The position numbers were made by a program, and so were the translations under genes. From Hyphobacterium sp. CCMP332 (GTDB lineage Bacteria > Bacteroidota > Bacteroidia > Cytophagales > CCMP332), in NCBI GenBank assembly GCA_014323545.1, contig CP058647.1, forward strand, positions 124,001 through 188,000: 64,000 nucleotides of DNA, written 5' to 3'. Each line of letters opens with the position of its first letter. Within the stretch, counting starts at the first letter, position 1. Shown one piece after another: positions 1-64,000 of this stretch. Below the pieces are notes generated by a model that saw only the letters and a list, made by a program, of their open reading frames with translations, was not told the DNA's origin and ran no database searches.

Positions 1-856
1 CAAAGGTTTTAATCGAAGGATACTTCAAATTTATTTTTTTGAAAAAATCGTAGTTCACTCCAAAATCACTGAATGGAAAAGAAAACAATTTGTAGTTCAA
101 ATTAAAATTGCTCTCCAGATATTGAAGGGATTTTTGAGTTTGAGAAAGCTGCTCATCAGAATTTAAATCAGAATACAAAGGGTGGTCATGGCTATGTGCA
201 CCAAAATAAAAGCCGCGGTCTATTAAAGATTTTATTTGAGTTGAATCCAAATAAGGTTTTTCTTTTTTCAGAAAAATATTGAAATTCAAATCTATCTTTT
301 CAGCGATATCATCCAATCGTTTTGATTCTAGGTATTTAATAGTCAAAATATCTTGAATCACAAATTCTAAATTTTGATTTGCAAAGCCTAACAATTTCAG
401 TCTTTGCGGATCTTTTATTATTTGATTAACAATTAAACTGGCTTTATATCTATAAAAAAGAGCTTTATTATCGACAAATGCTGAATTTAAAAAGCAAATT
501 GCACTAAGGCCTTTCTCCTCAAGAATGGGCGCGATTACATGATAAAATTCACTCAGACCGTCATCGAAACTTAATACAAATGGGATTTTACCTTTTCGAT
601 TTAATTCAAGGCCATTTAATAGCTCACCCGGATTCAGAGGATAATAGAACTTTAACAAATAGTCCAGATCATATCTGAATTCTCTGACCGACTTATGTCT
701 ATAGAGAAATTTTAGGTGCGATTTAGGCTCGTCTGAAATACAATGATAATAGGGTAAAATACATGGAGGTTTGACCAATCCTGTCAAAAGATTTGTGGGT
801 ATAAGCTTTGTTGCATAGCGAAGACGATTTAAAACTTGTTTTCTATAACCTGCCAA
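1..856 (-). CDS. Polysaccharide deacetylase family protein (3' end outside the window)
   Basis: Read on the minus strand this frame is open from about 856 to the window edge, so the C-terminus is missing. It carries the NodB-fold signatures: SFDDG (metal-binding and catalytic aspartates) near 560-575 and AHSHDHP (the HSxxHP metal-binding motif) near 180-195. The family removes acetyl groups from N-acetylated sugars in cell-wall or exported polysaccharides. An in-frame TAA lies just upstream and there is no ATG before the conserved region, so a TTG at 854-856 is the most likely start. The N-terminus has no obvious signal peptide; the PYYHCISDEP segment resembles the start of the catalytic barrel. 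It is divergent from the downstream hydrolase gene. Substrate unknown. Confidence 0.75.
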   Translation of the reverse strand, partial: MAGYRKQVLNRLRYATKLIPTNLLTGLVKPPCILPYYHCISDEPKSHLKFLYRHKSVREFRYDLDYLLKFYYPLNPGELLNGLELNRKGKIPFVLSFDDGLSEFYHVIAPILEEKGLSAICFLNSAFVDNKALFYRYKASLIVNQIIKDPQRLKLLGFANQNLEFVIQDILTIKYLESKRLDDIAEKIDLNFNIFLKKEKPYLDSTQIKSLIDRGFYFGAHSHDHPLYSDLNSDEQLSQTQKSLQYLESNFNLNYKLFSFPFSDFGVNYDFFKKINLKYPSIKTF

Positions 857-989
857 AACCTTATGCTTGTATTTTTACAATTTAGAATTAAGCCATTTAA
901 AAGTTCAGAAAAGTAAATATTGTGTATTAATACTGATTCGAATAAGCAACATTTTTTTAAATTGAATGTTAAGATCAAAACACCAAAAT

Positions 990-1841
990 ATGAAGACTAC
1001 TTACTTATTGTTTATTGCAATGTTTTCTCTTATCGCTTATGGCTCGGCCGAAAATCAATCTACCGGCTCTGAGTCAAGTGATTCAACCATTATTGAGACT
1101 GAGGTCAAAGAATCAAAAATCGTATCCGAAGAAATTGTTTATAGCGCTGATTCTGTTGAGATGAAAGGTTTCTTGGTTTTCGATGCCAATAACTCTGAAC
1201 CAAAACCCGGAATTCTTGTAGTTCACGAATGGTGGGGTCATAATGAGCATTCAAGAAATCAGGCCAGGAAACTTGCGGAAATGGGTTATGTAGCTTTGGC
1301 TGTTGATATGTATGGAGATGGCAAACAAGCTAAGCATCCTCAGGACGCCGGAAAATTCGCAGGAATGGTCATGAGCAATCTCGAAGGAGCAAAAGCACGA
1401 TTTGATGCTGCGTATAAGGTCCTGGCCTCCAATGAAAATACTGATCCGGAAAAAATTGGCGCCATAGGCTTTTGCTTCGGTGGCAGCGTGGTACTTACCA
1501 TGGCCAATTCGGGAAAGGATCTCGATGCCGTAGCGGCTTTTCATTCCGGGGTTCAATTGCCGGTAATGCCCAATGAAAATCTTAAAGCCAAAGTATTGGT
1601 CTGCAATGGCGAAGATGATCCAATGGTGCCCGCGGAACAAGTTATGGCCTTTAAGGATGCTATGGATGCCGCGGGTGCGGATTACAAATACATAAGCTAT
1701 CCCGGAGTTGTCCATGCTTTTACCAATCCCGGAGCCGACTCCCTCGGTGCTAAATTTGACCTGCCTTTGGCTTATGACGAAAATGCAGATCGTGCAAGTT
1801 GGGAGGAAATGGAACTTCTATTCAGCTCCACTTTTAAATGA
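990..1841 (+). CDS. Dienelactone hydrolase family protein, exported
   Basis: Alpha/beta hydrolase of the dienelactone hydrolase (DLH) family. After a signal peptide (MKTTYLLFIAMFSLIAYGSA) the mature protein has HEWWGH near residue 80, the nucleophile elbow GFCFGG (cysteine nucleophile, typical of DLH rather than serine esterases), DDPMVP (acid) and GVVHAF (histidine), so the Cys-Asp-His triad is complete. An ATG at 966 is in frame, but starting at 990 places the signal peptide at the N-terminus and is preferred. The family hydrolyses lactones or esters; the physiological substrate here is unknown. The stop codon overlaps the start of the next gene (ATGA), so the two are probably co-translated. 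Confidence 0.85.
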   Translation: MKTTYLLFIAMFSLIAYGSAENQSTGSESSDSTIIETEVKESKIVSEEIVYSADSVEMKGFLVFDANNSEPKPGILVVHEWWGHNEHSRNQARKLAEMGYVALAVDMYGDGKQAKHPQDAGKFAGMVMSNLEGAKARFDAAYKVLASNENTDPEKIGAIGFCFGGSVVLTMANSGKDLDAVAAFHSGVQLPVMPNENLKAKVLVCNGEDDPMVPAEQVMAFKDAMDAAGADYKYISYPGVVHAFTNPGADSLGAKFDLPLAYDENADRASWEEMELLFSSTFK

Positions 1842-2104
1842 GTTTAAAGCAAAGAGATCGAGATAGAATTATTGAAATGGCCTGGGAAGACAGAACGCCT
1901 TTCGAGGCCATTGAATTTCAATTCAATGTGACTGAAAAAGAGGTTATAGATCTTATGCGCCGAGAGTTAAAACTCAAAAGTTTTAAGCGCTGGAGAAAAC
2001 ATGTTCAGGGAAGAAAAACCAAACATGTGAAATTAAGAGATAATGCTGTAAAACGATTTAAAAGCTCAAGACAAAAGTCCATTTCACATAATCGTATTAC
2101 CTAG
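1838..2104 (+). CDS. TIGR03643/DUF2805 family small protein
   Basis: Basic protein of 88 residues of unknown function, recognised by its N-terminal pattern RDRIIEMAWEDRTPFEAIE followed by a helix rich in E and K and a KSFKRWRKHVQGRKTKH stretch. This matches, from memory, the DUF2805/TIGR03643 family common in Bacteroidota and Proteobacteria. The first 45 residues look like a helix-turn-helix-type helical bundle and the tail is strongly positive, so nucleic-acid binding is possible but not shown. The start overlaps the stop of the hydrolase gene by the ATGA arrangement. The 3' end overlaps the convergent Spy-like gene by 8 nt. Confidence 0.7.
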   Translation: MSLKQRDRDRIIEMAWEDRTPFEAIEFQFNVTEKEVIDLMRRELKLKSFKRWRKHVQGRKTKHVKLRDNAVKRFKSSRQKSISHNRIT

Positions 2105-2591
2105 ATCTTTTATTAGCCTTTTTTTTTGCCCTCTTTCCAAACTCCTTTCTCAACATTCTTTCCAACATTTTGTCGAATTCCTCAATTTGTGATTCATTGC
2201 AATATGAACGCAGCTCTTTAAAGTGTTCATAAGTAAGGCTGTCTATTTTAATATGTAAATCGCCAATTTTTCTCAAAAGGGGTGAAATTTCTTCTTTTTC
2301 GGCATTTCTTACGTTGGCGTCAAACAAAACTTTTTTTACAGTCATCAATTCTCTTTCAACAGGTTTGATTTGTTCAAAATGTCTTGATCTTGCTTCATGG
2401 AAATCCTGCATTTGTGATTCTGATAAACCAATATTCTTTTTCAGGATTTTTTCCATTCTATGCTCATTTTTATGTCTGTCGTGTTTTCCTTTATGGTCCT
2501 TAATATGGCCATACCAAATAAATCCAATACTAAATACATTTAGAATTGCAAGACTTATGATCAGTATAATATAAACTTTAGTATCCTTCAT
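2097..2591 (-). CDS. Spy/CpxP-like membrane-anchored protein
   Basis: Protein of 164 residues with one N-terminal membrane segment (about residues 6-28), a His-rich stretch just outside the membrane (HIKDHKGKHDRHKNEHR) and a helical domain containing GLSESQMQDFHEARSRHF, a version of the LTxxQ motif of Spy/CpxP proteins. The C-terminus is very basic. In Bacteroidota such proteins are often the third gene of ECF-sigma operons and sense or buffer metal or envelope stress, like the sensor CnrX/ZraP group. It overlaps the preceding membrane gene by 14 nt, so it belongs to the sigma-factor operon. A role as a periplasmic sensor for the sigma factor is inference. Confidence 0.65.
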   Translation of the reverse strand: MKDTKVYIILIISLAILNVFSIGFIWYGHIKDHKGKHDRHKNEHRMEKILKKNIGLSESQMQDFHEARSRHFEQIKPVERELMTVKKVLFDANVRNAEKEEISPLLRKIGDLHIKIDSLTYEHFKELRSYCNESQIEEFDKMLERMLRKEFGKRAKKKANKRSR

Positions 2592-2886
2592 TTTCTGCTA
2601 TTTCAATGTAAGATTCAAAATCAATGCTGTAATTATTAAAATAGTCATCATTTAACTCTACAGCGCTATTGTTAAATGATAGCTCAACGATTTGTGTACG
2701 AAAGAAAATGGAAAGGTTTAGAACAAGGATGATCGTAGCGGCAATTTTTAGCAGCGGCATAGGAATTATAATGGTTCTTTCAGACATTCGTTTTTCAAGC
2801 TCATCGTAAAATGAATCCGGTGCCTTGGCCTTAATCAAATTGTCGAGGCTGCTCAGAGTTTTTTCTATTTCTATTTCTTTTTCCAT
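2578..2886 (-). CDS. Small membrane protein, possible anti-sigma factor
   Basis: Protein of 102 residues between an ECF sigma gene and a Spy-like gene on the minus strand. Residues 1-45 are charged and presumably cytoplasmic (LSSLDNLIKAKAPDSFYDELEKRM), residues about 46-64 form one membrane helix (LLKIAATIILVLNLSIFF), and a short acidic tail follows outside. Position and topology fit a minimal membrane anti-sigma factor, but there is no zinc anti-sigma HxxxCxxC motif, so the call rests on context. It overlaps the downstream gene by 14 nt and starts about 40 nt after the sigma gene. Confidence 0.55.
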   Translation of the reverse strand: MEKEIEIEKTLSSLDNLIKAKAPDSFYDELEKRMSERTIIIPMPLLKIAATIILVLNLSIFFRTQIVELSFNNSAVELNDDYFNNYSIDFESYIEIAENEGY

Positions 2887-2926
2887 TTTGTATTTATTTA
2901 GATGCCATATCTCTAAAAAACTTGTA

Positions 2927-3493
2927 TCAGGACTTATAATAATTTTCCAGTTCTTTTCTCAGGTTTGTTTTTGCTCTGAAAATCAATGATTCCACAGCGC
3001 TCAAACTCATTTCCATGATATCAGCAATTTCCTTATAGGCAATGCCCTCTATTTTATGAAGCACAAAAGCAGTTCTTTGTTTTTCAGGCAGGGATTCAAT
3101 TTTTGAATAGAGGATTGTTGCTCTTTCTCGATTTTCCAATTGAATTCCGGGATGTTCCCAAATAGATCTGTTTTTCTGATCTTCAATAGAAATGGTATTA
3201 AAAAATCCACTTCGTTTTTCCCTGGATTTCCATCTTAAAAATTCAAGTGATTTGTTGACTGTAATCCTGTATATCCAGGTACCGGCCTTTGAATCACCTC
3301 TGAATGTATGAGCCTTCTCATGAATATGAAGAAATATATCCTGTGCTATTTCTTCTGTATCTTCCTGTCGTTTAAGGAAGCCAAAGCAGGTGTTGTACAC
3401 CTTGTCCTGAAAACGGCTTACCAATTCCCGAAAAGACTCATTAAGGCCTTCTCCTGTTTCAATAAGTAATTGTTCATCGGACTTTCTTACCAT
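2927..3493 (-). CDS. ECF-type RNA polymerase sigma factor
   Basis: Sigma-70 family factor of 188 residues with the two ECF domains: region 2 (FRELVSRFQDKVYNTCFGFL, EDTEEIAQDIFLHIHEKAHTFRG, and the -10 recognition helix around AGTWIYRITVNKSLEFLR) and region 4 (LPEKQRTAFVLHKIEGIAYKEIADIMEMSLSAVESLIFRAKTNLR), joined by a short linker. It would direct transcription of its own operon and envelope-stress genes. It heads a three-gene minus-strand operon with a small membrane protein and a Spy/CpxP-like protein, and is separated from the upstream Spy-like gene by a hairpin terminator. Confidence in the family is high; the stimulus is unknown. Confidence 0.92.
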   Translation of the reverse strand: MVRKSDEQLLIETGEGLNESFRELVSRFQDKVYNTCFGFLKRQEDTEEIAQDIFLHIHEKAHTFRGDSKAGTWIYRITVNKSLEFLRWKSREKRSGFFNTISIEDQKNRSIWEHPGIQLENRERATILYSKIESLPEKQRTAFVLHKIEGIAYKEIADIMEMSLSAVESLIFRAKTNLRKELENYYKS

Positions 3494-3510
3494 AGGTTAG
3501 AAATAAAAAA

Positions 3511-3532
3511 GGCCATTCTTTATGGAATGGCC
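3511..3532 (-). terminator. Rho-independent terminator downstream of the Spy-like gene
   Basis: Perfect 8-bp inverted repeat GGCCATTC / GAATGGCC with a 6-nt loop, followed on the minus strand by a T-rich run. It lies 21 nt after the stop of the gene at 3553-4017 and before the sigma factor start, so it separates that gene from the sigma operon. Confidence 0.75.
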
Positions 3533-3552
3533 CGAATTTAAATTAATACATA

Positions 3553-4017
3553 TTAATGGTGGGCTTTATGTTTGGCCTTTTCCATTCTCCTTTCTCTATG
3601 CATATCGAATGTAATTCTTTGATCGTCATTCAGCAATGCTCGAATATCCTGTTGTGCTTTCGCTTCTCTTTTTGCAATACTGGCTTTCAAAGCTGCGATT
3701 TCATCAATCTGCTTATTAATTGCATCCATATCCGGCTCATCTGCTGATCTGAGTGTTTTGAATCTGGCTTCTTTTTCGCCCAATTCATTTCTTAAGGGTT
3801 TCATGTCCTTCATAGCTGAAAGACGTATGGACTTTATATTTTCCTTTTGATCCTCAGTCAGATTGGGAATTCTTTCTTCAATATTTGCCATTCGATCCTT
3901 GCGCATTTCCTGACCTTTCTGTCTTTGTTCAGCTTCCTGTGCCATCGACAACATTGGTAAGCTTAATAAGAGCATTGCTAAAAATGTTCCGCCGATTAAT
4001 TTGATTCTCCTTTTCAT
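3553..4017 (-). CDS. Spy/CpxP-like periplasmic protein (LTxxQ-type)
   Basis: Protein of 154 residues with a clear signal peptide (hydrophobic 9-26, cleavage after SMA) and a highly charged, fully helical mature part. NLTEDQKENIKSIRLSAM matches the LTxxQ-type repeat of Spy/CpxP; a second half-repeat LLNDDQRITFDMHRER follows near the C-terminus, which ends in a His-rich tail (HKAHH). Such proteins act as periplasmic chaperones or metal-responsive modulators. It sits directly upstream of an ECF sigma operon that ends in another Spy-like gene, suggesting a shared envelope-stress or metal-stress function, although a terminator separates them. Confidence 0.7.
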   Translation of the reverse strand: MKRRIKLIGGTFLAMLLLSLPMLSMAQEAEQRQKGQEMRKDRMANIEERIPNLTEDQKENIKSIRLSAMKDMKPLRNELGEKEARFKTLRSADEPDMDAINKQIDEIAALKASIAKREAKAQQDIRALLNDDQRITFDMHRERRMEKAKHKAHH

Positions 4018-4100
4018 GATTTTAAATTTTTGTTACAATTACTTAGATGCCATTTGAAAACAAAACTTGTGCCAGAGAAAAAAATATTTCCAGAATCCAA

Positions 4101-4685
4101 CTAAAACTCAACTTTTGGAGCTGATTCAGCCCCTTCATCCGCTTCGAACATAGGTCTTTTGTCAAAATCAAAAAATCCGGCATAAATATTATTGGGAAAT
4201 TGACGGATATAGGTGTTATAATCTCTTACAGTCTCGTTAAAGCGTTTTCTTTCAACAGATATGCGATTTTCTGTACCTTCCAATTGCGCCTGAAGCTCGA
4301 GAAAGTTCTGATTGGACTTGAGGTCTGGATAGCGTTCTACGGTAACTAAAAGTCTGCTTAGTGCAGAATTTAGTTGACCCTGAGCCGCCTGAAACTTTTG
4401 AAGATCAGCAGCATTGGAAGGATCGATTTTAATACTGCTCGCATTCGCTCTTGCTTCTGTAACGCCCACTAATACATCCTTTTCCTGTTCTGCAAATCCT
4501 TTTACCGTATTGACCAGGTTTGGAATTAAATCAAGTCTTCTTTGGTATTGTGTTTCCACATTGGCCCATTGTGCTGATACAGATTCATCTTTGCCAACCA
4601 TTGAATTATATGTGCCTTTAATACTTGAATAAGCTATAATAAGTACTAGGACAACAACGCCTATAATGATCCAGGATCTTTTCAT
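4101..4685 (-). CDS. lemA: LemA family protein
   Basis: LemA protein of 194 residues: one N-terminal membrane helix (about residues 4-22), then a long helical hairpin with the family signatures NVETQYQRRLDLIPNLVNTV, FAEQEKDVL, ALSRLLVTVERYPDLKSNQNF, LEGTENRISVERKRFNETV and YNTYIRQFP. The biochemical function of LemA is not settled. In many Bacteroidota lemA is the first gene of an operon with two TPM-domain genes; here the same three genes are adjacent but lemA is inverted and divergent from the TPM pair, with about 70 nt between the starts. Confidence 0.9.
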   Translation of the reverse strand: MKRSWIIIGVVVLVLIIAYSSIKGTYNSMVGKDESVSAQWANVETQYQRRLDLIPNLVNTVKGFAEQEKDVLVGVTEARANASSIKIDPSNAADLQKFQAAQGQLNSALSRLLVTVERYPDLKSNQNFLELQAQLEGTENRISVERKRFNETVRDYNTYIRQFPNNIYAGFFDFDKRPMFEADEGAESAPKVEF

Positions 4686-4758
4686 AATTTAGTGTTTTGA
4701 CGTAAAATTAAGCATAAGCTTTTATTCTTTAATTTTTCAATTGATATTTACTCCAATA

Positions 4759-5664
4759 ATGTCAAAAACAAATAATAATAAAGCATTAATTATTCCCTTC
4801 TTGCTGACTTTTGTGTTTGCATGCAACTTTGTAAATGCGCAAGACCTCATTTCGATTCCAAAATTAGAAAGTCCTGTAACAGACCTCACATCCACCCTCC
4901 AGTCCTCACAAAAAGCAAAAATTGATAGCTTCTTACTCGAATTCAGCTCAAAAAAAGGAAGTCAAATAGTCGTTTTAATTATTCCCACCACAGCAGAAGA
5001 AAGTATCGAGGAGTTTGGGATCAGAGTGGCAGACAAATGGAAAATTGGAAGAGAAGGCCAGGATGATGGTGTAATTCTAATCGTAGCAAAAGAGGATCGC
5101 AAAATCCGAATAGAAGTGGGTTATGGACTTGAAGGTGCCATTCCCGATGCTTATTCCAAACGAATTATCGAAACCATCATATTGCCTGAATTTCGATCGG
5201 GAGATTTTTACCATGGCATCAATGAAGGTGTACATGCGATAGTAGATTTAATTAATGGTGAGGCCTTGCCAACACCAAGTCAGGAAACAACTGAGGATTT
5301 TCAAAATTTTGGATTAATTGCCCCACTTACCATGATTTTCATGATTTTGATTATTTCTATTGGAGCTGCACTCAAAAAGAAATTGGGTAGACTAAAAACC
5401 AGTATAATCATTTTTGGTGCTGCATTTTTAATTTATTATTTGCTGTTCTCAATTTTTGCAGTCGCAGCTGTCATATCTGTTTTCTTAACCTTTATCGTAA
5501 ACCTCACCGGTTATGGTGGTGGTCGTAGTGGCGGAGGCTATCGCGGATATGGAGGCTATGGCGGATTCGGTGGTGGCGGGTTCAGCAGTGGAGGAAGTTT
5601 TGGAGGAGGATTCAGCGGTGGTGGTGGAAGTTTTGGCGGCGGTGGCGCCTCAGGAAGTTGGTAA
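4759..5664 (+). CDS. TPM domain protein with glycine-rich tail (YgcG-like)
   Basis: Exported membrane protein. A signal peptide ends at VNAQ; residues about 30-175 form the TPM (Psb32/YgcG) domain, with the typical SPVTDLTSTL start, KGSQIVVLIIPTT, GVILIVAKEDRKIRIEVGYGLEGAIPD and a C-terminal RSGDFYHGINEG. Two membrane helices follow near residues 185-245 and then a Gly/Ser/Tyr-rich tail of about 60 residues. An in-frame TTG at 4741 exists, but ATG 4759 gives the better signal peptide. It precedes a second TPM gene by 4 nt. The pair is expected to work with LemA at the membrane; the exact role is unknown. Confidence 0.85.
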   Translation: MSKTNNNKALIIPFLLTFVFACNFVNAQDLISIPKLESPVTDLTSTLQSSQKAKIDSFLLEFSSKKGSQIVVLIIPTTAEESIEEFGIRVADKWKIGREGQDDGVILIVAKEDRKIRIEVGYGLEGAIPDAYSKRIIETIILPEFRSGDFYHGINEGVHAIVDLINGEALPTPSQETTEDFQNFGLIAPLTMIFMILIISIGAALKKKLGRLKTSIIIFGAAFLIYYLLFSIFAVAAVISVFLTFIVNLTGYGGGRSGGGYRGYGGYGGFGGGGFSSGGSFGGGFSGGGGSFGGGGASGSW

Positions 5665-5668
5665 TATT

Positions 5669-6325
5669 ATGGCAAGATTTAATTTTAGCGAAAAAGACAA
5701 GGAAAAAGTTAAAGCGGCGGTAGAAGAACTCGAAAAAGTATCTTCCGGTGAAATCGTGACTTATTTTGCTAAGAAATCAAGCAATTACGATTCTGCAAAA
5801 TGGTCCAATGCACTTTTATTTATGGCATCGGCTACTTTTATGCTGACCATCATGTCTTACATGTGGTGGTTACCTGGTACTATTGGTACGTTTGAAACAA
5901 GCGGCTTTATACTGCTTTGTGGAATATTTGGATATGTGCTTGCCGGGGCACTTCCATCCTATCGTTTGTTTATCGTCGGTCGTGAAAATGCTTACCACAA
6001 AGTAAGGTTAAGAGCTATAGAAGCTTTTATCAATGAAGAAGTATTTAATACCAGAGACAGAACAGGTATTCTGTTTTATGTCAGTGCTCTTGAACATCAG
6101 GTGATAGTAATGGGCGATAGCGGAATAAACCAAAAAGTAAATCAGGAAGACTGGGATTCAGTAGTCACCCAAATACTCGAAGGAATAAAAACCGATGAAG
6201 TATCCGATGGGCTTGTTAAGGCCATACATTCTTGCAAGGAACTGCTGATTAAAAATGGATTTCATGTTAGAAGTGATGATACCAATGAGTTATCGGATGA
6301 TATCAGAATCGAAGATCATGAATGA
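5669..6325 (+). CDS. TPM domain protein, second paralogue
   Basis: TPM-domain protein of 218 residues. The same frame is open for another 156 nt upstream, but that part is the out-of-frame reading of the glycine-rich tail of the previous gene; ATG 5669 begins the recognisable domain MARFNFSEKDKEKVKAAVEELEKVSSGEIV. Two membrane helices lie near residues 45-90, followed by the second half of the domain (RDRTGILFYVSALEHQVIVMGDSGI) and an acidic tail. No signal peptide is visible. It lies 4 nt after the first TPM gene, and its stop overlaps the next start (ATGA), so the three genes form an operon. Confidence 0.82.
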   Translation: MARFNFSEKDKEKVKAAVEELEKVSSGEIVTYFAKKSSNYDSAKWSNALLFMASATFMLTIMSYMWWLPGTIGTFETSGFILLCGIFGYVLAGALPSYRLFIVGRENAYHKVRLRAIEAFINEEVFNTRDRTGILFYVSALEHQVIVMGDSGINQKVNQEDWDSVVTQILEGIKTDEVSDGLVKAIHSCKELLIKNGFHVRSDDTNELSDDIRIEDHE

Positions 6326-6840
6326 ATTTAAAGGAAGAACTACAAAAGGAATATAGCTCTGTCAACTCTATAAGGCTGGCTGCATATATTAAAGACCACA
6401 AAAATAAAACAGCCGAATTAATGGCCTTGTATTCCGGAAAAGATCAGGAATTGGCTAAAAGGGCATCATGGGTTTTACAACATCTTCACAATCTTGCCCC
6501 TGAGCAATGCGATCCCTTTCAGAATTTAATAATAAATACATTAAAAAAAGCCTCTATTCACGATGCCGTAAAAAGGTCAGGGTTAAGAACGCTTGCAGAT
6601 CAATCAATCGACGAGGAAAACCTGGGCGAAGTCGCTGAAATATGTTTTAACTTTTTAAACAGCATGCATGAAGCCGTTGCCGTGAAAGTACATGCAATGG
6701 AAATACTTAAGAATATTGTGAAACGAATTCCGGAATTGAAAGAAGAACTCCTCTTTTCAATTGAAGAGCAACTGCCATTTCAGAGCAGTGGATTTAAAAA
6801 CAGGGCTAGCAAAATCCTCAATTTCCTGAATAATCTATAG
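6322..6840 (+). CDS. Uncharacterised alpha-helical (HEAT-like) protein
   Basis: Cytoplasmic protein of 172 residues without signal peptide or membrane segment. It is predicted to be wholly helical, with spaced hydrophobic pairs such as LAKRASWVLQHL, AVKRSGLRTLAD, AVKVHAMEILKNIVKR and RASKILNFLNNL, the pattern of HEAT/armadillo-type repeats. I do not recognise a named family. The start overlaps the stop of the TPM gene (ATGA), so it is translated with the TPM pair. A scaffold or binding role is possible but not shown. Confidence 0.6.
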   Translation: MNLKEELQKEYSSVNSIRLAAYIKDHKNKTAELMALYSGKDQELAKRASWVLQHLHNLAPEQCDPFQNLIINTLKKASIHDAVKRSGLRTLADQSIDEENLGEVAEICFNFLNSMHEAVAVKVHAMEILKNIVKRIPELKEELLFSIEEQLPFQSSGFKNRASKILNFLNNL

Positions 6841-7137
6841 TAAAGGATTTTCAAAAGGCCAGAAACTACCCTTATGTTTTATTTTGTCATGTATATTTTG
6901 CAATCATATTTCAGATCATTTTGCATGAAATTCATATAAATTATTTGTATTTATTATATTTTTTTTTGCTTTAAATCTAAAGGAAGCAATACTCTCTGTC
7001 TAATAACAACGCATCTTATAATTTCCGCAAGTCATTCAAATTACATCATTAACAAGAGCAGTCAATATTGGTTATCTTCACTGTACTTATTGCAAGTCGT
7101 TAAAACAAAGACGCTAAGTTTAAAGCAATAAAATCAA

Positions 7138-8670
7138 TTGTCGATCGAATCGGGACAAAAAATAGAACCCAGAAATGAAATATGGCTGCTTATAGCAACC
7201 ATCACAGCTTCGAGTATGGCCATGATTGATTCTACTGCATTAAATGTGGCACTACCCGCACTTCAGAAATCATTGAATATCAGTGGCGCTCAATTGCTAT
7301 GGGTGGTCAATTCTTATCTGCTTTTTCTCTCATCGCTATTGCTTGTCGGTGGTTCACTCGGTGATTACCTGGGCAGAAAAAAAATATTTATGTTGGGAAT
7401 AGGAATTTTTGCTCTCAGCTCGATCGCCTGCGGAGTTTCTCCAAACGGTCTTTTTTTAATAATTGCAAGAGCTGTTCAGGGAATCGGAGGTGCATTAATG
7501 GTGCCGGGTAGTTTAACATTGATTGCAACATTATTCCCTCAGGAAAAAAAAGGACGTGCCATCGGAACCTGGTCTATGTTTTCGGCACTTACCACTATAT
7601 TGGGGCCTGTCCTGGGAGGTGTTTTTGCCAATCTGGGATTATGGCGATGGGTATTTTTTATCAATGTACCTCTTGGGCTTATGGCTCTGTGGATTCTTTC
7701 TTTTAAAATTCCCGAATCAAAAATCAGGAAAAAAGAAGGTGCGCTTGATTTTAGCGGGGCTCTGTTCATCACTTTTTCATTGGGTTTTGCCACCTATGGT
7801 TTTATACAAGCCTCAGAATGGAGTTTTTCCAATCCAATAATTATTGCAAGCCTGCTTCTTAGCGTTGTATTCTTCTCCATATTTATAGTGATTGAAAAAA
7901 GGGCTAAAAATCCGCTCATGCCATTATTCTTATTTAGAAATAACACTTTTTCAGCCTTAAACTTTCTGACATTTTTAATTTATGGAGGATTGGGTGCGGT
8001 ATTGTTTTTTCTTCCACTCAATATCATCCAAATCCAGGGTTATTCTGAAATAATTGCTGGTTTGGGGATACTTCCCTTTGGTATTCTAATATCAGTATTG
8101 GCGAGAATTTCAGGAAAATGGGTAGATAAATACGGCTTTAAAAAATTGTTAATCATTGGACCTCTTATTACAGCCATTGGCTTTGCGGCTTTTTCAATTA
8201 TAGGATACATAGGAAATACTATGACTTTCATTTATACATTTTTACCGGTTTTGATTATTTGTGGCATTGGTATGGGATTGACGGTTGTTCCTTTAACAAC
8301 GGGTATAATGATGAGTATAAAGGAAAGCCACACAGGGGCTGCCAGCGGTATAAATAATACTATTGCCAGGGCTGCCAGTGTAATTGTTTTGGCCATCATG
8401 GGTTCATTAGCCCTCATTCAATTTAAAAAAGACTTTAAAAGCGACATGGATTTAAATTCATATACGCTTGAACAAAGAGAACATCTCGATAAAGAACTTT
8501 TAAAATTTGCCGAAGCTAAAGCACCTGAAATATTTAATGAGGAGGAAAAAGATAGAATCAATCTCAACATAAGGGAGAGTTTTTTAACCATTTACAAACA
8601 CGTTTGTCTGATCGGTGCATTTATGCCTTTGATAGGTGCTGTATTTATCTATTTTTATGTCAGGGAATAG
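7138..8670 (+). CDS. MFS drug-efflux transporter, DHA2 (EmrB/QacA) family
   Basis: Transporter of 510 residues with about 14 membrane helices, the topology of the DHA2 drug:H+ antiporters. Motif A is GGSLGDYLGRKKIF after helix 2, ARAVQGIGGALMVPGSLTLIA is the helix-4 motif B region, and the helix-5 antiporter motif C region is GPVLGGVFANLGLWRWVFFINVPLG. The start is TTG: an in-frame TAA lies 7-9 nt upstream and no earlier start exists. It is followed after about 40 nt by a reductase gene on the same strand. The substrate cannot be told from sequence. The 297 nt upstream contain no gene or RNA that I can see. Confidence 0.9.
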   Translation: MSIESGQKIEPRNEIWLLIATITASSMAMIDSTALNVALPALQKSLNISGAQLLWVVNSYLLFLSSLLLVGGSLGDYLGRKKIFMLGIGIFALSSIACGVSPNGLFLIIARAVQGIGGALMVPGSLTLIATLFPQEKKGRAIGTWSMFSALTTILGPVLGGVFANLGLWRWVFFINVPLGLMALWILSFKIPESKIRKKEGALDFSGALFITFSLGFATYGFIQASEWSFSNPIIIASLLLSVVFFSIFIVIEKRAKNPLMPLFLFRNNTFSALNFLTFLIYGGLGAVLFFLPLNIIQIQGYSEIIAGLGILPFGILISVLARISGKWVDKYGFKKLLIIGPLITAIGFAAFSIIGYIGNTMTFIYTFLPVLIICGIGMGLTVVPLTTGIMMSIKESHTGAASGINNTIARAASVIVLAIMGSLALIQFKKDFKSDMDLNSYTLEQREHLDKELLKFAEAKAPEIFNEEEKDRINLNIRESFLTIYKHVCLIGAFMPLIGAVFIYFYVRE

Positions 8671-8709
8671 TCTAAAATATTTCTCATATTCACTTAAAAA
8701 AATCATATT

Positions 8710-9639
8710 ATGATCAAGGCAGAGGGTATGTTAAAGGCAGATGCATTAAAAGGGAAAACAATAATCATCACCGGTGGTGGCACAGGTTTAGGACGCTCAA
8801 TTGGAGAATACTGTCTTGAGTTGGGTGCAAATCTTGTGATCTGTAGCCGGAGAATGGAGGTCCTTGAAAAAGCCGCTCAGGAAATGATGGACAAAAAAGG
8901 CGGAACTGTTCTGCCAATTCAATGCGATGTCCGCGAATACAATGAAGTTGAGAATGTAATCAAAACTACTATTGAAAAATTTGGTTCCTATAATGCCCTG
9001 CTTAACAATGCGGCCGGAAATTTTATTTCCCCTACCGAGCGTCTTTCGCATCGGGCTTTTGACATTGTCGTAGACATAGTCTTAAGAGGCAGTTACAATT
9101 TCACACTGGCTTCGGGTAAATACTGGATTGAAAACAAAGTTCCTGCTACAATATTGAATATTGTGACCACTTATGCATGGACCGGATCGGGCTATGTGGT
9201 TCCATCTGCCGTAAGCAAAGCCGGGGTGCTGGCTATGACAAGGTCATTGGCAGTAGAATGGGCAAAATACAAAATTAGGTCCAATGCCATTGCTCCAGGA
9301 CCATTTCCTACCGAAGGCGCATGGAGCCGTTTATTACCCGGTGATCTCGTAAAGAAATTCGATCCTGCCAAGAAAGTGCCTGTCGGTCGTGTTGGAGAAC
9401 ATCAGGAACTGGCAAATCTCGCTGCATACCTGCTTTCAGATTACTCGGCTTATGTCAATGGAGAAGTCATGACCATTGACGGGGGTGAGTGGTTAAAAGG
9501 GGCCGGTGAATTTAATAATCTGGACATCATCACCGAAGAAATGTGGGATGCTTTTGAAATTGCAAGGAAAAATAAGGGAAAAGGCATCAAAACTGCAGCT
9601 GCTTATATCAAAGGTAAATTCAGTATGATGTTTAAATGA
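8710..9639 (+). CDS. SDR family oxidoreductase, 2,4-dienoyl-CoA reductase-like
   Basis: Short-chain dehydrogenase/reductase of 309 residues with the Rossmann motif TGGGTGLG (residues about 21-28), the CDV adenine pocket, the NNAAGNF motif and the APGPFPTEGAW loop. The order of motifs, especially LNNAAGNFISPTE and VPSAVSKAGVLAMTRSLAVEWA, fits the 2,4-dienoyl-CoA reductase branch, which uses NADPH to reduce unsaturated acyl-CoAs in beta-oxidation. The classical YxxxK is not intact: the Tyr position before the Lys is Ser (SAVSK), as I recall for the dienoyl-CoA reductases. A basic C-terminal extension (KNKGKGIKTAAAYIKGKF) follows. It lies 40 nt after the efflux gene. Confidence 0.8.
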   Translation: MIKAEGMLKADALKGKTIIITGGGTGLGRSIGEYCLELGANLVICSRRMEVLEKAAQEMMDKKGGTVLPIQCDVREYNEVENVIKTTIEKFGSYNALLNNAAGNFISPTERLSHRAFDIVVDIVLRGSYNFTLASGKYWIENKVPATILNIVTTYAWTGSGYVVPSAVSKAGVLAMTRSLAVEWAKYKIRSNAIAPGPFPTEGAWSRLLPGDLVKKFDPAKKVPVGRVGEHQELANLAAYLLSDYSAYVNGEVMTIDGGEWLKGAGEFNNLDIITEEMWDAFEIARKNKGKGIKTAAAYIKGKFSMMFK

Positions 9640-9672
9640 AAAAGAGGTATTTCTTAGTCTTGAGCATTAGAA

Positions 9673-10295
9673 TTACAATTTTGCTCTTACGCAGTCATTG
9701 ATATAGAATTGATATACCTCGTTGATTTCGTTTATTTTCTTATTAGAAATTTCCTCACATAAAGCCTTACAATCTGAAAAGTATTCAATTAGTCGTTTTC
9801 TTTTCAACCCCAGTATACCCTGGCTCGCCCGACACATCTCTGAATTTCCCGGCTTATAAAACAGAGGAATATAATCCAGATAAAAGTTATCGTCATGAAC
9901 ATATTCTAAATGATAGTAAATCAAATAAGGGTCTTTCTCAATGACTTTGAGAAATTTATTTGATATATTATTTTCTATTATATATCTGAATTTCAACATA
10001 TTAACATCTTCTCTTAAACAGACAGATTCATAAAGCAGATCATTGTAAGAATAAGCCTGAATTACCCCTGGCCCGTATCTTTTAATCCGGTGTTTTCCTT
10101 TTTCTTTAAATCGTATTTTAATTTTTAATTCTGTGAAAGGTTCCGGATCGCGATCTTTAATCAGGCCCCATAAAGTATCGCCGTTTTGATCAATTATAAA
10201 TCCTTCAAAAAAGCCTTTTTTTTTTGGGCCATTGACTCATTGAATATCAGAATTATGCTTATTACAATTATATATGTACGGAAAATCAATCTCAT
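9673..10295 (-). CDS. Secreted protein of unknown function, signal peptide out of frame (A10 run)
   Basis: Starting at ATG 10295 the frame encodes a good signal peptide (MRLIFRTYIIVISIILIFNE, then SMAQ), but at a run of ten T on the plus strand (10216-10225, A10 in the message) the frame shifts and stops shortly after. The other frame continues without interruption from that run to the stop at 9673 with a protein-like sequence (GFFEGFIIDQNGDTLWGLIK ... FRYIIENNISNKFLKVIEKD). One additional A would join the two into about 207 residues; the downstream frame has no start of its own before ATG 9999. The mature part begins with a pattern (xxGFIIDQNGDTLWGLIKD) seen in exported Bacteroidota proteins of unknown function. 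It lies 7 nt after the LytTR gene, so is probably the last gene of that operon. Confidence 0.65.
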
Positions 10296-10302
10296 GTAAT
10301 AA

Positions 10303-11052
10303 TTATTTATCTAGCCAGGCTTTAAATGCTTTCACTCTTTCTCTGCTGATAATGATTTGATCTTTAAACTCGGGCATCAAACGGACGCTTAAACGCGCAT
10401 TGAAATAACTGGAAATCTGTTCTATAGCTGAAACTGAACTAATAACTTTGCGATTTAAACGAAAAAAAGCATTCGGATCCATAATCTCATCAAGATCTTC
10501 CAAACTGTAATCTACAAACCACTTTTTGCCCTCTTTAGTCATAATATGCGTATAGCTGTCTTCGGAGAAGAAATAGGCGATTTGTTCCGATTCTATCGTT
10601 TTAAATTTATCCCCGGATTTTACTAAAAATCGGTGTTTATAATTTTGATTTAGTTCTTTCTTTAGTGCATTAATCAAATCCATCGAGGGATTATTGTCTT
10701 TTTGACTTTTCCATTTTTCTATAGCCTTGATTAATTCTCCTTTCTCCAGCGGTTTCAACAAATAATCGATTGAATTGTACTTGAATGCTTTAATAGCATG
10801 TTGATTATATGCAGTTGTGAAAATGATGTTTGACTTAATTTTGATAATATCCAGGAGATCAAATGCGGTGCCGTCTCCTAATTCTATATCCATAAATATT
10901 AAATCGGGTTCCGGATTATCCATAAACCAGGAATAGGCCATTGTTACCGAATTCAGACTCCCTAAAACCTCTATCTCCTCATCTATTTGGAGTAGCAAGT
11001 TTTTTAAATGATCGGCAGTGAGCTTTTCGTCTTCAATAATAATGACTTTCAT
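10303..11052 (-). CDS. LytTR family response regulator
   Basis: Response regulator of 249 residues: a CheY-like receiver (residues 1-120, acidic pocket E7/D8, phosphoacceptor D55 in LIFMDIELGDG, T in FTTAYNQHA, K in LLKPLEKG) followed by a LytTR DNA-binding domain (about 140-245, containing IAYFFSEDSYTHIMTKEGK and FFRLNRKVISSVSAIE). It is regulated by phosphorylation from the neighbouring histidine kinase, whose gene ends within the first codons (4-nt overlap). LytTR regulators bind pairs of direct repeats near promoters; the likely target is this operon or the upstream TonB receptor gene. Confidence 0.93.
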   Translation of the reverse strand: MKVIIIEDEKLTADHLKNLLLQIDEEIEVLGSLNSVTMAYSWFMDNPEPDLIFMDIELGDGTAFDLLDIIKIKSNIIFTTAYNQHAIKAFKYNSIDYLLKPLEKGELIKAIEKWKSQKDNNPSMDLINALKKELNQNYKHRFLVKSGDKFKTIESEQIAYFFSEDSYTHIMTKEGKKWFVDYSLEDLDEIMDPNAFFRLNRKVISSVSAIEQISSYFNARLSVRLMPEFKDQIIISRERVKAFKAWLDK

Positions 11053-12110
11053 GATGCCAGTTTTATTAATGGAAGTTTAACCGTAAAATATCCCCCCTCG
11101 CTGCTCACTTCTAATTCTTTTTCAGATAGATGTGCGTAGCGGTCGTTTATATTTTTCAGACCTGTTCCGGTACTATTCTCAACTTTTCTGACTTTCAGAG
11201 TATTTCTCATTACCAGAAAATTGTCATTTTCTGTATAGATATCAATCTTCAATGGTTCTTCCCCTGAGAAACTGTTATGTTTAGCAGCATTCTCGGCCAA
11301 CATTTGCAAAGCCAAAGCAGGAATTCCATAAATACCTTTATTTATCCGAATGTCTTGGTTTATTACAATGCTGTTGTCATGGCGGATTTTAAGCAGAAAC
11401 ATGTAAGATTCAAGAAATGACAATTCATCTTCTACAGGAACTATATTCTTGTCTTTGTTTTCCAATACATATCGATAAATTTTGGATAATTGTGCTATAA
11501 AATCAGTGGCGAGATCGGAATTTTGATGCACCAATGAAGTCAGGACTGAAAAACTATTAAAAAGAAAATGCGGATTGATATGACTCTTTAGGGTTTCGTA
11601 TTTATATTCCAGATTTTCCTTGATAATCTTTTCCTGTATCAATTCAGTTTCTCTTTTATTTTTCCAGAAATGATTGACAATAAAAGCACCTAATATGAGT
11701 AGATTAAACATCAAACCCTTAAAAGTGTCGCTTACAATCTGAACTTCAGGTGCAACCAATTCCGCGCAATCCAACCATTTTTCTGCATACATGGTCATAA
11801 ACCAGGTTACGCCTATCAACAAGGGTGCAACTGCTAAAAAGGAATAGGTGAAAAGCTTACCCAATGGCCCGGGACTTAAAAAATTTTTTCCGTGCTTGTC
11901 TTCAAGTTTTTGAAAAAAATATTCATTAATGGACCAGGCTGAAAATGTTAGAAAAACAGTTTCAATGAAGTAGATAAAAGACAATTTATCGAATTTGATC
12001 ATCTCCTGGTAATCCGGAGCAGTGGTGACTTTGAAAAATATCCATATCAGGACCGAAGCACCCATTTTTAAAGCAATGGCTTTTGGCGTAAATCCCTTGT
12101 ACTCATCCAT
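11049..12110 (-). CDS. LytS/YehU-type sensor histidine kinase
   Basis: Membrane kinase of 353 residues. Four hydrophobic segments (about residues 14-30, 44-66, 85-106, 128-148) are followed by a short coiled linker and the His_kinase domain, with phosphoacceptor H181 in the INPHFLFNSF motif. The ATPase domain is minimal: QMLAENAAKHNSFSG (N box) and TGLKNINDRY (G box). There is no large periplasmic sensor, so the signal is probably read in the membrane or through a partner. It overlaps the regulator gene by 4 nt and starts 10 nt after the TonB receptor stop, so the receptor may be functionally linked. Confidence 0.92.
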   Translation of the reverse strand: MDEYKGFTPKAIALKMGASVLIWIFFKVTTAPDYQEMIKFDKLSFIYFIETVFLTFSAWSINEYFFQKLEDKHGKNFLSPGPLGKLFTYSFLAVAPLLIGVTWFMTMYAEKWLDCAELVAPEVQIVSDTFKGLMFNLLILGAFIVNHFWKNKRETELIQEKIIKENLEYKYETLKSHINPHFLFNSFSVLTSLVHQNSDLATDFIAQLSKIYRYVLENKDKNIVPVEDELSFLESYMFLLKIRHDNSIVINQDIRINKGIYGIPALALQMLAENAAKHNSFSGEEPLKIDIYTENDNFLVMRNTLKVRKVENSTGTGLKNINDRYAHLSEKELEVSSEGGYFTVKLPLIKLAS

Positions 12111-12120
12111 GCTTATAAAA

Positions 12121-14493
12121 TTAGAACATTATTTTGTACTGGATTTCTGGAAGAAAACCCTGTTGGTATTCCCTTGTAAAGCGGTCGGTACGTACATTGT
12201 AAATTTCCTGAAACAAATTCTGATTATTGGTAACATTTTGTATATCAATCGATACCTGATGCGCCAAAGTTGATTTATTAATGGTATAGCTCAATTTTAA
12301 ATCTGTCCTAAAATAATCATTGTACTTTTCTGAATAGGCTTTGTCGGAAATCAATTGAGTTGCTCCGGTATTTTGACTCAATTGACGGTTAACGGGTATA
12401 TAGGGCCTCCCTCCTGTCCAGTTAAGTCTAATATTCAGACCTAATATTTTGTGATCCGAGTTGCCAATAACCCATTCTTTCCCCGCCAGTGCGTTGAATA
12501 CATAATTTTGATTAAAGGCGGTGTTTCTTTCCACACCATCACTGCCTTTATATTTGGAATCAAACAAGGAGCTTGTTAAAAGAAAGTAATAATTCTTTGA
12601 AAAGAATTTTTCCAGGGTGATTTCCACTCCGATATTTTGGCCTGTTCCTTCATTGATAAGCACATCGGTATTATCTGGAAATCCATTAAAATTGTTTCCT
12701 GTATTGATGGCTGAGAAAGTAGATGCATTTTGCTCTACGGGAATGTTGAATAAGTACTGATAATAGCTTTCCACCTTCAAACGCAGATTTGGATTGATCA
12801 TTTGATTATATCCCAGCACATAATGATTGCTTCGCATAAATTCAAGGTTCCTGTTTTTTTGAATAATTTCTCCTCCCTGGGTTCTTTCCTGTATGAAATA
12901 AGCATATGCCGGTAAAGTTTGACTGTGAAGGCCTGTCCCAAAGGATAATGATTTATTTTTAGAAAATGCCCATTTGATTCCGGCTCTTGGTTCAATTGCC
13001 TGCGCCTCGGTTAAATCGTGGTATTGAAAATGCGTACCAATATTCATTGATAATTGGTCGGTAAATCGGTGTTGCCAATCAGCAAAAACCTGATACAATC
13101 CAATTGAACCTTTATAATCTGTTATTCTCTGATAAAAGCCATTGGTAAAAGTGCTTTCCTGAAAATTGGAATTAGCGATTTCAGCCAATACTCCGCCTTG
13201 CAATACATTCCGTGAGTTCAATTTGTGATTCAACTTATAAAATACACTGAGTTTACTTTCTTCAAACGTACCTTCAGAATTTCTGGAAGTAGAATTAAAA
13301 TCCGGGGCAGTCAAGGTATCGGAGGTGTATCTGTCACTGGCGCCCGATAAGGCCAGAATTAAATTCCCCGATGTTTTTTGACTAAAAAAATATTCATGAC
13401 CAAATCCCAAAACACCTGATTGTGTAATGTTATAAATGTCTGAAGGCTGATCCTGGCTAAAAAAATCTTCAGGATCTTCAACCTCGCTGTCGTTGAGGTT
13501 AATACTTGCCATGCCTCCCAATCCAAATATTGAAAAGCGTCCGTATTTAACACCCGTTGGGATGTCTATTTTAAACGAAACATCCTGATATTCCGGAACA
13601 GCCGGAACGCCGATATCCAGTCCCAATGCATCAAAAACGCCAAGTGTGGAGTATCTGTAATTGGCCAGATAAGAGGCATTGTTCTTTTTGCTTATCGGGC
13701 CTTCTGTTGTTAATTCTATTCCGCGCATGCCCAACTGTACACCGTGTTCCATTTTTTGAGAATTACCCTTCCTGAAGTTTATATCAAATACGCCACCTAT
13801 TACATTGCCGTATTCCGATGGAAATGCTCCTGTCATAAAATCCGAATTGGCCAGCATGTTTTGTGATATCATCGAAATGGCACCTCCTGCGCCTCCAAAA
13901 GTTCCAAAATGATTGGGATTAGGAACCGGGATTCCCTCCAGTCGATACAGAACATTACTAGGAGAATTGCCCCGAACCACAATATCATTTCTGACATCTC
14001 CCGAAGTGCTTACACCGGCAAAGTTTGTCGCCATACGAGCGGGATCATTCCAGGCACCTGCATAACGTGTGGCTTCATCAACAGAAAACTGACGAGCGGA
14101 AACCAAAGCAAATTCATTGATGGCTTCGTTGGGCTTTTTTTCTGAGCTTATAATAACTTCTTCCAATTGGTCAATGCGTTCGAGCATGGCCACTTCCAAA
14201 TAAAGCTCTTTGGCAGAAGTGAGTACCAAATTGTTAAAGTAAACCGGCTCATAACCCAGCATACTTACCTGCAAGCTTTGTCTGCCCACTGGAATGCCAG
14301 TTAATGAAAAGTAGCCCTCCGCATTGGATACGGTCCCATTGACCGGTTTAGAATTTAAAAGCACGATGCTTGCTCCCGGCATAGGCATTCCGGATTGCTG
14401 ATCTTTAATTTGACCTCTAATGATTTGCGTAATTTCCTGAGCTGAAGACACAATTGGTATTAAAACCGAGAGAAGTAGAAATAAGCGTTTCAT
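12121..14493 (-). CDS. TonB-dependent receptor with carboxypeptidase-like regulatory domain
   Basis: Outer-membrane receptor of 790 residues. After the signal peptide comes a carboxypeptidase-like beta-sandwich (about residues 22-105: GQIKDQQSGMPMPGASIVLL ... AEGYFSLTGIPVGRQSLQVSMLGYEP), then the plug domain (about 125-240, with NDIVVRGNSPSNVLYRLEGIPVPNPNHF) and a beta-barrel ending in an aromatic residue (QYKIMF). Such receptors import bulky ligands (siderophores, glycans, peptides, metals) with TonB energy. No SusD partner follows; instead it leads an operon with a LytS-like kinase and LytTR regulator. The ligand is unknown. Confidence 0.92.
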   Translation of the reverse strand: MKRLFLLLSVLIPIVSSAQEITQIIRGQIKDQQSGMPMPGASIVLLNSKPVNGTVSNAEGYFSLTGIPVGRQSLQVSMLGYEPVYFNNLVLTSAKELYLEVAMLERIDQLEEVIISSEKKPNEAINEFALVSARQFSVDEATRYAGAWNDPARMATNFAGVSTSGDVRNDIVVRGNSPSNVLYRLEGIPVPNPNHFGTFGGAGGAISMISQNMLANSDFMTGAFPSEYGNVIGGVFDINFRKGNSQKMEHGVQLGMRGIELTTEGPISKKNNASYLANYRYSTLGVFDALGLDIGVPAVPEYQDVSFKIDIPTGVKYGRFSIFGLGGMASINLNDSEVEDPEDFFSQDQPSDIYNITQSGVLGFGHEYFFSQKTSGNLILALSGASDRYTSDTLTAPDFNSTSRNSEGTFEESKLSVFYKLNHKLNSRNVLQGGVLAEIANSNFQESTFTNGFYQRITDYKGSIGLYQVFADWQHRFTDQLSMNIGTHFQYHDLTEAQAIEPRAGIKWAFSKNKSLSFGTGLHSQTLPAYAYFIQERTQGGEIIQKNRNLEFMRSNHYVLGYNQMINPNLRLKVESYYQYLFNIPVEQNASTFSAINTGNNFNGFPDNTDVLINEGTGQNIGVEITLEKFFSKNYYFLLTSSLFDSKYKGSDGVERNTAFNQNYVFNALAGKEWVIGNSDHKILGLNIRLNWTGGRPYIPVNRQLSQNTGATQLISDKAYSEKYNDYFRTDLKLSYTINKSTLAHQVSIDIQNVTNNQNLFQEIYNVRTDRFTREYQQGFLPEIQYKIMF

Positions 14494-14708
14494 AGCAAAA
14501 AATTGTTTTTACAATGATCTGTTTATTTTAAGCTTTAAATAAGAGAATTCTGCTGAAGCTACATATAAAAGTGTTGAACTGTAATATGATCTTTCGAAAT
14601 TTATTCCTGTTAATAGCCACTTGATATTAGATGATTAATCTTTCAACTGAAACCACACCTTTAATTTTAATCCAGGGGATATATTGGTCTTCGAAAATTA
14701 TAAAAATC

Positions 14709-17153
14709 CTAACCAAAAGCTATTGCCAATTTCCGTACTCTATCCTCTAAACTTTCATTGCTCATTTTTTCTCTTAATCGATCCACCATTATTGGAAATG
14801 CAAAAGGTGTCGGTTTTTCTGGATAGGTAATCACAAATTTTTGATTTTGTATCCTTTCCAGACAATCGCGAAGGCGGCTTTCTTCCAATTGAAAATCCAT
14901 AACTTCCTGGTAAGCCTGTTTTAAAAGCAAATTATCAGAATCGTATTGTTTAAACATGTCAAAAAATAAAGCCGAGGAAGATTTTAAATGTTTATCGGCA
15001 ATATAAGCCCCGGGATATCCATTAAACACCATTCCTGAAATTGTGGCGATGTCTCTGAATTTGGATCTAGCCATTTCAGTGCTATTGACACTTGCCTGAA
15101 TGTCTTCATAAAGCCGATCGGTAGTAAAAAACCCATTTTCAATGGCCTCTACTATGGGAATTTCCTGATCGGATAACAATTCAAATCCGTAATCATTATA
15201 GGCCATGGAAAAACTAAATGGCCGAAGCAAAGACATCCTATAAGCCAGCAATGATGCCATGCCCTCATGTACAAAGCGGCCATCAAAGGGGTACATGCAA
15301 ACATGTTGGCCCTCTCGGGTATTAAAAACCTCAATCAAAAACTCATCTTCTGCCGGTATATGCGATCGTTGCTTTTGGAAATCCAGCAATGGTAAGATGG
15401 TTTTAATCTCAATATCACTGGCTTCACCGCGGATTCCCTCTGCTAATTTTTTCCGAAGCAATTGCGCCAATTGAGATGAAAGTGGAAGTCTGCCACCTTG
15501 CCAGGATGGGACCTTTCCCTTTGTGTTTTTGCTTTTTCTCACCAATACCGACATGTTTTTTACCTGAACAAACTCCAGGCTTCGGCCCGCAAACCAAAAT
15601 ACATCGCCCGGTTTAAGATTATTTATAAACCACTCTTCCACGCTGCCAATTGTGCCTCCTCTGACGTATTTAACCAAAAGCATGTTATCCGAAACAATAG
15701 TCCCAATGGAAAGACGATGACGCATGGCTGCCCTTTTGTTCTGGATAAGGTATTTTCCATTGTGAACGCCTACCTTGTTAAATTCTTCATAAGCATCCAG
15801 ACTTTCTCCACCCTTGCTAATAAAGTTCAGTACCCAATTCCATTCTTCTTTATTTATACTGCTGTAAGCAAAGGTCTTTTTTATTTCTTTAAAAATTTTG
15901 TCGGGCTCAAAGCCTCCGGAAACTGATAAGGTTACCAGGTACTGCACCAATACATCGAAGGATCGGATATAAGGAATTCTACCTTCTACCACCCCACTGT
16001 TGATTCCATCTCTAAGAGCAGCCCCCTCTATCAATTCAATCGCATGCGTTGGTAAAAAATGTATTTTGCTTGTAGCCCCGGGTTGATGTCCGCTTCTACC
16101 CGCTCTTTGCATAAAACGCGCAATATTTTTTGGGCCACCGACCTGAATTATGGTTTCAACGGGCCGAAAATCCACACCCAAATCGAGGCTCGAAGTACAG
16201 ACCACCGCCTTGAGACTGCCTTGATCAAGGGCGTTTTCCACCCAGGCGCGAATATCTTTATCGATACTGCCATGATGCATGGCCATGATTCCCGCAAAAT
16301 CCGGTTCCTTTTCAAGAAGTTTTTGATACCAGATCTCACATTGTGCTCTTGTGTTTGTAAAGATTAATGTACTCGTTGAGCTTTTAATAATTGGAATAAC
16401 TTTCTCTAATAGTTTTGTTCCGTAATGGCCTGCCCATGGAAATTTTTCTATTTCATCGGGAAGGATCGTATGCACTTCTGTAGTCTTATGGATATCCGCT
16501 TTCACCATTTGAAATGCTTCAGTGCGATAAGATGAGCCAAGCAATACATAAGCGGATTCTTCAAGGTTGCCTATGGTAGCTGAAATACCCCAAATGCAGA
16601 GTTTAGAGTTCAGGGATTTGAGACGCGAGATGGCGAGTTGTGTTTGTACACCTCTTTTATTTCCCGTGAGCTCATGCCATTCATCAACGATAAAAGCTTT
16701 CAGGTTCTTAAAACGCTTTTCATAATTCTTTTGTGCGAGTAATAAATGAAGACTTTCTGGTGTAGTAATCAATAAGTCGGGCATACTTCGCGTTTGCTTT
16801 GCGCGCTCTGCCGTACCGGTATCGCCATTTCTTACGCCCACAGTCCAGTCCCAACCCAAATCATCGATCACACGCTGACATGCCCCTGCAATTTCTCCTG
16901 ATAAAGCGCGAATCGGGGTAATCCAAATCGTTTTTAATCCTTTCTCCTGATAATCATCCGGATTTGAAATAGCATCCAATAATACGGCCCACCACAACGC
17001 ATAGGTTTTTCCGGAACCCGTCGGCGCATTTAAAAGACCATTTTTTCCTTCAGCAAAAGCCTTCCAAACCTCCTCTTGAAAAGGAAATTGTCTCCAGTTT
17101 TTTTCAGCGAACCAGTCTTTTGCAAATTGAAAATCAGCCTTTGATTTTTTCAT
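14709..17153 (-). CDS. Ligase-associated DNA-damage-response DEXH-box helicase (Lhr-like)
   Basis: Superfamily 2 helicase of 814 residues. Walker A is NAPTGSGKT (about residue 41), the DEXH motif is VDEWHEL, motif III is ISATIGNLEE, and the C-terminal helicase domain has TNTRAQCEIWYQ, SLDLGVDF and the motif VI MQRAGRSGHQPG; a long Lhr-type accessory region follows. It matches the family named for its usual neighbours, an ATP-dependent DNA ligase, an exonuclease-like MBL protein and a phosphoesterase. None of these is present here: the next genes are formate dehydrogenase upstream and a TonB receptor downstream. It presumably unwinds DNA during repair. Confidence 0.88.
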   Translation of the reverse strand: MKKSKADFQFAKDWFAEKNWRQFPFQEEVWKAFAEGKNGLLNAPTGSGKTYALWWAVLLDAISNPDDYQEKGLKTIWITPIRALSGEIAGACQRVIDDLGWDWTVGVRNGDTGTAERAKQTRSMPDLLITTPESLHLLLAQKNYEKRFKNLKAFIVDEWHELTGNKRGVQTQLAISRLKSLNSKLCIWGISATIGNLEESAYVLLGSSYRTEAFQMVKADIHKTTEVHTILPDEIEKFPWAGHYGTKLLEKVIPIIKSSTSTLIFTNTRAQCEIWYQKLLEKEPDFAGIMAMHHGSIDKDIRAWVENALDQGSLKAVVCTSSLDLGVDFRPVETIIQVGGPKNIARFMQRAGRSGHQPGATSKIHFLPTHAIELIEGAALRDGINSGVVEGRIPYIRSFDVLVQYLVTLSVSGGFEPDKIFKEIKKTFAYSSINKEEWNWVLNFISKGGESLDAYEEFNKVGVHNGKYLIQNKRAAMRHRLSIGTIVSDNMLLVKYVRGGTIGSVEEWFINNLKPGDVFWFAGRSLEFVQVKNMSVLVRKSKNTKGKVPSWQGGRLPLSSQLAQLLRKKLAEGIRGEASDIEIKTILPLLDFQKQRSHIPAEDEFLIEVFNTREGQHVCMYPFDGRFVHEGMASLLAYRMSLLRPFSFSMAYNDYGFELLSDQEIPIVEAIENGFFTTDRLYEDIQASVNSTEMARSKFRDIATISGMVFNGYPGAYIADKHLKSSSALFFDMFKQYDSDNLLLKQAYQEVMDFQLEESRLRDCLERIQNQKFVITYPEKPTPFAFPIMVDRLREKMSNESLEDRVRKLAIAFG

Positions 17154-17160
17154 TTAATAC

Positions 17161-17233
17161 CCCTATCTAGTCCTCGTTTGTAACGAGGATTTTCATAACT
17201 GGCTCCCTATCTAGTCCTCGTTTGTAACGAGGA
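17161..17233. repeat. Two direct copies of a 29-bp hairpin repeat (REP-like)
   Basis: A 29-bp unit occurs at 17161-17189 and again at 17205-17233. Each ends in a perfect hairpin: stem TCCTCGTT, loop TGT, stem AACGAGGA (17171-17189 and 17215-17233). It lies between the start of the helicase gene and the stop of the formate dehydrogenase gene. Similar short paired hairpins are known as REP sequences mobilised by Y1 (RAYT) transposases; no such transposase is in this window. The second copy could also act as a terminator for the upstream operon. Confidence 0.7.
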
Positions 17234-17288
17234 CCAGTTTTTGGGGGACTACCAGGATTTCAGACACTCAATTCGACAGAATAAATGG

Positions 17289-20042
17289 TTATTTTATCAT
17301 TTCTATTTTACCCGCTTTGCGATTTTGCGTTTTACGTGCCTTGCGAATTCTGCAGCTCACCACCTTGTACTCCGGGCACATGGCTTCTGAACAATGCTCA
17401 TCTGAGGTGATGATATTTAACATGATCTCCGGAAAATGGAATGTCGAGCTCAGAATACCCGGTTTCATCTCATCGCTCACTTTAGCTTTTATGTCTACTT
17501 TTCCTCTTGGGCTTTCCACGCATACCATATCTCCGTCTTTTAATCCCTCCTTTTTGGCATCCTCAGGATTGATAAGCAATACATCCTCGGTCAGAATATC
17601 CAGATTTCCGGTTCTACGCGTCATGGCACCGCAATTGTAATGCTCGAGTTCTCTGTTTGTAGTAATGATATATGGATAGTCTTTTCCGTGTTTTTGGATT
17701 TCGTTGCTTTCTTCAAAGGGGATAAAAAATAATTTACCCTTGCCTCTTTTGAAATCTTTCTGATGAAGAATCTGTGAATCCGTGCCATCGGGTAATACAG
17801 GCCACTGTTTGCCATTATCCCCAAGATTTTCCCAGGTTACGCCGGCAAAGAATGGAACGATGCCCGCAATTTCTTTCAAAACTCCCGCAGCCGTGTAATC
17901 AGGCTGAGAATAACCCATTCTGTTCATTATATCCACGATGATCTGTCCATCGGGTTTGGTACCTTCCAATGGCTCTACCACTTTATTAACACGCTGAATT
18001 CTTCTTTCACCATTGGTAAAGGTGCCTTCTTTCTCAAGGAAAGATGCTCCCGGCAGAATTACATCGGCATGTTCGGCAGTTTCTGTCATAAACAATTCCT
18101 GAACGACCAGTAATTCCAAACTGTCAAGCGCTTTTCTAACTTTATTGGTATTGGGATCGGTTTGAACCACATCTTCACCAATCAACCATAAGGCCTTGAG
18201 TTTTCCTTCAATAGCAGCATCAAACATTTCAGGGATCTTGTATCCAATATGCGAAGGGACGATGTCAGAAGCGTAAAATTCCCTGTATCTTTTATTGATT
18301 TGCGGATCCGTAACATCGAGATATCCTGCACCCTGATGCGGCTGTGCACCCATATCTGCTGCACCCTGCACATTGTTTTGGCCCCTGAGTGGATTTACGC
18401 CGCCACCTTCTTTGCCAATATTCCCTGTGATCATAGCGAGATCAGCTATCAATTGAACGGCAAATGTCCCCTGCTTGTGTTCTGTTACGCCTAATCCATG
18501 AAATTCCATTGCTGACTTGGCACTTGCATAGGCTTTTGTTGCTTCTTTAACCAATTCTTTATCGACACCGGTAATTTTCTCCATTTCATCGATGTCAATG
18601 CTGAGTATACCCTTTTTAAAATCCTCCCAGCCTTCCAATCTGTTTTCGATAAACTCCTTATCTTCCCAACCTTCGGAAAGAATGAAATACAACATCATAT
18701 TGAGCAAGGCCACATTGGTACCCGGTCTTAGTTGTAAATGATAAGAAGCGTATTTGGCCAATTCTATCTTTCTTGGATCCACCACAATGCCGGTGATACC
18801 TTTCATTAACTTTTGCTTTAATTTAGCACCCGTAACAGGGTGAGCATCAGTAGGATTTGCGCCAATTATAAATATGCAATCTGTTTTTTCTATATCCTTT
18901 ATGGAATTGGTAGCTGCACCTGTTCCGAATGTTCTTTGCATTCCCAATGCCGTCGGCGAATGGCATACCCTGGCACAACAATCTATATTGTTTGAACCAA
19001 TCACTGCTCTCATAAATTTTTGCATCAGGTAATTTTCTTCATTGGGTGTTCGTGCCGAAGAAATACCGGCTATGGAATCCGGACCATGATCTTTCTTTAA
19101 TTGATTAAATTTATCTACTATGAAATCATAGGCTTCATCCCATGATACTTCCTTGAATTTGCCATCCTTCTGTTTGATCAATGGAGACTTTATGCGATCC
19201 GGGTGATCGTAGAATTTAAATGCATAACGCCCTTTAAGACATGTATGCCCGGCATTGGCTTCTGCTTCATATGGCGCCTGTATGGATTTGATTTCGCCGT
19301 TTATTGTGCTGATTTCAAGATTGCAACCCACACCACAATAGGTGCAAATGGTTCTGGTCGTTTCTTTTGCCTGAACAGCCTTGGATTGAAACACATCAGA
19401 AATTGCGGATGTAGGACAGGCCTGAGCACAAGCGCCGCATGACACACAATCCGATTCAAAAAAACTGACATCCGCACCCTTGGCAATTTTACTGTCAAAT
19501 CCTCTACCAGCCATTGTCAGCACCATTTCTCCCTGCACTTCATCGCAAGCCCGTACACAGCGATAACAATTAATACACTTGGATAAGTCTGAGGTCATAT
19601 AGGGATGCGATTTGTCTTTTTCCCTGTCCAAATGGTTATCCCCTTCCGGATAGCGCACCTCTCTTATTCCGACTCTTGCGGCTACATCCTGTAATTCGCA
19701 ATTGCCATTGACTTCACAGGTGAGACAATCCAAAGGATGATCAGTCAATACCAACTCCATAATATTTTTTCTCAAACGCTGTACATTTGGGGAATCTGTG
19801 TAAACATACTGACCTTCCGAAATAGGAATATGGCATGATGCCACGGTTATTATTTTTCCACCTTTTTCATTGGCTACATCAACGCTACAGACCCTGCAGG
19901 AACCAAAAGGTTCGAGGTTTGGTGCATCGCAAAGCGTCGGAATGGCATCTCTTTTTCCTTCCACACGTCTTACAAATGATAGAATTGTTTCCTCTGCTTT
20001 AATTTCAAATGGGCGGTCGTTGATATAGGCTATCTTAGTCAT
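17289..20042 (-). CDS. NAD-linked formate dehydrogenase, catalytic alpha subunit (cysteine type)
   Basis: Molybdenum or tungsten enzyme of 917 residues that oxidises formate to CO2. Domain order: N-terminal [2Fe-2S] ferredoxin-like domain (C38, C49, C52, C70), a His/Cys NuoG-like [4Fe-4S] site (HPLDCLTCEVNGNCELQ near 102-118), two ferredoxin [4Fe-4S] clusters (CINCYRCVRAC near 156 and CVSCGACAQACP near 199), a [4Fe-4S] site in the molybdopterin domain (CTYCGVGC near 234) and the bis-MGD catalytic domain. The active-site residue is C360 in DCCARVCHSP, where E. coli FdhF has selenocysteine. It starts 7 nt after the beta-subunit stop. No fdhD or other maturation gene is in the window. Confidence 0.9.
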   Translation of the reverse strand: MTKIAYINDRPFEIKAEETILSFVRRVEGKRDAIPTLCDAPNLEPFGSCRVCSVDVANEKGGKIITVASCHIPISEGQYVYTDSPNVQRLRKNIMELVLTDHPLDCLTCEVNGNCELQDVAARVGIREVRYPEGDNHLDREKDKSHPYMTSDLSKCINCYRCVRACDEVQGEMVLTMAGRGFDSKIAKGADVSFFESDCVSCGACAQACPTSAISDVFQSKAVQAKETTRTICTYCGVGCNLEISTINGEIKSIQAPYEAEANAGHTCLKGRYAFKFYDHPDRIKSPLIKQKDGKFKEVSWDEAYDFIVDKFNQLKKDHGPDSIAGISSARTPNEENYLMQKFMRAVIGSNNIDCCARVCHSPTALGMQRTFGTGAATNSIKDIEKTDCIFIIGANPTDAHPVTGAKLKQKLMKGITGIVVDPRKIELAKYASYHLQLRPGTNVALLNMMLYFILSEGWEDKEFIENRLEGWEDFKKGILSIDIDEMEKITGVDKELVKEATKAYASAKSAMEFHGLGVTEHKQGTFAVQLIADLAMITGNIGKEGGGVNPLRGQNNVQGAADMGAQPHQGAGYLDVTDPQINKRYREFYASDIVPSHIGYKIPEMFDAAIEGKLKALWLIGEDVVQTDPNTNKVRKALDSLELLVVQELFMTETAEHADVILPGASFLEKEGTFTNGERRIQRVNKVVEPLEGTKPDGQIIVDIMNRMGYSQPDYTAAGVLKEIAGIVPFFAGVTWENLGDNGKQWPVLPDGTDSQILHQKDFKRGKGKLFFIPFEESNEIQKHGKDYPYIITTNRELEHYNCGAMTRRTGNLDILTEDVLLINPEDAKKEGLKDGDMVCVESPRGKVDIKAKVSDEMKPGILSSTFHFPEIMLNIITSDEHCSEAMCPEYKVVSCRIRKARKTQNRKAGKIEMIK

Positions 20043-20049
20043 GTTCTTC

Positions 20050-21705
20050 TTATTTGAAATAGGCTTTTAATTCATCGTTAAAATAATGCAGTGCATTTTT
20101 TACGGGCAAAGGAATCCCTCCACCATGCGCGCAAAGCGATCCGATTTCCAGGGTGTGTAAAAGATCATCAATGAGGTAGCGATCCATTTTAAAACTACTG
20201 TCTTCCTGAGCTTTTTTAAACATTTCATAACCCCGATGTGTACCCAATCTGCATGGAAAACATTTGCCACAACTTTCATCTGCCGCAAATTCTAAAAGAT
20301 GCTCCAGGTATTTCACTATTGGGAATGATTCCGGGATACTTACCATTCCGGCATGTCCCAATAAAAAACCGTTTTCGGCAAATGATTCAAAATCTATACT
20401 TAGATCCGAAAATTTCTCGGCCGGTACAATGCCTCCCAGGGGGCCTCCTATATGCAGCGCTTTAACATTTTCCCTAAAACCCTTGCCCAGATCATTGATG
20501 ACGGTGAGTAAAGGTGTTCCCATAGGCACTTCATAAAGTCCGGGTCGGTTAAAAAAGCTGTCAAGGCAAACCAGTTTTGTCCCCGAGGAGTGCTCCGTAC
20601 CGAATTCGTGAAAATCTTCGCTTTCTTCCTCAAGGATGAAATGCACTGCGGCCAGCGTCTCCACATTGTTGACCACCGTTGGTTTGTTAAAAAGTCCAGA
20701 AATTGCAGGAAATGGTGGTCTTGTTCTGACTTCCGGCCTTTGTCCTTCAATGGAATTGATAAGTGCCGTTTCTTCTCCACAGATGTAAGAACCCTGTGCT
20801 CTGATGACTTTAAAATCGAAATTGAATCCGGTTCCATAAATGTCTTTTCCCAATAAATCGTTTTTACGAAGCTCTTCAACGGCATTTTCAATGGCAGATA
20901 CCGATTCCGGGTATTCACCGCGGATATAGACTATGCCCCACTCAGCGCCGATACAATGGCCGGCGATCATCATTCCAAAAAGAACGGAATGCGGCCTTTC
21001 TTCCAACAAATAGCGATCGGAATAAGCTCCGGGATCCCCTTCGTCCCCATTGCAAATAATGAATTTTTCCTTGCTTTTAGCATTTCGGCAGAATTCCCAT
21101 TTCTTACCCATATGAAATCCTGCACCTCCCCGACCCCTTATTTTTGAATTTTTTATTTCTTCCAATACTTCTGCTCCGTCTTTTTTTAATTCCCGGATCA
21201 AAGGAGCGTAGTGTTTTTCAATACCTTCAAATGGCCTTGTCAATATGGCCTCATCCAATGCTTCTACATGATATTTGTCTTTAGAATGTAATCCCTCTTT
21301 TACAATTGTATCAATTTCTTCATGTGATTTGGCAGAGTAATTATTGCCTTTGTAATGAAATGAGGAATTTTCATGGCATCTCCCCAAACAGCACATATGT
21401 CCAATTTCTTCTTCCTTAAAATGTCTTTTAAGTTCATTTTTCAGGTTTTCCTGAGTGCCGGCGCATAAACAGGTAGAGCCATTGCAGATGTATACTTTTT
21501 TTCCTTTGTTATCGGGTTTAAGAAAATCGTAAAAAGTGGTAGTTCCATAGGTATTGGCCTTGCCGAAAAGAAACTCCTCAGCCAGTTCATCCAGCTTTTT
21601 CGGATCCGGTGTCCCATCATTTTCAATGGCCAAATGACCGAGTTTGTCAAAGAGATTGTTTTTTAGTCCTTTTCTACCGGATAATTCACTGAGATTTTTT
21701 GACAT
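20050..21705 (-). CDS. Formate dehydrogenase beta subunit (NuoE-NuoF fusion, NAD- and FMN-binding)
   Basis: Diaphorase subunit of 551 residues that passes electrons from the alpha subunit to NAD+. The first about 150 residues hold a NuoE-like thioredoxin-fold [2Fe-2S] site (CNGSTCLCAGT and CCLGRCHENSS); the rest is NuoF-like, with the FMN/NAD glycine loop GRGGAGFHMGKKWEF, the CNGDEGDPGAYSD motif and a C-terminal [4Fe-4S] site ESCGKCFPCRLG. Fusing NuoE and NuoF is typical of soluble NAD-dependent formate dehydrogenases and bidirectional hydrogenase diaphorases. It is the first gene of a two-gene operon with the alpha subunit 7 nt downstream, divergent from glgB. Confidence 0.9.
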   Translation of the reverse strand: MSKNLSELSGRKGLKNNLFDKLGHLAIENDGTPDPKKLDELAEEFLFGKANTYGTTTFYDFLKPDNKGKKVYICNGSTCLCAGTQENLKNELKRHFKEEEIGHMCCLGRCHENSSFHYKGNNYSAKSHEEIDTIVKEGLHSKDKYHVEALDEAILTRPFEGIEKHYAPLIRELKKDGAEVLEEIKNSKIRGRGGAGFHMGKKWEFCRNAKSKEKFIICNGDEGDPGAYSDRYLLEERPHSVLFGMMIAGHCIGAEWGIVYIRGEYPESVSAIENAVEELRKNDLLGKDIYGTGFNFDFKVIRAQGSYICGEETALINSIEGQRPEVRTRPPFPAISGLFNKPTVVNNVETLAAVHFILEEESEDFHEFGTEHSSGTKLVCLDSFFNRPGLYEVPMGTPLLTVINDLGKGFRENVKALHIGGPLGGIVPAEKFSDLSIDFESFAENGFLLGHAGMVSIPESFPIVKYLEHLLEFAADESCGKCFPCRLGTHRGYEMFKKAQEDSSFKMDRYLIDDLLHTLEIGSLCAHGGGIPLPVKNALHYFNDELKAYFK

Positions 21706-21863
21706 GTCGATCGTATTAAGACGCTTCTCAAATTAGCATTTATATTTGAATATAAGGAATTTTTGAGATGGATTGAAAAATTGATCCGAACAAAAAATTC
21801 TGTTTAAATCTTATTGGATTTATTTTAATTTTCCAATCCAAATCTAAAACGCATCTTTGTTCA

Positions 21864-23771
21864 ATGAATACGGTCCAGGCATACACTCTACTCAGCGATT
21901 TAGATATCCATCTTTTTCGCGAAGGCAAACATTTTGAACTCTATAAAAAACTTGGTGCTCACCTCATCGATGAAAAGAAACAAAAGGGAGTATACTTTGC
22001 TGTTTGGGCTCCGAATGCAAAATCAGTTAACGTTATCGGAAGTTTTAACGGCTGGAATAAACACAGCCATCAACTCTTTAACCGTTGGGACAGTTCGGGT
22101 ATTTGGGAGGGTTTTATCCCCGATCTTGTTAAGGGCGAAACCTATAAATATTCAATCGAAACGCAAAGCGGCGAATTAATTGAAAAAGGTGACCCATTTG
22201 CCAAGCTATGGGAGGTGCCACCAAAAACGGCTTCGGTGATTTGGGATGAGGAATACCACTGGAAGGATTCCAAGTGGATGAAGTCGAGGAAAAAGAACAA
22301 TGCGCTCAATCAGCCATATTCTGTGTATGAGGTTCATCTGGGAAGCTGGAGAAGAAAACTGGACAAACCCGACGAAAGTCTGTCCTATGTGGAAATGGCG
22401 GATCAATTGGTGAATTACGTCAAGGATTTGAATTTTACCCATGTGGAATTAATGCCTGTCATGGAGCATCCCTTTTTTGGTTCCTGGGGCTATCAGATCC
22501 ATGGCTATTTCGCGCCGACTTCGCGATTTGGCACACCGGGCGACTTTCAATACCTGGTCGATCGATTTCATCAGGAAGGTATTGGCGTCATTGTGGATTG
22601 GGTGCCATCCCATTTTCCGGGTGATGCGCATGGATTATTTCGTTTTGACGGATCGGCATTGTATGAACATGAAAACCCTCAGGAAGGCTTTCACCCCGAC
22701 TGGGAAAGTTATATTTTTAATTATGGAAGAAATGAGGTTCGTTCTTTTCTGATTTCGAGTGCACATTGTTGGCTTGACCGTTTTCACCTGGACGGCTTGC
22801 GCGTAGATGCTGTGGCTTCCATGCTTTATCGCGATTATTCGAGAAAAGAAGGCGAGTGGATACCCAATGAATTCGGTGGAAGAGAAAATCTAGAGGCGAT
22901 TTCATTTCTCAAAGACATGAACATGAGTGTTTATGAAAAATTTCCCGATGTACAAACCATTGCCGAAGAATCAACTTCATTTCCCGGCGTTTCCAGACCC
23001 ATTTTTGCCGGCGGTCTCGGTTTTGGTATGAAATGGATGATGGGTTGGATGAATGATACCCTTGAGTATTTCAAGGAAGATCCCCTTTTCAGAAGGTATC
23101 ATCACAACAAAATAACCTTTAGTCTGGCCTATGCTTTTTCAGAAAATTTCATGCTTCCGCTTTCTCACGATGAGGTAGTTCATGGCAAAGGGGCGATTAT
23201 TGAAAGAATGCCGGGAGACGAATGGCAAAAGTTTGCCAACTTGCGTCTTCTCTATGGCTATATGTACACCCACCCGGGTACCAAGCTCCTTTTTATGGGT
23301 GATGAAATAGGCCAGACTTCCGAGTGGAAACACGACAATAGCCTTCGATGGGATCTTATGGAATTTGAGCCCCACAAAGGCATTCAGGCGCTCGTACGGG
23401 ATTTAAACAAACTTTATAAGGCAGAACCTGCCTTGTATGAAAAAAGCTTTGAACAAGATGGCTTTGAATGGATCGAACTGAACGATCACGAAAATTCAAT
23501 TCTTTCTTACATCAGAAAAGGCGATGATGCTAAAAATAACTTAATAGTATTGTGTAATTTTACGCCCGATGCCAAGGAGAATTATCAATTTGGCGTATCG
23601 GAGAAAGGCAAGTGGAAAGAAATCTTTAATTCAGACCAAAAGGAATATTGGGGAAGTGGGTTTTGCAATGAAAAAACACTGGAAAGCATTAAGGAAGGTA
23701 AACATGGTAGACCATATTCAATGTCTGCCAAAATACCGCCACTGGGCCTTACTATTTTAAAAAGACAATAA
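21864..23771 (+). CDS. glgB: 1,4-alpha-glucan branching enzyme
   Basis: GH13 branching enzyme of 635 residues that makes alpha-1,6 branches in glycogen. It begins directly with the CBM48 domain (GVYFAVWAPNAKSVNVIGSFNGW), so lacks the extra N-terminal domain of the longer E. coli form. The catalytic barrel has VDWVPSHFP, nucleophile D315 in DGLRVDAVASM, acid/base E368 in AEESTSFPGVSRP and LSHDEVVHGKG, then a C-terminal beta domain. It begins an alpha-glucan gene group on the plus strand, 3 nt before a GH57 gene. Confidence 0.95.
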   Translation: MNTVQAYTLLSDLDIHLFREGKHFELYKKLGAHLIDEKKQKGVYFAVWAPNAKSVNVIGSFNGWNKHSHQLFNRWDSSGIWEGFIPDLVKGETYKYSIETQSGELIEKGDPFAKLWEVPPKTASVIWDEEYHWKDSKWMKSRKKNNALNQPYSVYEVHLGSWRRKLDKPDESLSYVEMADQLVNYVKDLNFTHVELMPVMEHPFFGSWGYQIHGYFAPTSRFGTPGDFQYLVDRFHQEGIGVIVDWVPSHFPGDAHGLFRFDGSALYEHENPQEGFHPDWESYIFNYGRNEVRSFLISSAHCWLDRFHLDGLRVDAVASMLYRDYSRKEGEWIPNEFGGRENLEAISFLKDMNMSVYEKFPDVQTIAEESTSFPGVSRPIFAGGLGFGMKWMMGWMNDTLEYFKEDPLFRRYHHNKITFSLAYAFSENFMLPLSHDEVVHGKGAIIERMPGDEWQKFANLRLLYGYMYTHPGTKLLFMGDEIGQTSEWKHDNSLRWDLMEFEPHKGIQALVRDLNKLYKAEPALYEKSFEQDGFEWIELNDHENSILSYIRKGDDAKNNLIVLCNFTPDAKENYQFGVSEKGKWKEIFNSDQKEYWGSGFCNEKTLESIKEGKHGRPYSMSAKIPPLGLTILKRQ

Positions 23772-23774
23772 TTT

Positions 23775-26198
23775 ATGGACAAGAAATATGTCTGTATTCA
23801 CGGACATTTTTACCAGCCGCCTAGAGAGAATGCATGGCTGGAAGAAATAGAACTTCAGGAATCAGCTCAACCTTATCACGACTGGAACGACCGCATTACC
23901 AATGAATGCTACGGCCCCAATGGCGTGTCGCGTATATTGAATGACAAAGGAAAGATCACGGATATTGTCAATAATTATTCCAAGATCAATTTTAATTTCG
24001 GTGCTACCCTCCTTTCCTGGATGGAACATAAAATGCCAAAGGTTTATCAGAGCATTATCGAAGCTGACAAACTGAGTCAGGAACATTTTGACGGTCATGG
24101 ATCCGCCATAGCCCAGGTTTACAATCACATCATCATGCCTCTGGCCAATCGCAGGGACAAGGAAACCCAGGTAATTTGGGGACTTTACGATTTTGAACAG
24201 CGTTTTGGTCGAAAATCCGAAGGCATCTGGCTGGCAGAAACAGCTGTTGATATTGAAACGCTTGAAGTGCTGGCTGAAAATGACGTTAAATATACCATAC
24301 TGGCACCTTCCCAGGCAAAACATTATCGCAAAATTGGCGATAGCAAATGGGAAAAAGGCATCGATACAAAAAGGCCTTATAAATGTAATCTGCCAAGCGG
24401 AAAAAGCATTTATTTGTTTTTCTATGATGGAGAACGTTCCCAGGAAGTGGCTTTTAAAGGAGTTCTGAATGATGGTAAAAAATTCGCTCATCGTCTCACT
24501 GATGGCTTTCATTATGAAAAAGGTGTAGAACTAAGCCATATAGCCACTGATGGAGAGTCTTACGGACATCATCATAAAAACGGAGATATGGCGCTTGCCT
24601 ATTGCATCCGTTATATTGAAGATCATGAATTGGCCACTATTACCAATTACAGCCAGTTTTTAAGACTTTTTGAAGTTGACCATGAAGTGGAGATTTACGA
24701 GGATAGTTCATGGAGCTGTGCTCATGGCGTAGAAAGATGGAGGGATAACTGTGGCTGTAATTCAGGTATGAATCCTGGCTGGCATCAGAAATGGCGTAAA
24801 CCTCTGAGAGAATCGCTCGATTGGCTCAGGGATGAACTGATTAAGAGTTTTGAAGAATTGACTTCAGAGTACAAAATCGATGGCTGGTTTTTGCGAAACA
24901 GATACATTGAAGTTTTGTATAAACGATCACCCGAGCGAATCAATCTCTTTATTGAAAAATATGTCAATCCTGAATTGAGCGACATCCAAAAAACCAAACT
25001 CATTCGCTTGTTGGAGATGCAAAGACAAGCCCTTTACATGTTCACCTCCTGCGGCTGGTTTTTTGATGAAATTTCGGGCATTGAAACCGTGCAAATATTA
25101 CAATACGCCAATAGGGCAATTCAATTGCGTTATGATGTAACCAAAGAAAGTCTCGACCAGAAATTCAAAAAACTGCTTGAAAAAATTCCTAGCAACGTCG
25201 TAGAATATGACAATGGCAAAGCGATCTACGAACGCTTCGTAATGCCCAAACGACTGAGTTTAACACAGGTGGGTATGCACTATGCCGTAAGTTCTTTATT
25301 CCAGGAAGACAATAAGCAATTGACAGTGTTAAATTATGATTCCAGTTCAGAGGAATATCACAGATTTAAAGGCGGAAGTCAGGTGGTTGCCCTGGGTAGG
25401 ACAAAGGTGAAATCAAGAGTAACTTTATCAAATAAACACTTTAGCTTTGCAATACTATACCTTGGTAATCATCATCTTATAGGAAATGCATCGGATGCAT
25501 TGAACAAGGACGAATTTAGCGGATTGGTCATTCAAATCAAAGAAGCCTTTGAGTCTTCAAACATTGCCTTAGTGATTCAATTGATCAAGGATAATTTCCG
25601 ACATAAGAGTTTTTCCTTTTTCAATTTATTGAAGGATGAGCAGCACAAATTACTGGAACGCGTTCTCGAGGATAAATCAGAAGAGGCCATGGCTTCTCTT
25701 AAAAAATTGAATAGCAATAACTATTCTCTGATGAACCTGATGTCAAAATCCAATTTGAAAATTCCGGATATTCTTCTTAAAAATTTAGAAACTGAAATTG
25801 ACTACCGGCTTACAGCTTGTCTTGAACACAATGGAGATTTAATTCCAATAGATGATCTACAGGATTCTATTTCCGAAGTTAAAAAATGGGATTTCAAGGT
25901 CAATACGGTTTTGCTTGATTATTTAGCCACAAGAAAACTCAATAAACTGGTTGAAGAGGGAAAAAAATCATTTCAAATTCCTAAGATTCTTAAAAATCTC
26001 TGGGAAGCCCTTCCCTTGTTGAATGAAATTGGTGTGTATCCCGAATTAAACGAGCTTCAGGATATTGTTTTTAGAATCCTTCATAAAAACCTTTATATCA
26101 TAGGTCGTGATGCCTTTCTTTTTGATCTGGCTAAATACATTAATCTCGATCTCGATTCCGTGGATAAAGAAAAGGAAGACACCAGGGTTTTAGGATGA
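23775..26198 (+). CDS. Glycoside hydrolase family 57 protein with DUF3536
   Basis: Protein of 807 residues starting 3 nt after glgB. The N-terminal half is a GH57 barrel: CIHGHFYQPPRENAWLE at the start, the nucleophile region GIWLAETAVDIETL and the acid region HIATDGESYGHHHKNGD. The second half is the helical DUF3536 region. GH57 enzymes act on alpha-glucans (amylase, amylopullulanase, 4-alpha-glucanotransferase or branching). Tight linkage to glgB suggests intracellular glycogen turnover or remodelling. There is no signal peptide, consistent with a cytoplasmic enzyme. Exact reaction unknown. Confidence 0.88.
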   Translation: MDKKYVCIHGHFYQPPRENAWLEEIELQESAQPYHDWNDRITNECYGPNGVSRILNDKGKITDIVNNYSKINFNFGATLLSWMEHKMPKVYQSIIEADKLSQEHFDGHGSAIAQVYNHIIMPLANRRDKETQVIWGLYDFEQRFGRKSEGIWLAETAVDIETLEVLAENDVKYTILAPSQAKHYRKIGDSKWEKGIDTKRPYKCNLPSGKSIYLFFYDGERSQEVAFKGVLNDGKKFAHRLTDGFHYEKGVELSHIATDGESYGHHHKNGDMALAYCIRYIEDHELATITNYSQFLRLFEVDHEVEIYEDSSWSCAHGVERWRDNCGCNSGMNPGWHQKWRKPLRESLDWLRDELIKSFEELTSEYKIDGWFLRNRYIEVLYKRSPERINLFIEKYVNPELSDIQKTKLIRLLEMQRQALYMFTSCGWFFDEISGIETVQILQYANRAIQLRYDVTKESLDQKFKKLLEKIPSNVVEYDNGKAIYERFVMPKRLSLTQVGMHYAVSSLFQEDNKQLTVLNYDSSSEEYHRFKGGSQVVALGRTKVKSRVTLSNKHFSFAILYLGNHHLIGNASDALNKDEFSGLVIQIKEAFESSNIALVIQLIKDNFRHKSFSFFNLLKDEQHKLLERVLEDKSEEAMASLKKLNSNNYSLMNLMSKSNLKIPDILLKNLETEIDYRLTACLEHNGDLIPIDDLQDSISEVKKWDFKVNTVLLDYLATRKLNKLVEEGKKSFQIPKILKNLWEALPLLNEIGVYPELNELQDIVFRILHKNLYIIGRDAFLFDLAKYINLDLDSVDKEKEDTRVLG

Positions 26199-26329
26199 TT
26201 ATTTAATGATGAACAAAAAATCTGGTAATAAAGAGAGAAAATAAGCGGATTGATGTGTTTTTGATGTAGTTTATGAATTAGAGCTTAGCCATGTATTGGC
26301 TATTTTTAAGTTTAATTAAATCAAAGACT

Positions 26330-27748
26330 ATGAAAAAAGTATTTTATGCCATAGGGTTATCATTGTTAATCGCATGTGGATCTGATGATGACAATGGAAA
26401 CTCCGGCACTCCCACGCCAAATGACACTACTTCCGATATTACCCAGTATGCAGGTTATACACTCATATGGAATGACGAATTCAACTCTAATGAGATTGAT
26501 GCCTCAAAATGGGTCTATGAAACAGGAGATGGCACTGATTTCGGCCTTCCTGCAGGTTGGGGAAATGCAGAATTGCAAATTTATACCACTGATGAGGCCA
26601 ATTCATCGATAAAGGAAGATGACGGAAATTCAGTACTCGCCATCACCGCTCTTGAATCTGGAGGAAACTATACCTCGGCAAAAATGACCACCAATGGTAC
26701 TTTTAATGCGCGCTTTGGTAGAATTGAAACCAAAGCTAAATTACCGGAAGGCAAAGGCCTATGGCCTGCTTTTTGGACTTTAGGAACCAACAGAAGCGAA
26801 ATTGATTGGCCGGGATGCGGAGAGATCGACATCTTTGAAATGCTAGGTGATAATACCAGTCAAATTTACAGCACGGTTCATTATGTAGAAGGTACAGTAG
26901 ACAATACATCAAAAGGTGAGCAACAGGGAACTCAAATTCTTTCTTCAGGCTCATTTAGTGAAGACTATCATATGTTCCGTTTGGATTGGACCCCTGAATC
27001 AATGTCCTTTTATGTGGACGGCATATTAACCAATCAGGTTCCAATAGAAGATGACATGAAGGAATTTCTGAGAGAGCACTATTTAATCCTAAATGTAGCT
27101 GTTGGTGGCTTTTGGCCGGGAAATCCCGATGCAAATACTTCATTTCCACAGGAAATGCTAGTTGATTATGTAAGAGTTTATTCAAAAGATGATCTGAACC
27201 CTTCTGCCCCACCTGTGCTCGATCCACAAGAAGAAACCATCGGGCAGTTTATAGAAGCGAGTATAGCAGACAATGCCGTAAAAGAGGGATATGAAGATTT
27301 TGGCGCCATTGATGTTATGGTCTTTGGCGGTGGTGGTGAACCAGAAATTCTGGTGTCACCCGAAGCTATTGACGGTGATTCCAGCGTATTGCTAAAATAT
27401 CCAGGCGGAGCCTGGGGTGGGGCATTTTTTACTTTAGATAATCCGGTAGATTTTAGTTCTGTATCGGGTGGAAATTTGCATTTTTCCATCAATACCCAGG
27501 CGGATTTAAACGATGTGGAAATTAAACTCGAAAGCCCGAATCAGACCACCGCTGCGGCAGTATTCCTTGTAAACTATACCGGTACAGATATCGGAAACGG
27601 TTGGATGGAGTATTCTATTCCAATGGCCGATTTCTCCGGTCTTGATCTCAGCCAGCTAGCCATACCATTCGCCATGTGGAATCCCAAAGACACGAATGGA
27701 GATTTTGTCCAAATGGATATTCTGGTAGATAATTTGTACATCCAATAG
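26330..27748 (+). CDS. GH16 beta-glucanase lipoprotein with C-terminal carbohydrate-binding-like domain
   Basis: An in-frame ATG at 26291 precedes a better start at 26330, which gives a lipoprotein signal peptide with lipobox LIAC followed by GSDDDN, an acidic stretch typical of surface-exposed Bacteroidota lipoproteins. Residues about 35-290 are a GH16 jelly roll with WNDEFN, the catalytic motif GEIDIFEMLG (nucleophile and acid/base glutamates) and MLVDYVRVY at its end. About 150 further residues (IGQFIEAS ... VDNLYIQ) look like a carbohydrate-binding beta sandwich. GH16 enzymes cut beta-1,3 or mixed beta-glucans such as laminarin. A strong terminator follows. Confidence 0.9.
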   Translation: MKKVFYAIGLSLLIACGSDDDNGNSGTPTPNDTTSDITQYAGYTLIWNDEFNSNEIDASKWVYETGDGTDFGLPAGWGNAELQIYTTDEANSSIKEDDGNSVLAITALESGGNYTSAKMTTNGTFNARFGRIETKAKLPEGKGLWPAFWTLGTNRSEIDWPGCGEIDIFEMLGDNTSQIYSTVHYVEGTVDNTSKGEQQGTQILSSGSFSEDYHMFRLDWTPESMSFYVDGILTNQVPIEDDMKEFLREHYLILNVAVGGFWPGNPDANTSFPQEMLVDYVRVYSKDDLNPSAPPVLDPQEETIGQFIEASIADNAVKEGYEDFGAIDVMVFGGGGEPEILVSPEAIDGDSSVLLKYPGGAWGGAFFTLDNPVDFSSVSGGNLHFSINTQADLNDVEIKLESPNQTTAAAVFLVNYTGTDIGNGWMEYSIPMADFSGLDLSQLAIPFAMWNPKDTNGDFVQMDILVDNLYIQ

Positions 27749-27770
27749 CGATGACATAAAAGATCAAAAA

Positions 27771-27792
27771 AAAGCCCGCAAAAGCGGGCTTT
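27771..27792. terminator. Bidirectional rho-independent terminator
   Basis: Perfect 9-bp stem AAAGCCCGC / GCGGGCTTT with a four-A loop, flanked by A-rich DNA on the left and T-rich DNA on the right. It sits between the convergent GH16 gene and CBM48-protein gene and can serve both. Confidence 0.9.
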
Positions 27793-27812
27793 AATTTTAG
27801 GTTTACATGATA

Positions 27813-28121
27813 TTATAATATGACCACTGAGTTTTCTTCTCCCGATACAGGGCTTTGAACATATTTATCTGCTTCCCAGTCGTTTTCGTATGATTTCCCA
27901 TCGATTAAATATCTGAATTGATATTCTTTATCTTTTTCCAAAGAGAGTGTTGTTTTGAACTCTCCTGTTTTAAATTTCTTCATGGGATTGGCGTTTGATT
28001 TCCAATCATTGAAATCACCAACCACTGATACTTTCTTTGCTTTGCCTGCTGCTTTTACTGGTAAGGAAAATGTGACCTTACACTCTTTTTTTGTTTTGAA
28101 ATACTGTTTTTTAATTGCCAT
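27813..28121 (-). CDS. CBM48/AMPK-type glycogen-binding domain protein
   Basis: Protein of 102 residues that is essentially one early-set CBM48 (isoamylase N-terminal/AMPK-beta glycogen-binding) domain: KVTFSLPVKAAGKAKKVSVVGDFNDW, GEFKTTLSLEKDKEYQFRYLIDG and a C-terminal NSVVIL strand. An upstream TTG/ATG-containing extension exists, but ATG 28121 starts the domain. It has no catalytic part and no signal peptide, so it probably binds glycogen or a partner enzyme in the cytoplasm. The location among glgB, GH57 and GH31 genes supports a role in alpha-glucan metabolism. Confidence 0.82.
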   Translation of the reverse strand: MAIKKQYFKTKKECKVTFSLPVKAAGKAKKVSVVGDFNDWKSNANPMKKFKTGEFKTTLSLEKDKEYQFRYLIDGKSYENDWEADKYVQSPVSGEENSVVIL

Positions 28122-28244
28122 CGCTAATTTAATTTGACTTTGCAAAACTAGATATAAGTCTGTTCAATTTACAATAATCAGCAGATTATTTAATTGTTAA
28201 CTATTCTCTTTGTGAAGTATTTTTTGTTGAGAGAGATCAAGGAA

Positions 28245-28366
28245 GATATCCCGGATAGTATCCGGGAATAGCTGCGCGATTGAGATACAGGATGATATCC
28301 CGGATTATTTCCGGGAATAGCTGCGCGATTGAGATACAGGATGAGATCCGGGAATAGTAACTGATT
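28245..28366. repeat. Left array of 49-bp palindromic repeat units
   Basis: Two full units start at 28245 and 28294 (49-bp period), and a partial third unit begins near 28343. Each unit contains an imperfect palindrome of the type TCCCGGAT-n-ATCCGGGA followed by a conserved AATAGCTGCGCGATTGAGAT tail. The array ends ATCCGGGAATAG then TAACTG. The same family recurs in the same orientation after the GIY-YIG gene. Confidence 0.8.
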
Positions 28367-28452
28367 CTTGTTGATAATTTTCAAAGGCAATTTGCATATC
28401 AATAAGGCAGGCTCAGAAAAATGTAATTGGTATTTATCAATTAAAAGTCTAT

Positions 28453-28471
28453 CCCCGCATGATATGCGGGG
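28453..28471. repeat. Perfect hairpin upstream of the GIY-YIG gene
   Basis: Inverted repeat CCCCGCAT / ATGCGGGG with a GAT loop, a different sequence from the neighbouring CCCGGAT repeats. It lies about 50 nt before the GIY-YIG start and is a third palindrome in the short region around that gene. Confidence 0.7.
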
Positions 28472-28522
28472 TCTCCTACATATTTTGAAATTTATCAAAT
28501 GCCAATTTCAATATTATTGAGG

Positions 28523-28846
28523 ATGTTTCAGGTGTTTTACGTTTATATCTTGAGCAATAAAAATAATAATGTCCTTTATACAGGCTTTACCAATGACATT
28601 TATAGAAGAACGCTTAAACATAAAAATGGACTGCAAGGGAAGTTTACAAAGACATATAAGGTCAATAAATTAGTTTATTTCGAGTCGCACAATAGTGCCG
28701 ATGAAGCTTTGCATAGGGAATATTTATTGAAACGATGGAAACGGAAATGGAAGAATGAACTGATTGAAAGTATCAACCCTAATTGGCGGGATTTATTTGA
28801 TGATTTTGTGGGTGAGAGAGAGATCCCGGATAATATCCGGGAATAG
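28523..28846 (+). CDS. GIY-YIG single-domain endonuclease
   Basis: Protein of 107 residues consisting of one GIY-YIG nuclease domain: FYVYILSNKNNNVLYTGFTNDIYRR at the N-terminus (GIY-YIG strands and the catalytic arginine), and YFESHNSADEALHREYLLKRWKRKWK with the conserved glutamate in the metal-site helix. A start at 28499 is possible, but ATG 28523 begins the domain. The last codons (REIPDNIRE and the stop) are encoded by the first copy of the CCCGGAT repeat, so the gene and the repeat are physically joined. Small solo GIY-YIG proteins are common in Bacteroidota; some related enzymes are homing or repair nucleases. Confidence 0.85.
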   Translation: MFQVFYVYILSNKNNNVLYTGFTNDIYRRTLKHKNGLQGKFTKTYKVNKLVYFESHNSADEALHREYLLKRWKRKWKNELIESINPNWRDLFDDFVGEREIPDNIRE

Positions 28847-28926
28847 CTGCACGATTGAGACCCCGAATAATTTCCGGGAATAGCTGTATTATTGGAATCA
28901 CGGTTAAAATCCGGGAATAGAAACTG
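28820..28926. repeat. Right array of palindromic repeat units
   Basis: Three degenerate units of the same family as the left array: a near-complete one from about 28820 (ATCCCGGATAATATCCGGGA), a second around 28861-28885 (CCCCGAATAATTTCCGGGA) and a third ending ATCCGGGAATAG at 28920 followed by AAACTG. Orientation is the same as the left array, and both arrays close with the same ATCCGGGAATAG plus nAACTG end. The first unit encodes the C-terminus of the GIY-YIG protein. Confidence 0.8.
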
Positions 28927-28945
28927 GATGGAAAGACGTCAATTA

Positions 28946-31342
28946 TTAGATTCTGATCTTTATTTCATCTTTAACAAAATCAAAGCTTACAAAAGCCAAA
29001 TCTTTAATAATCTTGCTTTTATCCGCAGCATCTTCGAATGGGTCAAAGTTCGATACCGGCTCAATAAAACGGAAATCTTCTTTTTTAACTTTTAATGACT
29101 TCTCTCCAAGCTTAAGCGATTCAGCTTCAAATCCATGTAAATAAAGTTTTGCTGTTTTGAAATCGGATTTATAAGTCCCTTTTTGTTGAGCAATTAAAAG
29201 AGAGGATGCTTTTGGATCATATTGAATATGTCTTAAAGCATAAGCGCCATTGCGATAAGCGTAGGTTTCGCCATCGTCTTCGTAGAGTTCAAATTCCGAA
29301 TTGCTTTTTCCCTTGTACAAATGAAGAATTAACTCCCCATCGTTTTTTTCGGAATTGTTTTGAACTGGATTTTGACCCGGAATTATGGCCCCGGCTTTTA
29401 CAAACACCGGAAGTTTATCGTTTGGACATTCAATTATATACTCCTCTTCTCCTTTGTACTTTTTGTCTGTAAAGAAATCGTACCAGTCGCCCTTGGGCAA
29501 ATACACCTTTAATAAGGATTGATGGGGACCTACCGGACAGACTAAAAGCGACGGCCCGAAGAGGTATTGATTTTGAAATTCTCCTTTAAATATATTTTCA
29601 TCTTGTGGAAAATCCAATAAAAGCGCTTTGTTTAATGGGGACCCATTCTGACTGTGTTGATAAAAACAGGAATAGATATAAGGCATTAATATATACCTCA
29701 GCGTGATGTAATTCCTGGCTATTTCTTCTGCTTCTTCTCCAAAAGACCAGGGTTCCGCATCCCGTGAATTGATCATGGTATGACCGCGATAAAAAGGCGT
29801 AAAAGCACCCAAAGCAATCCATCTTCTGAAAAGTGGAATATCCGATTCTCCAATAAATCCACCGATGTCATTTCCTGAAAAGGGTACTCCGGCCAATCCC
29901 AATTGAGTAATGAGTCGAGCGCCCAAAAATAAATGATCCTCATTGGAAACATTGTCGCCTGTCCATACTGCTGCATAACGCTGTATACCCGAAAAAGCTG
30001 ATCTTGTCAGTACAAAGGGTCGCTTTCCAGCCAAAGCCTGCTCAGCACCTTCAAAAGTAGAACGCGCCATTTGCATACCGTAAATATTATGTGCCAGCTT
30101 GTGATTTCCCTTGTGTCCATCGTATTCAAATTCTACAAGGTCAGGTACATTCTTGCCCCAAACGGCCGGCTCGTTCATATCATTCCAGAATCCGTCAATG
30201 CCATCTTCTACCAGGTTTTTAAAATAATTGGCCCACCATTTTCTCGCTTTTTCCTTTGTGAAATCAGGAAAGTATATTTTTCCGGGCCAGGCTTCACCCG
30301 AATATTTTTCACCATCCGGGTATTTTAAAAATACATTTTCCTTTATCCCTTCTTCCATTACAGCATAACCCTTTTCTATTTTAACACCGGGATCGATGAT
30401 GACGACTACTTTAAAACCCTTCTTTTTTAATAAGGAAAGCATTTCTCGGGCTTGAGCAAAGCGCTCCGGATGCCATGTAAACACTTTATAGGCATCCATA
30501 TAATGGATATCCAAATAAAGTACATCAGCCGGGATTTGTCGGTCTCTAAAATTCTCTGCCAGATTCAATAATTCGCTTGCCGGGTAATAAGAATACCTGC
30601 ATTGCTGATAACCCAGACTCCATTTGGGTGGAATTGATGTAAATCCGGTCAATTGACAATACTGTTTTAGTATTTCTGAAGGATCATCGGAATGAAAGAA
30701 ATAATAGTTTAATTGGCCTCTTTCAGCTTTAAAAAAACTAAAGCGGTGATTGGATGCACCAAAATTGAAAGTGGTTTTTGAACTGTTGTCGAGAAATATT
30801 CCATACCAGTTCTTTGCGTTTTTTGCAAAATAAAAGGGTGTGGAAGTATAGAGCGGATCGGTATCCGAATGATAACCAAATTCATCGGTATTCCAGTGCT
30901 GATACTGTCTGCCAGCCTTGTTTAAAGGTCCGGTCTTCTCTCCCATTCCGGTAAAAATCTCACCCTTGTTCAGGCTTTTATAATTACAAACCTCCTCCCC
31001 ATCCCAGGCGATACCGAAAGCGGGCTCATCTGAATTGATGATAGTTCCATCCTTTTTAATAAAAGATACTCTCACAGGAAACTTGCTTACACGTGTATCA
31101 AAATATTGATTATGCAGAATTAGTTCTTTTTTGTTTTCGGAAGCAATGCTAATTGACTTTCTTTCTGAATTATTCACTGCATAGGAAAAATCATTAAAAT
31201 CTTCCTCATTTCTAGCCGCCTGAACTCTTAGGGCCCCAAATTCCATTTCCCCAATGCGAATTTTTCCGTTGTCAGTATATAAAATGATGAAATTATCTTC
31301 AAGCTCGTGTCGGATATAATTACCTATTGATTGATGCGCCAT
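28946..31342 (-). CDS. Glycoside hydrolase family 31 alpha-glucosidase
   Basis: Protein of 798 residues with an N-terminal beta sandwich (about 1-240), the GH31 barrel and two C-terminal beta domains. Diagnostic motifs: WSLGYQQCRYSYYP, DVLYLDIHYMDAYKVFTWHPERF, nucleophile D388 in FWNDMNEP, AAVWTGDN(V/S) with the acid/base aspartate region, and GNDIGGF. The family removes terminal alpha-linked glucose from oligosaccharides. No signal peptide is visible, so it is probably cytoplasmic and part of the alpha-glucan set with glgB, GH57 and the CBM48 protein. Confidence 0.93.
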   Translation of the reverse strand: MAHQSIGNYIRHELEDNFIILYTDNGKIRIGEMEFGALRVQAARNEEDFNDFSYAVNNSERKSISIASENKKELILHNQYFDTRVSKFPVRVSFIKKDGTIINSDEPAFGIAWDGEEVCNYKSLNKGEIFTGMGEKTGPLNKAGRQYQHWNTDEFGYHSDTDPLYTSTPFYFAKNAKNWYGIFLDNSSKTTFNFGASNHRFSFFKAERGQLNYYFFHSDDPSEILKQYCQLTGFTSIPPKWSLGYQQCRYSYYPASELLNLAENFRDRQIPADVLYLDIHYMDAYKVFTWHPERFAQAREMLSLLKKKGFKVVVIIDPGVKIEKGYAVMEEGIKENVFLKYPDGEKYSGEAWPGKIYFPDFTKEKARKWWANYFKNLVEDGIDGFWNDMNEPAVWGKNVPDLVEFEYDGHKGNHKLAHNIYGMQMARSTFEGAEQALAGKRPFVLTRSAFSGIQRYAAVWTGDNVSNEDHLFLGARLITQLGLAGVPFSGNDIGGFIGESDIPLFRRWIALGAFTPFYRGHTMINSRDAEPWSFGEEAEEIARNYITLRYILMPYIYSCFYQHSQNGSPLNKALLLDFPQDENIFKGEFQNQYLFGPSLLVCPVGPHQSLLKVYLPKGDWYDFFTDKKYKGEEEYIIECPNDKLPVFVKAGAIIPGQNPVQNNSEKNDGELILHLYKGKSNSEFELYEDDGETYAYRNGAYALRHIQYDPKASSLLIAQQKGTYKSDFKTAKLYLHGFEAESLKLGEKSLKVKKEDFRFIEPVSNFDPFEDAADKSKIIKDLAFVSFDFVKDEIKIRI

Positions 31343-31482
31343 ATGATGCTAATAAAGCGGGCAAATTACGTAAATTATTAGCTTCTTACAGTCCATTAAT
31401 TTTATCCTTTTTTTGAAGTTTAAAAGAGAGCAAAAGATAGCTTGTCTTTTTTTTAAAATCTAAACTGCTCCATTTCGAGGAA

Positions 31483-32370
31483 TTATTTATTAATTATCAA
31501 CTTATAACCCACTCCTCGAATATTCACGATTTTTAAATCCGGGTCCAAATTCAATTTTTTCCTAAGTTTCGATATAAAGACATCGAGGGTTCGACCGATG
31601 TAATCGCCTTCATCCGACCATATTTTTGATAAAATACTTTCTTTTTCCACGGTGGAGTTTGCATTGCTGTAAAGCAAATCAAGTAAATCTGCTTCCTTTG
31701 AGGTGAGTTCTATCTTTTTTCCTTTATACCTGAGCTCGGTGTGCTGCTTATCAAACTGATACTTTCCCAAAGCGATCAAATGGTTTGTTTTTTTGGCATT
31801 TTTTTGATAGTACCAAAGAAGACCGAAAAATATCACCAATGAAAGTGGAATGAATATTAAAAAGAGTTTGGATTTATCTTTATCAATTCCCGCCTGAATG
31901 CTATCTTCCTTTGAAATTGGATCAATGATGGCTCCTTTTGTTAAGGTAAATAGCAATTCATAACAGCCCTTCGGCTGCAGTCGGGACTGACAGGGTACGA
32001 TGCTCGACGCTTTTTCCTCTTCTATTTGAAAACTGTAAACCACTTCCCTGCTTTCACAGTTTTCTACCTCCAGTATATACGACTCAGCCAGATTGGTCTC
32101 TGCAACAAATGAATCGATTACGCTGGACAAAACTTCGGGATCATAGGAAATGGCATTTTCAAAACGAATGCGGTATTTCCCATTTTCCTCGAGAATGGGC
32201 AAGACCCTTGATGTGCTGTCTCCGCTGCTTAACAAAACCTGATGGCCGATCATTCTCAGGGCAACTTTTATATGTTTTTGATCATAGTTATTGTTTGCAT
32301 CTACTTCTTTGTAAATCAAAAAGAGAGCTAATACCAGGAAGAGCAAAACGTATTTCCTTAGGGATTGCAT
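31483..32370 (-). CDS. Membrane-bound winged-helix transcription regulator (ToxR-like layout)
   Basis: Protein of 295 residues with an N-terminal signal/anchor (about 7-24), a periplasmic domain of about 145 residues containing two cysteines within CESREVVYSF and CYELLF regions, one membrane helix (LFLIFIPLSLVIFFGLLWYY, about 171-190) and a C-terminal OmpR/PhoB winged helix (KIELTSKEADLLDLLYSN ... VFISKLRKKL ... IVNIRGVGYKL). It has no receiver domain. The DNA-binding domain is thus on the C-terminal side of a membrane helix, so the signal is read in the periplasm. It diverges from an exported TonB-C-like gene; three TTACAT repeats lie in the shared promoter region. Confidence 0.82.
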   Translation of the reverse strand: MQSLRKYVLLFLVLALFLIYKEVDANNNYDQKHIKVALRMIGHQVLLSSGDSTSRVLPILEENGKYRIRFENAISYDPEVLSSVIDSFVAETNLAESYILEVENCESREVVYSFQIEEEKASSIVPCQSRLQPKGCYELLFTLTKGAIIDPISKEDSIQAGIDKDKSKLFLIFIPLSLVIFFGLLWYYQKNAKKTNHLIALGKYQFDKQHTELRYKGKKIELTSKEADLLDLLYSNANSTVEKESILSKIWSDEGDYIGRTLDVFISKLRKKLNLDPDLKIVNIRGVGYKLIINK

Positions 32371-32409
32371 AGTGTAAAACTACCCGAATCTTGTTTAATT
32401 TATATTGAT

Positions 32410-32436
32410 TTACATAAAATTTACATCATTTTACAT
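32410..32436. promoter_or_regulatory. Three phased TTACAT direct repeats, candidate operator
   Basis: TTACAT occurs at 32410, 32421 and 32431, that is every 11 and 10 bp, on one face of the helix. The site is in the 125-nt divergent region between the winged-helix regulator and the gene at 32496. OmpR/PhoB-type proteins bind direct repeats with this spacing, so this is a plausible site for the neighbouring regulator. The arrangement is seen; the binding is inferred. Confidence 0.5.
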
Positions 32437-32495
32437 TGCTTAACAGTCTCTAGGGGCCGGAATACATAGATTTGATTCAAACAATTCAAAAAACG

Positions 32496-33299
32496 ATGAA
32501 AAAGCTATTCATAAACATTGGCATTATAATTCCTGTATTAAGCATTTGCTTTTTTGGCTTTAACTTATTTGGAAATAATCCGAAAGTTCAGAAAAATGAA
32601 GCCTGTTGTATTCCACAGCAAAATGTAAATCAAAGTCTTTATCCTGTTATGAATGAGCCCAATCCCGACTTTGGCTATGGCCTGGGTACTCGCTTTAATA
32701 ATAACTTAAGCTTAGATCAAATCAGAGCGGCGAAAACCGTAAACGATCTTATCCCGGACAATAAGGGAAAAATCTTTCATTCATTTGAAAATGTACAGGT
32801 ATCCGTATTTGGGGAATCGGGAGAAATCACGGAAGCATCCAATGGTAAAATGCTAAGCGCATCCCAATTGGCGCTCTTAAAAACCTTGAAGTATTCATCC
32901 GATTTTAATATACATGCTCAATGTAAAAGAATAATAGAGGGCGAAGAAAATGCGATAGATTACAATCTGGTTTATTATATCACGGTGGTTCCCGAACAGC
33001 AAGCCGAATATATAGAGGGCAAAGAAAAATTAATTGAATACCTGAAAAGTAACAGCATTAACAGAACTTCTGAAATTGGTAAAAACGAATTGAAATCCGG
33101 CATGTTGCACTTTGTTGTGAGCACCGAAGGTTCGATTGAAAATATCAGAATGGCTTCTTCCTGTGGGCTTGAATCGCTCGATGATAAAATGAAAGAACTG
33201 ATTCTATCCACTTCAGGGCAATGGAAAAGCGCCAAAAACTCTAAATCAGAACCCGTTGAACAAGAATTGGTCTATTTCTATGGGATGATTGGATGTTAG
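32496..33299 (+). CDS. Exported protein with TonB C-terminal-like domain
   Basis: Protein of about 267 residues. ATG 32496 (MKKLFINIGIIIPVLSICFFGF) gives a signal peptide or N-terminal anchor and is preferred to the in-frame TTG at 32472. The C-terminal about 75 residues (SGMLHFVVSTEGSIENIRMASSCGLESLDDKMKELI ... QWKSAKN) follow the TonB_C pattern (F-V-x-x-x-G, s-c-G-x-x-L-D, W-x-x-A). No proline-rich spacer is visible. It is divergent from the membrane regulator with repeats between them and is likely its target. It may sense or transmit envelope state; function unknown. Confidence 0.65.
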   Translation: MKKLFINIGIIIPVLSICFFGFNLFGNNPKVQKNEACCIPQQNVNQSLYPVMNEPNPDFGYGLGTRFNNNLSLDQIRAAKTVNDLIPDNKGKIFHSFENVQVSVFGESGEITEASNGKMLSASQLALLKTLKYSSDFNIHAQCKRIIEGEENAIDYNLVYYITVVPEQQAEYIEGKEKLIEYLKSNSINRTSEIGKNELKSGMLHFVVSTEGSIENIRMASSCGLESLDDKMKELILSTSGQWKSAKNSKSEPVEQELVYFYGMIGC

Positions 33300-33479
33300 T
33301 ATTGATTATTTAATTGGAGAAGCTTATTTAGCCAAATCTCATTCTTTTAAGCAAATTTTCCTTAATTTCATCAAGGAATTTCCACGCTCCAGGGTGCTTT
33401 CATAACCGTATCCGGTAAAGAAAGATTTTGCTTATATCTGAAAAATGCCTCCGGTTTTTTTAATTCAATTTTCAGTCCC

Positions 33480-34028
33480 ATGAAAAGCCCAATAATACTT
33501 CTCATTCTTAGCCTGATCTCATTTAATATTCATGCCCAAGGATCATTGGAACTAAATCTTTCTGTAGGTGGCACCTTTGTGGACATCGATGCGATTATTG
33601 AAGAAGATGAAATTGCCGGAACTTTTGCCACGGACTGGAGCACTTTTAATTACGGTTTTGGCGGGCAATTCGTATTTGCCTCTGTCAGCAATATTGGTTT
33701 TGGTACTGAGATCATGTATCAGTATTTGTATTGGTACTCGGTCAGTGTGCCTTTTGGATCGCAACGCATTTACCGGGAATACGATGTTTCCTGTACGAGA
33801 ATTACACCTTTTATCAGAATCGGTTCCAATAACATGTTTTCACTTGATCTGGGACCTGAATTAAATTTTATCGATGGGATGACCCTTGGATTCCTAATTT
33901 CAGGTAATTATTATATTCCTATATCTGATAAAGTAGCTATTCCAATTAAATTGAGAGCTGATATTGTCAAAAACATCGGCATGCTCTATCCTCTTTCTTT
34001 AACTACGGGTTTGAGAATAAATCTCTGA
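33480..34028 (+). CDS. Outer-membrane beta-barrel protein
   Basis: Protein of 182 residues with a signal peptide (MKSPIILLILSLISFNIHAQ) and a mature part of alternating hydrophobic/polar strands rich in Gly, Tyr and Phe (GSLELNLSVGGTFVDID, GFGTEIMYQYLYWYSVSV, CTRITPFIRIGSN, FSLDLGPELNFID), ending TTGLRINL. This fits a small porin-like or OmpA-barrel-like protein. It ends just before a strong bidirectional terminator. Ligand or role unknown. Confidence 0.7.
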   Translation: MKSPIILLILSLISFNIHAQGSLELNLSVGGTFVDIDAIIEEDEIAGTFATDWSTFNYGFGGQFVFASVSNIGFGTEIMYQYLYWYSVSVPFGSQRIYREYDVSCTRITPFIRIGSNNMFSLDLGPELNFIDGMTLGFLISGNYYIPISDKVAIPIKLRADIVKNIGMLYPLSLTTGLRINL

Positions 34029-34069
34029 GCATTGCAATACGCAAACTGCATTTAATGCAATCAAAAAAA

Positions 34070-34113
34070 AAATCCCCGTCCAGAATCTACTATGTAGCAT
34101 TAGACGGGGATTT
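34070..34113. terminator. Bidirectional rho-independent terminator
   Basis: Perfect 11-bp stem AAATCCCCGTC / GACGGGGATTT with a loop of 22 nt that itself contains CTAC/GTAG, and with A-run and T-rich flanks. It separates the convergent barrel and M3 peptidase genes. Confidence 0.9.
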
Positions 34114-34132
34114 CTCTTTTAAGATCTATTTA

Positions 34133-36277
34133 TTAACCTTCTTCACTGACAGGAAAACCTCTGTCTCTCATCAAGGCTTCGATTTTGGCATCGCGGCCTC
34201 TAAACAAGCGATAGGCTTCTGCGGGTTCTATGGCATTTCTTGGAGCAAAGAGGTATTCGACCAATTTTCCTGCCAATTCTTTATCGTAAAAACCACCGGG
34301 AGCTTCTGCAAATGCTTCGGCTGCGTCGGCAGTGAGCACATCGGCCCACATGTATCCGTAATAGGCGGTCGCATAACCTTCGCCTGAAAAGACATGTCCA
34401 AAATGTGGCGTTCTGTGTCGCATTACCAATTCCTCTGGCATATTCAATGCCTCAAGCTGTTCTCTTTCAAAGGCATCCGGATCAATTCCTTCGGGATCTG
34501 CCAAATGAAATTTCATATCCATTATGGCCGAGGCTAAATACTCGGTGGTAGAAAATCCCTGGTTAAAAGTACCGGCATTATTGATTTTCTGTACCAGCTC
34601 TGCCGGGATGGGTTCGCCTGTTTCATGATGCACCAAATAATTGTTGATCACTTCATCGGTAGACAACCATCTTTCTAATAGCTGGGATTGAAACTCTGTA
34701 TAATCCCGTACTCCTCCATTCAGAGTTGGGTATTTCACATTTGAAGACAATGCATGCAGAGCATGACCAAATTCGTGAAAAAACGTAGTGGCATCATCCC
34801 AGGAAACAAGTAAGGCTTCTCCCGGTGCAGGCTTTACAAAGTTTGAATTGTTAGTAGATAATACATTTTCCGGACCGTTAAAGGTAGTATGCCCTCTGAA
34901 TGTCATGGCCCAGGCCCCTGAGCGTTTGCCTTGTCGGGCATAGGGATCCAAATACCACAAACCTATGTTTTCGCCAGTGCTTTTATCATTGACTTCCCAG
35001 ACTTTTACATCTTCGTGAAACACGGGCACCTTGCCTTCTTCCACGGGTTTGAATTCAAAATTGAACAATTCACCGGCCACATAATGCATGGCATCGGTTA
35101 ATTTATCGAGCTGAAGGTATTGCTTTACTTCTTCCGAATTGAGATCGTATTTGGCTTTTCTCACCTTTTCGGCATAAAAGCGATAATCCCAGGGTTCAAT
35201 TGTAATGTTATCTCCATTGGCATCGGCGATGGCCTGCATATCGGCTACCTCTTCTTCCACTCTGGCAATGGCCGCGGGCCAAACCGCTTCCATTAGCGCA
35301 ATGGCATTCTCGGGTTTCTTGGCCATTCTGTCCTGCAATCGCCATTCGGCATAATTTTCATAACCGAGAATTTGTACTTTTTCCCGTCTCAATTTTAATA
35401 TTTCAGATATCAAGGCATTGTTGTCGTACTCATCGCCATTGTCTCCCCTGGAATAATAATTGGTCCATACCTGCTTGCGCAATTCGCGCTCCGTGCTATA
35501 GGTAAGAAATGGATCCATGGAAGATCGCGTATTTACAATGGCGTATTCGCCTTCCCTGCCATTATCGGCTGCTATTTTGGCCGCAGACTTGATAAAACCT
35601 TCGGATAAGCCTCCCAATTGATCTTCCTTCAAATAGGTGATGTAGTTTTCTTCATCGTGCAATACATTATTTGAAAATTTGGTGTAAAGACTCGATAATT
35701 CCTTATTGATGGCTGCGTATTTTTCCTTGTCTTCAGGACTCAATTCCGCGCCGTTCATTGCAAATCGATTATAGATCAATTCCACTAATCTTTGCTGATC
35801 ATCCTCCAGCGGATTTTCCTGAGAAGCATCATAAACCGTCTTTATTCTGTTAAAGAGTTTTTCATTCTGTGTGATTTTTGAACTGAATTCGGAATACAGG
35901 GGGGCTATTTCTTCCTGAATGGCCCTGAATTCAGGAGAGGAAAGATTAGCACTGAAAATACTGTAATAAGAACTGGCCCGGTCCAGTTCCGCACCTGATT
36001 TCTCCATTTCCACGATGGTATTCTCAAAAGTAGCTTCTTCAGGATTATTGGCAATGGCTTCAATTTCTTCAAGATTCATTTCCATGCCTTTAACCATGGC
36101 TTCCCGGACATCTTCCAGTTTCATTTTGTCAAAGGCAGGAACGCCACCGTAGGGCCCTGTCCATTCCATTAATAAAGGATTATCAATCATCTTTTCTTCT
36201 TTTGGCTCCTGCTTAGTACAAGCGGCGATTATTGATAATAGAATAAGTAATAAAAATGTTCCCAAATAATTTTTCAT
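34133..36277 (-). CDS. dcp: M3 family peptidyl-dipeptidase lipoprotein (Dcp-like)
   Basis: Zinc metallopeptidase of 714 residues with a lipoprotein signal peptide (lipobox IIAAC). The active site is HEFGH: H501 and H505 are zinc ligands and E502 the general base, in FFHEFGHALHALSSNVKYP. The helical N-terminal half and the YTEFQSQLLERW and GYATAYYGYMWADVL segments are typical of M3 peptidyl-dipeptidases that release dipeptides from peptide C-termini. Being lipid-anchored it acts in the periplasm or at the cell surface. It is a single gene flanked by terminators. Confidence 0.92.
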   Translation of the reverse strand: MKNYLGTFLLLILLSIIAACTKQEPKEEKMIDNPLLMEWTGPYGGVPAFDKMKLEDVREAMVKGMEMNLEEIEAIANNPEEATFENTIVEMEKSGAELDRASSYYSIFSANLSSPEFRAIQEEIAPLYSEFSSKITQNEKLFNRIKTVYDASQENPLEDDQQRLVELIYNRFAMNGAELSPEDKEKYAAINKELSSLYTKFSNNVLHDEENYITYLKEDQLGGLSEGFIKSAAKIAADNGREGEYAIVNTRSSMDPFLTYSTERELRKQVWTNYYSRGDNGDEYDNNALISEILKLRREKVQILGYENYAEWRLQDRMAKKPENAIALMEAVWPAAIARVEEEVADMQAIADANGDNITIEPWDYRFYAEKVRKAKYDLNSEEVKQYLQLDKLTDAMHYVAGELFNFEFKPVEEGKVPVFHEDVKVWEVNDKSTGENIGLWYLDPYARQGKRSGAWAMTFRGHTTFNGPENVLSTNNSNFVKPAPGEALLVSWDDATTFFHEFGHALHALSSNVKYPTLNGGVRDYTEFQSQLLERWLSTDEVINNYLVHHETGEPIPAELVQKINNAGTFNQGFSTTEYLASAIMDMKFHLADPEGIDPDAFEREQLEALNMPEELVMRHRTPHFGHVFSGEGYATAYYGYMWADVLTADAAEAFAEAPGGFYDKELAGKLVEYLFAPRNAIEPAEAYRLFRGRDAKIEALMRDRGFPVSEEG

Positions 36278-36431
36278 GATAATTTTTTGTTAAAGACTGA
36301 TTGAAGAATTTGATGCGAAATGCAATTGAATATGGATTGGCGCTATTTTCTCAATAAATTGTACAGCAAATAATGCCCGAAAATAAGTAAATCAAACTAT
36401 TTATTGCCAAAAGGCTGAAATAATATGATAA

Positions 36432-37724
36432 ATGGATCAAATGGCGAGCGTTAAGTGTAGAGAAATAATTAAAGTGAAAACGATAACAGTATTATTCATT
36501 TTATTTCTCTCACTTGTAAGCAGTGCCCAGCAGCACAGAAGCGGCTATATATATACTGAAATCGCCAATAAAATAGCGGTAATGCCAGGCGACAGCGGCA
36601 ATCATTTTGTACAGGTTGATTCATCTGATTTAAAAACCTGGGGACGCAGCTTACTTGACTTGCTAAGCGGAAATATTTCGCAGGCAGCTCTGAGAGCGGA
36701 TTCCATTGCTTATAACCTCATTGATTTTACCGACACTTTTGATATTCCAAATCGTCAGTATTATATTTTAGAAACGGCAGATTCAAATTATTGGGGTTCT
36801 TATGTTTTTAATCCCAATTATTGCCGCAGTCTTGTCATTCAGTCGCCACATGCCATAAGAGATATCAATACCGGTTTGCAAGGGCTGCATGTTTTTCAAA
36901 AGACGGAAGCTATGTTTTTTATGGTCAATGGTACCCATCGATGCAATAGCAGTACTTTTTCCAGTTGCAGCGGAACCACCTCGAGCTGCTCGGGAGGAGC
37001 CGGTTCCGAGCCCTACAGAATTTCCGATTTGGCGCATAATACCATGTCGCTGTTTCAAAAAACAACTGAAGTCCTATTAAACACCTTTAGCCATACCTAT
37101 TTTATACAATTGCACGGTTTCTCAAAACAGAGCAGCGATCCCTATGTCATTTTAAGCAATGGTACAGATAAAAGTCCCACATTAGATTTTATGCCAATAT
37201 TAAAAAACGAACTCTTACTTCAGGATCCGGTATTGACCTTTAAAATTGCTCATATTGATACCAGTTGGACACGATTGAGAGGATTCTGGAATACACAGGG
37301 CAGACTTATTAATGGAGAGACAGACCCATGTATGCAAAATGCTACACGCAGCAATGGGCGTTTTTTTCATATTGAACAAGAACGGATTCGTTTGAGAGAT
37401 GATGTTAATGCATGGAATAAAATGGCCAATGCCCTGCAAAATACATTTAATTGCTCACCGGCATTGCTTCGTAGCAATGCTAAAAAAGAAATGCCTGTGA
37501 TTTACCCAAATCCGACAAGAGATTTTTTGGTTATACAATTCGAAGAACAAAGAGAAGACATGGTATATTTTGAAATTTTTGATGTCAATGGTTTTATAGT
37601 GAAGTCTGTTATGATAAATCAAAAGTCAGCTAAAATTGATGTATCCGCGCTAGACCCTTCTTTGTATTTTTATTCGGTTAAAAGCAATTCAAGTCTCTTC
37701 AGAGGTAAATTTGTAATTCAGTAA
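36432..37724 (+). CDS. T9SS-sorted secreted protein, possible metal-dependent hydrolase
   Basis: Protein of 430 residues. The signal peptide (VKTITVLFILFLSLVSSAQ) begins 14 codons after ATG 36432, so a GTG start at 36474 is also possible. The C-terminal about 75 residues are a type A T9SS sorting domain (IYPNPTRDFLVIQF ... SALDPSLYFYSVKSN). The middle contains PHAIRDINTGLQGLHVF, NGTHRCN with a Ser/Cys-rich loop, HNTMSLFQ and FIQLHGF. Spaced H, N and D residues resemble N-formylglutamate-amidohydrolase-like metalloenzymes, but this is a weak, motif-level resemblance. No operon partner. Confidence 0.65.
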   Translation: MDQMASVKCREIIKVKTITVLFILFLSLVSSAQQHRSGYIYTEIANKIAVMPGDSGNHFVQVDSSDLKTWGRSLLDLLSGNISQAALRADSIAYNLIDFTDTFDIPNRQYYILETADSNYWGSYVFNPNYCRSLVIQSPHAIRDINTGLQGLHVFQKTEAMFFMVNGTHRCNSSTFSSCSGTTSSCSGGAGSEPYRISDLAHNTMSLFQKTTEVLLNTFSHTYFIQLHGFSKQSSDPYVILSNGTDKSPTLDFMPILKNELLLQDPVLTFKIAHIDTSWTRLRGFWNTQGRLINGETDPCMQNATRSNGRFFHIEQERIRLRDDVNAWNKMANALQNTFNCSPALLRSNAKKEMPVIYPNPTRDFLVIQFEEQREDMVYFEIFDVNGFIVKSVMINQKSAKIDVSALDPSLYFYSVKSNSSLFRGKFVIQ

Positions 37725-37768
37725 TTACACAGGTATAATATTTTTTACTATGGAAGATTTAAAACAAA

Positions 37769-37796
37769 AAAATCCCGATTTTTAAACCGGGATTTT
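37769..37796. terminator. Bidirectional rho-independent terminator
   Basis: Stem AAAATCCCG / CGGGATTTT of 9 bp with a 10-nt loop, flanked by A and T runs, between the convergent T9SS gene and the small exported gene at 37823-38188. Confidence 0.85.
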
Positions 37797-37822
37797 GTAA
37801 GAGAGGCAGTAATTAATAGCCT

Positions 37823-38188
37823 TTAATAGAGGTTCAAAATATAAAGGTCTTGTTTATTAAATTGCCCCTCTCTTAGCGCGCTTGTTTTTACCAATTTATC
37901 ATTGATATAGACGGCAATAGAATAATCGCCAAACCTCGCCTTTTTAAAATCATAGCTTTTGCTAATTAATCCCTGCTTATTGGAAATTTCATCTTCGAGA
38001 ATCAGCTCCTTATTATTCCTTTTAATAAGAATTCTTAAGGTGTCATTAGAATCCAGTTCTGTTTTTAAATTGATCATATGATTGGCATTTTCACGGATTA
38101 GTACCCGGTTCAATCCATTATTGGCCAATGCCAGATTTGCAGTAAAAGTGAAAGCGATAATTGCGAAAAATAATTTAAACGTTCTCAT
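37823..38188 (-). CDS. Small exported protein, possibly a T9SS-like beta domain
   Basis: Protein of 121 residues with a signal peptide (cleavage after ALA or AN near residue 22). The mature part is predicted as beta strands: NHMINLKTELDSNDTLRILIKRNNKEL, SYDFKKARFGDYSIAVYINDKLV, similar in layout to the short Ig-like domains of exported Bacteroidota proteins. I cannot assign a function. It is a single gene, convergent with the T9SS gene across a terminator, and upstream of a divergent beta-barrel gene. Confidence 0.6.
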   Translation of the reverse strand: MRTFKLFFAIIAFTFTANLALANNGLNRVLIRENANHMINLKTELDSNDTLRILIKRNNKELILEDEISNKQGLISKSYDFKKARFGDYSIAVYINDKLVKTSALREGQFNKQDLYILNLY

Positions 38189-38378
38189 GTGTTTTTAATT
38201 TTTAATTGATGCTTGCAAAGCTCCGGTGAAATGCTCTTTGGCCTTTAACAGCCATCATTCAAAAAGTAAAAACTTTGGATCAGGGCTGTCAATTTTGCGT
38301 CAGGCCTAACAATTATGCGTCAAATGCGCTGATTTTGAGCAAATTCCTGATTTGTTATCTTTATAGAAAAAAAAGGTT

Positions 38379-39026
38379 ATGAAACTATTGATATCCACTC
38401 TCTTAGTAATTTTTATTTCTTTCGCTGCTCAGTCACAGGCCCTGCAAAAGGGGAATATCGATGTTCATGCCGGTGTAGGGTTTGGCGTTTATAATTTTAC
38501 CATAAAAAGCTTTGAAACCGAAAATGCTGATGCAGTACCGGGCCTGACAAATTTAGGAGCCTCTTATCGTATCAGCGATGCTTTTTCATTGGGCCTGGAT
38601 TATGAAAGAAACGGTTTTGTCACCGATGCCGATTCAAACGAACAAGTGGTATCACAAAATTTTGGAATTACCGCAGGCTATAGTTTGGTCAATTCTGATA
38701 AAAATGTGTTGACGCCATTTTTTACAATCGGAGCCACAAGGCTAAAATTTGAAAATTTTGACAATCAGGATTATGTGACGGCAAATGGGCTACAACTTCA
38801 ATTTGGCCTGGCCTGGAATCATTATTTTGGAGAGCGGTTCGGCATGTTCATCAATGCATCTGTCCCCTATTACTCTTATAGCAAATTTAAAAGCTCCAAT
38901 GGCGATGTATACGAGGAAAGCCGGGTCGTCAATGATAGTCAGGGCAATCCTGTGGTGGAGACGCGTGTGGTGGATGGTTATATGACCGGTGTAAATATAA
39001 GACTGGGACTGGCTTTGAAATTGTGA
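38379..39026 (+). CDS. Outer-membrane beta-barrel protein
   Basis: Protein of 215 residues with a signal peptide (MKLLISTLLVIFISFAAQSQA) and an eight-strand-like barrel pattern (GNIDVHAGVGFGVYNFTI, LTNLGASYRISDAFSLGLDYER, NFGITAGYSLVN, TPFFTIGATRLKF, LQLQFGLAWNHYFGERFGMFINASVPYYSY, GVNIRLGLALKL), the OmpA/OmpW-like porin group. Two TGCGTCA copies lie in the upstream region (near 38297 and 38319) and might be regulatory. It is followed by a GC-rich hairpin module and a dispersed repeat. Confidence 0.78.
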   Translation: MKLLISTLLVIFISFAAQSQALQKGNIDVHAGVGFGVYNFTIKSFETENADAVPGLTNLGASYRISDAFSLGLDYERNGFVTDADSNEQVVSQNFGITAGYSLVNSDKNVLTPFFTIGATRLKFENFDNQDYVTANGLQLQFGLAWNHYFGERFGMFINASVPYYSYSKFKSSNGDVYEESRVVNDSQGNPVVETRVVDGYMTGVNIRLGLALKL

Positions 39027-39046
39027 GAAACAAAATAATATAACTG

Positions 39047-39143
39047 CCCCCACACTTGTCCTCGCCTTCATGCCATGCTTTGGCTCAACCTTCGGCAGCT
39101 AAACCCGCCTGCGGCGGGTAAACCGGACAGGCAGGGAGTAAAC
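39047..39143. repeat. GC-rich hairpin module, copy 1
   Basis: A region of about 95 bp beginning CCCCACAC and GTCCTCGCC, containing the perfect hairpin ACCCGCC-TGC-GGCGGGT (39103-39119) and a following GACAGGCAGGG. A similar module is found at 54921-55025, also directly before a copy of the 195-bp repeat. The base composition differs strongly from the AT-rich surroundings. Confidence 0.6.
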
Positions 39144-39168
39144 TTAAGGTCTGCAAAACAATTGAATT

Positions 39169-39363
39169 CGTCATTCCAAGACGATCGAACCCGAAAGTCT
39201 CGTAGAGTGATTCGGGGAGGAAGTTCTTGGAATCTCTTTCCTGAAAATATTAAATAGTGTGAATTATTTGACTAAAACAGCTATGGTCAAACTGATATGG
39301 CATGGATAATATTTACCTTCTTTGTCAATCAGCGTCTCTGTTAGATGACGCTGATGGCGGAAA
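39169..39363. repeat. Dispersed 195-bp repeat, copy A
   Basis: First of five plus-oriented copies. The left part is a long interrupted hairpin: ATTCCAAGA at 39173 pairs with TCTTGGAAT ending at 39233, enclosing CCCGAA/TTCGGG and CTC/GAG around a GTA loop. The right end carries a second hairpin, CAGCGTC / GACGCTG. In this copy the open frame present in the other copies is closed by a TAA. The rest of 39027-39418 holds the GC-rich module and no gene that I can see. Confidence 0.8.
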
Positions 39364-39418
39364 GTTCGCCCTCCTCAGCCTCGACTGACGAGGAACTGTA
39401 TAAAGTTTGATGTTAATT

Positions 39419-41800
39419 TTAATCTTTAATAAATTTAAATGAATAAGTTTGATTAGTACTTTCTAAAATTCCAATAAACAAACCTGTCTGCAATGATGAG
39501 GTATTGAGACTAAGTGAATTTAGATTAGTATTCATAATTTCTTTTCCAGATAAATCAATAATTCGTAACCGTATTGGTGTTTCGTTTTTAGGGAGCGTGA
39601 AATTTAATGTATTTATTACAGGGTTTGGGTAAATGACTAGTGAATTTTCAATTTTCGATTCATCGGAGATAGAGCTAACGCTACCATTAACAATAAGTAT
39701 TTTGCTTAATTCAAAGGGATTTTCTGGAAATGTATAAATGACTGAAATATTAGGAATGAATGGATCGAAAGAATATAAGGCTGGTCTTGCTGCTGAATTC
39801 ATATCATCCGCAAAACTCCAAATTTTCCCATCAAAATAAGCTTCTTGATAAGTTAACGATGTTCTTAAACCATAATTAAACATTTCAGAACTTTCTAAAT
39901 ATGAATTGCCTGTTTTGTCTATTGAATATCTAATACCATTTGAATTAGTACCACCACTCCCATTTAAACCAAAAATTGAATTATTAATTACCGTTATAAA
40001 AGGTGAAATATTATTGCCGGCATAGTTATGATTAGTCTGCAGATTGTTAGTCCCTAAGTCAAACTCAATTAATGATGATGAGGAAAATGAACTTGCAATA
40101 CCAAATATGGAATTATTAATTAATTTCATTTGGTAAACTGTTTGATTGTTAGGTAAATTAAAACTGTGTAATATAGATGTATTCCAGTTAGTGGTATCAA
40201 TCTCAATTATAGCACCATGATTATTTAAAGCACCATACCATGAGTTAAAGTATATTTTTTGACCATGAAAATTCGGAGCAGACAAAAAAATTCCGGTATT
40301 AGAATCTAAGTGTTTTATGATTTGAATACTTTCATCGTTCATAGAGTAACGGAATATATAGCCCTTGTTAAAACTTCCGCCTATAGTTGTAGAGCCGTAA
40401 ATATAATCTCCATTCGCACCTATATTATCATTGAGATTACTAGGAATATTATTTGACTCTGGGCAGTATAAAATTTCAATATTTGAAAAACCTGTATCAG
40501 TCTTGCATAAGCAGCCATTATTTCCTTTACCATTTTCGGTAGTTGCAAAAATCAATTCCGAACCAATCTGAAGCAAACCTTGAAAATTTCTTTGACCATA
40601 ATAATTATGAAATTTATGAGCGGTATCAATTTGGATATTGTTATCAATCTTCATAAAGTCTGAACAATTCCCAATTTTAATTTCTGAATAATATAATTCA
40701 TCATTAATTAAGGACAATCCACTTTCGGAATTTTCTATACTGTCAAGAATCTGAAAACTATTACCCAATGTATCGAGGGAATATACGAATCCATCAAAGC
40801 TCCAATCAGGTGAAGTGGAACCGTAGATAAATCCGTTTCTATATGCAATATCATATTCCGGTCGATTATGCCCTGAACTATCAAAATGATGAATTACATT
40901 CAGTGAATTATTACTTAGACTGAATTTAAATACACTTCCATAACCGAATTGCCCACCATCTTTGCAAGTTCCGAATAAATTTGAACCAATTTTTAACATG
41001 TTTGATGATGGATTTAGACCGTTCAATGATGTGAAGGAGTGAACCACATTTGAGCTATCAAGCAACAAGTCATAATAGGAAATTGTACCGGGGTTATTCA
41101 AATCTCCTTTTGTAGCAAACCAAAGTTTATCTCCATCCAATAATAAATTACCATAAGGAATTCTTCCGGGAATTGAAGGCCCAAAATTCAATACCGTGGT
41201 AAAATTATTCGTGTTAATTTCAAACTCATTGATTTGGCCTAATCCATTTTGACCTCCATCAATTGAAAGCAAATATATCTTTCCATTATAGACTGTCATA
41301 TCGCCATCTCTCATGTTTCGCGTATTGGTAAAATGATGATGAATAGTCAATTGTTTAGTAAAAGTATCAACGGAAAATAAAGTGCCTGAACCATTTTGTC
41401 CTCCTGAGGTTGTAGCTCCCCAAATTTCCCCACCGATCTGTAACAATCTTGGACCCCGGAAAAAAGCAGTGCCAATCTGATCTTTAAATGATATTACTTT
41501 TTTAGAAAATTGATCTCCAGGTTTGTACGAAAATAAGACTCCTTCATTCGAATCACCACCTCTCGCCATACCCCAATATTTTCCATTTAACCAAATAGGG
41601 TTTTCGTATAAATTAAAAGACTGATTTGTATTAAATAGTTTTTGAAAATTACTTCCATCCGTATCAAGTGAATAAAAATAATTTTCACTAAATACACTAC
41701 TATAATAGCCTATTATAGTTTTCGTTTGAGCAACTGAATTGATGTAATAAAGGGTGAACGTGATTAAAAGTATTAGAGATTTAATAATTGTAGTTTTCAT
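39419..41800 (-). CDS. T9SS-sorted secreted protein with GloVer-type tandem repeats
   Basis: Protein of 793 residues with a signal peptide (to about residue 25) and at least ten degenerate repeats of the form G-x-x-x-x-G-G-x-x-G-x-G-x-x-F/Y-x-x, e.g. IWGATTSGGQNGSGTLFSVD, LFGTCKDGGQFGYGSVFKFS, IYGSTTIGGSFNKGYIFRYS. This corresponds to the repeat called GloVer (TIGR03803 as I recall), likely blades of a beta-propeller. The C-terminal about 75 residues are a type A T9SS sorting domain (VIYPNPVINTLNFTLP ... LSLNTSSLQTGLFIGIL). It is expected on the cell surface or released. Function unknown. Confidence 0.82.
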   Translation of the reverse strand: MKTTIIKSLILLITFTLYYINSVAQTKTIIGYYSSVFSENYFYSLDTDGSNFQKLFNTNQSFNLYENPIWLNGKYWGMARGGDSNEGVLFSYKPGDQFSKKVISFKDQIGTAFFRGPRLLQIGGEIWGATTSGGQNGSGTLFSVDTFTKQLTIHHHFTNTRNMRDGDMTVYNGKIYLLSIDGGQNGLGQINEFEINTNNFTTVLNFGPSIPGRIPYGNLLLDGDKLWFATKGDLNNPGTISYYDLLLDSSNVVHSFTSLNGLNPSSNMLKIGSNLFGTCKDGGQFGYGSVFKFSLSNNSLNVIHHFDSSGHNRPEYDIAYRNGFIYGSTSPDWSFDGFVYSLDTLGNSFQILDSIENSESGLSLINDELYYSEIKIGNCSDFMKIDNNIQIDTAHKFHNYYGQRNFQGLLQIGSELIFATTENGKGNNGCLCKTDTGFSNIEILYCPESNNIPSNLNDNIGANGDYIYGSTTIGGSFNKGYIFRYSMNDESIQIIKHLDSNTGIFLSAPNFHGQKIYFNSWYGALNNHGAIIEIDTTNWNTSILHSFNLPNNQTVYQMKLINNSIFGIASSFSSSSLIEFDLGTNNLQTNHNYAGNNISPFITVINNSIFGLNGSGGTNSNGIRYSIDKTGNSYLESSEMFNYGLRTSLTYQEAYFDGKIWSFADDMNSAARPALYSFDPFIPNISVIYTFPENPFELSKILIVNGSVSSISDESKIENSLVIYPNPVINTLNFTLPKNETPIRLRIIDLSGKEIMNTNLNSLSLNTSSLQTGLFIGILESTNQTYSFKFIKD

Positions 41801-42506
41801 AAAAATGGGAGGCCAATAAAACTGCGAATTTATAAATTAATAATTGATTTAATTGATATTTTCTTTATGCGAACCTTGAGCTTCATGGCATCCATTCAAT
41901 GCAGAAGCATGAGATAGTATGGCATGGATCAATTTAAACGAGGAGATTGAATTAAAGAAAAAATACTAATTAGGCAGACCCATTCACACAAACCTCAAGT
42001 CAACCTGATGTATGGACCAGATTTGAAAAACTCTTCGAGTTTTTCAGTGAGCTCCAGAAATCTCATCCTAAATAAGAAAATGCTACCTATAATCCGTCAT
42101 TCCAAGACGATCGAACCCGAAAGTCTCGTAGAGTACTTCGGGGAGGGAGTTCTTGGAATCTCTTTACTGAAACTACTAATTAATATCGATAAATTGACTA
42201 AAACAGCTATGGCAAAACCGATATGGCATGGAAGATATTTAGCTTCTTTGTCAATCAGCGTCTCTGTTAGATGAACTAAATCAACCAATTTTTTAATGAT
42301 TAACAAATACCCATGCTTGGGTATTGCGATTTAGGATCAAAAAAAAGCACTTTAGTATTCAGACTAGGAATATCCCTAATAAATCGTTCATATTTCCTTT
42401 TAGACCGGGTTATTTGGGAGATCCGGTATTGTAATTTTTTATTTAAAGTCTGCATGTAAAAAATTATATTTATGTATGTTTTGAGATATAGAATAAATAC
42501 CTTCAA
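41801..42506. other. 706-nt intergenic region with hairpins and repeat copy B
   Basis: Divergent region between a T9SS gene and the alpha-2-macroglobulin gene. It contains a perfect 9-bp hairpin GAAAAACTC-TTC-GAGTTTTTC at 42025-42045, the repeat copy at 42095-42274, and a perfect 8-bp hairpin AATACCCA / TGGGTATT at 42306-42325. Short open frames on the minus strand here come from the repeat and are not convincing genes. The last about 170 nt presumably hold the promoter of the downstream gene. Confidence 0.6.
42095..42274. repeat. Dispersed 195-bp repeat, copy B (right end missing)
   Basis: Same element as copy A, with the long ATTCCAAGA ... TCTTGGAAT hairpin. It stops after GTTAGATGA, lacking the CGCTGATGGCGG end, so the second hairpin is incomplete. 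The 17 nt at 42077-42093 (AAAATGCTACCTATAAT) also precede copy C, so these two share a longer left end. The minus-strand frame ending LSGSIVLE is open here. Confidence 0.8.
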
Positions 42507-45500
42507 ATGAAACCTCCGATCTACAATTCCCTCCGACAATTTATACTATTAATTCTTTGCTTTCTGGCCTTAATTTCCTGCAGGAAAAGTGAATCTGACA
42601 AGCACCTGATTGTAGATGCAGGTTTTGGTGATTATGTGAGTGCTTTTAGCTCCGGAATAGTTAGCAGTCGATCAAATGTAAAAATTGTATTGGCACAACC
42701 AGTCAGCAACATCCGGGAGGGTCAAATACTCAAAGAGGGAATTATTACATTAAAACCCTCTGTAGACGGACAAGCGGTGTGGTTAGATAATCAAAGCATT
42801 GAATTCAGACCCACAAACAAATTGCGTTCGGGAGAAACGTATAAAGTAGAATTTAAGCTCTCAGAAATCATGGAGGTAGAAGAAAAATTCGAAACCATGA
42901 CTTTTGCTTTTACAGTAATCCGACAAAATCTGTATGTATCAATCGATAAACTAAAAACAGCGGATATTAATGACCTTACTAAGCAGGAAATGTATGGAAC
43001 TTTACGCACGAATGATATCGCCCTAAATGCTGAAATTGAAAAGTGCTTATCTGCAAGCCAGGGAAACAGCAAGCTCATCATCAATTGGATACATCAAAAA
43101 GATTCCAAGATTCATAAATTTATTATAATAAACATTGAAAGAGGCAATTCAGAGAGCTTTGTAAAATTAAAATGGAATGGGGAGGCATTGGGAATAGATA
43201 CAAAATCTCAAAAGGAACAACGCATTCCGCCGCTTGGGGAATTTACTCTTATGCAAATCAGCACCCAAAGAGAGCCGGGATTGCATTTTAGCATCACCTT
43301 GTCCGATCCTATCAAGCAAAATCAGGATCTGACCGGATTGGTTTATCTCAAGTCTGGTAAAAATCTCCGATTAAAAATTGAAGAAAACGAAATCAAAGCC
43401 TTTCCGCTGAATGACTTGAGCAATACAGAAACCATTGTAATTGACAAAAGCATTGAAAACAGTCTGGGGCATCAATTGCAAGAGACTTATGAAAGGATTG
43501 TAGAATTTAAATTGGTAGAACCCGCTGTAGAACTGATTGGTGATGGCGTCATAATGCCCAGCTCAGGAAATATTACCTTTCCATTTAAAGCGGTCAATTT
43601 AAAAGCCATAAATCTCAGAATAATACAGATTTATGAAGATAATGTGCCTCAGTTTATGCAGGAAAACCAAATTGACGGTAGCAATCAATTGGCACGTGTA
43701 GGAAATTTAGTTTATGACGGTACGATCGATCTTATATCCGAAGAGCCCATTGACTACAGTATTTGGAACAATTTTTCAATTGACCTTTCCAACCTAATCC
43801 AACCACAAGCCGGGACGATTTACCGCATAATGATATCCTATGAACGTTATCAATCGCTGTATCCCTGCAGTTCCGAGGAGGAGATTAAGCCTATGAAGAA
43901 AAACAAATTGAATTTTGTAGATGGCCGCTCCTATTTTAGTCCAAATGATTGGTACGAAGGTTACATTGATTGGGATGAAAAAGACAATCCTTGCTCTGAA
44001 TCCTATTACAGATATTACAGCCGGGCCATTAGTGCAAATATCATCGCAAGCAATCTGGGAATACTTGCCAAAGAGAGCAGTGAGAATCACTTCAATGTAG
44101 TTGTCACCGACCTGAGAAATAGCGATGCAATATCCGGTACTCAAATTATTGCATTGGACTACCAAAATCAGGAAGTAGGCGAAGCAAAGACCAATAGTGA
44201 TGGATTAGCTCAGTTTAAAACCACAAGAAAGCCTTATTTATTGCTTGCAAAAAAAGGTGATCAAAAAGGATATTTAAGAGTGGATAATGGATCCGCACTT
44301 TCGGTAAGTCTTTTTGAAGTAGGTGGAGATGACATTAAAAAAGGAATCAAAGGATTTATTTACGGTGAACGTGACGTCTGGAGACCGGGTGATACCCTTC
44401 ATTTGACTTTTATGCTCGAAGATAAATTAAACGCTCTTCCGGAAACACATCCGATTGTATTGGAAATGTATGATCCAAAAGGAAAACTATATGAAAAACA
44501 GGTTAAAAACAAAGGGGTTAAAGGCCTTTACTATTTCAAAATTAAAACTGCACAAAGTGACATTACCGGTAATTGGCAAGTCAGGATAATGGTTGGAAAC
44601 AGCACCTTTTATAAATACTGCAAACTTGAAACCATCAAGCCCAACCGATTGAAAATCGATTTTAATTTTGATAAGATCCTGCATTCCAATAAAACTATTA
44701 AAACACGTTTAAATGCAAAATGGCTATATGGTTTACCGGGCGCCAACCTGAAAGCTGAGGTTGAATACAACCTGGCCAATTTGAAAACAACTTTTGAGGG
44801 TTATGAAAATTATCAATTCGACGATCGCTCAAAACGGTTTTACGATGCTGATGTAGACGAAGTCAGTGGCACCACTAATACTTTAGGAGATCTTGATTTT
44901 ACATTCCCGGTTCAAAAGCCCTATAATGCGCCTGGCATGCTGCAACTTAAATTTAGGACCAAGGTATTTGAACCCGGTGGTGATTTTTCACAGGACTTTT
45001 TAAGCATTCCTTATTCACCTTACAGGTCCTACGTAGGTTTAAAAGTGGATGCCGGACAAAACTGGATGAACGCATTAAATACCGAAGAAGAACAAGCCAT
45101 TTCTCTTGCTTCGGTGGACGAACACGGAAATCCGGTTAATTCAAGGGTAAAACTAAAAGTCTACAAATTGGGTTGGCGCTGGTGGTGGGAAGGCAATGGA
45201 AGCGATGAACTGACGCAATATATCAATGCCTATGATAAAGAACTGATAAAAGAAGACCTGATTGAAATATCCAATGGGAAATCAGCCTACGGATTAAAAT
45301 TTGATAAACCAGACTGGGGAAGGATGCTAATTGTCATAGAAGATATTGTTTCGGGGCATTCCGCTTCACAATTGGTATACGCAGACTTTCCCGGTTGGTG
45401 GAGTAGCGATGGCAGTGGTTCTGAGGCGGCATCCATGCTGGCCATTGAAGCGGGTAAAACCAAATACGATGTCGGTGAAAAAATAGATGTTTCAGTGCCT

Positions 45501-48041
45501 TCAGGAGGCGTTGGAAATATTTATGTAACATTGGAAAAGGGCGATAAAATACTTAAACAATTCTGGGTTAAAGCAGAAAAAGAAAGTACTCAGTTTAGTT
45601 TTGAGGCCAGTAAAGAAATGGCCCCTAATGTTTATGTATCAGCGACATTAATTCAACCCCATGCTCAAAAGGAAAACAGTTTGCCAATTCGAGTTTATGG
45701 TGTTATTCCGGTATATGTTAATGATCCAAATACTCATGTTAGTCCGGAAATCAAGGCACCAAAGGAAATCCGTCCGGAAAGTACTTTCAGCCTGGAAGTA
45801 AGTGAAAAAGATGGAAAAGCAATGGCCTATACAGTGGCTGTGGTGGATGAGGGTTTGCTGTCACTTACAAGATTTAAAACGCCGAATCCCTGGAAAACTT
45901 TTTACAGCAAGGAGGCTTTAAAAGTAAGGACATGGGATTTGTATCAATATGTAATGAGTGCAAAGACCGGTAAATTAATTCCACTTTTAGCCGTCGGGGG
46001 CGATGAAGCCTTAAAAATTGAAAATGAACAAGAAGAAGCACAGCGATTCAAGGCCGTAGTTAAATATTTAGGCCCTTTCTATCTGAAAGAAGGAAAAAGC
46101 ATGCGACATGAAATTAATATTCCCAACTATATCGGCGCACTTCGCGTCATGGTTGTCGCGGGATATGATGGCGCTTATGGTGCGGAAGAAAAAGAAGTTT
46201 TGGTAAAACAACCTCTAATGGTCATGTCTACTTTACCCAGGGTACTTGGGCCTTCTGAAAAAATACGCGTGCCAGTTAATGTAATATCCATGATTGACAA
46301 TACCCAAAATATAAAAGTGAAGGTTACATCCAATGATATGTTAAAGGTAATCGGACCGGATACCCGGGAATTAAAAATCGAAAAAGCGGGGGAAGAAACC
46401 GTTTATTTTGAATATAAAGTAGCCCGGCGTCTTGGTAAAGCTACATTCCGGGTGGATGTGAGTTCCGGGAAAAACAAGGCCTTTGAAGAACTGGAACTAA
46501 ATGTCAGAGCTCCAAACCCTCATATATCATCGGTAAAGTCTAATGCAGTAGAATCCGGAAGCAATTGGGAACTGAATTATGAAGCCATTGGAATAAATGG
46601 TTCAAATTCCGCCACTTTCAGCGTTTCTAAAATACCGGACATCGCATTAAAAAAACAACTGGATTATCTCATTAAATATCCTCACGGATGTATTGAGCAA
46701 ACCACTTCTTCGGCTTTTCCTCAACTGTTTTTGTCACAACTGGTAGAGCTAAGTGCTATTCAAAAAGAGGAAATTCAAAGAAATGTTTTAGCAGCCATTA
46801 ATCGTTTTCGAAAATTTCAAACTCAGGAAGGGGGAATGTCCTATTGGCCGGGGAATTCAAATTATATTTCAGAATGGGGGACCAATTACGCCGGTCATTT
46901 CTTATTAGAAGCCAAAGAAAAAGGATATGATATGCCTCCGGGAATTCTCAGCCAATGGATCAAATTTCAGAAAACAGCCGCTTCAAACTGGACCAGGGCA
47001 CGCTATGATCAATACGGAAGATACGGCGGCGATCTTACTCAAGCGTATCGTCTTTTCACACTTGCATTGGCCGGACAGCCTGATATTGGTGCAATGAATC
47101 GATTAAAAAATGACACCAGGCTTTCTAATACAGGCGCATGGAGATTAAGCGCAGCCTATGCAATTCTAGGAAGAGAAGAAGCTGCGAAACAATTGGCCGA
47201 GCGTGAAATTATAATTAGTCCTTACCGGGAAACGGGTTACACTTATGGATCAAATCTTAGGGATCAGGCGATGATAATTGAGACAATGGCCTATTTAAAA
47301 GAAAACGCCCGCGGTGCAGAGCTCATTCGCGATTTGGCCAAAGAACTCAAAAAAGGTTGGCATAGTACGCAAACTCGCGCCTATGCTTTGTTGGCAATTT
47401 CAAAGTTTATCTCCGGCGATGATTTTCCCGGAGAGATTTCTGTAAGTCTCAAAATAAATGGCAAGAATTATTCGGTTAATACGAATGTGCCCATTTACCA
47501 ATTGGAACTTTCCGAAAAAGATTTGAATTCCGGAAGCATTGAGTTTCAAAACAACTCATCCCAATTGTTATTTGTTAATTTCATTCAGTCGGGCATTCCA
47601 CTGGAAATAGACCAAAAGGCCATTAGGGATGATCTCAATATGGAGATCAATTATTATACAATGGATAACAGGCCATTGGATGTGCGGAAAATCAAACAGG
47701 GCCAGGATTTTAAAGCAGAAATAAAAATTAAGCATCCGGGCATTAGGTCTTCTTATCAGGAGGTGGCTTTAAATCAGATTTTTCCAAGTGGTTGGCAGAT
47801 CATCAATACACGTCTGAATGAGGAAAGCGCTTCTAATAAGAATTATAATTATCAGGACATTCGGGATGATAGAATCTATACCTATTTTGATCTGGATAAA
47901 AATAAAACAGTTTATTTTGAAGTATTGCTAAATGCCAGTTTTTGTGGTGAATTTTATCAACCCGGAGTTTTTTGTGCTCCAATGTACGATGAAAGCATTC
48001 AGGCATTGGATCCCGGCCAATGGGTAGAGGTAATCCCTTAA
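42507..48041 (+). CDS. Alpha-2-macroglobulin family lipoprotein
   Basis: Very large exported protein of 1844 residues with a lipoprotein signal peptide (lipobox LISC). It has the bacterial alpha-2-macroglobulin layout: N-terminal Ig-like MG domains, a long middle with GERDVWRPGDTLHLTFML (MG2 region), the ANTH-like AYTVAVVDEGLLSLTRFKTPNPW segment, and the thioester domain with C1395 and Q1398 in HGCIEQTTSSAFPQL, so the thioester is intact. Such proteins are thought to trap foreign proteases that damage the envelope. It lies 6 nt before a PBP1C gene; this pair is known to be conserved, linking protease trapping with wall repair. Confidence 0.93.
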   Translation: MKPPIYNSLRQFILLILCFLALISCRKSESDKHLIVDAGFGDYVSAFSSGIVSSRSNVKIVLAQPVSNIREGQILKEGIITLKPSVDGQAVWLDNQSIEFRPTNKLRSGETYKVEFKLSEIMEVEEKFETMTFAFTVIRQNLYVSIDKLKTADINDLTKQEMYGTLRTNDIALNAEIEKCLSASQGNSKLIINWIHQKDSKIHKFIIINIERGNSESFVKLKWNGEALGIDTKSQKEQRIPPLGEFTLMQISTQREPGLHFSITLSDPIKQNQDLTGLVYLKSGKNLRLKIEENEIKAFPLNDLSNTETIVIDKSIENSLGHQLQETYERIVEFKLVEPAVELIGDGVIMPSSGNITFPFKAVNLKAINLRIIQIYEDNVPQFMQENQIDGSNQLARVGNLVYDGTIDLISEEPIDYSIWNNFSIDLSNLIQPQAGTIYRIMISYERYQSLYPCSSEEEIKPMKKNKLNFVDGRSYFSPNDWYEGYIDWDEKDNPCSESYYRYYSRAISANIIASNLGILAKESSENHFNVVVTDLRNSDAISGTQIIALDYQNQEVGEAKTNSDGLAQFKTTRKPYLLLAKKGDQKGYLRVDNGSALSVSLFEVGGDDIKKGIKGFIYGERDVWRPGDTLHLTFMLEDKLNALPETHPIVLEMYDPKGKLYEKQVKNKGVKGLYYFKIKTAQSDITGNWQVRIMVGNSTFYKYCKLETIKPNRLKIDFNFDKILHSNKTIKTRLNAKWLYGLPGANLKAEVEYNLANLKTTFEGYENYQFDDRSKRFYDADVDEVSGTTNTLGDLDFTFPVQKPYNAPGMLQLKFRTKVFEPGGDFSQDFLSIPYSPYRSYVGLKVDAGQNWMNALNTEEEQAISLASVDEHGNPVNSRVKLKVYKLGWRWWWEGNGSDELTQYINAYDKELIKEDLIEISNGKSAYGLKFDKPDWGRMLIVIEDIVSGHSASQLVYADFPGWWSSDGSGSEAASMLAIEAGKTKYDVGEKIDVSVPSGGVGNIYVTLEKGDKILKQFWVKAEKESTQFSFEASKEMAPNVYVSATLIQPHAQKENSLPIRVYGVIPVYVNDPNTHVSPEIKAPKEIRPESTFSLEVSEKDGKAMAYTVAVVDEGLLSLTRFKTPNPWKTFYSKEALKVRTWDLYQYVMSAKTGKLIPLLAVGGDEALKIENEQEEAQRFKAVVKYLGPFYLKEGKSMRHEINIPNYIGALRVMVVAGYDGAYGAEEKEVLVKQPLMVMSTLPRVLGPSEKIRVPVNVISMIDNTQNIKVKVTSNDMLKVIGPDTRELKIEKAGEETVYFEYKVARRLGKATFRVDVSSGKNKAFEELELNVRAPNPHISSVKSNAVESGSNWELNYEAIGINGSNSATFSVSKIPDIALKKQLDYLIKYPHGCIEQTTSSAFPQLFLSQLVELSAIQKEEIQRNVLAAINRFRKFQTQEGGMSYWPGNSNYISEWGTNYAGHFLLEAKEKGYDMPPGILSQWIKFQKTAASNWTRARYDQYGRYGGDLTQAYRLFTLALAGQPDIGAMNRLKNDTRLSNTGAWRLSAAYAILGREEAAKQLAEREIIISPYRETGYTYGSNLRDQAMIIETMAYLKENARGAELIRDLAKELKKGWHSTQTRAYALLAISKFISGDDFPGEISVSLKINGKNYSVNTNVPIYQLELSEKDLNSGSIEFQNNSSQLLFVNFIQSGIPLEIDQKAIRDDLNMEINYYTMDNRPLDVRKIKQGQDFKAEIKIKHPGIRSSYQEVALNQIFPSGWQIINTRLNEESASNKNYNYQDIRDDRIYTYFDLDKNKTVYFEVLLNASFCGEFYQPGVFCAPMYDESIQALDPGQWVEVIP

Positions 48042-48047
48042 TTTTAT

Positions 48048-50351
48048 ATGCCAAGGCTAAACAAGTACAAATATGGGTTGCTACTAATAGCAATAATGGC
48101 CTTGTGGGTCTATTTGAGCTTAGCCTCTCCCCTTTTCAATTCGCCAAGATCTACGCTATTGCTTGACAAAGATGGCGTATTATTATCGGCAAGGCTCGCG
48201 GAGGATGAACAGTGGCGTTTTCCGGCAATAGATTCCGTACCTAAAAAGCTTGAGGATTGTATCCTACTTTTTGAAGATGAATACTTCTATTTTCATCCGG
48301 GCATAAATCCTTTTTCTATCGCACGTGCTATCTGGCAAAATATCAATTCCGACAAGATAAAAAGCGGTGGCAGTACTTTGAGCATGCAGGTAATAAGACT
48401 ATCAAGAAACAACCCTCCTCGCTCCTATTCCGAAAAGTTATGGGAAATGTTTTTGGCCTTGCGTCTTGAACTTTCTTACAGCAAAAAGGAGATTTTAAAT
48501 CTTTATGCCAGCAATGCGCCTTATGGTGGAAATATAGTCGGGCTTGAAACTGCTTCCTGGCGTTATTTTAAAAGGGCACCTCAGGATTTGTCATATAGTG
48601 AATCTGCCATGCTGGCCGTTTTACCCAATTCTCCTTCCTCCATGCGGCCCGGTAAAAATCATTTAAACCTAAAACAAAAAAGAGACCGCTTGCTGAACAA
48701 AATGCTTCACAAAAAGCTCATCGACAGCCTGACCTATGAACTTTCAGTACTGGAGGATATTCCTCAAGCTGCCGGGGCACTGCCGAACAAAGCCTTTCAT
48801 TTATTGAATAAGGCAATTAGCGATGGACAAGGTGGAAAGCGCGTTAAAACAAGTTTGGATGGGCGAATTCAAACATTAGCAAATAAATCGCTAAGCAGAT
48901 ATGTGGAATTGCTAGAGCAAAATGAAATACACAATGCCTGTGCCATTATTGTTTCATTGGATGATCAAAAGATCCTGGCTTATGTTGGCAATTCCGCTAC
49001 TTCAAAAACACGTTCCCCATATGTCGATTTGATCCAGGCAGAAAGAAGTTCAGGCAGCATTCTTAAACCCATTCTTTATGGACGTGCCATAGAAAAAGGG
49101 TTGATCCATAGCAGTTCAATATTAAAAGATGTGCCCATCAGTATTAATCAGTTTTCCCCTAAAAATTTTGATGGGGAATTTGAAGGAGTTATTTCAGCAG
49201 ATCAGGCCTTATCTCGATCTCTCAATGTGCCTGCCACCCTCTTGCTCAAAGATTATGGGCTTGTGCCCTTTCACAATGATCTCAATCATTTTGGCTTTTC
49301 AAGCATTGACCGGCCGGTGGATGATTATGGACTCACACTAATACTGGGAGGCGCTGAAGTAAAGCTAATTGACCTGGCCCGTTATTATGCCTTTCAGGTT
49401 CAGGTACTCAAGGGTAATCAGAATTTTAAAAGTCTGGATTACCTTTTGCAAGCCCAAACAAAAAATGATACGCTCAAAGCCATCGAACCTGGAGCATGGT
49501 GGTTGGTAAGCGAAGCGCTGACAGAGGTACAGAGACCTGGGATTGATATGAATTGGAAAAATTATAGCAGTTCTAGAAAAATCGCCTGGAAAACAGGCAC
49601 AAGTCATGGTTTTCGCGATGCATGGGCTGTGGGTTATGATCGGAATTATTTAGTTGCCGTATGGGTGGGAAATGCCGATGGAGAAGGCCGGCCGGGTTTA
49701 ACAGGTGTTTCTGCTGCCGGACCACTACTATTTGAATTATTTCAGCTATTGCCAAAAGACGAGTGGTTCGACAAACCGGAATTTTCATTAAAAAAGCAAA
49801 AGCTCTGTGCCCTTTCCGGATATTTGCCCGGGCCAAACTGCCCCTCTGAAGAGCGGGAAATTCCCATCAATTCAAATTTTTTAAATCAATGTGTCAATCA
49901 TCAAAAAGTATTGCTCAATACAAAAAATGAATTGGTCTTTCGCGATTGCGCCAAGGGAGAAGTTCGCGACAGCAGTATTTTCAAACTTGATCCTGTTGCT
50001 GAATACTATTATCGCAAAAAACACAAAGGTTCATATTTTTCATTTGCGCTTTCTCCGGAATGCGACAAGCCAATTCAAAACAGTCTGGGCATCGTTTATC
50101 CTTTAGCCGATTCAAAACTGATCATTCCTGTCAATTTTGCCGGACAACTCGAGCAAGTCCTATTCAAAGCACATCACATTGAAGAAGACAAGGTATTGTT
50201 TTGGCATCTGGACGACAGCTATCAGGGCTCAACGCAATACAGACATGAAATGGCCCTTGCTCTTGAACCGGGTGAGCATAAGCTTTTAATAATGGATGAA
50301 AACGGCAATCGCGCAGATAGATATTTTAGGGTTTATGTCGATGCGCTTTGA
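48048..50351 (+). CDS. pbpC: Penicillin-binding protein 1C (transglycosylase/transpeptidase)
   Basis: Bifunctional peptidoglycan synthase of 767 residues. An N-terminal membrane anchor (about 8-27) is followed by the GT51 glycosyltransferase (ILLFEDEYFYFHPGINP, KSGGSTLSMQVIRL, EILNLYASNAPYGGNIVG) and the transpeptidase with S337 and K340 in SSGSILKP, SRSLNVPA (SxN) and KTGTSHGFRDAW (KTG), then the C-terminal PBP1C-type beta domain (about 690-767). It is cotranscribed with the alpha-2-macroglobulin gene 6 nt upstream. It likely repairs the wall where the envelope is breached. Confidence 0.94.
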   Translation: MPRLNKYKYGLLLIAIMALWVYLSLASPLFNSPRSTLLLDKDGVLLSARLAEDEQWRFPAIDSVPKKLEDCILLFEDEYFYFHPGINPFSIARAIWQNINSDKIKSGGSTLSMQVIRLSRNNPPRSYSEKLWEMFLALRLELSYSKKEILNLYASNAPYGGNIVGLETASWRYFKRAPQDLSYSESAMLAVLPNSPSSMRPGKNHLNLKQKRDRLLNKMLHKKLIDSLTYELSVLEDIPQAAGALPNKAFHLLNKAISDGQGGKRVKTSLDGRIQTLANKSLSRYVELLEQNEIHNACAIIVSLDDQKILAYVGNSATSKTRSPYVDLIQAERSSGSILKPILYGRAIEKGLIHSSSILKDVPISINQFSPKNFDGEFEGVISADQALSRSLNVPATLLLKDYGLVPFHNDLNHFGFSSIDRPVDDYGLTLILGGAEVKLIDLARYYAFQVQVLKGNQNFKSLDYLLQAQTKNDTLKAIEPGAWWLVSEALTEVQRPGIDMNWKNYSSSRKIAWKTGTSHGFRDAWAVGYDRNYLVAVWVGNADGEGRPGLTGVSAAGPLLFELFQLLPKDEWFDKPEFSLKKQKLCALSGYLPGPNCPSEEREIPINSNFLNQCVNHQKVLLNTKNELVFRDCAKGEVRDSSIFKLDPVAEYYYRKKHKGSYFSFALSPECDKPIQNSLGIVYPLADSKLIIPVNFAGQLEQVLFKAHHIEEDKVLFWHLDDSYQGSTQYRHEMALALEPGEHKLLIMDENGNRADRYFRVYVDAL

Positions 50352-50856
50352 TTCAAACTTGTTCTTATCGTTTAAGATTGTTTTGATTGCTTATTGGACC
50401 TATAAGCGGAGCTGATACTTATCAGCCGCAGCTGAGAAGCATCAGTTTTGGCCAAAATGCTACCTATAATTAATCATTCCAAGACGAACGAACCCGAAAG
50501 TCTCGTAGAGTACTTCGGGGAGGAAGTTCTTGGAATCTCTTTCCTGAAACTATTAAACAGTTTCAACAAGTTGACTAAAACAGCTATGGCAAAACTGATA
50601 TGGCAGGGATGATATTTAACTTCTTTGTCAATGAGCGTCTCTGTTAGATGACTCTGATGGCGGAAATATTATTGTGCAATGATCTAAGACTAAGAAGCCC
50701 GCTTAGACTAAGATTTGGTGTGTTTGTTCAATAATATTTTTATATTTAAAATTCTCATAGAGAAATATACTATTTGTCCCCTTTCATAATGAAGCGGATA
50801 ACAATTCAGTGATCATCCAAATCATACGAATTTGTTAAACCTAAACTGCTAAAGTT
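50352..50856. other. 505-nt intergenic region with repeat copy C
   Basis: After PBP1C comes a short perfect hairpin GCTGATA-CT-TATCAGC (50410-50425), then the 17-nt shared block AAAATGCTACCTATAAT (50454-50470), the repeat copy, and about 190 nt of AT-rich DNA leading to the T9SS gene at 50857. No gene or RNA recognised. Confidence 0.6.
50474..50666. repeat. Dispersed 195-bp repeat, copy C
   Basis: Full-length copy with the long hairpin (ATTCCAAGA ... TCTTGGAAT) and the right CGGAAA end. The second hairpin is weakened here (GAGCGTC versus GACTCTG). The minus-strand frame is open through to FVLE. It is preceded by the same 17-nt block as copy B. Confidence 0.8.
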
Positions 50857-53051
50857 ATGAAAAGCGCGTATCTTATATTTTTTTAATACTCACTCCTGTT
50901 TTTATTTCCGATGCTCATTCTCAAGACCCTGAAGAGGGTAGCGAACAGACTTGCTCAGGTAGTATTAAACTCTGGGATGAAAATGGCAATGAAGTTTTTG
51001 CTAATTCTGTTTGTTTAAATACTTGGGTACGAGTCGAATGGTCAAGAAACCTTTCTTGCTGCGGCTGTGACAATAATAATTCAAACTACGGAAGTGCAGG
51101 ACAATCAGTAAGCGGTACAAACATGTGGAGCGTTAGAGGTATTAATGAAATTTATGTAGGACCCACCTCTTCCGATCCAATCTCAAATCCTAATCACAGC
51201 TTAATTTATCAAATTTCAAATCCTCTAGTATATAGTGATTATTGGGGCAGTGGAGATCTGACACAAATTTGGGTAAAAATTAGACCTACTCAATCTGTGA
51301 ATATTGAAGTGCGCGGTAATTCTTGTGGTTTTTTAAATCAGTGTGATTTATTCTCATCACTAGATTTTTCATCTGGAGTTGAAGACAATGCTTCTTTGAA
51401 TATAACAGGTCCCAGCACAGTAATACCTTGCAGTAGCGGTGACTTAACATATACTTTAAATGGCAATTTCCAGCAAACCAACTCTAGTCAGTTCTACTTT
51501 TGGTGGACTTTGGGAAGTGGTTGGGAAATAAAATCAGGCCAGGGAACACAACAAGTTGTAATAAATAATAAAAACAAATCTGGTACACCGACGCTGCAAG
51601 TGCATGCATTCAAAAATTTTAATACTTGCAATCAAAGTTCCATTTATAGATCAGTTTCATTTACAAGAGATTTATCAAATTTGCCTGAGCCATCTGATAT
51701 TGTTGAGAGTTCATGGATTAATTTTCAGGGAATGCCATTTACTAATTTAAATCAACCACCTTATGACTGGTGTAAAAACCAAGGTTATCACATAATAGGT
51801 AGGGCTACAAATATTCCAAGTCATTCCGAGACTAGAGTTATTCATTCAGTAAGTTCACCTAATGGTAATGCAAAACTGGTTGATGATGGTTGGTACGATT
51901 ATAATATGAGAAGTTGGGACAGCAACCTTAGCGGATATGAGTTTGTTAATTCATTATCAGAATTGTTAAACACTGGGAACATTAATTCTGCTTATGCTAA
52001 TAACGACAAAGTTTCTGTTGCACCAATGGGTGAAACCGAGGTTGATGTTACAATTCAACTGGATTTTAATTGTCGGCTTTCATATACAACATACACAGAA
52101 AAATTTTACACTAAATCCAATCCTGCTATTCCTTACATAATTAAAGACAGTCAAGAACCGAATTGTTCCTCGAATGATATAACTTATAGAATTCAAAATC
52201 AAACTAGTGATATCATTAGTTATTCGTGGACATCTTCGACGCCTTCATCTACCCCAATAAATCATTTTGAGCCATTTTCTTCTTCGATTAATAATGAGAT
52301 AATATTCTTAGATGACTACTTGCCTAATACTAGTGGGAAACAGCCATCTGTACCTAATAGTGTTAATACTGTGAATATCAGTGCCACCGCAGAAAATGAT
52401 TGTTTCCTGACATCCTCAACTACAATATCCGTAGGGTTTAATAACTCAGCACAAACACCATCTATTTCTGCACCAGACTGTTATTATTTGGGGGGTGAAG
52501 AATTCCCCTATCTTAATGAAGTAAGAATCGACAATCCTCAACTCAATCTTGGTATAACTTATGGCTGGATCATTTCATATAAAAATCAAAGTGGAAATTC
52601 TGTAACCCTTAACCCTATTTTAGAAGATTTTGGAACTGTTTGTAAGTTTGATTTTGATGGAGATTACCCTTCTGAAGTTACTTTCATCTGCATAGCTAAT
52701 GACTGTCAAAATAATCCTACGGCTACCCTTACTCTAAATGATCTTTACGTAATTGAGAACCCTTCTATTGTTTGCACCAATGAATCTACAGAATCAAAAA
52801 AAGGATTCTTCAGCAATCACAATGAAATCACAATTTTTCCAAGTCCAGCTGATAATTTCTTTACAATAAGCACTGATCTTCCAGGTAAAAAAGAAATAAG
52901 AATTTACAATGTTACTGGCGAATTAGTAGAAGAAATGGAATTGGAATCAAATTTAATAAACGTGAGCTCTGAAAATTGGAAAGCTGGAAGTTACATAGTT
53001 CATATTAGTAATAATGATAATTCTTATGCTAAAAAATTGTTAATTAAATAA
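50857..53051 (+). CDS. T9SS-sorted, PKD-like secreted protein, frameshifted in the signal peptide (T7 run)
   Basis: ATG 50857 starts a signal peptide (MKSAYLIFF) that hits TAA inside a run of seven T (50878-50884). The adjacent frame, open from the run to 53051, continues it perfectly (LILTPVFISDAHSQDPEEGS) and has no start of its own until ATG 51123. With one more T the product would be about 731 residues. The mature protein has a Cys-rich start, Ig/PKD-like beta domains (GPSTVIPCSSGDLTYTLNGN; FYFWWTLGSGWEIKSGQGTQ) and a type A T9SS sorting domain (ITIFPSPADNFFTIS ... WKAGSYIVHIS). Without correction the long frame lacks an export signal. It precedes a T9SS gene by about 25 nt. Confidence 0.75.
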
Positions 53052-53076
53052 TTGAATTAGAGTTTATAAACTTCTG

Positions 53077-54900
53077 ATGAGAACAACAATATTATTTTTT
53101 ATAACTGCATTTGTCTCCTTCTTTGAATTAAATGCTCAAAACGAATCATTGACTTTTTTCAAGCTATCAGATTTCAAATCCAATATACTATTAGGTGAAA
53201 TGGATGACTATGGCAACGGTTATTATCTTGTAAATCACGTTGGAACTCTTAATTTTTTAAATGATTCAGTTGAAAATTCTAACTCTCCTTTTGCTGCAAC
53301 TACATTATGTAAAATTCGCCCAGATGGATTTCTTTACTGGCATAAACAAATAACTGGTATTGCAGGACCGAATGGTGTGAAAATTTTAGATGATGGTATT
53401 ATTATATTCGGATTGTTTCGAGATACGGTTACATGGGATGGACTTCAAATTATTGAATCATTTGAGATTAACTATCCCATAGATGATCAGTTCTTAGCCA
53501 AATTCAGTTTTGATGGTGATATTCAATTCTTAAATCCATTTTACGGTTCTATTAAAAGCATTGATCATGTTGTTAAGATCAATAATGAAGCAATAATAGT
53601 TGCAGAATTTGATAGTCTTGCTATTCTTGGTAATGATACCCTTTTCGAAAATATTAATTCTCAAATGGGTAACCATTCAGATGAATTCATAACTAAAATC
53701 GATTCCGATGGAAATTACCAATGGGCGATTGCATTAGGTTCATCAAGTTTTGAGGTTATAAATGATATGACTTATGATCCTGTGAATAATAGTATTTTAA
53801 TGTGGGGTTATTTTCAAGGCGTACCAGAAATAGCACCTTCAATTCCAGCAGGTAATCTTGTGTTTTTAGAATTTGATACTTCCGGAAATTTAACTAATTC
53901 CAGGACCTTTGATATTCCATTAACTCCCCCCTTTATTTCCTTTGGTTATAATTCTAAAGGTGAACTTCTTATCAGAGAATATAATGATAGCTCCGAAAAT
54001 TTATTTCCAGCGACTACAATTTATAACGGCCTAGAATATTTAGGTTTCTATAATTATTCTTTTGGGGGTTTTGCACCTCCAACTTCTGGTATTGCCTACG
54101 GTGCAAATTCAATAGCAAGCAGTAGCGACAAACTTATTTACGACGGCGATCTTTTTAGTGGTTTTTATAATCATCCACAAGGAATGATAATTGATAATAA
54201 TCAACCAATTTCAATGCCATATAGCATTACCTGCTTTGATAGTGATAGTATGAAGTTTATTTGGAACTTAGGAACTAATACACAATTGAAAGAAACTGAT
54301 CTGAATCAGGGAGTGCAACTCTTATATAATCAACTAATTGATTCCGTTACAATTCTTGATACTGCCAACATTGTTAAAACACCCTCACAAGATGAATTTT
54401 TGCTGGTATATATCAATGATTGTGATTATTTCAAGCCACAAGTCTCTGCTCAGCTTATAAATGATTCTATTTTTTTAGATACTGATGTTCTTGAAGTGAA
54501 ATGGTATCGCAATAACTCCATCATTCCAAACTTAAATGACAATAGAATTCGGCTTACTGGCAGTGGAAACTATTATGCTGTAGTCAACAATTATTTTGGA
54601 TGCGAATATGCGACAAATACATTGAATGTTGTAAGTGAGATTTTAAATAAAGAAACAGACATTTTTCTTAATGTTTATCCCAATCCATCCAAAGGAGTAA
54701 TCCATTTTGACCTTTCTAGTTTAAATCCAAAAGAAGAATTACAACTTCAAATCATCAATATTAATGGTAGAACGGTATTCAAGACTACCATAACAGATAA
54801 ATTCTCTACACTTGACATTTCTAGTTTACCCTCTGGTATCTATATCTATAATTTGAAGTCTGAAAACTATAGATTTAGAGGTAAAATTTTAAAAGAGTAG
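53077..54900 (+). CDS. T9SS-sorted secreted protein, paralogue 1
   Basis: Protein of 607 residues with a signal peptide (to about FFELNAQ) and strand-rich repeats resembling a propeller or SBBP-type fold (DDYGNGYYLVNHVGTL, TKIDSDGNYQWAIALGSSSFE, LEFDTSGNLTNSRTF). A short Ig-like region follows (VLEVKWYRNNSII ... YYAVVNNYFGCEYA) and then a type A T9SS sorting domain (NVYPNPSKGVIHFDLSSL ... LPSGIYIYNLKSENYRF). It is about 40% similar by eye to the gene at 55342, and the last 80 nt of the two are identical. Function unknown; surface or released. Confidence 0.82.
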   Translation: MRTTILFFITAFVSFFELNAQNESLTFFKLSDFKSNILLGEMDDYGNGYYLVNHVGTLNFLNDSVENSNSPFAATTLCKIRPDGFLYWHKQITGIAGPNGVKILDDGIIIFGLFRDTVTWDGLQIIESFEINYPIDDQFLAKFSFDGDIQFLNPFYGSIKSIDHVVKINNEAIIVAEFDSLAILGNDTLFENINSQMGNHSDEFITKIDSDGNYQWAIALGSSSFEVINDMTYDPVNNSILMWGYFQGVPEIAPSIPAGNLVFLEFDTSGNLTNSRTFDIPLTPPFISFGYNSKGELLIREYNDSSENLFPATTIYNGLEYLGFYNYSFGGFAPPTSGIAYGANSIASSSDKLIYDGDLFSGFYNHPQGMIIDNNQPISMPYSITCFDSDSMKFIWNLGTNTQLKETDLNQGVQLLYNQLIDSVTILDTANIVKTPSQDEFLLVYINDCDYFKPQVSAQLINDSIFLDTDVLEVKWYRNNSIIPNLNDNRIRLTGSGNYYAVVNNYFGCEYATNTLNVVSEILNKETDIFLNVYPNPSKGVIHFDLSSLNPKEELQLQIININGRTVFKTTITDKFSTLDISSLPSGIYIYNLKSENYRFRGKILKE

Positions 54901-54920
54901 AAAGTTACTTGCCCATTCTA

Positions 54921-55025
54921 CCCCACACCCGTCCTCGCCTGCCTACCATGCCTATGGTTATTTGCTTAACCTTCGCCAGCTAAACCCGCCTGCGGCGGGT
55001 AAACCCAACAGGCAGGGGTGTAAAC
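54921..55025. repeat. GC-rich hairpin module, copy 2
   Basis: Second copy of the module at 39047-39143: CCCCACAC, GTCCTCGCC, CTTCGCCAGCTAAACC, the same ACCCGCC-TGC-GGCGGGT hairpin and a closing ACAGGCAGGG. It is again placed directly before a copy of the 195-bp repeat. A weaker relative (CTGCCTGCCGATAGGC) precedes copy E near 57250. Confidence 0.6.
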
Positions 55026-55049
55026 TGACGGTGTAAATCTCACTTGATT

Positions 55050-55244
55050 CGTCATTCCAAGACGATCGAACCCGAAAGTCTCGTAGAGTACTTCGGGGAG
55101 AAAGTTCTTGGAATCTCTTTCCTGAAACTATTAAACAGTATCAATAAGTTGACTAAAATAGCTATGGCAAAACCGATATGGCATGGATGATATTTAGCTT
55201 TTTTGTCAATCAGCGTCTCTGTTAGATGACGCTGATGGCGGAAA
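55050..55244. repeat. Dispersed 195-bp repeat, copy D
   Basis: Full-length copy with both hairpins (ATTCCAAGA ... TCTTGGAAT and CAGCGTC ... GACGCTG). The minus-strand frame is open (ending LSGSIVLE). It fills much of the 441-nt gap between two paralogous T9SS genes, the remainder being the GC-rich module and about 95 nt of leader. Confidence 0.8.
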
Positions 55245-55341
55245 AAATTTACCAAATGGTCAATACATTTTGAATGTAAAGACAGAAAGTAACATCATCA
55301 ATAAAAAAATCGTTAAACAGTAATAATTTTATGTAAGGTAT

Positions 55342-57183
55342 ATGACATCTGGAAAATATCTCGCACTTATAATCTTATTATTTATTACGGGAAACTTATG
55401 TGGTCAGAAAAGGAAAGCACATTCACACTTGTTATCAAACTTTAACACCTTTCAAGCCAATTCTGGTGGAATAGATGAATATGGAAATGCCTATATTTTA
55501 TTTTTTCACGATTTTGATTTACCCTTTAACAATGATACCATACAGGCATTAAACCCAATTGGAACTTCTACTTCAATTGCTAAAATAAGTCCAAACGGAA
55601 ATCTTATTTGGCATAGTCAGGCTTCTAGTTTCACTATTGATGCTGAAATTGTCATGGATGATAATTATCTGTATTGCTATGGTCGTTTCTGGGATACGAT
55701 TTCTTTTAGTGGTAATACAATAATTGAATCAAATCCTTCTGATTCTTTATTTGATGACGATGTATTTATTGTCAAATATGACCTCAATGGTAATTTAAAG
55801 TATTTAAATGGTTTCCCGGATAAGGTATCTAGAATTTCGAATGTTACATTGATGTACAAATCTATTTATTACACTGGTCAGTTTGAAAATCAAATAGTTT
55901 TGGGATCAGATACTTTAATTGAAGATAGTGTATCAAATCACGGTGGGACTGATGATATGTTTCTAGGCAAACTGGATGCTAACGGAAACTATGATTTTAG
56001 TACTTATTTAGGCAGTCCATCACAGCAAGTAATGATAGATTTGATTGTAAAAGATACAAGTATCATTTCTTATGGGTATTACTTCGCTACTCCTACTTTC
56101 GCACCAACTATTATTGCACCTTCATTTATATTTATGCAATTCGATACATTAGGAAATCTGATTAATTACCGTCCTTTAAATCTAACGGTAGCTCTACCTT
56201 TTATGGCGCTTGGTTTCAATGAAGATTTTGAGTTGATCACAAGAGATTTTAGTGATTCAGCAGAAAATCAAATTCTAGCAAACACGATTTATGGGGGACA
56301 AAATCATGTAGGATTTTATAAATATTCATTCGGAGCTTTCAGTCCTCCTACTTATGGAATAGCTTATGGTGGATCTACAGTAGAATTGACCAATCCAGCA
56401 GATGACAAATTTTCTTTTTCGGGTAATTTGATAAGTAACTTTATAAAACATACATCAGGCATCACCTATGACGGTGTAAACCAGATAAATAGTCCATATA
56501 GCATTATGGCTTTTAATTCTGATCAAATGGAAGTTCAATGGTCCGAAGCAGTAAGTGGAGAATTAAAAGAAATCGACATACATCAAGGTTTTCAATTGTT
56601 AACAGGCACTTTAATGGATTCTGTATTGACTATTGATACTTTACAAATAGTCTCAACGCCATTTGTTTCAGAGTATCTAATTTATTACACAGGGGATTGT
56701 AATTTCTTCAAACCACAACGAGTCATATCTCGGACAGGAGATTCGTTACATATTGTAAAGGGAGAACTTGAAATAGAGTGGTATAAAAATAATGGCACAC
56801 CAGTAGCCAATTCGTTAAATGAGGAAAGTATTAGGTTAGTTGGAGCAGGATCATATTATGCAGAGTTAAGAAATTACTTTGGGTGTAAATATTACTCTGA
56901 TACAGTTAGCATTGTTAGTGGTATTGAAAACGGAGAATTATTTAGTGAAATAAATGTATTTCCAAACCCTACAAAAGGAGAAATTAGCATTGACATTTCT
57001 AGTTTAAAACGGCAGGAAGAGTTACAGCTTCTGATCACCAACATTAATGGTCGGGCAATATTGAAGACCACTATTTCAAGAAATTCTAACAATCTTGATA
57101 TATCAGGTTTACCCTCTGGTATCTATATCTATAATTTGAAGTCTGAAAACTATAGATTTAGAGGTAAAATTTTAAAAGAGTAG
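55342..57183 (+). CDS. T9SS-sorted secreted protein, paralogue 2
   Basis: Protein of 613 residues with a signal peptide (MTSGKYLALIILLFITGNLCG) and the same layout as the gene at 53077: repeats of the form D-x-x-G-N-x-x-Y (GIDEYGNAYILFFHDF, GKLDANGNYDFSTYLGSPSQ, MQFDTLGNLINYRPL), an Ig-like segment (LEIEWYKNNGTPV ... YYAELRNYFGCKY) and a type A T9SS sorting domain (NVFPNPTKGEISIDISSL ... LPSGIYIYNLKSENYRF). The two genes arose by duplication, with a repeat copy lying between them. Function unknown. Confidence 0.82.
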   Translation: MTSGKYLALIILLFITGNLCGQKRKAHSHLLSNFNTFQANSGGIDEYGNAYILFFHDFDLPFNNDTIQALNPIGTSTSIAKISPNGNLIWHSQASSFTIDAEIVMDDNYLYCYGRFWDTISFSGNTIIESNPSDSLFDDDVFIVKYDLNGNLKYLNGFPDKVSRISNVTLMYKSIYYTGQFENQIVLGSDTLIEDSVSNHGGTDDMFLGKLDANGNYDFSTYLGSPSQQVMIDLIVKDTSIISYGYYFATPTFAPTIIAPSFIFMQFDTLGNLINYRPLNLTVALPFMALGFNEDFELITRDFSDSAENQILANTIYGGQNHVGFYKYSFGAFSPPTYGIAYGGSTVELTNPADDKFSFSGNLISNFIKHTSGITYDGVNQINSPYSIMAFNSDQMEVQWSEAVSGELKEIDIHQGFQLLTGTLMDSVLTIDTLQIVSTPFVSEYLIYYTGDCNFFKPQRVISRTGDSLHIVKGELEIEWYKNNGTPVANSLNEESIRLVGAGSYYAELRNYFGCKYYSDTVSIVSGIENGELFSEINVFPNPTKGEISIDISSLKRQEELQLLITNINGRAILKTTISRNSNNLDISGLPSGIYIYNLKSENYRFRGKILKE

Positions 57184-57301
57184 AAAATTACTTGCCCCTC
57201 CTCAGCCTCTGCTGATAAATATATGGGTTAGGCTCGCGGTTCGTTTACCTGCCTGCCGATAGGCTGGGAGTATAAAGTACGACTTTCAACAAAATAGAAT
57301 A

Positions 57302-57496
57302 CGTCATTCCAAGACGATCGAACCCGAAAGTCTCGTAGAGTGATTCGGGGAGGAAGTTCTTGGAATCTCTGTCCTGATATTATTAAGCGGCAAAAATAAG
57401 TTGACTAAAAAAGCTATGGCCAAACTGATATGGAATGGATAATATTTAGCTTCTTTGTCAAACAGCGTCTCTGTTAGATGACGCTGATGGCGGAAA
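57302..57496. repeat. Dispersed 195-bp repeat, copy E
   Basis: Full-length copy with the long hairpin and the right end GACGCTGATGGCGG; the left arm of the second hairpin reads CAGCGTC. The minus-strand frame is open. It is the last copy before the convergent RHS-associated genes; 57184-57564 holds only this copy, a GC-rich stretch and the start of the 519-bp repeat. Confidence 0.8.
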
Positions 57497-57514
57497 AACC
57501 TGATATTTAACAGA

Positions 57515-58033
57515 CGGGGCTGATGAGGATTAGAACTGAGGCATGAATTATGTGATTTCTGTCTTTAATCACATTCTCCAATTAATCTTGCACTTACATA
57601 ATAGCACTCTGAAGCATCCCCGCTAATAATCCTGACTTTCTCAGGATCACGACTAATCGATTTAAAATCTATACTATCATTTGTAGCCTTGTTATTATAA
57701 AAATCAGTTAGAAATACCTTTGATTGAATTTGAAAAACCGACCATTTTGACCCGGAAGGCAATGAATAGAAAGTAAAACTTTGCACACTATCATTATGAA
57801 ATTCATTTTCACTTATCACCGAATAATCGATGACCTCATAGCTCCATATTACTTTTCTTTCCGAATCGACATCAATATATATTCTGAAAGTATAGCTATT
57901 ACTATCTGAGTCAGAAAACATTGAATCCAGTACAATCATACAGTTCCTTTGGTTAAAATCTTTAGAGGAAAACCTGAAACTAAAAAAGCTTAAGATGATT
58001 AATATTGGGACTACAAGAGATTTGAATTTCATT
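57515..58033. repeat. 519-bp direct repeat, copy 1 (contains an immunity-like gene)
   Basis: This block is repeated at 62634-63152 in the same orientation and with no gaps; I count about 15 mismatches by eye. It covers the whole small exported gene and about 50 nt after its stop, and ends at its start codon, so the regions upstream of the gene differ between the copies. Confidence 0.9.
57565..58032 (-). CDS. Small exported protein, candidate immunity protein (duplicate copy)
   Basis: Protein of 155 residues with an N-terminal signal peptide/anchor (about 5-20) and a beta-rich mature part (YTFRIYIDVDSERKVIWSYEV, SKWSVFQIQSKVFL) with Cys at 31, 143 and 154. No known family recognised. It differs from the copy at 62684 at nine residues: 68, 75-77, 79, 83, 140, 143 and 145, in two clusters. 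The other copy follows an RHS-M23 effector directly; this one has lost its effector and instead follows other exported small genes. An immunity role is inferred from context only. Confidence 0.6.
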   Translation of the reverse strand: MKFKSLVVPILIILSFFSFRFSSKDFNQRNCMIVLDSMFSDSDSNSYTFRIYIDVDSERKVIWSYEVIDYSVISENEFHNDSVQSFTFYSLPSGSKWSVFQIQSKVFLTDFYNNKATNDSIDFKSISRDPEKVRIISGDASECYYVSARLIGECD

Positions 58034-58195
58034 ATTTAATACTATTTGAAAATTTTAGGAAATGATAATCTATTTCGGGCATTATAACAGATTAATATAT
58101 TCCTAAAAGAAAAATAAGAATAGATTTTTTTAAGGCTGAAAGCTGCATTTATCAATTAATATGATGAATTGAATTATAAAAACATTCTTCAACCC

Positions 58196-58639
58196 CTATT
58201 CGGCTAGAATAATATATACAATCTTATATTCGCCATTTACTTTGCCCAAAAAAAGGATTAATTGCGATTCCTCATCTTCATCTTTGTCCAATTCTAAAAT
58301 GAGTTTGTATGCATTTGGGTACAAATGGGTGTTAGTGGAATCTTCACTTAATTGCGTAATAGAGCTATTGGCTATTAATTCTGACACCTTGGTATTAAAA
58401 AAATTAGAATAAGCTTTTTCAAATTCATCTTTCCTAAGGCCATTCTCATCATATCTACCTACAAAAATCTGAGCCTCCCTTAGTGGGAATTCAATCTTTT
58501 TTGATACACCCTCTATATCCTTATTGTAAATGGAGTTTTTAAAATCAATCCAAAATTCTTCTAATTCTTGGTTTGTATCATTAGATATAAAGCAAGACAG
58601 TGCGCAAAAATTAAATATTATAAGAAAAATTAATTTCAT
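58196..58639 (-). CDS. Small lipoprotein, candidate immunity protein
   Basis: Protein of 147 residues with a lipoprotein-type signal peptide (FNFCALSC; lipobox ALSC). The mature part (LEEFWIDFKNSIYNKDIEGVSKKIEFPLREAQIF ... YKLILELDKDEDEESQLILFLGKVNGEYKIVYIILAE) resembles the small NTF2-like or DUF4348-type lipoproteins of Bacteroidota, and ends with an acidic, strand-rich half. Location in a row of small exported genes after RHS tips suggests periplasmic immunity; no direct evidence. A possible toxin-tail remnant lies just upstream. Confidence 0.55.
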   Translation of the reverse strand: MKLIFLIIFNFCALSCFISNDTNQELEEFWIDFKNSIYNKDIEGVSKKIEFPLREAQIFVGRYDENGLRKDEFEKAYSNFFNTKVSELIANSSITQLSEDSTNTHLYPNAYKLILELDKDEDEESQLILFLGKVNGEYKIVYIILAE

Positions 58640-58650
58640 AATAGATCGAT

Positions 58651-58734
58651 TTATGGTACGCTGTATCCAAGTAATTTATTATTCGATTTTTGAAATATGC
58701 TAATTGCCCTGAGAGTACCTGAATTCTCAAAACA
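58651..58734 (-). pseudogene. Possible remnant of a toxin C-terminus
   Basis: The minus strand is open for 27 codons between an in-frame TAG and the TAA at 58651-58653, ending LRAISIFQKSNNKLLGYSVP, a protein-like tail. It ends 11 nt before the start of the lipoprotein gene at 58639. It is short and without recognised homology; the reason for noting it is that a clearer remnant precedes the next gene in the same way. Confidence 0.25.
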
Positions 58735-58896
58735 CTAGAAGCTGTGCTTCGCGACACTATTTAGTTTATTTAAAGTAAATTTATAAATCTAAAAACAGCT
58801 ATGAGCCTTTCGGACCTTTATATTAATTAAAAGAGGTTTATGCAAAAAAGTCCAGTTTGACGTGTGTCAGAATTGAGGGACAAGTGAAGGGAATAA

Positions 58897-59412
58897 TCAA
58901 TCAAATCCAAAATTGAAATGAATCTCTTTTAAAGAATCATTTTTTACAATAAAATAATGATTATTCCATGATTCATCATCAGAAATGTGCAGCGTATCGA
59001 TATGGGTTTTATTAATCTCCCATATGTTGAAAAGCTCCGCTCCAGTCATTCCAATATTTATATCCTTTTCTAACTTAAAGCAGTTTTCCATTAGCATTAC
59101 CTCAACAATAAAGGTCTTATCTTTGGACTGAATCAAATTAGCTACACAATCCTGGTTTTTACTATATCTAAGTAAAATATTAATCTCACCTTCAAAATGA
59201 GTATTTAAAAGTGTGTCTACACTTAAATTGAAACTATCTTCAATAATTTTGTTTTTCACTTTTTCACTATCAAAGGGACTTGATGAAAAAGCATTATCTA
59301 CAACAGTATAGGTATTTTGGGAATCTTCATAATACCCGCCGAATAATAAGTTTTTATCAAAATAGCTTGTTAAACTAATGTGCAAAACGATAAAATATAC
59401 TACGATATTCAT
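58897..59412 (-). CDS. Small exported protein, candidate immunity protein
   Basis: Protein of 171 residues with a short N-terminal signal/anchor (MNIVVYFIVLHISLTSYF) and no known family. The mature part is acidic and mixed alpha/beta, with Cys residues in QDCVANL and ENCFKLEKD. Its ATG overlaps the TGA of the decayed M23 tail upstream (ATGA), the classic arrangement of a toxin gene and its translationally coupled immunity gene. Role inferred from this coupling; about 250 nt without a clear gene follow. Confidence 0.58.
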   Translation of the reverse strand: MNIVVYFIVLHISLTSYFDKNLLFGGYYEDSQNTYTVVDNAFSSSPFDSEKVKNKIIEDSFNLSVDTLLNTHFEGEINILLRYSKNQDCVANLIQSKDKTFIVEVMLMENCFKLEKDINIGMTGAELFNIWEINKTHIDTLHISDDESWNNHYFIVKNDSLKEIHFNFGFD

Positions 59413-59587
59413 GGTATAAAATATGAGTGATTAGGGGTTCTTAGTTCTTTTTCAATTCTGGCGCTATTTAACTTTTGAATTAACCTTGCATTATTCATGC
59501 CAGGCGCATTTCTTAATCCAGGATTTGATAATCTAGGATTTAATACATTTCCATTTTTATTTCATAATGTAAATGAGTATCTATTTT
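59409..59587 (-). pseudogene. Remnant of an M23 peptidase C-terminus (effector tail)
   Basis: Reading on the minus strand from 59587 gives KIDTHLHYEIK, which contains the HLH metal/catalytic motif of M23 (LytM) peptidases (compare SPHLHFELRD in the intact gene at 63158). At an A5 run the frame shifts by one, and the adjacent frame continues with NGNVLNPRLSNPGLRNAPGM and ends LRTPNHSYFIP at TGA 59409-59411. Everything before the HLH motif is missing; it begins about 12 nt after the stop of the lipoprotein gene at 59600. The TGA overlaps the ATG of the next gene. Displacement of this tip by an incoming cassette explains the arrangement. Confidence 0.6.
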
Positions 59588-59599
59588 TTAAAACTTGGA

Positions 59600-59962
59600 T
59601 TACTTTCTTTTATAAAGTTTTATATGTTCACCTGAGGGATTAATAAATTGGAGCGTATCAGAATTAAGTTTTACTATTTTGTTTTTCAAGATTTGTCCTG
59701 AATAATTTATCGCCAATACACCTTCTTTAAGTTCATACGCCAGCGGGTTGTCCATATGATCAAAATAGTATATGGAGTCATTACTTATTTGAAACAATGC
59801 ATTTTCTTCACCTTGCTCTCCCCAAACACCGATTAATTGTGACTTAAAATTTTGATAGTCAGTCTGATTTTCTTGATTATTAAATTTTGTCTGATTTTGT
59901 GATTTTGAATTGCACTGAATTATAAAAATAATTACACAAAAAACTATTAATAAGATTCTCAT
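59600..59962 (-). CDS. Small lipoprotein, candidate immunity protein for the orphan RHS tip
   Basis: Lipoprotein of 120 residues (lipobox IIQC) with a Gln/Asn-rich linker and a beta-rich domain (LIGVWGEQGEENALFQISNDSIYYFD ... AINYSGQILKNKIVKLNSDTLQFINPSGE), the layout of small lipocalin-like exported proteins. It starts 3 nt after the stop of the RHS tip at 59966-60718, so is co-translated with it. A lipid-anchored periplasmic protein is well placed to block a peptidoglycan-cutting effector. The role is inferred. Confidence 0.6.
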   Translation of the reverse strand: MRILLIVFCVIIFIIQCNSKSQNQTKFNNQENQTDYQNFKSQLIGVWGEQGEENALFQISNDSIYYFDHMDNPLAYELKEGVLAINYSGQILKNKIVKLNSDTLQFINPSGEHIKLYKRK

Positions 59963-59965
59963 TGT

Positions 59966-60718
59966 TTATTGTTTAATTTCAATATGAAAAACAGGATCCT
60001 TACTATTATAGGGAGTTAAAAGTTTTTGAACTTTTGTATTATTAATTAACGAATTATGAAATGATCCGCTTAGTTGATCACCATTAGATCCTACAGCATC
60101 AATAATATTATTTTTGCTCGGATCCCCTATGTGATTTGAAACTTTTTCAGGCCCAATTTCATTAATTTTGTCAGTCATTGATTTAATTGTTTCGCTTTTA
60201 GAACAATTCCAATTTGGTCCCATATTTTCAAATACATTAATAACTTGATCTCCCGCAGAACCATATAATGCATATTGACTAGTAGCTCCTAGTTTTATTA
60301 TGTTATTATACATAGCAGCTGACTGTTGTTCTGGTGTTCTAACTGTACTGGTAACATTTATTGATTTCGTGTTTGATTCTCTCATACTTGAAGCCAAAAC
60401 AGTCGAGCTAAAGTCGGAAATATTTGAAATGTTTTCTGGATTGCCTGAAATCTCACTTTTAGTTTTATAATTTCCATAGTTTTCAGTTGTAGTTTTTTCA
60501 ACTGTTATCTTAGAATTATCTCTTTGTACTTCTTCTTTTTCTTCATTACCGACATGATTTCCAGTATGTTCACTGTTAGGGTTTTCATTTGGACCGAGTG
60601 CGATATGTCTTTTTCCGTCAGGATCCATAAAGTTTATAGGGTTGTTAATAGAATACGAAAAGGGAGTCAAACTTGAAAAACTTGCCCCCATCGGATCCAC
60701 CTGCAAAAACCCCCCCAA
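59966..60718 (-). CDS. Orphan RHS C-terminal tip with M15-like peptidase domain
   Basis: Begins inside the conserved end of an RHS core (GGFLQVDPMGASFSSLTPFS ... NNPINFMDPDGK) with none of the repeats that should precede it. Only a TTG at 60718 or internal ATGs could start it, so it is probably a displaced silent cassette. After a charged linker, residues about 105-250 show the signatures of M15/VanY-like DD-peptidases: VTSTVRTPEQQ, VSNHIGDPSKNNIIDAV (SxH...D) and a C-terminal FHIEI. Enzymes of that type cut peptidoglycan stem peptides. A lipoprotein gene follows after 3 nt. Confidence 0.7.
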   Translation of the reverse strand: MGGFLQVDPMGASFSSLTPFSYSINNPINFMDPDGKRHIALGPNENPNSEHTGNHVGNEEKEEVQRDNSKITVEKTTTENYGNYKTKSEISGNPENISNISDFSSTVLASSMRESNTKSINVTSTVRTPEQQSAAMYNNIIKLGATSQYALYGSAGDQVINVFENMGPNWNCSKSETIKSMTDKINEIGPEKVSNHIGDPSKNNIIDAVGSNGDQLSGSFHNSLINNTKVQKLLTPYNSKDPVFHIEIKQ

Positions 60719-60721
60719 ACT

Positions 60722-60766
60722 CGCCCTCGTATAAGCGAAAGGTAGAGCGATAGATGTACGAGGGCG
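60722..60766. repeat. 10-bp hairpin at the T9SS gene/RHS tip junction
   Basis: Inverted repeat CGCCCTCGTA / TACGAGGGCG with a 25-nt loop, lying exactly between the stop of the T9SS gene (60778) and the first RHS codons (60718). There is no T run on the minus-strand side, so it is not a classical terminator; it may mark a junction or end of an inserted cassette. Confidence 0.5.
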
Positions 60767-60777
60767 CCCAAATAAAA

Positions 60778-62436
60778 CTACTCTTTAATAATCTTCCCTC
60801 TTCCGCTAGCAATCGGAATCACATGTCTTTCACTTCTAATATCATAAATATAAAGCCCCTGTGGCAGAACAGATAATGAAATGGTACTCTCCTCCTGATG
60901 AAGTCCTTTTTTGAATTTGAGCCTTCCCTGAAGATCATAAAGATTGAACACCAGTTCATCCTGAACATCCTCGATATATACATTTAAAATATCTCTAACG
61001 GGGTTAGGAAATACCTTCGCTTCTAACTCTCTAAATACTTCAAGCCCTGTTTCGCCCAAGACCAAAGTTTGATTCACCGTATCTGTACATCCATACCAAT
61101 TCCCAATAACCAGTTCAATATCTATACTGGAAGAGAGAGCTGTATCAAAGAATACCATAAGGCTGTCATCCGTTCCATTGGTTCCTACACTTGTAGTCCA
61201 TTGCCATGTATAAACCGTATCAAGGTATTTTAAACCGCCTGAGGAGGTATCTCTGAGTGTGAGTACAGGATAGTTGTATTCGTATTCAAAGCCGGCTATT
61301 GGAGGTTGATAGGAGCATCTGTCCGGAATCCACTCCTTTGTAACTCCGGACAGCTTAGATAAATAATAATCCTGATCTGATCCACTTAAGTAGATCCCAG
61401 ATAGATAATATGCATTATTCGCATAATATTGATTTAAAATAATTTTTCTGGGAGAACCAATAGAGATTATTGTTTCTTGCAGCAACGATCTTGTCAACCC
61501 AAAGGTAGAAATAAGCATGGTGTCAAAACTAGGCGATCTTGATACCAGATATGTTGAATCAGCTAGTACATTAAAATTTGACCTCAACCAATCTGAAGTG
61601 TTTGTATTTGAAATTTGATTAATATTTTCATTTAAATATTTGTATTCCCCTATCAGCCATCCATTTGAACTAAAATTTGATGTTAGTAAAATGTCATTTC
61701 CATGGAAAAGCGATACAAAATTTCTAATAAACCCCGTCGATTGTGTCGGGGCAGCATAAATGGTATCAAATTTCAATGTCCCATCAAACCCTATCTTCAT
61801 TATCAAATTATCTCCGTTGCTATTTCCTGAAATTATAAAGCTTCCATCAAGCATTTCTGTTATATCCAATGCTCTTTGATTTCCCGAAACAGGATAGTTA
61901 TTTTCCCAGATAAGATTCCCTGTGCTATCCAATCTTCTGATATAGATATCTTCATTGGTACCAGACTGGCTTTTATATCCTATGCTCAAGACACTTTTGT
62001 CCTGAAGTGCAAGCAATTTGTACCATGTTTGATATATCCCTGATGAAGAATACCTGTATACCCAAATTGTGTCGCCTTTGGTATCCACTTTAGCTATGAA
62101 ATCATTTCCAAAACCTCCCTGGCTATAAAAACCACTTACATAATAAGCGTATTCACCTGGTACCTTGACCATATCTCCACTTATACTGGTTGTTGGCCCT
62201 ATTCCTAGCGGTTTTCTCCAAATCAGATTTCCCGCTGTGTCTAACTTCAAACACTCATTAAAATCTGTGGGATCTTCTCCTTGGCCAAAGCCAAAAAATC
62301 CACTATCAGCTTCTGCAATGGCTACGAATGATTGATCATTTGGAAGTGAAATAACTCTCTCCCAAACAATGCTTTGAGCACATAATGCATTAACAATAAA
62401 TCCCAAAATAAGGAGTACGAGACTGGTTATTTTCAT
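60778..62436 (-). CDS. T9SS-sorted secreted protein, propeller-like
   Basis: Protein of 552 residues with a signal peptide (to ALCAQ) and repeated propeller-like units (DFNECLKLDTAGNLIWRKPLG, DFIAKVDTKGDTIWVYRYS, DIYIRRLDSTGNLIWENNYP, LIMKIGFDGTLKFDTIY). A PKD-like stretch (APIAGFEYEYNYPVLTL region with DTVYTWQWTTS) precedes the type A T9SS sorting domain (KVFPNPVRDILNVYI ... LPQGLYIYDIRSE). It lies on the minus strand between a candidate immunity gene and an orphan RHS tip, in the same orientation as both. Function unknown. Confidence 0.8.
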   Translation of the reverse strand: MKITSLVLLILGFIVNALCAQSIVWERVISLPNDQSFVAIAEADSGFFGFGQGEDPTDFNECLKLDTAGNLIWRKPLGIGPTTSISGDMVKVPGEYAYYVSGFYSQGGFGNDFIAKVDTKGDTIWVYRYSSSGIYQTWYKLLALQDKSVLSIGYKSQSGTNEDIYIRRLDSTGNLIWENNYPVSGNQRALDITEMLDGSFIISGNSNGDNLIMKIGFDGTLKFDTIYAAPTQSTGFIRNFVSLFHGNDILLTSNFSSNGWLIGEYKYLNENINQISNTNTSDWLRSNFNVLADSTYLVSRSPSFDTMLISTFGLTRSLLQETIISIGSPRKIILNQYYANNAYYLSGIYLSGSDQDYYLSKLSGVTKEWIPDRCSYQPPIAGFEYEYNYPVLTLRDTSSGGLKYLDTVYTWQWTTSVGTNGTDDSLMVFFDTALSSSIDIELVIGNWYGCTDTVNQTLVLGETGLEVFRELEAKVFPNPVRDILNVYIEDVQDELVFNLYDLQGRLKFKKGLHQEESTISLSVLPQGLYIYDIRSERHVIPIASGRGKIIKE

Positions 62437-62633
62437 TTTTTAATGATTTTGTCCTTGAACAACAATCTTCCTTCTTTATTCTTTATTTCTAAAATGTATG
62501 TGCTAGTAGCCCAATAAGGTTATCAATGTAAAAAAAGAAAGAAGATTTATTAAATTCTAAGTCTTCGAAGAGCTACTTAGCTGATTAGCCCTCGCACCGT
62601 TAGCGCTCAAGCCCTCCTCTTATATTTATCAAT

Positions 62634-63152
62634 CGGGGCTGATGAGGATTAGAACTGAGGCATGAATTATGTGATTTCTGTCTTTAATCACATTCTCCAA
62701 TTAATCTTGCACTTACAAAATAGCTCTCTGAACCATCCCCGCTAATAATCCTGACTTTCTCAGGATCACGACTGATCGATTTAAAATCTATACTATCATT
62801 TGTAGCCTTGTTATTATAAAAATCAGTTAGAAATACCTTTGATTGAATTTGAAAAACCGACCATTTTGACCCGGAAGGCAATGAATAAAAAGTAAAACTT
62901 TGCATACTGTCGTTTTGAAAATAACTGTCACTTATCACGGAATAATCCATGACCTCATAGCTCCATATTACTTTTCTTTCCGAATCGACATCAATATATA
63001 TTCTGAAAGTATAGCTATTACTATCTGAGTCAGAAAACATTGAATCCAGTACAATCATACAGTTCCTTTGGTTAAAATCTTTAGAGGAAAACCTGAAACT
63101 AAAAAAGCTTAAGATGATTAATATTGGGACTACAAGAGATTTGAATTTCATT
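62634..63152. repeat. 519-bp direct repeat, copy 2
   Basis: Second copy of the block at 57515-58033. It covers the immunity-like gene next to the RHS-M23 effector. The boundary on the upstream side is the gene's start codon, so only the small gene and its 3' flank were duplicated. Confidence 0.9.
62684..63151 (-). CDS. Small exported protein, candidate immunity protein for the RHS-M23 effector
   Basis: Protein of 155 residues, the second copy of the gene at 57565, with the same signal peptide/anchor and beta-rich mature part, but with M68, D75, S76, Y77, Q79, M83, G140, S143 and F145. It starts 6 nt after the stop of the RHS-M23 gene, so the two are co-translated. An exported partner fits an effector acting on peptidoglycan. 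No known family was recognised, and immunity is inferred from position. Confidence 0.65.
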   Translation of the reverse strand: MKFKSLVVPILIILSFFSFRFSSKDFNQRNCMIVLDSMFSDSDSNSYTFRIYIDVDSERKVIWSYEVMDYSVISDSYFQNDSMQSFTFYSLPSGSKWSVFQIQSKVFLTDFYNNKATNDSIDFKSISRDPEKVRIISGDGSESYFVSARLIGECD

Positions 63153-63157
63153 TTTAT

Positions 63158-64000
63158 TTATTTTATTCCATCAATTTCATTAGTTACAGGTGGAGGATTT
63201 GGCACTGAGTAAAGTTCAGAAGTTCCGTCTAAATTGTTTTTATATTGAGTTCCATCTTTCTCAGTTTTTATTACACCAGTTAAGGTTTGGTTTCCACCTG
63301 CATTTTGAGATGAAAATTTTGTATCCAGAACTTCATTTGGGTCTACTCTATTTTTTAATCCTCTTCCTGGAGAATTTGTATCTCTTAATTCAAAATGTAA
63401 ATGAGGAGAGCTACTACTTGCATTTCCTGATGCTCCAGTAATTCCGACAACTTCTCCTTCTGCTACATTATCACCTTCTTTAACATATACATCAGCTAAA
63501 TGAGCATATTGTGCATACCTTTTTTCTCCTTCCTCATTATTATATTCTAAAATAAGCTGAATTCCATATGCTCCTCCTTCGGATTCATCACAAATTACCT
63601 TATAAACCTGGGAATTCTTAACTGCTAGAATGTTGGTTCCTTCACTGGCATGTAGATCAAAACCTTGATGAACTCGAGTGCCATTATTTCTTACTTTACC
63701 ATTTAAATTGCTAGCTCGATTATCTCGAACCTGCATTTCAGATAATGGGTCTCCAGGTTCCATCCCATCTTTATCAATTAAACCTATTGGATTATTTAAA
63801 GTATAATTAAAAGGAGAAAATTCCGGGTATTTCGACCCTAGCGGATCCACCTGCAAAAACCTTCCAAAATCCGAATCGTAAAGCCTGGCCTCAAAATAAT
63901 CATAGCCGCTTTCGGCATCGCGCTCTTTTCCGGTGAATTTGAATTTTTCGTTTTGAAGACTGTACTCTCTCAAAATTTTTCCAAAAGGATAATAATCGAT
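63158..64000 (-). CDS. RHS-repeat protein C-terminus with M23 peptidase effector domain (5' part outside the window)
   Basis: The frame is open to the window edge, so the N-terminal bulk of the protein is not seen. It begins with the end of the RHS core: DYYPFGKIL, KFTGKERDAESGYDYFEARLYDSDFGRFLQVDPLG and NNPIGLIDKDG, where RHS proteins switch to their variable C-terminus. The tip is an M23 (LytM-type) zinc endopeptidase with HQGFD (HxxxD) and SPHLHFEL (HxH), both complete, followed by about 60 polar residues. Such domains cut peptidoglycan cross-links. As RHS tips are usually toxins, this is probably an antibacterial effector acting in the periplasm; its partner gene follows after 6 nt. Confidence 0.85.
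   Translation of the reverse strand: MDYYPFGKILREYSLQNEKFKFTGKERDAESGYDYFEARLYDSDFGRFLQVDPLGSKYPEFSPFNYTLNNPIGLIDKDGMEPGDPLSEMQVRDNRASNLNGKVRNNGTRVHQGFDLHASEGTNILAVKNSQVYKVICDESEGGAYGIQLILEYNNEEGEKRYAQYAHLADVYVKEGDNVAEGEVVGITGASGNASSSSPHLHFELRDTNSPGRGLKNRVDPNEVLDTKFSSQNAGGNQTLTGVIKTEKDGTQYKNNLDGTSELYSVPNPPPVTNEIDGIK

Follow-up and report, generated by a model that had tools for sequence, protein, structure and literature searches.

A REP-derived composite repeat, probably a non-autonomous passenger, in a T9SS-rich region of Hyphobacterium sp. CCMP332

Five copies of a 195-bp repeat and their gene neighbourhood

The window analysed here (64,000 nucleotides, positions 124,001–188,000 of contig CP058647.1) contains five copies of a 195-bp repeat within 18.3 kb, all in one orientation:

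39169–39363, plus strand: copy 1, complete composite
42095–42274, plus strand: copy 2, truncated, lacking the right arm of its right hairpin
50472–50666, plus strand: copy 3, tag AATC, right stem mismatched
55050–55244, plus strand: copy 4, right end adjoining a T9SS sorting-domain tail fragment
57302–57496, plus strand: copy 5, complete composite

Pairwise identity among the copies is 86.5–94.4% (178 gap-free columns). The 16-mer ACTAAAACAGCTATGG is matched five times in the window with up to three mismatches, whereas 100 shuffles average 0.41 matches and never exceed 2. The first-pass annotation had given all five the same orientation and order of arms, which describes them overall, except at the right hairpin: copy 2 departs from the others after TTAGATGA and lacks this hairpin (fold z-score there 0.16), while copy 3 has a mismatched right stem in addition to AATC in place of CGTC. 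The joined unit occurs five times in 18 kb, with its right end present in four. An own-genome search (3.33 Mb, all 33 candidates scored) returned the five window copies and a 65-bp match at C1:3260014, far from the window, which is the left hairpin alone; it found no further complete copy. Absence elsewhere, named in the annotation as a sign of a purely local by-product, applies to the complete unit but not to its two hairpin modules.

Copy 1 lies 3' of a plus-strand outer-membrane beta-barrel gene (38379–39026) and precedes a convergent T9SS gene (39419–41800, minus strand). Copy 2 sits between divergent genes, upstream of an alpha-2-macroglobulin gene (42507–48041), and copy 3 is 3' of pbpC (48048–50351), so that the two form a direct repeat around the alpha-2-macroglobulin–pbpC gene pair. 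Copies 4 and 5 follow the T9SS genes 53077–54900 and 55342–57183, respectively, copy 5 being ahead of a convergent minus-strand ORF (57565–58032). As had been noted, four of the five copies stand after a plus-strand gene, though not directly: the gaps are 142, 120, 149 and 118 bases for copies 1, 3, 4 and 5. Around the element there are six T9SS sorting domains in 24.1 kb (mean 0.84; 0.24% of windows reach six). The complete element is confined to this T9SS-rich part, as first described, yet copies 2 and 3 bracket two genes, for alpha-2-macroglobulin and PbpC, that have no sorting-domain match.

The 195-base repeat is apparently non-coding. Frames of 30 or more amino acids overlap every copy (up to 88 in copy 2), but none is conserved, and in all five copies each frame is interrupted by a stop codon inside the conserved portion. 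The longest plus frame has an extra stop in copies 1 and 5, and 19 of its 20 variable codons alter the amino acid; a small protein was rejected on these grounds.

Two hairpin families joined by a non-palindromic middle

The repeat has three parts, given here for copy 1:

39169–39236, plus strand: module F1, CGTC-tagged REP-type hairpin
39237–39320, plus strand: middle (84 bp), a variable spacer and a conserved core with ACTAAAACAGCTATGG
39321–39363, minus strand: module F2, right hairpin of the CATCAGNGT...ACNCTGATTGA palindrome family

F1 in copy 1 has a 9-bp outer stem (ATTCCAAGA/TCTTGGAAT), a 43-nt loop in which CCCGAA/TTCGGG and CTC/GAG hairpins are nested, and a CTC tail. At least 37 hairpins of the form CGTC-ATTCCAAGA...TCTTGGAAT-CTC, spread over the genome, make up its family; they are often clustered and found on both strands (20 plus, 17 minus). 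The F1 model gave 36 own-genome matches at E ≤ 1, six of them training sequences, with 150 of 413 candidates scored; from the resulting alignment (A5) the poor-looking match C1:2815153 was left out, and two matches from local searches were added. The CGTC tag is present in 31 of the 37 aligned matches (copy 3 is among the six exceptions) and the CTC tail in 28, whereas a CCA tail occurs in none. Loops are mostly 14–18 nt long and 5 nt in four matches. The first stem pair is A-T in 35 of 36 distinct rows, and the second T-A in 25 and C-G in 10. Among 25 loci taken from the 31 matches outside the five copies, 21 do not overlap an ORF of at least 100 amino acids; three of the four that do lie within one 114-residue ORF spanning a repeat cluster. 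Each copy of the element carries a single F1, on its left side. The other window matches to F1 at E ≤ 1 score no higher than 17.8 bits and are mostly the reverse reading of the same hairpins.

The F2 family is smaller. Its alignment (A7) holds 11 sequences, four from the window and seven at 3.237–3.274 Mb, and the model built from them (R3) found three more sites at E < 0.001 among the own-genome candidates scored. The left and right hairpins fall in different families, and each is found independently elsewhere in the genome. For the middle, a search that scored 150 of 1046 candidates gave no own-genome match at E ≤ 5 beyond the five copies.

Variation is unevenly spread over the five copies. 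It affects 5 of 66 columns of the F1 hairpin, 17 of 32 of the spacer, 10 of 52 of the core and 2 of 28 of the left part of F2. In the F2 right arm 10 of 14 columns are variable, chiefly owing to copies 2 and 3. A four-gamete test gave six informative sites, and all five conflicts involve column 91.

An absence of covariation in the stems, named in the annotation as counting against its reading, is seen within the five copies (none of 53 predicted pairs covaries) but not across the two families. Seven of 21 F1 pairs alter both sides, a number reached by 5 of 500 shuffles, and the 37 cells with both-side changes are reached by none of 500. For F2, with a hand-drawn structure, the number of covarying pairs is ordinary (4 of 12; 164 of 500 shuffles) and the 19 both-side cells are again reached by none of 500; related sequences count separately in the cells of both families. 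Further pair types do not exceed the shuffles in the F1 and F2 alignments (312 and 499 of 500, respectively).

Distribution and comparison with known repeat systems

The full element was not found in 147 other relatives, none of them listed under the same genus, with at most five candidates scored per genome, nor was F1, with candidates partly scored. Across the phylum, F1 was matched in one of 394 other genomes (candidates likewise partly scored), where the match reads GTCATTCCGGC...GCCGGAATCTC. Weak matches to the F2 model came from five of 147 other genomes within the order (best E between 5e-7 and 7e-4) in a first look that also scored only part of the candidates. By eye several are palindromes of the type CATCAGAGTC or CTCAGAGTC, and the matches in G001 and G116 are poor in appearance; none was counted as a member. 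Searches over 40 genomes used stricter filters. We found no plasmid relative, and no IMG/VR contig with the middle motif, using one pattern that fits three of the five copies. A contig of an Aliarcobacter MAG gave one match, which lies, without F1, inside a coding frame that we take to be lpxK-like. It was treated as a coincidence, although model R2 scored it at 24.1 bits (E 5e-4 for 8 kb), little below the score of a weak F2 site (24.5).

F1 largely fits the CGTC-tagged REP superfamily, which takes in Neisseria dRS3 and Rickettsia RPE-4/RPE-6 and whose named phyla include the Bacteroidetes (Di Nocera et al., 2013; PMC3733652). According to that survey, such REPs have a terminal CGTC, an 8–9 bp stem with A-T pairs at positions 1 and 2, a loop of 4–5 nt (other lengths also occur) and a short unpaired tail, mostly CCA; they are mainly intergenic and without a dedicated transposase (PMC3733652). 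F1 resembles them in the CGTC at one end, the 9-bp stem starting with A-T, the short unpaired tail, the mainly intergenic location in both orientations with clusters, and the lack of an associated or flanking tyrosine transposase, and the element does so in its position after genes. Position 2 of the stem fits partly, because of the C-G pairs. F1 differs in its longer loops, in CTC rather than CCA as the tail, and in numbering about 37 units, five of which sit in a larger fixed unit (PMC3733652).

As a whole the element recalls hybrid REP dimers. In S. maltophilia about 10% of REP dimers join different GTAG families, and most dimer spacers are 20–100 bp long, according to the same survey (PMC3733652). 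In the element, too, palindromes from two different families keep a set order around an 84-bp spacer, but here a CGTC type is joined to a family that bears no tag, where the dimers combine two GTAG families. With REPINs and BIMEs, which are dimers of inverted REPs (see PMC3733652), it shares two palindromes around a spacer and a non-autonomous character; it is set apart by the different families of its hairpins and by a CGTC rather than a GTAG tag, and no cognate RAYT was found for it, the RAYT-like genes of this genome having no such REP alongside. Neisserial intergenic mosaic elements (dRS3 plus RS) also combine a CGTC-type palindrome with other repeats in intergenic positions beside surface-protein genes, and are linked to recombination. 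They are arrays of several dRS3 and RS repeats, whereas F1 is on one side only of the element, which has five copies compared with hundreds of dRS3 and no integrase known for its site (PMC3898611). A published description of the element was not found in the literature on Bacteroidetes REPs, REPINs, T9SS-linked repeats and Neisserial mosaic elements. An integron-like attC site was considered because the copies follow genes in one orientation, and was dropped since both hairpins belong to dispersed hairpin families.

Origin and spread of the composite

With F1 in a CGTC REP-like family and F2 in a second palindrome family, we consider it probable that the element is a REP-derived composite repeat, likely a non-autonomous passenger copied over short distances rather than a dedicated system. 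In it F1, a CGTC-tagged palindrome whose loop is enlarged and nested, is joined, via the non-palindromic middle, to an inverted member of the F2 family. Such a unit could be copied by a transposase acting in trans on the hairpin DNA, or by recombination or gene conversion in the repeat-rich surface-protein region; it would be tolerated, and perhaps mildly useful, 3' of genes, where its transcript would form 3'-UTR hairpins. All complete copies share one orientation and fall within a single stretch of 18 kb, a pattern that fits local recombination as well as transposition.

The non-autonomous mobile element proposed in the first-pass annotation is plausible in that there is no conserved frame, no common downstream flank and a REP-like left hairpin. 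Against it stand the clustering of the complete copies within 18 kb and the lack of a cognate transposase, none having been identified in our searches. By eye, the ends (CGTCATTCC and GGCGGAAA) are not complementary and no bases are repeated at the junctions, so that the terminal inverted repeats and target duplication of a MITE with DNA-transposon ends are both missing. Mobilization in trans by one of two RAYT-like tyrosine transposases appears improbable. Enzymes of this kind have been proposed to act on REP repeats (PMC3733652), and the genome has two Y1 transposase matches, at C1:2796258 and C1:3248578; one of the two scores above the NCBIfam RAYT cut-off of 80 bits (87.2) and one below (70.2). 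However, the inverted repeats on either side of these genes are different ones (GCGTTTGTAACGC; TCCCCAACTAGTCCTCGTATCA and GGTTGTACGAGGAC), models R1, R2 and R3 have no match in their surroundings (6 and 7 kb), and the 2013 survey encountered no gene for a tyrosine transposase with CGTC repeats at its flanks (PMC3733652).

Local recombination as such is supported by two further features:

54826–54914, plus strand: near-identical 3' end of the T9SS paralogs 53077–54900 and 55342–57183 (counterpart 57109–57197)
55246–55323, plus strand: T9SS type A sorting-domain tail fragment (profile positions 48–72 of 72)

The two paralogs have 42% protein identity and about 53% DNA identity outside their ends, but are near-identical over about 89 nt at the 3' end, where the last 24 codons are identical; as judged from the sequences, this common end is likely a product of gene conversion. 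The fragment, the last third of a sorting domain, lies directly 3' of copy 4 (E 6.2e-5; 22.9 bits, just below the cut-off of 23). The repeat could be a side effect of segmental duplication and gene conversion in this region, an ancestral repeat having been copied with its neighbourhood and the flanks having since diverged or been replaced. We regard this as a real possibility, if short of an even chance; it overlaps with the passenger interpretation, which allows for either mode of spread. The confinement of the complete copies to 18 kb in one orientation and the paralog 3' ends agree with it, as do the upstream flanks, where copies 1 and 4 share a 112-bp stretch (39048–39150 and 54921–55032) and copies 2 and 3 one of 17 bp, so that flanking DNA may have travelled along with some of the copies. 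It accounts less well for the 79% identity of the former stretch versus 91% in the element, for the dissimilar gene-to-element stretches of copies 4 and 5 despite their paralogous genes, and for downstream flanks in which no pair of copies shows homology over 1.5 kb. That the element was the substrate that duplicated the T9SS genes is not supported, given its apparent age: the copies behind the two paralogs are 89.9% identical, and the element thus looks far younger than the gene duplication. No significant tie between F1 clusters and T9SS genes was seen: with the window cluster and C1:2815153 left out, 2 of 13 clusters are within 500 bp (rotation P 0.14), 2 within 1 kb (0.29), 5 within 3 kb (0.09) and 6 within 5 kb (0.10).

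A functional 3'-UTR RNA element under selection, serving as mRNA stabilizer, decay block or terminator, seems rather unlikely; a 3'-end RNA structure, as the annotation had suggested, is possible. Four copies follow a gene at 118–149 bases, both families show compensatory changes, and the spacer is more variable than F1 or the left part of F2. The two copies folded whole have z-scores of −4.86 and −4.48, and the intact right hairpin reaches −5.3, −6.2 and −4.7 in three copies. Yet these two copies differ in overall predicted structure, the right hairpin is weakened in copy 3 (z −2.2), the right arm of F2 is variable, one copy lies between divergent genes without this hairpin, and F1 modules occur on both strands. 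F1 alone folds modestly better than shuffles in the five copies (z −1.4 to −2.3) and no better at C1:3260014 (z −0.46), and the best predicted RNA fold of copy 1 leaves it unused. None of the eight terminator-like sites called in 38900–57800 (12.3 expected), that is, a GC hairpin with a T run, is at a copy. An Rfam identity was rejected, the window having no match above the gathering thresholds.

On this reading, a hitherto unannotated repeat from a bacterium with a T9SS belongs to the CGTC-tagged REP superfamily or stands close beside it; the 2013 survey reported no dedicated transposase for the superfamily and left its means of spread open (PMC3733652). With five copies of one fixed composite whose right ends are sharp, the repeat is a compact test case for REP movement. 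The adjoining conversion tract and sorting-domain fragment hint at an exchange of T9SS sorting signals between cargo genes. From this one fragment and one tract it could even be argued that the composite marks the edge of a T9SS sorting-domain recombination system, in which REP-type repeats next to surface-protein genes would keep silent C-terminal fragments, like the tail beside copy 4, and promote the exchange of gene 3' ends that would give rise to the identical last 24 codons. We think this highly improbable; if true, it would be the counterpart, in a T9SS-bearing bacterium, of the Neisseria mosaic repeats and silent C-terminal cassettes. If the tract and the fragment are chance neighbours, the finding would belong to ordinary genome repeat biology.

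Copies of the element and their sequence variation

The five copies of a 195-bp element reported in the first-pass annotation are real. They lie in plus orientation at window positions 39169, 42095, 50472, 55050 and 57302, and their MAFFT alignment spans CGTCATTCC to GGCGGAAA with pairwise identities of 86.5–94.4% (178 columns). They are the sole long matches in the genome (3,325,829 bases searched); a sixth match, at genome position C1:3260014, comprises the left hairpin only. The proposed order of arms is shared except in copy 42095, whose right hairpin has lost its right arm. The tag of copy 50472 is altered and its right stem contains mismatches. Variable columns number 5/66 in the left hairpin module (F1), 17/32 in the spacer, 10/52 in the core, and 2/28 and 10/14 in the left and right parts of the right hairpin module (F2), the last mostly due to copies 42095 and 50472. 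Outside the five copies, the genome gave no match to the 84-bp middle (spacer plus core) at E ≤ 5, with 150 of 1046 candidates scored. Frames of at least 30 aa overlap every copy (the longest, 88 aa, in 42095). We nevertheless conclude that the element is no gene, because every frame of every copy contains at least one stop within the 178 shared columns and 19 of the 20 variable codons in the longest plus frame alter the amino acid.

Two hairpin families, F1 and F2

With a covariance model trained on six left-hairpin sequences, at least 36 genomic sites are found at E ≤ 1 (150 of 413 candidates scored), the training sequences among them. The additional matches (37–84 nt) keep the outer stem, differ in their loops and are often clustered in both orientations, for example at C1:320209-322026 and C1:1115326-1115648; in the 1534-kb cluster (locus coordinates L047:413-891) the unit forms a tandem array with a 143-bp period. 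The 37 aligned matches (20 plus, 17 minus) carry the CGTC tag in 31 cases and the CTC tail in 28. In the covariance check proposed for the hairpins, the outer stem covaries across this wider family: both of its sides have changed in 37 cells (a count reached by 0/500 shuffles, mean 8.9) and in seven pairs (reached by 5/500, mean 4.1). Position 2 switches from T-A to C-G in 10 sequences and position 9 from A-T to G-C in four, with others besides; further pair types show no excess (312/500). Paired cells drop from 95.4% to at most 58.6% when partners are slid, in an alignment that was fitted to the covariance model and thus favours the structure.

Searching with a model that joins the middle and the right hairpin recovers all five copies, along with three weak sites (3.237–3.273 Mb) that align mainly to the right hairpin. 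On the minus strand this hairpin reads CATCAGCGTC...GACGCTGATTGA; other F2 members read CATCAGTGTT...AACACTGATTGA or CATCAGAGTC...GACTCTGATTGA. Among 11 F2 sequences (four window copies and seven at 3.237–3.274 Mb; structure drawn by hand), 19 cells in 4 of 12 pairs changed on both sides. The cell count is reached by 0/500 shuffles (mean 7.7); the number of covarying pairs (164/500) and pair types (499/500) are unexceptional. A model from these sequences recovers all 11, plus C1:1425742, 2471733 and 3260086 (E < 0.001). At the distant left-hairpin site, F1 (C1:3260006) stands between an F2 (C1:3259926) and a weak F2 (C1:3260086).

Adjoining this site is a 162-bp tandem repeat (L012:3625-4157; 3.3 copies, 97% matches), readable as a repetitive 186-aa ORF. 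Short tandem arrays also occur in the window at 28233-28359 and 28823-28920 (periods 49 and 37), with units holding CCCGGATA/TATCCGGG-like palindromes.

Genomic setting and possible transcription

The setting is indeed T9SS-rich, as had been claimed: of the genome's 116 sorting-domain matches (E ≤ 0.001), six fall in the 24 kb surrounding the copies, and 0.24% of windows are at least this dense. For the remaining 13 F1 clusters, proximity to T9SS genes is not significant (P 0.09–0.29). Genes flanking the copies encode an OMP beta-barrel, T9SS cargo, alpha-2-macroglobulin and penicillin-binding protein 1C. The proteins of the T9SS paralogues 53077-54900 and 55342-57183 share 42% identity, and their DNA ∼ 53% upstream of the last 36 codons; the final 24 codons agree throughout, with the match continuing 14 nt beyond the stop:

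Window 54826-54914 and 57109-57197: conversion-like tract, sharply bounded, covering the end of the sorting domain

The shared 3′ end looks like a recent exchange, halting before the element. Directly 3′ of copy 55050, a frame (55246-55323) covers the final third of a T9SS sorting domain (25 positions), with the upstream part missing (E 6.2e-5; 22.9 bits versus a cut-off of 23).

Four of the five copies do follow plus-strand genes, but at 118–149 bases, not directly as had been stated. The published survey (PMC3733652) places REPs mainly 3′ of genes, at distances that often stay within 20 bp for the species plotted there, so the copies here are farther out. Whole-element folds, made for two copies, score z −4.86 and −4.48 against shuffles and differ from each other; that of 39169 leaves F1 unused. 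The right hairpin folds strongly in three copies. Terminator-like sites were found on none of the copies. The element may have a role as hairpins in a transcribed 3′ UTR.

Spread and relation to known repeats

Downstream flanks share no sequence between any two copies within 1.5 kb (E ≤ 0.01). Upstream, adjoining the element, 112 bp are common to 39169 and 55050 (79% identity) and 17 bp to 42095 and 50472; beyond that there are just the paralogous gene ends of 55050/57302 and one 16-bp match. By eye, no target duplication is seen at the junctions of the five copies, nor do the two ends form inverted repeats. Two direct copies at 42095-50666 bracket the alpha-2-macroglobulin/pbpC pair, which recombination between them would delete. 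A genome search gave two Y1 transposases, one passing the NCBIfam RAYT cut-off and the other missing it:

L056:2573-3103: RAYT-like Y1 transposase with its own flanking inverted repeats
L057:2818-3318: RAYT-like Y1 transposase with its own flanking inverted repeats

These repeats are distinct from F1 and F2, and no match to any of the three models lies in the vicinity of either gene. By eye, window 39048-39078 and 54921-54951 resemble the CCTCGTCC-type sequence beside the first transposase gene.

F1 resembles the CGTC-tagged REPs in its tag and stem, in lying between genes and in the absence of a transposase, but fits less well in loop and tail; according to the survey, CGTC repeats apparently have no dedicated transposase (PMC3733652). 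Taken as a whole, the element does not qualify as a REPIN, having two different palindromes and no cognate RAYT found, nor is it an NIME array, although NIMEs (PMC3898611) are a parallel case of CGTC-type palindromes next to surface-protein genes. For GTAG repeats, the survey describes hybrid dimers that combine different REP families across 20–100-bp spacers (PMC3733652). We consider the element probably a composite REP, an assignment compatible with spread either by transposition in trans or by local recombination.
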